From positions 1-21,674 of the forward strand of contig CAMPHU010000061.1 in the NCBI GenBank assembly GCA_946886065.1: DNA of 21,674 nucleotides, read 5' to 3'. Every line of letters begins with the position of its first letter. Position 1 is the stretch's first letter. Below are positions 1 to 21,674 of this stretch, in pieces. The notes under the pieces are model-generated. The model was given only the letters and a program-made list of their open reading frames with translations, did no database searches and had not been told where the DNA came from. A program made the position numbers and the translations under genes. Source of the stretch: an uncultured Massilia sp. GTDB taxonomy: Bacteria; Pseudomonadota; Gammaproteobacteria; Burkholderiales; Burkholderiaceae.

Positions 1-618
1 GCTCCCGCCGCCCGCACCCGATCCCATGCCGGCGCTACCGGTGCTCGAGCCAACGCCGCCCAGCCCCGAACCGCTGCCCAGGTCGCCGCCGCCGGCCGAG
101 CCCGAACCCATGCTCGACCCCATGCCGCTCCCCATGCGCGAGGACCCGGTTCCCGTGCTGGCGCCGCCTACCATGCCGCCCACGGCCACGCCCGGACCCA
201 TGGTCGGGGCGCCCGGACGATCCATCTCGGTCCCGTAGAAGCTGTGAATGCCGCTCGCCCAGTTCACGTCGCTCATGTCGGGCCAGGCATCCTTATCGAA
301 GCCAGGCGCATTCTTGAGCCGTTCTTTGTCGACATTCAGCACGAAGCGGTGGTGCGCGGTGTCGAGGTGCAGCGCCTGCCAGGGCACGGCGAACAGCTTT
401 TCGCCCATGCCCAGGAAGCCGCCGACCGCGAGCACGGCGTAGGCCACCTGTCCGGTTTGCATGTCGAGCATGATTTCCTTGATGTCGCCAAGGTTCTCTT
501 CGTTGCCGTTGACGACGCTGTCGCCGATCAAGGTGTCGGCGCCCATGAGTGCCGGGCCCGGACCCGCATGCCGCGTGTCCTTGTACATCCCGTACTTGTC
601 ACGATCTGCGTAGCTCAT
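1..618 (-). CDS. PRC-barrel domain protein with Gly/Ser/Met-rich tail (C-terminus cut by window edge)
   Basis: An open frame runs leftward from ATG at 618-616 to the window edge without a stop (206 codons visible). The start begins MSYADRDKYGMYKD and is preceded by a strong Shine-Dalgarno, AGGGAGGA at 630-623. Residues about 25-95 look like a PRC-barrel: LIGDSVVNGNEENLGDIKEI, then GQVAYAVLAVGGFLGMGEKL, then FAVPWQALHLD. PRC-barrel proteins are small beta-barrel modules found in RNA-processing, photosynthetic and stress or envelope proteins; the biochemical role of stand-alone bacterial copies is mostly unknown. After about residue 135 the protein becomes a low-complexity Gly/Ser/Met/Ala tail, with repeats such as MGSGMGSSMGSGS, up to the edge. 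There is no signal peptide, so it is probably cytoplasmic. The domain call is confident, the function is not. Confidence 0.85.
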   Translation of the reverse strand, partial: MSYADRDKYGMYKDTRHAGPGPALMGADTLIGDSVVNGNEENLGDIKEIMLDMQTGQVAYAVLAVGGFLGMGEKLFAVPWQALHLDTAHHRFVLNVDKERLKNAPGFDKDAWPDMSDVNWASGIHSFYGTEMDRPGAPTMGPGVAVGGMVGGASTGTGSSRMGSGMGSSMGSGSAGGGDLGSGSGLGGVGSSTGSAGMGSGAGGGS

Positions 619-829
619 CTCGTCCTCCCTGGTCTGTTGACCTCTACCGCAATGCGGTTCGCTACCCGACAAGGATGGCGTGCCACATTGCTGTAACAAT
701 GATATGGCTCAATCGAAGCAGGGCGCGCGCGTTAGTCACGGTCGAGTTGATGTGCTATGCGAGCTAGCGCACAGAAGCCGGTAAGAGGCGTAGTTATTCT
801 GTTAAGTAATGTTTCGGAGGCTACAAGAA
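619..829. other. Divergent intergenic region, no convincing gene
   Basis: Lies between the leftward PRC-barrel start and the small rightward ORF at 830. It contains two short inverted repeats that could be regulator sites: CATTG-N6-CAATG at 686-701 and TGTGC-N13-GCACA at 751-773. I could not place a good sigma-70 promoter for either side. Frames here look like chance frames. Confidence 0.4.
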
Positions 830-937
830 ATGACGATCAACTCGCGTTGCAACTATGGCGGCTCGTTGGGCAAACTGATCCGCACCCGTTCGCTGTCTTC
901 CCTGTTCGCGGCCCTGCGCTGGCGGCGCAGCCGCTGA
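830..937 (+). CDS. Possible small cationic protein (35 aa)
   Basis: A 35-codon frame starts at ATG 830 and ends at TGA 935-937. It has a good ribosome binding site, GGAGG at 816-820, nine bases upstream of the start. The product begins MTINSRCNYGGSLGKLIR and ends with an arginine-rich segment, LRWRRSR. It has no signal peptide or clear membrane segment and I do not recognise a family. It sits about 70 bases upstream of the exported protein gene and could be a real small protein, a leader peptide for that gene, or a chance frame. The ribosome binding site and strong basic bias argue for it; the length and lack of homology argue against certainty. Confidence 0.35.
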   Translation: MTINSRCNYGGSLGKLIRTRSLSSLFAALRWRRSR

Positions 938-1005
938 CATCCCGCGCTGATATCCCAGGCCTCGCGTGACAAAGCGAGGATGTCGACAGCCGGCCAACTG
1001 CTAAG

Positions 1006-1611
1006 ATGCGTCATTCAATCGACAGGATGAGGCCGGCAGTGAGCACGTATGTATTCCTATCCAGCCTGGCCAGGCGTGGCGGCGCCACGCTCTTGTTCGG
1101 CATGCTGGTGAGCCCGGCCAGCCACGCCTGTTATTCCCCTCCACGCGAGCAGCTTGTCTCACCGGACGAGCAGATTGCGCTGGCCACCGATGTATCGCTT
1201 GCCAAGGTGGTGCGTGCAACCCCCTTGCACGCCTCGGCTTTTGGACGTCCGCCCGTGGAATACGAGTTCGAAGTGCATGAGCGTATCCTGGGACCGGACG
1301 AACAGCGCTTCATCCTCATCGGCGCGCACGGCCCAACGCGGATCAGCCTGTCATCCAGCGATCATGGGGGCAAGGCTTTCTGGGAACACGGCGGAGGACG
1401 CCTGCACAACGATTCCGACTGCATCGTGAAGCCGGACTTCACCGTCGGCGAATACTACCTGCTGTTTCGCGGCAAGCCTGCCACCTGGCGCAGCTTCGAG
1501 CACATCGCGACCGTACGCGGCCGGCCGGATCCGGACGATCCATGGCTGTCCTATGTGAAGGCAAAGCTGGAGGCGCGCCGGCAGCAGATGACGGAGCATG
1601 TCAGGCGATAA
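1006..1611 (+). CDS. Conserved-looking exported protein of unknown function
   Basis: The product is 201 residues from ATG 1006. A hydrophobic segment, ATLLFGMLVSP, followed by ASHA before CYSPP looks like a signal peptide cleaved by signal peptidase I, so the protein is probably periplasmic. The residues before the cysteine do not fit a lipobox well. An in-frame GTG at 1039 is an attractive alternative start: it has AGGATGAGG at 1024-1032 six bases upstream, whereas 1006 has no clear Shine-Dalgarno, and it would give a more usual signal peptide of about 30 residues. The mature part has two cysteines (start of the mature chain and DSDCIV) that could form a disulfide, and a charged C-terminus. 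I do not recognise a domain. A 6-bp hairpin (960-979) lies just upstream. The gene ends at the bidirectional terminator at 1646-1677. Confidence 0.7.
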   Translation: MRHSIDRMRPAVSTYVFLSSLARRGGATLLFGMLVSPASHACYSPPREQLVSPDEQIALATDVSLAKVVRATPLHASAFGRPPVEYEFEVHERILGPDEQRFILIGAHGPTRISLSSSDHGGKAFWEHGGGRLHNDSDCIVKPDFTVGEYYLLFRGKPATWRSFEHIATVRGRPDPDDPWLSYVKAKLEARRQQMTEHVRR

Positions 1612-1645
1612 GACCGGAACGCTTACGCAAGGCTTTGTCCAAAGA

Positions 1646-1677
1646 AAAACGGGATGGCCATGCGGCCATCCCGTTTT
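1646..1677. terminator. Bidirectional intrinsic terminator
   Basis: A perfect 14-bp inverted repeat (1646-1659 with 1664-1677) around a four-base loop ATGC. The stem has a GC-rich core, CGGGATGGCC, flanked by AAAA on the left and TTTT on the right, so it can stop transcription in both directions. It lies between the convergent exported-protein gene (stop at 1611) and Bug receptor gene (stop at 1699). Confidence 0.92.
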
Positions 1678-1698
1678 GCATCAGACAGTGAGTCCGGA

Positions 1699-2676
1699 TC
1701 AGTCGACGGTCGCGCCGCTGTCCTTGACCACTTTCGACCACTTGACCGATTCAGCCTGGACAAACTTGGCGAAGTTCGCCGGGGTGTCGCCCACGTATTC
1801 GGTGCCGGTGTCGGTCAGCACTTTCTGGAAGTCCGCGCCCTTCATGACCTTCTGCGCTTCGGCGTTGATCTTGGCGATCACCGGAGCCGGGGTCTTGGCC
1901 GGTGCGAACAGGCCGTACCAGGCGTAGGACTCGATGGCCGGCAGGCCGGCTTCAGCGAAGGTCGGCACGTCCGGCAGCAGCGGCGAGCGCTTGGTGCCCG
2001 ACTGGGCGATCGGCTTGACCTTGCCGCCCTTGATGTGCGGCATGATCGCGATGGTGCTGTCGAACATCATCGGCACGTGGCCGCCCAGCAGGTCCGAGAT
2101 CGCCGGGGCCGAGCCCTTGTACGGCACGTGGATCATGTCCAGCTTGGCGACGCTGGCGAACAGTTCGCCGGTCAGGTGCTGCGGGGTGCCGTTGCCCGAC
2201 GAGGCGTACTGGAACTTGCCCTTCTGCGCCTGGATGTAGGCCATCAGTTCCTTCAGGTTCTTGGCCGGCACCGAGGGGTGGGTCACCAGCACCAGCGGCG
2301 CGCGCAGCAGGTTGGTGACCGGGGTCAGTTCCTTGATCGGATCGAAAGCCATCTTCTTGTACAGGCTCGGATTGATCACGATCGGTGCGCTCGAGGTGAT
2401 CAGGAGGGTGTGGCCATCCGGCTCGGCGCGGGTGACCGCGGCGGTGCCGATGTTGCCGCCGCCGCCGGCGCGGTTGTCGATGACGAAGGTCTGGCCCAGG
2501 TTCTGGGTCAGGCCCTTGGCCAGAGGACGCGCGGCGATGTCGGACGGGCCGCCCGGCGGCCAGGGCACGACGACCGTGACGTTTCCGGTAGGCCAGTTCT
2601 GGGCCAGCGCGCTGGCGGACAGGATGGTGGCGGCGACAGCAAACGCGAATTTGCCTTGGGTGGGGAAGAGACGCAT
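1699..2676 (-). CDS. Bug-type tripartite tricarboxylate transporter substrate-binding protein
   Basis: The product is 325 residues, normal for the Bug (TctC-like) family of periplasmic receptors that bind carboxylates and related small molecules. The chosen start is ATG at 2676-2674 (MRLFPTQGKFAFAV), with AAAGGG seven bases upstream; a longer frame back to 2766 has no ribosome binding site and would bury the signal peptide. The signal peptide ends SASALA before QNWP. Family marks include VVVPWPPGGPSDIAAR near residue 35, VIDNRAGGGGNIGT, HVPYKGSAPAISDLLGG, and the C-terminal half with VPTFAEAGLP and SYAWYGLFAP. No TctA/TctB membrane genes lie next to it, which is common for Bug receptors in Burkholderiales, so its ligand cannot be inferred from context. 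It ends at the shared terminator 1646-1677. Confidence 0.92.
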   Translation of the reverse strand: MRLFPTQGKFAFAVAATILSASALAQNWPTGNVTVVVPWPPGGPSDIAARPLAKGLTQNLGQTFVIDNRAGGGGNIGTAAVTRAEPDGHTLLITSSAPIVINPSLYKKMAFDPIKELTPVTNLLRAPLVLVTHPSVPAKNLKELMAYIQAQKGKFQYASSGNGTPQHLTGELFASVAKLDMIHVPYKGSAPAISDLLGGHVPMMFDSTIAIMPHIKGGKVKPIAQSGTKRSPLLPDVPTFAEAGLPAIESYAWYGLFAPAKTPAPVIAKINAEAQKVMKGADFQKVLTDTGTEYVGDTPANFAKFVQAESVKWSKVVKDSGATVD

Positions 2677-2780
2677 ATTCGAACCCTTTATTTGGTCTAC
2701 ATTCGGTGGTTGATGATTCAATAACCGGCGCAAAGATTCTACACCAACAGCAATCCGGCCGGACACCGTGTCACTGCGTA

Positions 2781-2809
2781 TTCACCTGAGCAATTTGTCG
2801 TGCTAGACT
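2781..2809 (+). promoter_or_regulatory. Candidate promoter upstream of the cysS-like gene
   Basis: TTCACC (2781-2786) and TAGACT (2804-2809) are 17 bases apart, each matching four of six sigma-70 consensus positions. TGC directly before the -10 gives an extended -10 motif. Transcription would start near 2816, leaving a leader of about 140 bases before the synthetase start. Motif inspection only. Confidence 0.45.
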
Positions 2810-2815
2810 GACATC

Positions 2816-2944
2816 ATGCAGATCAAAAAATTCCACTTCGGAGCATGTCGACACAGGCCATAGGAGCCTGTCGCACCGCTTTTCTGCATTTACAGACCTT
2901 CTATCGGCCACAGCGAACTTGCTTCCCTGTGGCCTTTGTCTTTT
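2816..2944 (+). promoter_or_regulatory. Candidate attenuator leader of the cysS-like gene
   Basis: The leader holds three elements. A 15-codon frame at 2816-2863 encodes [15 protein letters not shown], with one Cys codon. A stem pairs ACAGGC (2853-2858) with GCCTGT (2866-2871). A terminator-like hairpin pairs GGCCACAG (2906-2913) with CTGTGGCC (2927-2934) and is followed by TTTGTCTTTT. The right arm of the terminator can instead pair with GGCCATAG at 2856-2863 through one G-U pair, so two exclusive folds are possible. This layout fits transcription attenuation but is inferred from pairing only. Confidence 0.4.
2906..2944 (+). terminator. Terminator-like hairpin just upstream of the cysS-like gene
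   Basis: An 8-bp perfect stem (2906-2913 with 2927-2934), a 13-base loop and a T-rich run TTTGTCTTTT (2935-2944). It ends only two bases before the ribosome binding site of the synthetase gene and has no complete gene before it on this strand, so it is more likely an attenuator than a gene-end terminator. Confidence 0.6.
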
Positions 2945-2955
2945 CTGGAGCCGCC

Positions 2956-4353
2956 ATGGACCTCAAGCTGTACGACACCTACGAGCGCGCGTTGCGCCCT
3001 TTCCAACCGATCCAGGCGGGACGCGTGGGCTTGTACGCCTGCGGTCCCACGGTCTACGATTATGCCCATATCGGCAACCTGCGCACCTACCTGTTCGGCG
3101 ACACCCTGCGCCGCGTGCTGGAACTGAACGGCTACACGGTCCACCACGTCGTCAACATCACCGACGTCGGCCACCTCACCTCGGACGGCGACACCGGCGA
3201 GGACAAGATGGAGAAGGGCACCCGGCGCACCGGCCGCTCGGCCTGGGACATCGCCGCCTACTACACGCAAGCCTTCCAGCACGACCTGGAGCAGCTCGGC
3301 ATCCGTGCGCCGGCCGTGTGGGCGCGCGCCACCGACCACATCCCCGAGCAGATCGCCTTCATCGCCGGGATCGAGCGCCAGGGCTATGCCTACCGGACCG
3401 GGGACGGCATCTATTTCGACACCGCGCGCCTGCCGGCCTATGGCCACCTGGCGCGCCTGAACACCGCCGGCCAGCGGGCCGGGCACCGGGTCGAGGCCGG
3501 CGGCAAGCGCTCGCCGGCCGACTTCGCGCTGTGGAAGTTCAGCGCCGAGGGCGAGCAGCGCCAGATGGAATGGGACAGCCCCTGGGGCCGCGGCTTCCCC
3601 GGCTGGCACATCGAGTGCTCGGCGATGTCGAGCAAATACCTGGGAGCGCTGTTCGACATCCACATCGGCGGCGAAGACCACATCCCGGTGCACCACTCGA
3701 ACGAGATCGCCCAGCACGAGGCCTGCCACGGCCATGCGCCGGCGCGCTACTGGCTGCATGGCGCCTTCCTGCAGCTGGAAAGCGGCGACAAGATGTCGAA
3801 GTCGGACGGCGGCTTCCTGCGCCTGGCAAGCGTGGCGGAACGCGGATTCGAGCCGCTGGCCTACCGCTACCTGGTGCTGACGGCCCACTACCGTTCGCCG
3901 CTGGCCTTCTCCTGGCCGGCGCTGCAGGCGGCGCAGACGGCGCTGAACCGCTTGCGCCAGGCCTGCCATGCGCTCCCTCAGGGCGGCGAGGCCGATCCGT
4001 CCTGGCGCAGCGCCATGCTGGCCGAGCTGAACGAGGACCTGAATACGCCGCGCGCGCTGGCCCTGGCCTGGGAGCTCCTGAAGTCGGGGTTGGACGGCAA
4101 GGCGAAGCGGGCCACGGTCGCGTGGCTGGACGGGGCCCTTGGCCTAGGCCTCGAACACTGGCGGCCGGCCGCGATCGCACTGCCCCAGGCGGTCAGGGAG
4201 CTGATCGAAGCACGCGGCCTGGCGCGCACGGAACAGCGCTGGAAGGATGCCGACGCGCTGCGCCTTGCGATCGAGGACGCCGGCTTCATCGTGCGCGACA
4301 CGGCGGACGGCCCGGTGGCCGAAGCGCTCAGGCCCGCGACACCGCTCCCGTGA
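2956..4353 (+). CDS. cysS: Cysteinyl-tRNA synthetase, divergent type
   Basis: The product is 465 residues, the usual length of CysRS, which attaches cysteine to tRNA-Cys using ATP. The start is ATG 2956 ([18 protein letters not shown]) with GGAG at 2947-2950; a frame from 2845 is longer but only covers the leader. The class I signatures are HIGN at residues 38-41 and KMSKS at 279-283. Zinc ligands expected from E. coli CysRS are present: C29, C221 (HIECSAM), H246 and E250. The C-terminal anticodon-binding region is kept, with [20 protein letters not shown]. The protein differs from the usual proteobacterial enzyme: [20 protein letters not shown] replaces the NITDIDDKI region, and [13 protein letters not shown] replaces the FPHHENEIAQ block. 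It may be a second CysRS acquired by transfer. Its last 26 bases overlap the convergent permease gene. Confidence 0.93.
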
Positions 4354-6049
4354 AGTGCTGCTCGATCTCTTCCAGCGTCTTGCCCTTGGTCTCGGGCAGC
4401 AGGAAGGCCGCGGTCAGGAAGTACAGCACCGAGAACGCGGCCCCGAAGAAGAACACGGTCGAGTAGCCGTAGTAGCCGACGGTCGGCAGGAACATGGCGG
4501 CGATCACGGTCGATACGAACTGGTTGATCAGGAGGGCGATGCTCATGCCGTTGGAGCGGATCCGGGTCGGCATCAGCTCGGACAGCGCCAGCCACACGCA
4601 CACGCCCGGCCCCACCGCGAAACCGGCCACGAACAGGCAGATCGCCAGCGCCACCTGCCAGCCGTGCGCCTCCGGCGGCACCGGGCCGAGCCAGGCGCGC
4701 TCGATGACGAGCGGCGCGTCCCTGGCGTCGGCCGGGTCGGCGAAGGGATTCAGGTGCCAGCGGCGCAGGGTGGCGCCGATCACGCTGTCCTCCTGCACCG
4801 TGTCTTCGCGGCGCAGGGTCATGGCGGGCAGCAGCGGGTCGTCGCTGCGCCGCGACTGCACGTTGGTGAACGGGCCGTAGGCATAGGCCACGGTCAGCTG
4901 CTGGCGCGCGTCGCCACTTCCGCCCAGGCTGGTGAGCTGGGCGCTATCCAGGCGCAGCGCCAGTTCCCCATTCTTCACCTGGGCCTCGACCGCCGCGCGA
5001 ACGTCGTGCTGCTCCGATTCCGCGCCGCGGAACAGCAGTCCCGCCGACACCAGCGCCACCACGATGCAGCCGCTGCCCAGTTTCAGGAGGAACTTGCGGC
5101 CTTTGCGGTCGACCAGGATGACCGCCACCACGGTCATGACGGCATTCAGCACCTTCAGGGCCACGTCCGCCGCGTTGGCGGTGGCGCCCGGCAGGCCGGC
5201 CTGGTTCAGGATCGTGACCACGTAGGCCAGGATCGAGTTGATGCCGGTGGCCTGGGTCAGCGCCAGCACCAGGCAGGCCAGCAGGAAGGGCAGCACGTAG
5301 CGGCGGCTGGCCAGGGAGTCGCGTCCGGTGGAAGCCTTTGCCGCGGGCCGGTCGATCTTGCCTTGCCCGCGCAAGGCCAGCCAGCGCGGCGACTCCTTGA
5401 GCGCCAGGCTGCCGGCGGTGAACACCAGGCCGGGCGCCAGGCAAAGCCAGAAGATGGTGCGCCAGGCGTGGTCCTGGGCCGCGAACACCGCGGCGGCCCG
5501 ATCGAGCGGCGCCAGGGCGGCGGCGGCCTGGGTGGCGGCATCGACATTCTGGGCCTGGCTCAGGCCGATGACGGCCGCGCCCACCAGGCCGATGGTCAGC
5601 ATCAGCTGGAACAGGGCCGCGCCGCGGCCGCGCTGGGCGGCCGGCAGCGATTCGGCCAGGTAGAGCGGCACCACCACGCCGATCAGGCCCCCGCTGACGC
5701 CCTGCAGCAGGCGGCCCAGCAGCAGCGGCGTGTAGCCGTCGGACAGCGAGATCATCGGGATACTGAGCGTGAACAGCGCGCCCGCCAGCACCATGGCCCA
5801 GCGCCGCCCGATGGCGTCGGCCAGCGCACCCGCGAACAGCGAAGACAGCACGGACCCGAGCAGCACCGCCGCCACGATGAAGGACAGCTGCTGGGTGCTC
5901 AGCTTCCAGGCCACCGTGGCCGTCGATTCCAGGTAGGGCAGGGCGCCGGCGATGATGCCGACGTCGATCCCGTACAGCAGGCCGCCCATGCCGGCGATGA
6001 ACAGCAGGTAGCGCTTGCCGCGCTCCGCCGAAGAGGTTGAAGCGTCCAT
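4328..6049 (-). CDS. MFS sugar-porter permease, probable GalNAc transporter (AgaP-like)
   Basis: A 573-residue inner-membrane protein of the sugar porter family. Start at ATG 6049-6047 with GGAG five bases upstream. Family marks: ALADAIGRR (residues 75-83), [29 protein letters not shown] (219-227), [13 protein letters not shown] (264-276), DRKGRK (314-319), [11 protein letters not shown] and [12 protein letters not shown] (552-563). Two loops predicted to face the periplasm are enlarged: about 30 residues after helix 5 (164-195) and about 120 mostly hydrophilic residues between helices 9 and 10 (341-463), unusual for the family. It is the last gene of the leftward aga operon, 25 bases after agaA, so the likely substrate is GalNAc (inference from context). 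MFS permeases fill this role in some proteobacterial GalNAc pathways that lack a PTS. Its 3' end overlaps the convergent cysS-like gene and no terminator is visible between them. Confidence 0.88.
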
Positions 6050-6074
6050 GGTGTCTCCGTCTATTTGGTGTTGG

Positions 6075-7175
6075 TCAGTTCAAGTCGATCGCTTCGCCTT
6101 CGACGAAGACGGCCACCGGACGCAGCGCTTCGTCGAGCACGACGATGTCGGCCCAGGCGCCCGGTTGCAGGCGTCCGCGCGAGGTCTCGCCCAGGTAGTC
6201 GGCCGGGTAGGTCGAGACGCGCAGCGCGGCGTCGGCCAGGTCCAGGCCCAGGCCGACGAAATTGCGCAACGCCTGGTCCATGGTCAGCACGCTGCCGGCC
6301 AGCGAACCGGCGCCTTGTCCATCATCGATCAGGCGCACGCAGCCCGCGCACTTGAACACGCGCTGGGTGCCGAGCGCGTATTCGCCGTCCGGCATGCCGG
6401 TGGCGGAGGTGGCGTCGGTGATGCCGTACAGGCGCGGGATCGCGCGCAGGGCGGCGTGCAGTGCGCCGGGGCTCACGTGCTCCAGGTCGGGAATGATCTC
6501 GGCGTACTCGGCGTGCGCCAGGGCCGCGCCGACGATGCCGGGCTCGCGGTGGTGGATGCCGGTCATGCCGTTGTACAGGTGGGTGAAGCCCGCCGCGCCG
6601 GCGCGCAGCGCGGCCACGCCGTCTTCGTAGCTGCCGTTGCTGTGGCCGACCTGGACCCGGATGCCGAGCGCGGCGAGGTCGGGAATCAGCGCCAGGTGGC
6701 CGTCGACTTCCGGCGCGATGGTCAGCACGCGGATCGGCGCCATGGCGTGCAGGCTGCGTACCAGCTCCAGGGTGGCGGGAATGACGTCGGGGGGCTGGGC
6801 GCCCAGGCGCTTCTGGCTGAGGAAGGGGCCTTCCAGGTGCACGCCCAGCATGCGCGCGCCGCCTTGCGGACGCTCGGCGATCGCGCCGGCCAGGCCGCGC
6901 AGGGCGCGCCGGATGTCGAGCTCCTTGGCGGTCATGGTGGTGCCGAGCAGGGAGGTGGTGCCGTACCTGGCGTGGGTGCGGGCGATGATGGCGCCCGCAT
7001 CGCCGCCCTGCATCGTGTCGGCGCCGGCCGCGCCGTGCACGTGCAGGTCGACGAAGCCGGGGAGGATGGTGTGCATGCCCGCGGCAGGGCCTTCGATGAT
7101 CCGGTGGATGCAGTCGCTGAACTCGATGCTGCCTGTGATCCAGCCTTGGGGAGTAAGGATTCTGCCGCTGAGCAT
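6075..7175 (-). CDS. agaA: N-acetylgalactosamine/glucosamine-6-phosphate deacetylase
   Basis: The product is 366 residues, an amidohydrolase of the NagA/AgaA family that removes acetate from amino-sugar 6-phosphates in the cytoplasm. Motifs in order: PGFVDLHVHG with H45 and H47, LGVHLEGPFL with the metal-binding Glu, VQVGHSNGSYEDG, FTHLYNGMTG, the catalytic Asp in GITDATSATGMPDGEYALG, and the substrate loop GSLAGSVLTMDQAL. The start ATG (7175-7173) directly abuts the TAA of the upstream DeoR gene with no gap, so translation is probably coupled. NagA and AgaA are hard to separate by motif alone; agaS, agaZ and alpha-GalNAc hydrolases as neighbours favour GalNAc-6-phosphate as substrate. Activity on both sugars is possible. 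Confidence 0.88.
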   Translation of the reverse strand: MLSGRILTPQGWITGSIEFSDCIHRIIEGPAAGMHTILPGFVDLHVHGAAGADTMQGGDAGAIIARTHARYGTTSLLGTTMTAKELDIRRALRGLAGAIAERPQGGARMLGVHLEGPFLSQKRLGAQPPDVIPATLELVRSLHAMAPIRVLTIAPEVDGHLALIPDLAALGIRVQVGHSNGSYEDGVAALRAGAAGFTHLYNGMTGIHHREPGIVGAALAHAEYAEIIPDLEHVSPGALHAALRAIPRLYGITDATSATGMPDGEYALGTQRVFKCAGCVRLIDDGQGAGSLAGSVLTMDQALRNFVGLGLDLADAALRVSTYPADYLGETSRGRLQPGAWADIVVLDEALRPVAVFVEGEAIDLN

Positions 7176-7943
7176 TTATTCCGCTATGAGTAATTCGATG
7201 CCCAGCTTTTGCAGCCCTTCGCGGTATTCGGGGCTGACGCTGGCATCGGTGATGACGGTATGGACCCGGTCCAGCTGCACGATGCGGTGCAGGCTGACAC
7301 GGCCGAATTTGGAAGCGTCGGTGAGCACGATGATCTTCTTCGCGCGCTCGACCATCTTGTGGTTCAGGCTGGCCTCGGCCTCGTGGTGGGTGGTGACCCC
7401 GAACTGCAGGTCGAAACCGTCGACCCCGAGGAAGAGCTTGTCGAAGTTATAGGCCTGCAGGGTGGCCTCGGCCTGGCTGCCCTGGATCGACAGCGACTGC
7501 TTGCGCAGCAGGCCGCCGGTCAGGATCAGGTCCACGCCCGGCGACTCGGCCAGCTCCCAGGCGATGTTCAGGCCATTCGTCATCACCGTCACGTTGTTCG
7601 CATCGCGCAGGTGGCGCGCCAGCGAGATGGTCGTCGTGCCCGAGTCGATGATGATGTTGTCGCCTTCCTGCACCAGGGTGGCGGCGAGGGCGCCGATGCG
7701 CTCCTTCTGCGCCTGGTTGATCGCATCCTTCTGGCGGATCGTGTGCTCGGTCGGCGGCGTGCGCATCAGGGTGGCGCCGCCGTGGCTGCGGGTGGCCAGT
7801 CCCTGCGCCTCGAGCGCGCTCAGGTCGCTGCGGATGGTCACCGCCGACACGCCGTACTCCTGCACCAGGTCGGTCACCTGGACCGATCCCTGGCGGGTCA
7901 GGAGCTGGAGGATGGCTTCGCGGCGTTGGGTGGTGTTTCGCAT
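7176..7943 (-). CDS. agaR: DeoR-family regulator, probable GalNAc repressor AgaR
   Basis: The product is 255 residues, the normal DeoR length. It has an N-terminal winged helix (about residues 6-57: VTDLVQEYGVSAVTIRSDL, then GLATRSHGGA) and a C-terminal DeoRC effector domain with IIIDSGTTT (97-105), VMTNGLNIA, LTGGLLRK, GVDGFD (173-178), TTHHEAE and LTDASKFGR. These DeoRC motifs bind phosphorylated sugars, so the inducer is likely GalNAc-6-phosphate or galactosamine-6-phosphate (inference). It is encoded inside the operon it would control. The ATG at 7943 lacks a clear Shine-Dalgarno and follows a hairpin 35 bases after the agaZ stop. Predicted targets are the CGAAAG boxes at 11369-11696, which resemble the CTTTCG-type repeats described for proteobacterial AgaR sites. 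Confidence 0.85.
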   Translation of the reverse strand: MRNTTQRREAILQLLTRQGSVQVTDLVQEYGVSAVTIRSDLSALEAQGLATRSHGGATLMRTPPTEHTIRQKDAINQAQKERIGALAATLVQEGDNIIIDSGTTTISLARHLRDANNVTVMTNGLNIAWELAESPGVDLILTGGLLRKQSLSIQGSQAEATLQAYNFDKLFLGVDGFDLQFGVTTHHEAEASLNHKMVERAKKIIVLTDASKFGRVSLHRIVQLDRVHTVITDASVSPEYREGLQKLGIELLIAE

Positions 7944-7955
7944 GATGGCGGATCG

Positions 7956-7978
7956 GCTCGACGGTAAAAACGCCGAGC
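7956..7978 (-). other. Intercistronic hairpin between agaZ and agaR
   Basis: In the leftward transcript GCTCGGCG and CGTCGAGC form an 8-bp stem with one G-U pair around a seven-base loop, TTTTTAC, directly after the agaZ stop codon. No T-run follows, so it is more likely an mRNA-stability or processing element, or a partial attenuator, than a full terminator. Confidence 0.45.
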
Positions 7979-9304
7979 TTAACAGATTGATACCTGCTTG
8001 TTGACTGCCTGCGCCGCATTGCGCTTGCAGGCCCGCGCATACTGCGCCAGCACGCGGCCGATCTTGTGCTCCAGCAGCGCGCGGCTGGCGGTTCCCAGCT
8101 GGCCCTGCAGCACGTCCAGGTACTGTTCCGGCAGGTGCTGGCTAAGGAGCGGCAGCGGAATCTCGATCGCGTCCAGGTTGGCGAACAGCTGCTCCACGGC
8201 GGCCGCCACCGGCGCTTCGCCCCAGTAGTAGCGGCAGCGGTCGGACAGGCCGTAGCGGCGCATCACGCGCTGCTCGTCGCTGCTGCCCGGGTAGTGCTTG
8301 CGCCAGTGTTCGGGCTTGGCCAGCATCACCTCGTCCAGCACCTGCATCAGGCGCGAGGAGCGCTCCGGCGCCACCAGCTCGTCCTCGATCTGGCACAGGG
8401 CCAGCAGGCCTTCGCGCAGGGCGAAGGTGGCGGCCGGGCCCACCTTGAGGATGGCGAAGTGGTCGCGCACCATCTCGTGCAGGCCGGATTCCTTCTGGTA
8501 GTCGGTGGAATGCGCCTCGAACACCAGGCCGGGCTGGCCCGCCACGAAAGCCGACAGGCTGGCCGCCTGGGCCGCGTCGTAGTGCTGGATATGGCTGTGG
8601 TCGAAGTCCACGCCCGGCTGCACCACCATGGCGATCACGCGGCGCCAGGCGTCGTGCAGGCCGGCGTCGAGGAAGGCGCGGCAATGCACTTCCAGCGTGC
8701 GCTGCGCCGCCTGCGGCGAGGTCGGCGCGCCCGCATCGGCCAGGGCCGACTCGCCGCCCGGCACCGGCACTTCGGTGCCGATCACATACACCGGCGGCGG
8801 GTGGCCGGCGCCGCGTGCGGCGGCTTCGGCCACGATGGCCAGGCGCACCGCGCGCCCGGCGACGATGGCGTCGTCCAGGGTCTGCGGGTCGTCGGCGCAG
8901 CGCATGCTGCAGTCCAGGTGGATCTTGTGGAAGCCGGCCGCCGCGTAGGCCGCGACCAGGGTCTCGGCCTTGGCCATGGCTTCCATTGCGGGGCGGCCCT
9001 GCCAGCCATTGGGGCCCAGGTGGTCGCCTCCCAGCACCAGGCGGTCGGGTGGAAAGCCGCGCTCGCGCGCCAGCTGTTCGACATAGGCGCGGAAGCGGGC
9101 CGGATTCATGCCGGTGTAGCCGCCGTACTGGTCGACCTGGTTCGAGGTCGCTTCGACCAGCAGCAGGGTGCCGTAGTCCTGCGCCACGCGCATGGCGGCG
9201 GTGAGGACGATCGGATGGCTGCAGCAGACGCTGTACAGTCCTGCCGCTTCGCCGCGGCGGTGCGCCTTGATGACTTGCTGGATGGGGGAGAGGGCCTGGC
9301 TCAT
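7979..9304 (-). CDS. agaZ: D-tagatose-6-phosphate pathway protein AgaZ/KbaZ (GatZ family)
   Basis: The product is 441 residues, typical of the GatZ/KbaZ family. The start MSQALSPIQQVIKAHRRGEA lies at ATG 9304-9302; the frame continues to 9904 only as a shadow of agaK. Family blocks include YSVCCSHPIVLTAAM, EATSNQVDQYGGYTGM (51-66), LGGDHLGPNGW (91-101), HKIHLDCSMRC, FEAHSTDYQ and HFAILKVGPAATFALRE. Family members were first described as the non-catalytic subunit of tagatose-1,6-bisphosphate aldolase; comparative genomics of GalNAc pathways has proposed a tagatose-6-phosphate kinase role. Either places it after AgaS. The start overlaps the agaK stop as ATGA, showing tight coupling. The partner aldolase KbaY/AgaY is not in this window. 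Confidence 0.93.
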   Translation of the reverse strand: MSQALSPIQQVIKAHRRGEAAGLYSVCCSHPIVLTAAMRVAQDYGTLLLVEATSNQVDQYGGYTGMNPARFRAYVEQLARERGFPPDRLVLGGDHLGPNGWQGRPAMEAMAKAETLVAAYAAAGFHKIHLDCSMRCADDPQTLDDAIVAGRAVRLAIVAEAAARGAGHPPPVYVIGTEVPVPGGESALADAGAPTSPQAAQRTLEVHCRAFLDAGLHDAWRRVIAMVVQPGVDFDHSHIQHYDAAQAASLSAFVAGQPGLVFEAHSTDYQKESGLHEMVRDHFAILKVGPAATFALREGLLALCQIEDELVAPERSSRLMQVLDEVMLAKPEHWRKHYPGSSDEQRVMRRYGLSDRCRYYWGEAPVAAAVEQLFANLDAIEIPLPLLSQHLPEQYLDVLQGQLGTASRALLEHKIGRVLAQYARACKRNAAQAVNKQVSIC

Positions 9305-10245
9305 GGTGCGCTCGTCTTCAGGTGTTGAAGGACCAACAGGGCTGCGCCGCGCGCGCCGCCGGCGTCGCCGAAGCGCGGCGGCATGATCGGCGGCACCTGG
9401 GCGCCGGCGAAAAGGTGGCGCTGGATGGCGCCGGGCAGCTGCTGGTACAGGTGGGGAAGCTGGGACAGCCCGCCGCCGAGCACGATGGCATGCGGATCGA
9501 GTGCCAGCACCAGGCTGGAAAATGCGTGGGCCAGCAGGTCCAGGTGGGCGGCCAGCGTCTTGACGGCGATGGCGTCGCCCGTATTGGCGCGCGCCGCGAT
9601 GACCATGGGCTCGGCGCCGTCGCCGCCGAAGTGGCGGTGCAGCATGCTCATGCCGGGGCCGGAGACGTAGCGTTCCATGCATCCCACGCGGCCGCAGGGG
9701 CAGGCGATCACCGGCAGCTTGTAGTGGGACAGCAGGTGGGCGGGCGCGGCCCAGTGGCCCCATTCGCCGGCGACGCCGTTGAAGCCGCGGTGCAGGCGGC
9801 CGCGCGCGCAGTAGCCGCCGCCGGCGCCGGTGCCGAGGATGGCGCCGAACATGGTCGGCAGGCCGTCGGCCGCCCCGCCTTTTGCTTCGGACAGGGCGAA
9901 GCACTGGCAGTCGTTGCCGATCGCCACGGGCCGCTGCAGCGCCTGTTCCAGTGCCGGGACGACCAGGCGGCCGTTCAGCGCCGGCACGTTGGAGCTGAGC
10001 TGGCGGCCGCTGACGGCATCGATCACGCCGGGCAGGCCGATGCCCACCGGCGCCGCGGCGCCCAGCGCGGTGTCGGCGCGCTGCACGATGCCGGCGATGG
10101 CCTGGACGAACAGCTGGAAATCGTGGCCGGGCGTGGCGATGCGCTCGCGGTAGACTTCATCCATCCGCGCATCGAAGGCGACCAGCTCGATCTTGCTGCC
10201 GCCGATATCGATGCCGTGGATGCCGGGCAGGTCAGGATGCGTCAT
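9301..10245 (-). CDS. agaK: ROK-family amino-sugar kinase, probable GalNAc kinase
   Basis: A 314-residue ROK sugar kinase expected to phosphorylate GalNAc (or GlcNAc) at O6 with ATP. Motifs: phosphate-binding DIGGSK (13-18), catalytic Asp112 in GNDCQCFALSEA, GTGAGGG (138-144), GEWGHW with H164, and the zinc knuckle CPCGRVGC (182-189) followed by MERYVSGPG. The 17-residue stretch between the GH pair and the first cysteine resembles E. coli NagK more than shorter ROK members, so GlcNAc activity cannot be excluded. The C-terminus has VLALDPHAIVLGGGLSQ and GDAGGARGAALL. Its start overlaps the end of agaS by 14 bases and its stop overlaps the agaZ start. The kinase stands in for a PTS here, as described for AgaK variants of the pathway. 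The symbol rests on context. Confidence 0.87.
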   Translation of the reverse strand: MTHPDLPGIHGIDIGGSKIELVAFDARMDEVYRERIATPGHDFQLFVQAIAGIVQRADTALGAAAPVGIGLPGVIDAVSGRQLSSNVPALNGRLVVPALEQALQRPVAIGNDCQCFALSEAKGGAADGLPTMFGAILGTGAGGGYCARGRLHRGFNGVAGEWGHWAAPAHLLSHYKLPVIACPCGRVGCMERYVSGPGMSMLHRHFGGDGAEPMVIAARANTGDAIAVKTLAAHLDLLAHAFSSLVLALDPHAIVLGGGLSQLPHLYQQLPGAIQRHLFAGAQVPPIMPPRFGDAGGARGAALLVLQHLKTSAP

Positions 10246-11368
10246 GGCGGTAGATGGTCACGCCCTTGACGACACGGTTGACCGTGCCGCTGGCGAAAGG
10301 ATTGTCGGGAGTCAGCTGCAGCGTGGCCGACAGGTGCAGGGCATACTGCTGGGCGAACAGCAGCCACAGGGGCGCGAGCCAGGCATCTGACAGGCTCGGG
10401 GTATCGATGTCGATGTCTCCACCCGGCCCGATGGTAAGGATGCGCCGGGCGATGCCGTCGCGGCGCACCTCCTCGACCAGGTCCGCCTCGTAGCGGCGCG
10501 ACAGCGCGCGGCCGCTGTTGAAGACGAAGACCACCGATTCGCCGTTCAGCACCGACTTGGGGCCGTGGCGGAAGCCCAGCGGCGTATTCGCCATCGCGGT
10601 CACGCGCCCGCCGGTGAGCTCGAGCAGCTTGAGGGCGCTTTCCTTGGCCAGGCCTTCCAGCGGGCCGCTGCCCAGGTAGACGACGCGCTCCGCCACCGTC
10701 GCCGCCAGGGCGGCGACCGGCGCCTCCCATGCGCGCAAGGCCTGCGCGGCCAGCTGGGCCAGGGCGGCGACGCGATCGGCTTGCTCGCCTTTGCCGAGGA
10801 CGCCCAGCGCCGCCAGCAGCATGCAGGTGAAGCTGCTGGTCATGGCGAAGCCGCGGTCGCAGCTGGCGGCCGGCATCAGGAGGGTGAAAGTGTTCGGATC
10901 GTCCGCGCCCTCGACGGCCAGCCGGCCCCCGGCATTGCAGGTGATGTTCAGCAGGCGCGCGCCCGGCACCAGTTCGCGCACCAGGTTGACGGCGGCCAGG
11001 CTTTCCGGGCTGTCGCCGCTGCGGGCGAAGGACACCAGCAGGGTAGGCGCGCTCGCATCCAGGTAGAGCTCGGGATGGGTCAGCAGGGTGGTGGTGGCCA
11101 GCGCGCGCACCTGGGCCGGCCAGGCAGCATTGATCTCGTCGGCGACGATCTCGCCGACATAAGCCGAGCTGCCGGCGCCGGTGAGGATCACCCGCTGCAG
11201 CGGATTCGCCAGGCAGCCGCCCAGGAAGGCCTCGACGCGTTCGCGCTCGCTGCGCAGGATCGCGGCCAGCGCGCTCCAGAGCGCCGGCTGCTGTGCGATT
11301 TCCTCGGCGGTGTGCAGGCCGCCGATGTCGCGCCACGCTTGTTGGCTTCGCTGCAGAAGAGTAGTCAT
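10232..11368 (-). CDS. agaS: AgaS: SIS-domain galactosamine-6-phosphate deaminase/isomerase
   Basis: The product is 378 residues with two SIS (sugar isomerase) domains, the usual size of AgaS. It turns galactosamine-6-phosphate into tagatose-6-phosphate with loss of ammonia. The N-terminus has the family-typical HTAEEIAQQPALW. The first SIS domain shows VILTGAGSSAYVGE (60-73) and VSFARSGDSPES (112-123); the second shows YLGSGPLEGLAKESALKLLE (231-250) and NTPLGFRHGPKSVL (261-274). It is the first gene of the leftward operon and overlaps agaK by 14 bases. The start has no Shine-Dalgarno; instead a CTTTCG operator-like box abuts the ATG. A promoter (TTGACT-17-TAAGAT) lies at 11430-11402, giving a leader of only about 25-30 bases. 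Confidence 0.92.
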   Translation of the reverse strand: MTTLLQRSQQAWRDIGGLHTAEEIAQQPALWSALAAILRSERERVEAFLGGCLANPLQRVILTGAGSSAYVGEIVADEINAAWPAQVRALATTTLLTHPELYLDASAPTLLVSFARSGDSPESLAAVNLVRELVPGARLLNITCNAGGRLAVEGADDPNTFTLLMPAASCDRGFAMTSSFTCMLLAALGVLGKGEQADRVAALAQLAAQALRAWEAPVAALAATVAERVVYLGSGPLEGLAKESALKLLELTGGRVTAMANTPLGFRHGPKSVLNGESVVFVFNSGRALSRRYEADLVEEVRRDGIARRILTIGPGGDIDIDTPSLSDAWLAPLWLLFAQQYALHLSATLQLTPDNPFASGTVNRVVKGVTIYRHDAS

Positions 11369-11401
11369 CGAAAGAAACGTAAAAAGTTTTTAGTGCGATC
11401 A

Positions 11402-11430
11402 ATCTTAAATAGAAAGTTTGCGAAAGTCAA
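11402..11430 (-). promoter_or_regulatory. Promoter of the leftward aga operon
   Basis: Reading leftward, TTGACT (11430-11425, five of six consensus matches) and TAAGAT (11407-11402, four of six) are separated by exactly 17 bases. CGAAAG/AGAAAG boxes at 11411, 11421 and 11434 overlap the spacer and -35, as expected for repression by the DeoR-family protein. Confidence 0.65.
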
Positions 11431-11636
11431 ACACGAAAGCAAAACGAAAGATATACGCGTGGAGGATGGGGCATTCTGACGTCCAGGCCCATCGAGCGCA
11501 GGCGATTTGCGCATGCTCTTGTGTTTGTTGCGCCACAATTCGAAAGTTTGCCTAGCAATTTTTCGATCAATCGAAAGATTTATCATGGCTTTCGTTCGCG
11601 GTTTGGAACTTTTTTAGGCTTTTTCTTTCCTTTTTG

Positions 11637-11665
11637 TTGACCTTCTTTGTTTTTGTTCATACATT
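11637..11665 (+). promoter_or_regulatory. Promoter of the rightward glycosidase/TonB operon
   Basis: TTGACC (11637-11642, five of six matches) and TACATT (11660-11665, four of six) are 17 bases apart. Transcription would start near 11672, leaving a leader of about 34 bases before the GH31 start. A CGAAAG box at 11691-11696 lies in the leader and three more boxes lie upstream at 11541-11594. Confidence 0.6.
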
Positions 11666-11705
11666 ATCCTCATCAAATCGCAAAACGATCCGAAAGACCT
11701 TGTCC

Positions 11706-14700
11706 ATGAAGCACGCATCTTCCCTGCATCGTCCTCTCGCTGTGTCGCTCCTGGCGCTGGCTGTCTCCTCCGCCTGGGCCGCGCCCCTCGGCGGCCTGCG
11801 CAGCGTCAGCCCGGGCCAGGCCGACGGCCCGTCCTGGGACCTGGTCTCGGATTCCGGCGCCCGCGTCCGTGTGAGCCTGCCGCGTGCGGATGTGGTGCGC
11901 ATCCAGGCCGGCCGCAAGGAACTGACCGGCCCCGGCGACAAGGCCGCGCCGATCGTGGTCGCCACGGCCGCCGGCGACGTGAAGCACGAATTCAAGGAAG
12001 AGAACGGCCAGCTGGTGTTCCGCACCGATGCGCTGACCCTGCGCGTGGACCGCAAGCCGCTGCGCTTCACCCTGTACCGCGCCGGCGAGACCCAGCCGCT
12101 GTGGCGCGAGCTGCAGGCCATCGACCTCGGCGACAAGCAAAGCGTGCAGGTGCTCTCCAGCGACAAGGCCGAGCGCTTCTTCGGCGGCGGCCAGCAGAAC
12201 GGCCGCTTCGAATTCAAGGGCCGCGAACTGCCGGTCTCGTACTCGGGTGGCTGGGAAGAGGGCGACCGTCCGAATCCCGCGCCCTTCCTGATGAGTTCCC
12301 GCGGCTGGGGCATGCTGCGCAACAGCTGGGCCGACGGCAACTACGACCTGCGCGAGGACAAGCAGCTCACCCTGCAGCACGCCGAGGGCCGCTTCGACGC
12401 CTATTACTTCGTCGGCAAGTCGATGCACGAGGTGCTGGCGCGCTACACCGAATGGACCGGCCGGGCGCGCATGCTGCCGCGCTGGGCCCTCGAATATGGC
12501 GACGCCGACTGCTATAACGACGGCGACAACGTCAAGAAACCGGGCACCGTGCCGCGCGGCTGGACCGACGGCCCCACCGGCAAGACGCCGGACGTGATCG
12601 ACAGCGTCGCGCGCAAATACCGCGAGCACGACATGCCGGGCGGCTGGATCCTGCCGAATGACGGCTACGGCTGCGGCTACACCGCGCTGCCGGAAACCGT
12701 GCAGGGCCTGGCGAAGCAGGGCTTCCGCACCGGACTGTGGACCGAGAACGGCGTCGACAAGATCGCCTGGGAAGTCGGCCAGGCCGGCAGCCGCGTGCAG
12801 AAGCTGGACGTGGCCTGGACCGGCAAGGGCTACCAGTTCTCGCTGGACGCCAACAAGTCCGCCTACGACGGCATCCTGAACAATTCGGATAGCCGCCCCT
12901 TCATCTGGACCGTGATGGGCTGGGCCGGCACCCAGCGCTACGCGGTGGCATGGACCGGCGACCAGAGCGCCAGCTGGGACTACATCCGCTGGCACGTGCC
13001 GACCCTGATCGGCTCCGGCCTGTCCGGCCAGGCTTACGCCACCGGCGACGTGGACGCCATCTTCGGCGGCAGCCCCGAAACCTTTACCCGCGACCTGCAG
13101 TGGAAGAGCTTTACCCCGGTGCTGATGGGGATGTCCGGCTGGTCGGCCAGCGCGCGCAAGCATCCGTGGTGGTTCGACGAGCCTTACCGCAGCATCAACC
13201 GCCGCTACCTCAAGCTCAAGCTGCGCCTGACGCCCTACATGTACAACCTGGCGCGCGAGGCCGAGGACACCGGCGCGCCGATCGTGCGCGGCCTGATGTG
13301 GGATCATCCGGACGACCCGGCCGCGCTGCTCGAAACGCACAAATACCAGTTCCTGCTGGGCCGCGACCTGCTGGTGGCGCCGGTCTACCGCAGCCAGGCC
13401 GTGAGCCAGGGCTGGCGCAAGGGCATCCACCTGCCGCAGGGCCGCTGGATCGATTACTGGGACGGCCGCCAGCTCACGGCCGGCGCGCCAGGGAAGGACA
13501 TCGACCTCCAGGTCAGCCTCGACAAGCTGCCGGTCTTCGTGCGCGCCGGCGCCATCGTGCCGATGTACCCGGAGATGCTGTACGACGGCCACAAGCCGAA
13601 AGACAGGCTTACCCTCGACCTGTATCCGCAGGGCGAGTCCGACTACACCCTGTACGAAGACGACGGCAACACCCGCCGCTACCAGCAGGGCGCCTTCAGC
13701 CGCCAGAAGATATCCATGCGCGAGGCGGGCGGCAAGGTGGAGGTCACCATCCATCCGGTCGAAGGCGCCTACGACGGCCAGGAAGCGAAGCGCGGCTACA
13801 GCCTGCGCATGCCCAGCCGCCAGCGTCCCGCCAAGGTGCTGATGAAGAACGCCGCGCTGAAAGAGCTGCCCGGCCGCGCCGAGTTCGACGCCGCCGATGC
13901 GGGCTGGTACTTCGATGCCACCGAACGCCTGGGCACCGTGCACGTCAAGGCGCCGGTCCAGGACATCCGCCAGGCCCTGGCCTTCGCGCTGGAAGGCATC
14001 ACCCGGGCCGCGGGCGACGATGCCTTCCCCGCCGCCCCGCCGCAAGGCCGCGCGCTGCCGCCGGACGCCATGGTCGTGGTGAACCGTCCTGCGGAAGAGC
14101 CGGGTCACCCGATGGAGAACGCGTTCGACGGCAATCCGGCCACCTGGTTCCGCACCGTGCGCAGCCAGGCCGTGAAGAGCGGGGCCCACGAATGGGTGAT
14201 CGGCTTCACCGAGCGCCGCCTGGTGGACGGCATCGAGATCGCGCCGCGCAGCGACGCCAACTGGAAGCACGGCCAGGTGCGCGACTACGAGATCTACCTG
14301 GCGGACAGCAATGGCGAGTGGGGCACGCCGGTCAAGCGCGGCCAGCTGACCCTGTCGAAGGACGTGCAGACCATCGCCTTCCCGGCCAGCGCCGGCCGCC
14401 TGCTGCGCTTCCGCGTGCTGAGCACCCAGAACCCGGACGGCAGCGGGGCAGCCGGCACCGATCCGATGGTCACGGCGGTCTCCGGCGGCGCGGCCGCCCG
14501 CGCCTTCGACGCCGCGGCCCCGGCCGAGGTGGCGCCGATCACCCTGTCCGAGTTCCGCATCCTCGAACACCCGGTGCCGGAGGGCCAGGAACTGCGGCGC
14601 TACCTGAGCGAGCTGCCGCTGCCGAAGAAGCTCGGCCGCGACAAGCCCGCCGGCAAGGCCAGCGAAATGCGCATGAACGGCCTGCGCTTCAACAGGGGCG

Positions 14701-15020
14701 TCGGCATGGGCCCGGCCGGTCGCCTCGACCTGCAGCTGGGCGGCGCCTGGCGCCTGCTGCGCGCCGACCTGGGCGTGGATGACAGCTGCCGCGAGGCGGG
14801 CGGGCTGCGCTTCCAGGTGTGGAGCGGCGAGCGCCTGCTCTACGACAGCGGCCTGGTGAAGGCCCCGGCCGTGGTCAAGCCGGAGATCGACGTGCGCGGA
14901 CTGGGCCAGCTCAGCCTGCGAACCCTCGGCGCAACGGGCGCCCAGCCTGCGCGAACGTGCGGCAACTGGGGCAACGCCGTGTTGATCGGCACGGAAGGCG
15001 CCACGGTCAAGCCCCGCTAG
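11706..15020 (+). CDS. Exported GH31 enzyme, probable alpha-N-acetylgalactosaminidase, with two C-terminal carbohydrate-binding domains
   Basis: A 1104-residue protein from ATG 11706 (MKHASSLHRPLAVSLLALAV), with a signal peptide cleaved after SSAWA. The ATG is chosen over an upstream TTG because it starts the signal peptide and follows the promoter. Residues about 40-255 form the N-terminal beta domain and about 256-560 the GH31 barrel, followed by beta domains to about 760. Blocks such as WILPNDGYGCGYT (314-326), TGLWTENGVDKIAWEVG (342-358) and VMGWAGTQRYAVAWTGDQ (403-420) resemble GH31 alpha-N-acetylgalactosaminidases (subfamily 18) rather than alpha-glucosidases. The likely nucleophile is D368 in KLDVAWTG and the acid/base D419 in WTGDQ. 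A CBM32/F5-8C-like domain spans about 786-905 (HPMENAFDGNPATWF) and an NPCBM-like domain about 960-1095. It probably releases terminal alpha-GalNAc from glycans in the periplasm or outside. First gene of the rightward operon. Confidence 0.88.
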   Translation: MKHASSLHRPLAVSLLALAVSSAWAAPLGGLRSVSPGQADGPSWDLVSDSGARVRVSLPRADVVRIQAGRKELTGPGDKAAPIVVATAAGDVKHEFKEENGQLVFRTDALTLRVDRKPLRFTLYRAGETQPLWRELQAIDLGDKQSVQVLSSDKAERFFGGGQQNGRFEFKGRELPVSYSGGWEEGDRPNPAPFLMSSRGWGMLRNSWADGNYDLREDKQLTLQHAEGRFDAYYFVGKSMHEVLARYTEWTGRARMLPRWALEYGDADCYNDGDNVKKPGTVPRGWTDGPTGKTPDVIDSVARKYREHDMPGGWILPNDGYGCGYTALPETVQGLAKQGFRTGLWTENGVDKIAWEVGQAGSRVQKLDVAWTGKGYQFSLDANKSAYDGILNNSDSRPFIWTVMGWAGTQRYAVAWTGDQSASWDYIRWHVPTLIGSGLSGQAYATGDVDAIFGGSPETFTRDLQWKSFTPVLMGMSGWSASARKHPWWFDEPYRSINRRYLKLKLRLTPYMYNLAREAEDTGAPIVRGLMWDHPDDPAALLETHKYQFLLGRDLLVAPVYRSQAVSQGWRKGIHLPQGRWIDYWDGRQLTAGAPGKDIDLQVSLDKLPVFVRAGAIVPMYPEMLYDGHKPKDRLTLDLYPQGESDYTLYEDDGNTRRYQQGAFSRQKISMREAGGKVEVTIHPVEGAYDGQEAKRGYSLRMPSRQRPAKVLMKNAALKELPGRAEFDAADAGWYFDATERLGTVHVKAPVQDIRQALAFALEGITRAAGDDAFPAAPPQGRALPPDAMVVVNRPAEEPGHPMENAFDGNPATWFRTVRSQAVKSGAHEWVIGFTERRLVDGIEIAPRSDANWKHGQVRDYEIYLADSNGEWGTPVKRGQLTLSKDVQTIAFPASAGRLLRFRVLSTQNPDGSGAAGTDPMVTAVSGGAAARAFDAAAPAEVAPITLSEFRILEHPVPEGQELRRYLSELPLPKKLGRDKPAGKASEMRMNGLRFNRGVGMGPAGRLDLQLGGAWRLLRADLGVDDSCREAGGLRFQVWSGERLLYDSGLVKAPAVVKPEIDVRGLGQLSLRTLGATGAQPARTCGNWGNAVLIGTEGATVKPR

Positions 15021-15060
15021 ACCACCTTTAACCTCAAGCGATGTCGGAGCCCCCTCCCTG

Positions 15061-15080
15061 GAGCGGGGAGGACCCCGCTC
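15061..15080 (+). other. Intercistronic hairpin between the GH31 and GH109 genes
   Basis: A perfect 8-bp stem, GAGCGGGG (15061-15068) with CCCCGCTC (15073-15080), and an AGGA loop. No T-run follows. A competing pairing of CCTCCC at 15053-15058 with the GGGAGG segment is also possible. It may shield the upstream mRNA from decay or tune the ratio of the two enzymes; it does not look like a terminator. Confidence 0.5.
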
Positions 15081-15114
15081 ATCCTTCGCATCGAAAAAAA
15101 GACGGAGACAGCAT

Positions 15115-16476
15115 ATGAAACGACGCAATTTTCTTTCCCTGGGTTCGGCGCTGGCAGGCAGCGCGCTGTCGGCGGGCGTGATGTCGAACGCTTCGGCGGC
15201 AAGCCGCGAGCGCCTGCGCATCGGCATGATCGGCACCGGCATGCGCGGCCAGGTGCTGCTGCGCGAGCTGGTGCGGCGCGACGACGTGGACGTGGTGGCG
15301 CTGTGCGACATCGAGCCCATCATGCTGGGCCGCGCGGTCGAGATGGTGACCAAGGCCGGCAAGGCGCGTCCCGCCACCTTCGGCGACAACGGCCACAGCC
15401 TGGATTACCGGCGCATGCTCGACGCCAGTAAGCTCGACGGCGTGATCATCGCCACCCCTTGGGAATGGCATGCGCCGATGGCCATCGAAGCCATGCGCGC
15501 CAAGGTGCCGGTCGGCTGCGAAGTGGTGGCCGGGGTGACGCTGCAGGACCACTGGGACGTGCTGGACGCCCAGCGCAAGAGCGGCACGCCCTACATGCTG
15601 CTCGAGAACGTCTGCTACCGGCGCGACGTGCTGGCCGTGCTGCGCATGGTGAGGTCAAGCCTGTTCGGCGAACTGGTGCACCTGCAGGGCGGCTACCAGC
15701 ACGACCTGCGCGCCGTGAAGTTCAACAGCGGCGACCCCGCCAAGCCCTACGGCGGCGGCGTGGAATTCGGCCAGAAGGGCTGGTCCGAGGCGCGCTGGCG
15801 CACCGAGCACTCGGTGCGCCGCAACGGCGAGCTGTATCCGAGCCACGGCATCGGCCCCATCGCCATGTACACCAACATCAACCGCGGCAACCGCTTCACC
15901 CGCATCAACGCCTTCGCCACCAAGGCGGCCGGGCTGCACGACTACGTCTTGCGCCAGGGCGGCAAGGAGCATCCGAACGCAAAGACCCGTTTCAGCCTGG
16001 GCGACATCGTCACCACCACGCTCTCCTGCGACAACGGCGAGACCGTCATCCTGCAACACGATACCTCCCTGCCGCGTCCGTATTCGCTGGGCTTCCGCGT
16101 GCAGGGCACGCGCGGGCTGTGGATGGACCTGAACCGCTCGGTGCACGTGGAGGGGATCAGCAAGCCGCATGAATGGGACGACTTCAAGGGCTGGCAGGAC
16201 AAGTACGAGCACCCGCTGTGGCGCAAGTACGGCGAACGCGCGGCCAGCGCGGGCCATGGCGGCATGGACTTCTTCGTGATCCACGCCTTCATCGAGGCGC
16301 TGAAGGAGAACGCGCCCATGCCCATCGATATCTACGACGCCATTACCTGGAGCGCGATCACGCCGCTGTCCGAGCAATCGATCGCCCTCGGCTTCCAGAC
16401 CCTCGACTTCCCGGACTTTACGGGCGGCCAGTGGCGCAGCCGCAAACCGATCTTCGCTTTCGACGACCGCTATTGA
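15115..16476 (+). CDS. GH109 alpha-N-acetylgalactosaminidase, Tat-exported
   Basis: A 453-residue protein of the Gfo/Idh/MocA fold. The start MKRRNFLSLGSALAG carries a twin-arginine motif (RRNFL), fitting export of a folded, cofactor-loaded enzyme; it has a GGAG ribosome binding site. The Rossmann site is GMIGTGMRG (37-45). GH109-like blocks are ATPWEWHAPMA (113-123), CEVVAGVTL, ENVCYRRDVLAVLRM (164-178), QGGYQHDLRAVKFN, YPSHGIGPIA with H244 (241-250), NRGNR and GHGGMDFF (380-387). GH109 enzymes cleave terminal alpha-GalNAc by an NAD-dependent oxidation, elimination and addition cycle, as on blood group A antigen. A general Gfo/Idh/MocA oxidoreductase is the alternative, but these blocks and the neighbours strongly favour GH109. 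It is 94 bases after the GH31 gene and 38 before the next gene. Confidence 0.88.
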   Translation: MKRRNFLSLGSALAGSALSAGVMSNASAASRERLRIGMIGTGMRGQVLLRELVRRDDVDVVALCDIEPIMLGRAVEMVTKAGKARPATFGDNGHSLDYRRMLDASKLDGVIIATPWEWHAPMAIEAMRAKVPVGCEVVAGVTLQDHWDVLDAQRKSGTPYMLLENVCYRRDVLAVLRMVRSSLFGELVHLQGGYQHDLRAVKFNSGDPAKPYGGGVEFGQKGWSEARWRTEHSVRRNGELYPSHGIGPIAMYTNINRGNRFTRINAFATKAAGLHDYVLRQGGKEHPNAKTRFSLGDIVTTTLSCDNGETVILQHDTSLPRPYSLGFRVQGTRGLWMDLNRSVHVEGISKPHEWDDFKGWQDKYEHPLWRKYGERAASAGHGGMDFFVIHAFIEALKENAPMPIDIYDAITWSAITPLSEQSIALGFQTLDFPDFTGGQWRSRKPIFAFDDRY

Positions 16477-16514
16477 CGCGGACTCATGCTGTCCCACTTC
16501 CCGAGGAGAACCAG

Positions 16515-17813
16515 ATGAAATCCAGGATGCTGATGTTGAATGCCGTCGCAATCGCCTTGCTCGGTTGCGCCCATGTCCACGCCGAACCGCGCGCAGCGGT
16601 GATCCCCATCGCCGGGAAGAAGGCGGTCGTGGCGGCGCCCCTGAACGTGGCGCTGGCGGGCAATGCCTTCGTCACAACGACGGGAGCCGGTGCGACCGAG
16701 ACCATCACGTCGAACGGCCTGTCCAACTGGACCAGCCCGTCCACCGTCACCAGCATCTGGTTCCGGATGGCGCAGGCAGGCAGCGCCACCATCGGCCTGG
16801 ACGCCAGCCTGTCCGGCAGCAAGAGCAGCACCGTGCGCGTCACCGTCAACGGCACGCCCTACACGCTCACCCTGAGCAAGGGCGCGAAGAAGACCTATAC
16901 CGTGGGCACGCTCGACCTGCCGGCCGGCTACATCAAGGTCGACCTGCAGGGCGTGAGCAAGGATGGGGGCTATTTCGGCGACGTCGCCGGCCTCACCGTC
17001 GACACGGCGGCCCCGGTCAACTATGCGAACGACGCCGCCAACTACTACTGGTCGCGCCGCGGCCCCTCGGTCCACCTGGGCTTTTCGGTGCCGGCGAATA
17101 CCGAGTACTTCTACAGCGAGTTATCGGTGCCGGTGGGGCAGGACGCGATCGGCTCCTACTACATGGCCAACGGCTTCAACGGCGGCTACTTCGGCATCCA
17201 GGTCAATTCGCCGTCCGAACGCCGCGTGCTGTTCTCGATCTGGGACGCCGACAACGGCGCCAAGACCACCCTGGTGGGCAAGGGCGCGGGCGTGGTGGAC
17301 AACGGCTTCGGCGGCGAAGGCACGGGCGGACAGTCCTACCTGCTGTACAACTGGGTGGCGGGCAATACCTACCGCTTCGTCACCCGCGTGCGTCCGGACG
17401 GCGCCGGCGCCACCGATTTCTCGGCCTGGTTCTTCGCGCCGGAACTCGGCACCTGGCGCTACATCGCCACCTGGAAGCGCCCGGCGACCACGACCTACCA
17501 CGCGGGCGTGTATTCCTTCCTCGAGAACTTCCTCGACACCAGGGGCTACCTGGGCCGCCTCGCCGAATACGGCAACCAGTGGGCGCGTTCCACCAGCGGG
17601 ACCTGGAGCGAGATCACCGGCGCGCGCTTCACCGGCGACGCCACCGCCGCCAACGCCCAGCGCATGGATTACGCGGGAGGGCTTCGTGGCAACGGGTTCT
17701 ACCTGCGCAACGGCGGCTTCTTCAGCGACTACGTCCCGATCAACCAGAACTTCACCCGTCCCGCGCTGGGCGCCGCGCCCGGCGTGGACGTGAACACGCT
17801 GCCCATGCAGTAA
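16515..17813 (+). CDS. Exported DUF5077-DUF3472-like protein of unknown function in the GalNAc operon
   Basis: A 432-residue protein from ATG 16515 with GAGGAG at 16503-16508. The N-terminus (MKSRMLMLNAVAIALLGCAH) is a signal peptide; cleavage after HVHA is possible, or LLGC at residues 15-18 could be a lipobox, making it a lipoprotein. Residues about 35-155 form a beta-rich domain like DUF5077, with WFRMAQAGSATIGLDAS. Residues about 165-360 match the DUF3472 pattern: SRRGPSVHLGFSVPANTEYF, GSYYMANGFNGGYFGIQVNS, PSERRVLFSIWDADNG and GGEGTGGQSYLLYNW. The C-terminal part has WSEITGARFTGDAT. Such proteins occur beside glycan-degradation genes, but I know of no established activity. Its place between GH109 and the TonB receptor suggests glycan binding or an untested glycosidase or esterase role (inference). 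Confidence 0.8.
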   Translation: MKSRMLMLNAVAIALLGCAHVHAEPRAAVIPIAGKKAVVAAPLNVALAGNAFVTTTGAGATETITSNGLSNWTSPSTVTSIWFRMAQAGSATIGLDASLSGSKSSTVRVTVNGTPYTLTLSKGAKKTYTVGTLDLPAGYIKVDLQGVSKDGGYFGDVAGLTVDTAAPVNYANDAANYYWSRRGPSVHLGFSVPANTEYFYSELSVPVGQDAIGSYYMANGFNGGYFGIQVNSPSERRVLFSIWDADNGAKTTLVGKGAGVVDNGFGGEGTGGQSYLLYNWVAGNTYRFVTRVRPDGAGATDFSAWFFAPELGTWRYIATWKRPATTTYHAGVYSFLENFLDTRGYLGRLAEYGNQWARSTSGTWSEITGARFTGDATAANAQRMDYAGGLRGNGFYLRNGGFFSDYVPINQNFTRPALGAAPGVDVNTLPMQ

Positions 17814-17851
17814 GCGATTTACACACAAAATTATTACAAAAGGAGAGGCAC

Positions 17852-20836
17852 TTGAAACTCAAGACATTGATCGCCGCGCTGGCGGCCGCAGGAATGGCGT
17901 CGAGCGCACTGGCCGCCGGCCAGGTGGATGACAACACGGCCAGCAAGGACGAAGGCAAGCCCGAAAAGATGGCGCGGGTCGAAGTGACCGGCTCCAGCCT
18001 CAAGCGCATCAACGCGGAAACCGCGTCCCCGGTGCAGGTGGTGGACGCCAAGCAGATCGAGAACATGGGCGCGCGCACCCTGATGCAGGTGCTGGACAAC
18101 CTGCCGGCGGCGCGTCCCGCCCAGCAGGACTTCCGCTCGATGTTCACCGGCTCGGACGGCGGCTCGCAGGCCAACCTGCGCGGCCTGGGCGCGCAAGGGA
18201 CCCTGGTGCTACTCAACGGCCGCCGCCTGTCCTTCTACGGCGCGCCGTCCGGCTTCCAGACCATGTTCGTGAATATCGACGCGATTCCGGCGGCGGCGAT
18301 CGAACGCATGGAGATCCTGACCGACGGCGCCTCGGCGGTGTACGGCTCGGATGCGGTGGCGGGCGTGATCAACGTGATCACCAAGAAGAACTACCAGGGC
18401 CTGGAAGCGCGTGCCAGCTATGACACTTCCGCCGAGGTCAAGTCCTACGGCGAGAAGCAGGGCAGCCTGCTGTTCGGCACCGGCGACCTGGCCGAAGACG
18501 GCTACAACATCTACGGGTCGGTCAACGTCTACCAGCGCGACCGCATCTCGCTGGCCGACACCTACGACAAGCGCCCGGACTACTTCTACGTCAACAACCC
18601 GAACTTCATCTCCAACTTCCGCATCGGCACCGGCAGCGAGCCGGGCGTGCTGAACCCGGGCACCCTGTTCGTGTTCGACCCGGCCCGCAACAACGCGCGC
18701 GTCCAGCGCGCGGTGGGCGGCTGCCCGACCGCGATCACCGAGGCGTCCGGCACCCGCTGCGTGTGGAACAACCTGCCGTATGCCCTCGATACCGGCCCGA
18801 CCTCGGACCGCATCACCGGCTACCTCGCCGGCCGCAAGCGCTTCGGCGGCGACCTGGAAGGCTTCGCGGAAGCGGCCTACACCCACATCCGCATGCGCGG
18901 CGAGAACGGTCCGCGCAGCTTCAATAGCGGCAGCACCAATAACTGGTTCGCGCGCAATACCGGCACCAAGCTGAATACCTTCGCCATTCCCTACCTCGGC
19001 CCGAACAACGTCTACCTGCAGGGCAGGCTGTCGCCGGAGATGGCGGCCATGATGGGCGGCGCGGCCGGCCTGAACTACCTGATGCAGGACGCCGTCGGCC
19101 ACTTCGGCCAGAAAAACGTGGACGACAGCTACCGCGCCCTGGCCGGCCTGCGCGGCAGCGTGTTCGGCGACTGGGAATTCGAGACCGCGCTGAGCATCGC
19201 CGGCAGCCACTCGACCCTGTACCAGACCATCAACATCAACACGGCCGGTTTCGCCAAGGCCTTCGGCCCGTTCACCACCGATCCGGTGACCGGCCGCACC
19301 TACATCGCCGACAACCCGGCCTACAAGTTCGGCGAGATCAGCGAGGCCAATGCCGCGCTGCTGCGCGAAGCCTACCCGACCTTCGACATCCAGTCCTGGA
19401 CCAAGCTGATCACCTGGGACGGCAAGATCGAAGGCACCCTGATGAAGCTGGGCGACCGCGAAGTGCGCGCCGCCTTCGGCGCCAACCTGATGCGCGAGAG
19501 CTTCGACACCCCGGGCAATCCCGACGCGGCCAACGGCCTGATCACCCAGCAAGGCGGTTCCTGGTTCGACGGCGAGCGCACCATCAGCGCGGTGTTCGGC
19601 GAAGTGGTGGTGCCGGTCACCGACAAGCTGGAAGTCAACGCCGCCGCACGCCTGGACAAGTACCCGAACTTCAGCGCCAACCTCGCGCCGAAGATCGGCG
19701 TGGTGTGGCGCGCGCGTCCGGAGGCGATGGTGCGCGGCACCTATTCCGAAGGCTTCCGCGCCCCCAACCTGGCCGAATCCGGCTCGGGCGGCGTGTTCGC
19801 CCAGGTGGGCGGCATCCGCGACACCGTGCGCTGCGACGAAACCAACGCCATCGCGCGCCTGTTGATGAAATCGGCCACCGCCACCGAGGTCGACCTGGGC
19901 AAGAGCCTGCTCAACTCCAACTGCTCGACCACGGTCGGCGGCCTGACCCCGCCGAACCCGGACCTGCAGCCGGAGAAAGCCAAGATCGCGACCGTGGGCC
20001 TGGTGCTGCAGCCGATCAAGGACCTGAGCATTTCCTTCGACTACTGGTATGTGAAACGCCGCAACGAGATCGTGCGCCAGGACTTCAACGAGCTGTTCAC
20101 CGAGCTGGTGGACCAGTACGGCCCGGCCCTGGCCGGCACCGACAAGGCGATCCGCAACGACCTGACCGACGCCGACCGCGCCAACGTGGCGGCCGTGGCC
20201 ACCATGTGCGCCAACCCGGCCAACGCGGCGGCCTGCGCCGGCGGCCTGCCGAGCTACTCGGTGGGCAACCTGGGCGGCCTGATCAACTCCTACCTGAACC
20301 GCGGCAGCACCCTGGTCGACGGCTTCGACATCGATGCCCGCACCCGCATCTCGCTGGGCGACTGGGGCCGGCTGAACACCGGCGCGGCGGTGACGATCCG
20401 GCGCCGCGAGACCTATGACTATGGCGACGGCAGCGGCTTCTCGGGCAACTATGTCGGCTACTACAACTCGCCGCGCGTGCGCGGCACGGTCAACGCCGAC
20501 TGGGTGTACGGGAACTTCACCACCAGCCTGTTCGTGAACTACACGGGCGGGACCAAGTGGGCCTACGGCGACTACGACCTTGATAACACGCCCGAGAACT
20601 GCACCGCGGCGGGCGTGTCCCTGCCGGAAGAGCTGTGCGACGGCGCGCCCTCGTACACGACGGTGAACCTGGGCTTCAACTGGAAGCCGATGAAGAACCT
20701 GAACCTGGGGATCAACATCAAGAACGTGCTCGACAAGAAACCGTACTACGATCCGAACGGCTGGGAAGGCTACAACCATAGCCAGAACCTGTTCGGCCGC
20801 CAGTTCGCGTTCTCGGCCAGCTACAAGTTCTGGTAA
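17852..20836 (+). CDS. TonB-dependent outer-membrane receptor, probable GalNAc-glycan importer
   Basis: A 994-residue receptor. The start is TTG 17852, placed by AGGAG at 17841-17845 six bases upstream and by the signal peptide MKLKTLIAALAAAGMASSALA that begins exactly there; no upstream ATG fits. After a short linker comes the plug domain (about 45-178): VEVTGSSLKRINAETASPVQ, NLRGLGAQGTLVLLNGRRL, then IERMEILTDGASAVYGSDAV and AGVINVITKK. The rest is the beta-barrel, with FRAPNLAESG, NPDLQPEKA and a terminal aromatic FAFSASYKFW. There is no N-terminal signalling (STN) domain, so it should not signal through an anti-sigma factor. It is the last gene of the rightward operon, 38 bases after the DUF3472-like gene. 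The substrate, GalNAc-containing oligosaccharide, is inferred from context. It ends 31 bases before a strong terminator. Confidence 0.93.
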   Translation: MKLKTLIAALAAAGMASSALAAGQVDDNTASKDEGKPEKMARVEVTGSSLKRINAETASPVQVVDAKQIENMGARTLMQVLDNLPAARPAQQDFRSMFTGSDGGSQANLRGLGAQGTLVLLNGRRLSFYGAPSGFQTMFVNIDAIPAAAIERMEILTDGASAVYGSDAVAGVINVITKKNYQGLEARASYDTSAEVKSYGEKQGSLLFGTGDLAEDGYNIYGSVNVYQRDRISLADTYDKRPDYFYVNNPNFISNFRIGTGSEPGVLNPGTLFVFDPARNNARVQRAVGGCPTAITEASGTRCVWNNLPYALDTGPTSDRITGYLAGRKRFGGDLEGFAEAAYTHIRMRGENGPRSFNSGSTNNWFARNTGTKLNTFAIPYLGPNNVYLQGRLSPEMAAMMGGAAGLNYLMQDAVGHFGQKNVDDSYRALAGLRGSVFGDWEFETALSIAGSHSTLYQTININTAGFAKAFGPFTTDPVTGRTYIADNPAYKFGEISEANAALLREAYPTFDIQSWTKLITWDGKIEGTLMKLGDREVRAAFGANLMRESFDTPGNPDAANGLITQQGGSWFDGERTISAVFGEVVVPVTDKLEVNAAARLDKYPNFSANLAPKIGVVWRARPEAMVRGTYSEGFRAPNLAESGSGGVFAQVGGIRDTVRCDETNAIARLLMKSATATEVDLGKSLLNSNCSTTVGGLTPPNPDLQPEKAKIATVGLVLQPIKDLSISFDYWYVKRRNEIVRQDFNELFTELVDQYGPALAGTDKAIRNDLTDADRANVAAVATMCANPANAAACAGGLPSYSVGNLGGLINSYLNRGSTLVDGFDIDARTRISLGDWGRLNTGAAVTIRRRETYDYGDGSGFSGNYVGYYNSPRVRGTVNADWVYGNFTTSLFVNYTGGTKWAYGDYDLDNTPENCTAAGVSLPEELCDGAPSYTTVNLGFNWKPMKNLNLGINIKNVLDKKPYYDPNGWEGYNHSQNLFGRQFAFSASYKFW

Positions 20837-20867
20837 GCCGGAGAGGGCAGTTCAGTTAGCCCATGCA

Positions 20868-20900
20868 CGTCGCCCCGGTCTTCGCCGGGGCGACGCTTTT
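20868..20900 (+). terminator. Intrinsic terminator of the glycosidase/TonB operon
   Basis: An 11-bp perfect stem, CGTCGCCCCGG (20868-20878) with CCGGGGCGACG (20885-20895), a six-base loop TCTTCG and CTTTT after the stem. It closes the rightward operon and separates it from the tetR gene. Confidence 0.9.
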
Positions 20901-20923
20901 CGGCAAACACGGATAAATACCGC

Positions 20924-20951
20924 TTGCGATTTCGCACATGTGTGCTAAAGT
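20924..20951 (+). promoter_or_regulatory. Candidate promoter of the tetR gene
   Basis: TTGCGA (20924-20929) and TAAAGT (20946-20951) are 16 bases apart, and the 20-bp palindromic site fills the spacer. A repressor bound there would block polymerase, consistent with autorepression. The -10 match is moderate, four of six. Confidence 0.45.
20930..20949. promoter_or_regulatory. TetR operator candidate 1 (upstream of tetR)
   Basis: TTTCGCACATGTGTGCTAAA is an imperfect 20-bp palindrome (eight of ten half-site positions match) located just before the tetR start. It shares 18 of 20 bases with the perfect palindrome at 21621-21640. Confidence 0.75.
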
Positions 20952-20957
20952 GAGGCC

Positions 20958-21572
20958 ATGAACTCCACTGCCAAAAGCGAAGCCACCTACGCCACCATCG
21001 TCGGCGCCGCCATGGAGATGGCGGCCGCCGAGGGCATCGGCAAGCTCTCGCTGGGCGAGCTGTCCAAGCGCACCGGCATCAGCAAGAGCGGCATCTTTTC
21101 CCGCGTCGCGTCGCTCGAAACCCTGCAGCTCGCGGTGCTGGAGGAATACGACCGCGTGTTCGCGGAAGAGGTCTTCCTGCCGGCCCTGAAAGCGCCCAGG
21201 GGCCTGCCGCGCCTGGTGAAGCAGGTCGAGCTGTGGCTCAAGCGCATCGGCAGCGATACCTCGCGCGGCGCCTGCCTGTATACGGCGGGCGCCTTCGAAT
21301 TCGACGACGTCCCCGGCCCGCTGCGCGACCGGCTGGAAGAGGGCGTGGTGCGCTGGCGCGCATCGCTGCGCAAGACGGTGCTGCAGGCGATCGAGGAGGG
21401 ACACCTGCGGCCGGACACCGATCCCGAGCAGCTGGTGTTCGAGATCTACAGCCTGATCATCGGGATGATGCACGACGTGCGCTTCCTGCGCGGCGACGCC
21501 ACCGCGCGCCGGGTGCAGCGGGCCTTCAACCGCCTGATATCGACCTACAAGAGTTTCAACGATTTGGAGTAA
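20958..21572 (+). CDS. TetR/AcrR-family transcriptional regulator
   Basis: A 204-residue repressor-type protein from ATG 20958 with a GAGG ribosome binding site just upstream. The N-terminal helix-turn-helix (about residues 10-56) has IVGAAMEMAAAEGIGKLSLG, ELSKRTGISKSGIFSRVAS and LETLQLAVLEEYDRVF. The C-terminal helical ligand domain has WLKRIGSDTSRGACLYTAGA, FEFDDVPGPLRDRL and a long helix, LVFEIYSLIIGMMHDVRFLR. The ligand is not known. Two matching palindromes, one before this gene and one before the next, suggest it represses itself and its neighbour; the terminator to the left sets it apart from the GalNAc operon. Confidence 0.92.
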   Translation: MNSTAKSEATYATIVGAAMEMAAAEGIGKLSLGELSKRTGISKSGIFSRVASLETLQLAVLEEYDRVFAEEVFLPALKAPRGLPRLVKQVELWLKRIGSDTSRGACLYTAGAFEFDDVPGPLRDRLEEGVVRWRASLRKTVLQAIEEGHLRPDTDPEQLVFEIYSLIIGMMHDVRFLRGDATARRVQRAFNRLISTYKSFNDLE

Positions 21573-21620
21573 CGGGAGCTGTACGAGCGGTGGGCCGCGC
21601 CCGCCATTTTTTTCGGCTAA

Positions 21621-21640
21621 TTTCGCACATATGTGCGAAA
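21621..21640. promoter_or_regulatory. TetR operator candidate 2 (upstream of the next gene)
   Basis: TTTCGCACATATGTGCGAAA is a perfect 20-bp palindrome, 24 bases before the ATG of the gene that leaves the window at the right. It is almost the same as the site upstream of tetR, so both are likely bound by that regulator. Confidence 0.8.
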
Positions 21641-21664
21641 TGAAGCGCAAGCAAGGAGATCGTC

Positions 21665-21674
21665 ATGTCTAATC
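21665..21674 (+). CDS. Start of a following gene, cut by the window edge
   Basis: ATG at 21665-21667 follows AAGGAG (21653-21658) at a good distance and reads M-S-N before the edge. Too little is visible to name it. It is the probable target of the adjacent TetR-family regulator, because a perfect copy of the operator lies just upstream. Confidence 0.5.

Follow-up and report, generated by a model that had tools for sequence, protein, structure and literature searches.

Which sugar, from which kind of glycan, is a two-operon locus of an uncultured Massilia sp. equipped to consume, and by which last step? The locus lies in a 21,674-nucleotide stretch of contig CAMPHU010000061.1 that was analyzed as a whole (here called the window), with six genes on the minus strand and four divergent genes on the plus strand. 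Each protein was placed in its family by Pfam and NCBIfam models and, for five of the proteins, by initial PDB sequence searches. The ten genes in two divergent operons described in a first-pass annotation were all confirmed as open frames with family assignments, as follows.

4328..6049, minus strand: major facilitator superfamily (MFS) sugar porter (PF00083), predicted inner-membrane GalNAc permease
6075..7175, minus strand: NagA/AgaA-type deacetylase (TIGR00221)
7176..7943, minus strand: AgaR, DeoR-family repressor (NF040755)
7979..9304, minus strand: AgaZ of the GatZ/KbaZ family (TIGR02810, GatZ residues), predicted tagatose-6-phosphate 4-epimerase
9301..10245, minus strand: ROK-family sugar kinase (PF00480), predicted GalNAc kinase (AgaK role)
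10232..11368, minus strand: AgaS-like SIS-domain protein (PDB matches, TIGR02815), predicted GalN-6-phosphate deaminase/isomerase
11369..11705, no strand: divergent promoter region, whose eight CGAAAG/CTTTCG sites are candidate operators of AgaR
11706..15020, plus strand: secreted GH31 of predicted GH31_18 type (PDB matches), with F5/8-type C and NPCBM domains
15115..16476, plus strand: GH109 (PF21252, 2ixa), predicted NAD-dependent alpha-N-acetylgalactosaminidase
16515..17813, plus strand: protein with DUF5077 (CBM35/CBM6-like) and DUF3472 domains, predicted mucinase (O-glycoprotein peptidase of the di-glutamate type)
17852..20836, plus strand: TonB-dependent outer-membrane receptor (PF07715 and PF00593)

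The minus-strand operon runs agaS-ROK-agaZ-agaR-nagA/agaA-MFS, and its successive junctions are a 14-bp overlap, a 4-bp overlap, a 35-bp gap, an abutting pair, and a 25-bp gap. The plus-strand operon runs GH31-GH109-DUF5077/DUF3472-TonB receptor, the receptor starting at a TTG codon preceded by AGGAG.

GalNAc is well supported as the sugar: the GH31 enzyme is nearest to alpha-GalNAcase structures, the GH109 enzyme is nearest to 2ixa, and AgaR passes a curated equivalog model (NF040755; 337.9 bits against a cut-off of 260). The three top PDB matches of the GH31 protein, which is predicted to be of the GH31_18 type, are alpha-GalNAcases (6m76, 7f7r, and 7f7q; 366 to 363 bits), and the next match scored 185 bits. 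Aspartates occupy both of the positions that we take to be catalytic (D368 and D419). One characterized GH31_18 enzyme was active on pNP-alpha-GalNAc and inactive on the native substrates tried, including mucin, blood group A, and Tn (PMC13096917). The GH109 protein combines a C-terminal PF21252 domain (274 bits) with a nucleotide-binding N-terminal PF01408 domain (35.3 bits), aligns with 2ixa at an E value of 4e-150, and has a start that, judged by eye, is twin-arginine-like.

Two of the minus-strand proteins missed curated cut-offs. AgaS matched 3odp, 3c3j, and 3i0z best (E values of 3e-78 to 2.2e-74), all labeled as putative tagatose-6-phosphate ketose/aldose isomerases; despite these AgaS-type labels, it scored below the TIGR02815 subfamily cut-off of NCBIfam (403.1 versus 529.2 bits). 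The deacetylase fell just below the TIGR00221 equivalog cut-off (222.6 versus 225.65 bits), a score that fits, but does not prove, a diverged AgaA role. One or two further copies, 57 to 66% identical, occur in each of 24 related genomes, and the copy in the window is probably dedicated to this locus. A locus for GlcNAc or mixed amino sugars, toward which this NagA-like deacetylase and the nearest solved relatives of the ROK kinase would point (7p7i and 4db3, labeled GlcNAc kinases, along with 2ap1, a putative regulator), is very unlikely: AgaS, AgaZ, and AgaR are members of galactosamine-branch families, both glycosidases are of the alpha-GalNAcase type, and a separate nagA is present in all 24 genomes. 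From its genomic context, we predict that the kinase is specific for GalNAc; it shares 45% identity with its ROK counterpart in L057, the aga locus of Shewanella ANA-3.

A comparison of gene order across relatives, which the first-pass annotation had proposed as a check, showed that 38 of the 39 related loci share the six-gene catabolic order, the remaining one being broken by a contig end; chance is therefore excluded. These related loci, at least 39 in number, span Massilia, Duganella, Rugamonas, Pseudoduganella, and other genera, and the AgaS type of the window was present in 13 of the 62 genomes from the genus of its closest relative. In a broader sample of the family, AgaZ was detected in 18 of 145 genomes, at 73 to 95% identity in 10 and at 48 to 52% in 8. 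The locus is not peculiar to one strain. Its earlier description as a non-PTS locus targeting alpha-GalNAc draws support from homology, the arrangement of the genes, and a repeated promoter motif.

A pathway of this type has already been described in Shewanella, and none of the enzyme families is new. The non-PTS genes reported there include agaP, omp-Aga, agaA-II, agaK, and agaS (PMC2996990). As in the window, a ROK-type kinase and a permease replace the PTS, accompanied by AgaS, AgaZ, AgaR, a NagA-like deacetylase, and an outer-membrane receptor, and L057 contains homologs of agaR, GH109, agaZ, agaS, ROK, and nagA. In contrast, the window adds the GH31 and DUF3472 proteins, its gene order is different, and its MFS porter, which may or may not correspond to AgaP, had no tblastn match in L057 at an E value of 1e-10. 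As a set, the genes of the window suggest a mucinase that cuts protein and a last step other than the usual one.

That last step depends on AgaZ, a protein classed successively as a kinase, as an aldolase subunit, and lately as an epimerase. The AgaZ of the window exceeded the equivalog cut-off of TIGR02810 (592.6 versus 568.8 bits), a model named "class II aldolase, non-catalytic subunit," and scored below those of the narrower KbaZ (576.4 versus 707) and GatZ (500.3 versus 579) models. For E. coli GatZ and KbaZ, conversion of fructose-6-phosphate to tagatose-6-phosphate has been shown, in a study that terms its own epimerase mechanism a hypothesis and proposes H88, E171, and H257 of GatZ as Zn ligands and D87 as the catalytic residue, in addition to C20, E44, and K279 (PMC11907403). 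All seven listed residues are found in the AgaZ of the window (in the order C20, E44, D87, H88, E171, H257, and K279, these are C27, E51, D94, H95, E178, H265, and K287), and none of them varies among the 39 AgaZ proteins aligned (the window, L001 to L033, L035 to L037, L041, and L045; L034, L038, and L057 were left out).

E. coli differs in having the aldolases GatY and KbaY. Among the relatives of the window, no protein scored above the cut-off of TIGR01858 (AgaY/KbaY/GatY) in 43 genomes (0/24 and 0/19); the model was exceeded in 1 of 14 control genomes, and the single match that was examined was Fba (TIGR01521; 593 bits, cut-off 496.35). The LacD model found nothing in 19 related genomes. 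TIGR03168 (LacC/PfkB-type) was likewise not exceeded in sets of 24 and 18 genomes, three of which were common to both, and was exceeded in 6 of 14 control genomes. Phosphofructokinase (PFK) was missing from 3 of the 24 main-panel genomes and from 3 of 6 further genomes with the AgaS type of the window; Massilia strain 9I (G003) is one example of a genome without it. Two weak 1-PFK matches were checked as candidate tagatose-6-phosphate kinases; one, a fragment (327.7 versus 345 bits), resembled the heptose kinase HldE, and the other matched nothing.

Leyn in 2012 reportedly proposed AgaZ as a tagatose-6-phosphate kinase. This proposal, repeated in a review (PMC12118421), belongs to the classical route, in which AgaZ or PFK would phosphorylate tagatose-6-phosphate and Fba, or another aldolase with AgaZ as a subunit, would cleave the product into triose phosphates. 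The name of TIGR02810 suits such a route, and so do the PFK-family kinases of 21 of the 24 main-panel genomes, including the closest relative of the window. Since Fba might cleave tagatose-1,6-bisphosphate where PFK is present, the classical route is possible in 24 of the 30 genomes with the AgaS type of the window. It is nonetheless unlikely, in view of the GatZ-type Zn ligands and catalytic aspartate kept by all 39 AgaZ proteins, the lack of an AgaY-type partner above cut-off in 43 genomes, and the 6 of 30 genomes without PFK. The missing P-loop of the window's AgaZ is a weak argument because, to our knowledge, PFK- and PfkB-type kinases also lack one. We prefer 4-epimerization by AgaZ, with neither kinase nor aldolase, as the most likely fate of tagatose-6-phosphate, because no AgaY-type partner scored above its cut-off in the 43 genomes and some relatives lack PFK. 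Open-access articles on the AgaZ/KbaZ/GatZ epimerase did not tie 4-epimerization to a GalNAc locus in the titles and abstract openings of the matches listed.

Putative regulatory sites lie between the two operons. Of the 14 CGAAAG/CTTTCG sites in the window, 8 fall in the 337-bp intergenic region (P = 8.7e-12), a number reached by none of 2,000 shuffles of that region. The window-wide count is unremarkable (14 versus 8.93 expected; reached by 8 of 100 shuffles), and only the clustering of the sites is unusual. All 39 loci carry such repeats upstream of agaS, and AgaR may bind them. An extended operator, CTTTCGATNNATCG, derived from the window and three DUF3472 promoters, was dropped as an aga operator; no related locus had an exact match, and just 2 of 39 came within one mismatch (L009, upstream of agaS, and L023, elsewhere). 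In a genome-wide search of 24 genomes, 10 contained exact matches, 18 in all and including the 3 DUF3472 promoters, and the backward-read control had none.

Of 24 genomes searched, 18 have a single copy of the DUF3472 gene, which the text of the first-pass annotation left unnamed, and no copy was found in the other 6. The gene is linked to the GalNAc locus in 14 of these 18 genomes; in the remaining 4, it is preceded by a CTTTCG pair with 22-bp spacing, like the aga promoter repeats. Three of these four genomes are from Duganella, and they are therefore not independent cases. The protein matches the fold of HC7, a di-glutamate mucinase of Bacillus cereus, at 21 to 24% identity. E337 aligned with Glu200 of HC7 and E268 with the glutamate of its GGEGTG motif, which we infer to be the second catalytic glutamate, and both residues are invariant in 24 of 24 DUF3472 sequences. 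HC7 is probably the enzyme reportedly described by Narimatsu in 2024. It employs a CBM5 (PMC13003899); the protein of the window instead carries DUF5077 at its N terminus. These features predict a di-glutamate mucinase. The nearest structure, 4qhw, bears the title of a putative sugar hydrolase. In an alternative reading, which we consider improbable, the DUF3472 protein would be a polysaccharide hydrolase or lyase and the substrate an alpha-GalNAc polymer other than glycoprotein, for instance galactosaminogalactan from fungi or a polysaccharide of bacterial envelopes. We favor a GalNAc-O-glycoprotein because the gene for the predicted mucinase is linked to the GalNAc genes and has promoter repeats in common with them. 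The DUF3472 name appears in the open-access literature under centipede venom and Drosophila virus topics.

A comparable combination is known from Bacteroides thetaiotaomicron, whose O-glycoprotein locus BT4240-50 includes a peptidase, a GH109 alpha-GalNAcase, an MFS transporter, and a GalNAc kinase (PMC11992087). The window likewise combines a peptidase candidate, GH109, MFS, and a predicted GalNAc kinase. It differs in having a DUF3472-type candidate instead of an M60-like O-glycopeptidase, a lone TonB receptor instead of SusC/SusD, and AgaA/AgaS/AgaZ catabolism within the locus.

Taken together, the locus is likely to be an AgaR-controlled system for feeding on the GalNAc of O-glycosylated proteins, with AgaZ as the final epimerase. 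The DUF5077-DUF3472 protein would cut GalNAc-bearing protein, the TonB receptor would take up glycopeptides or glycans, GH31 and GH109 would free alpha-GalNAc, and the MFS porter would carry it into the cytoplasm. There, the ROK kinase would form GalNAc-6-phosphate, the NagA-like AgaA would remove its acetyl group, AgaS would convert GalN-6-phosphate to tagatose-6-phosphate, and AgaZ would yield fructose-6-phosphate by C4 epimerization, making a tagatose kinase and a bisphosphate aldolase unnecessary. Gene content, kept order, promoter repeats, conserved catalytic residues, missing aldolase models, and, in some relatives, a missing PFK are directly seen; the enzymatic activities and cellular locations are predicted, and so is the specificity that the kinase, porter, and receptor would have for GalNAc. 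Of the first-pass pathway, the ten-gene locus and alpha-GalNAc stand; its tagatose-6-phosphate step is better read as AgaZ epimerization than as kinase plus aldolase, and its mucin-type or blood-group-A-like glycan is better put as a GalNAc-O-glycoprotein, the blood-group-A part leaning only on other GH109 enzymes. More tentatively, environmental Oxalobacteraceae may possess a complete AgaR-controlled pathway from O-glycoprotein to fructose-6-phosphate, with a CBM-DUF3472 mucinase, two alpha-GalNAcases, and an AgaZ 4-epimerase, that bypasses the tagatose-bisphosphate branch, obligatorily in some genomes because they have no phosphofructokinase.

If true, AgaZ epimerization could shorten the end of the GalNAc pathway. 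The question can be tested directly in a free-living host, in genomes that have the AgaS type of the window and fail the PFK, AgaY, LacC/PfkB, and LacD models. A tie between DUF3472 and GalNAc catabolism would, if true, mean that HC7 is not the only di-glutamate mucinase and place the family in a genomic setting, and feeding on mucin-type O-glycoproteins would not be confined to the gut. Among the open-access matches listed, no title concerned Massilia or Duganella with mucin or GalNAc. The MFS porter carries an extra domain between predicted TM9 and TM10 (hydropathy and alignment), modeled as a small alpha/beta domain at about residues 345 to 459 (whole-model mean pLDDT, 62.8).

The ten genes of the window lie in two divergent operons, and the gene list and coordinates of the first-pass annotation were upheld by the reading frames and by Pfam and NCBIfam. 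The minus-strand operon encodes an SIS-domain AgaS-like protein, an ROK kinase, a GatZ/KbaZ-like AgaZ, AgaR, a NagA-like amidohydrolase, and a sugar porter, and the plus-strand operon encodes a GH31 protein that also carries F5/8 type C and NPCBM domains, a GH109 protein, a DUF5077-DUF3472 protein, and a TonB-dependent receptor. Two flanking frames were named by eye:

2956-4353, left flank, cysS-like frame with a 26-bp overlap with the end of the MFS gene
20958-21572, right flank, after the receptor gene, small TetR-like regulator frame

The TetR-like frame has a homolog in 5 of 39 related loci (L001 to L004 and L006), and a minus-strand frame at 1699-2766 presumably resembles a TctC/Bug-type solute-binding protein.

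A scan of genome contigs with AgaS yielded 158 relatives, and the best 80 of these 158 loci were kept. Among these 80, 39 loci (L001 to L038 and L045) have an AgaS that is 56 to 92% identical to that of the window; they come from Massilia, Duganella, Rugamonas, Pseudoduganella, one Oxalobacteraceae isolate, three metagenome bins, and one Paucibacter. The locus proteins of the closest relative, Massilia sp. ZL223 (L001), are 89 to 99% identical to the window's. The comparison of gene order across Oxalobacteraceae, which the first-pass annotation had proposed as a check, found the order agaS-ROK-agaZ-agaR-nagA-MFS complete in 38 of the 39 loci, the exception (L034) stopping at a contig end. Within the fetched flanks, GH31 is present in at least 35 of the 39 loci, GH109 in at least 32, the TonB receptor (>50% identity) in at least 29, and DUF3472 in at least 21; these counts are lower bounds, because L110 has GH109 and DUF3472 just beyond the flank of L010. 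The remaining 41 of the best 80 loci (actinobacteria, Vibrio, Shewanella, and Firmicutes) share fewer genes. In the genus of G001, the genome of the window's closest relative, 13 of 62 genomes carry this AgaS type (67 to 92% identical), 13 carry another type (45 to 50% identical), and 36 have no AgaS match at an E value of 1e-60.

The 337-bp intergenic region (11369..11705) holds 8 of the 14 CGAAAG sites in the window (expected, 0.22; P = 8.7e-12), and 0 of 2000 shuffles of this region reached eight sites. All 39 related loci have at least two sites within 500 bp upstream of agaS, including one between -55 and -84. The CGAAAG/CTTTCG sites, which we take to resemble the E. coli AgaR consensus, are putative AgaR operators. 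An extended operator pattern was also tried and did not hold. PF11958 (DUF3472) is present as a single copy in each of 18 of the 24 main-panel genomes and was not found in the other 6 searched. By contig and position, the gene adjoins the aga locus in 14 of the 18 genomes and lies elsewhere in G008, G009, G014, and G023; for each of the four unlinked genes (L106 to L109), a pair of CTTTCG sites with a 22-bp spacing lies directly upstream of the start, which was set by homology. Across 864,259 bases (the 39 loci plus L106 to L109), 69 neighboring same-strand site pairs lie within 40 bp, namely, 64 upstream of agaS, 4 at the unlinked DUF3472 genes, and 1 within the agaS gene of L038. The unlinked genes may belong to the aga regulon as stand-alone members. 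The four genomes are not four independent cases, because three of them are Duganella. Relative to the literature covered, the tie between a DUF3472 candidate mucinase and GalNAc catabolism, based on linkage and promoter repeats, is new.

As in the sections of the review PMC12118421 covered here, the AgaS product should be tagatose-6-phosphate; the review notes that AgaZ has been proposed as a tagatose-6-phosphate kinase. E. coli GatZ and KbaZ are reported to convert fructose-6-phosphate to tagatose-6-phosphate (PMC11907403). The window's AgaZ has all seven residues listed in that study from a modelled active site, and these residues are invariant across all 39 aligned proteins (the window, L001 to L033, L035 to L037, L041, and L045; L034, L038, and L057, the Shewanella ANA-3 locus, were left out because of a truncated frame or one that could not be defined). 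For the tagatose-6-phosphate step of the non-PTS pathway claimed in the first-pass annotation, an AgaY-type aldolase (TIGR01858) over the cut-off was found in 0 of 43 related genomes (0 of 24 in the main panel and 0 of 19 in a further set; controls, 1 of 14). A partial match in two pieces occurs at one place per genome, and the one checked (L081) is a class II Fba. A LacC/PfkB-type kinase (TIGR03168) over the cut-off was found in 0 of 24 and 0 of 18 genomes (three genomes common to both sets; controls, 6 of 14), and LacD was found in 0 of 19. Phosphofructokinase (PFK; PF00365) is missing in 3 of 24 and 15 of 19 genomes; by AgaS type, it is missing in 6 of 30 genomes with the window-like type (six added genomes being assigned by AgaS alone) and in 12 of 13 with the other. 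Its absence from G003 is hardly an assembly gap, because the 5,513,514-base contig carrying the locus spans nearly the whole genome (~5.5 Mb). The classical route, through a tagatose-6-phosphate kinase and an aldolase, is possible in the 21 of 24 main-panel genomes that have a PFK-family protein; they include G001, whose protein (L086) passes NF002872 (ATP-dependent 6-phosphofructokinase). The genomic evidence, also new relative to the literature covered, suggests that AgaZ, a predicted tagatose-6-phosphate 4-epimerase, may operate in the absence of tagatose kinase and aldolase and that in some genomes it probably has to.

The best solved relatives of the GH31 protein are 6m76, 7f7r, and 7f7q (366 to 363 bits; next structure, 185 bits), two of which are labelled GH31 alpha-N-acetylgalactosaminidase. 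Aspartates D368 and D419, which we take to be the catalytic pair, are both present at the corresponding positions, and the GH109 protein aligns with 2ixa over nearly its full length. In the sections of PMC11992087 covered here, a B. theta GH109 enzyme prefers blood group A, and a GH31 enzyme acts on desialylated mucin but lacks activity toward Tn and blood group A. With these structure matches and enzyme data, alpha-GalNAc is a well-supported predicted substrate of the locus; the proposed origin in mucin-type or blood-group-A-like glycans is less certain as to the particular glycoconjugate. The ROK kinase is 45% identical to the ROK protein of the Shewanella aga locus, and its nearest solved structures are GlcNAc kinases; we infer from context that its sugar is GalNAc. 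AgaS and NagA score below curated cut-offs. One or two further nagA copies, 57 to 66% identical to the window's, occur in all 24 genomes, and the locus copy is therefore likely dedicated to the GalNAc locus.

The locus would work like the Shewanella non-PTS Aga pathway, as presented in the sections of PMC2996990 covered here. Its predicted mucin-processing front end resembles that of the B. theta PUL BT4240-50 but has a different candidate peptidase, and, in contrast to that PUL, no SusD domain was found by Pfam in the ten proteins scanned. The sugar porter (4328-6049) has an insertion of ~115 to 125 residues (residues about 345 to 459) between predicted TM9 and TM10. The insertion is visible in the 9 inspected rows of a 38-row alignment, and some of its columns are invariant across 19 sequences. 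The structure model gives it a small alpha/beta fold, predicted more confidently than the membrane part. To our knowledge, such an insertion is unusual for the sugar porter family.

Within the same genus, another type of locus (L101 to L105, from G149, G198, G171, G183, and G195) contains agaZ, agaS, and an AgaR homolog, and no AgaY over the cut-off was found in these five genomes. In the two loci scanned (L102 and L104), these genes are followed by a BadF/BadG-type kinase (PF01869) in place of a ROK kinase; additional genes of L104 encode a TonB receptor and a melibiase-like hydrolase. Streptomyces loci (e.g., L042, L044, L047 to L050, L054, and L055) carry agaZ and agaS together, with none of the window's other genes found at an E value of 1e-10, and represent another setting in which AgaZ may act alone.
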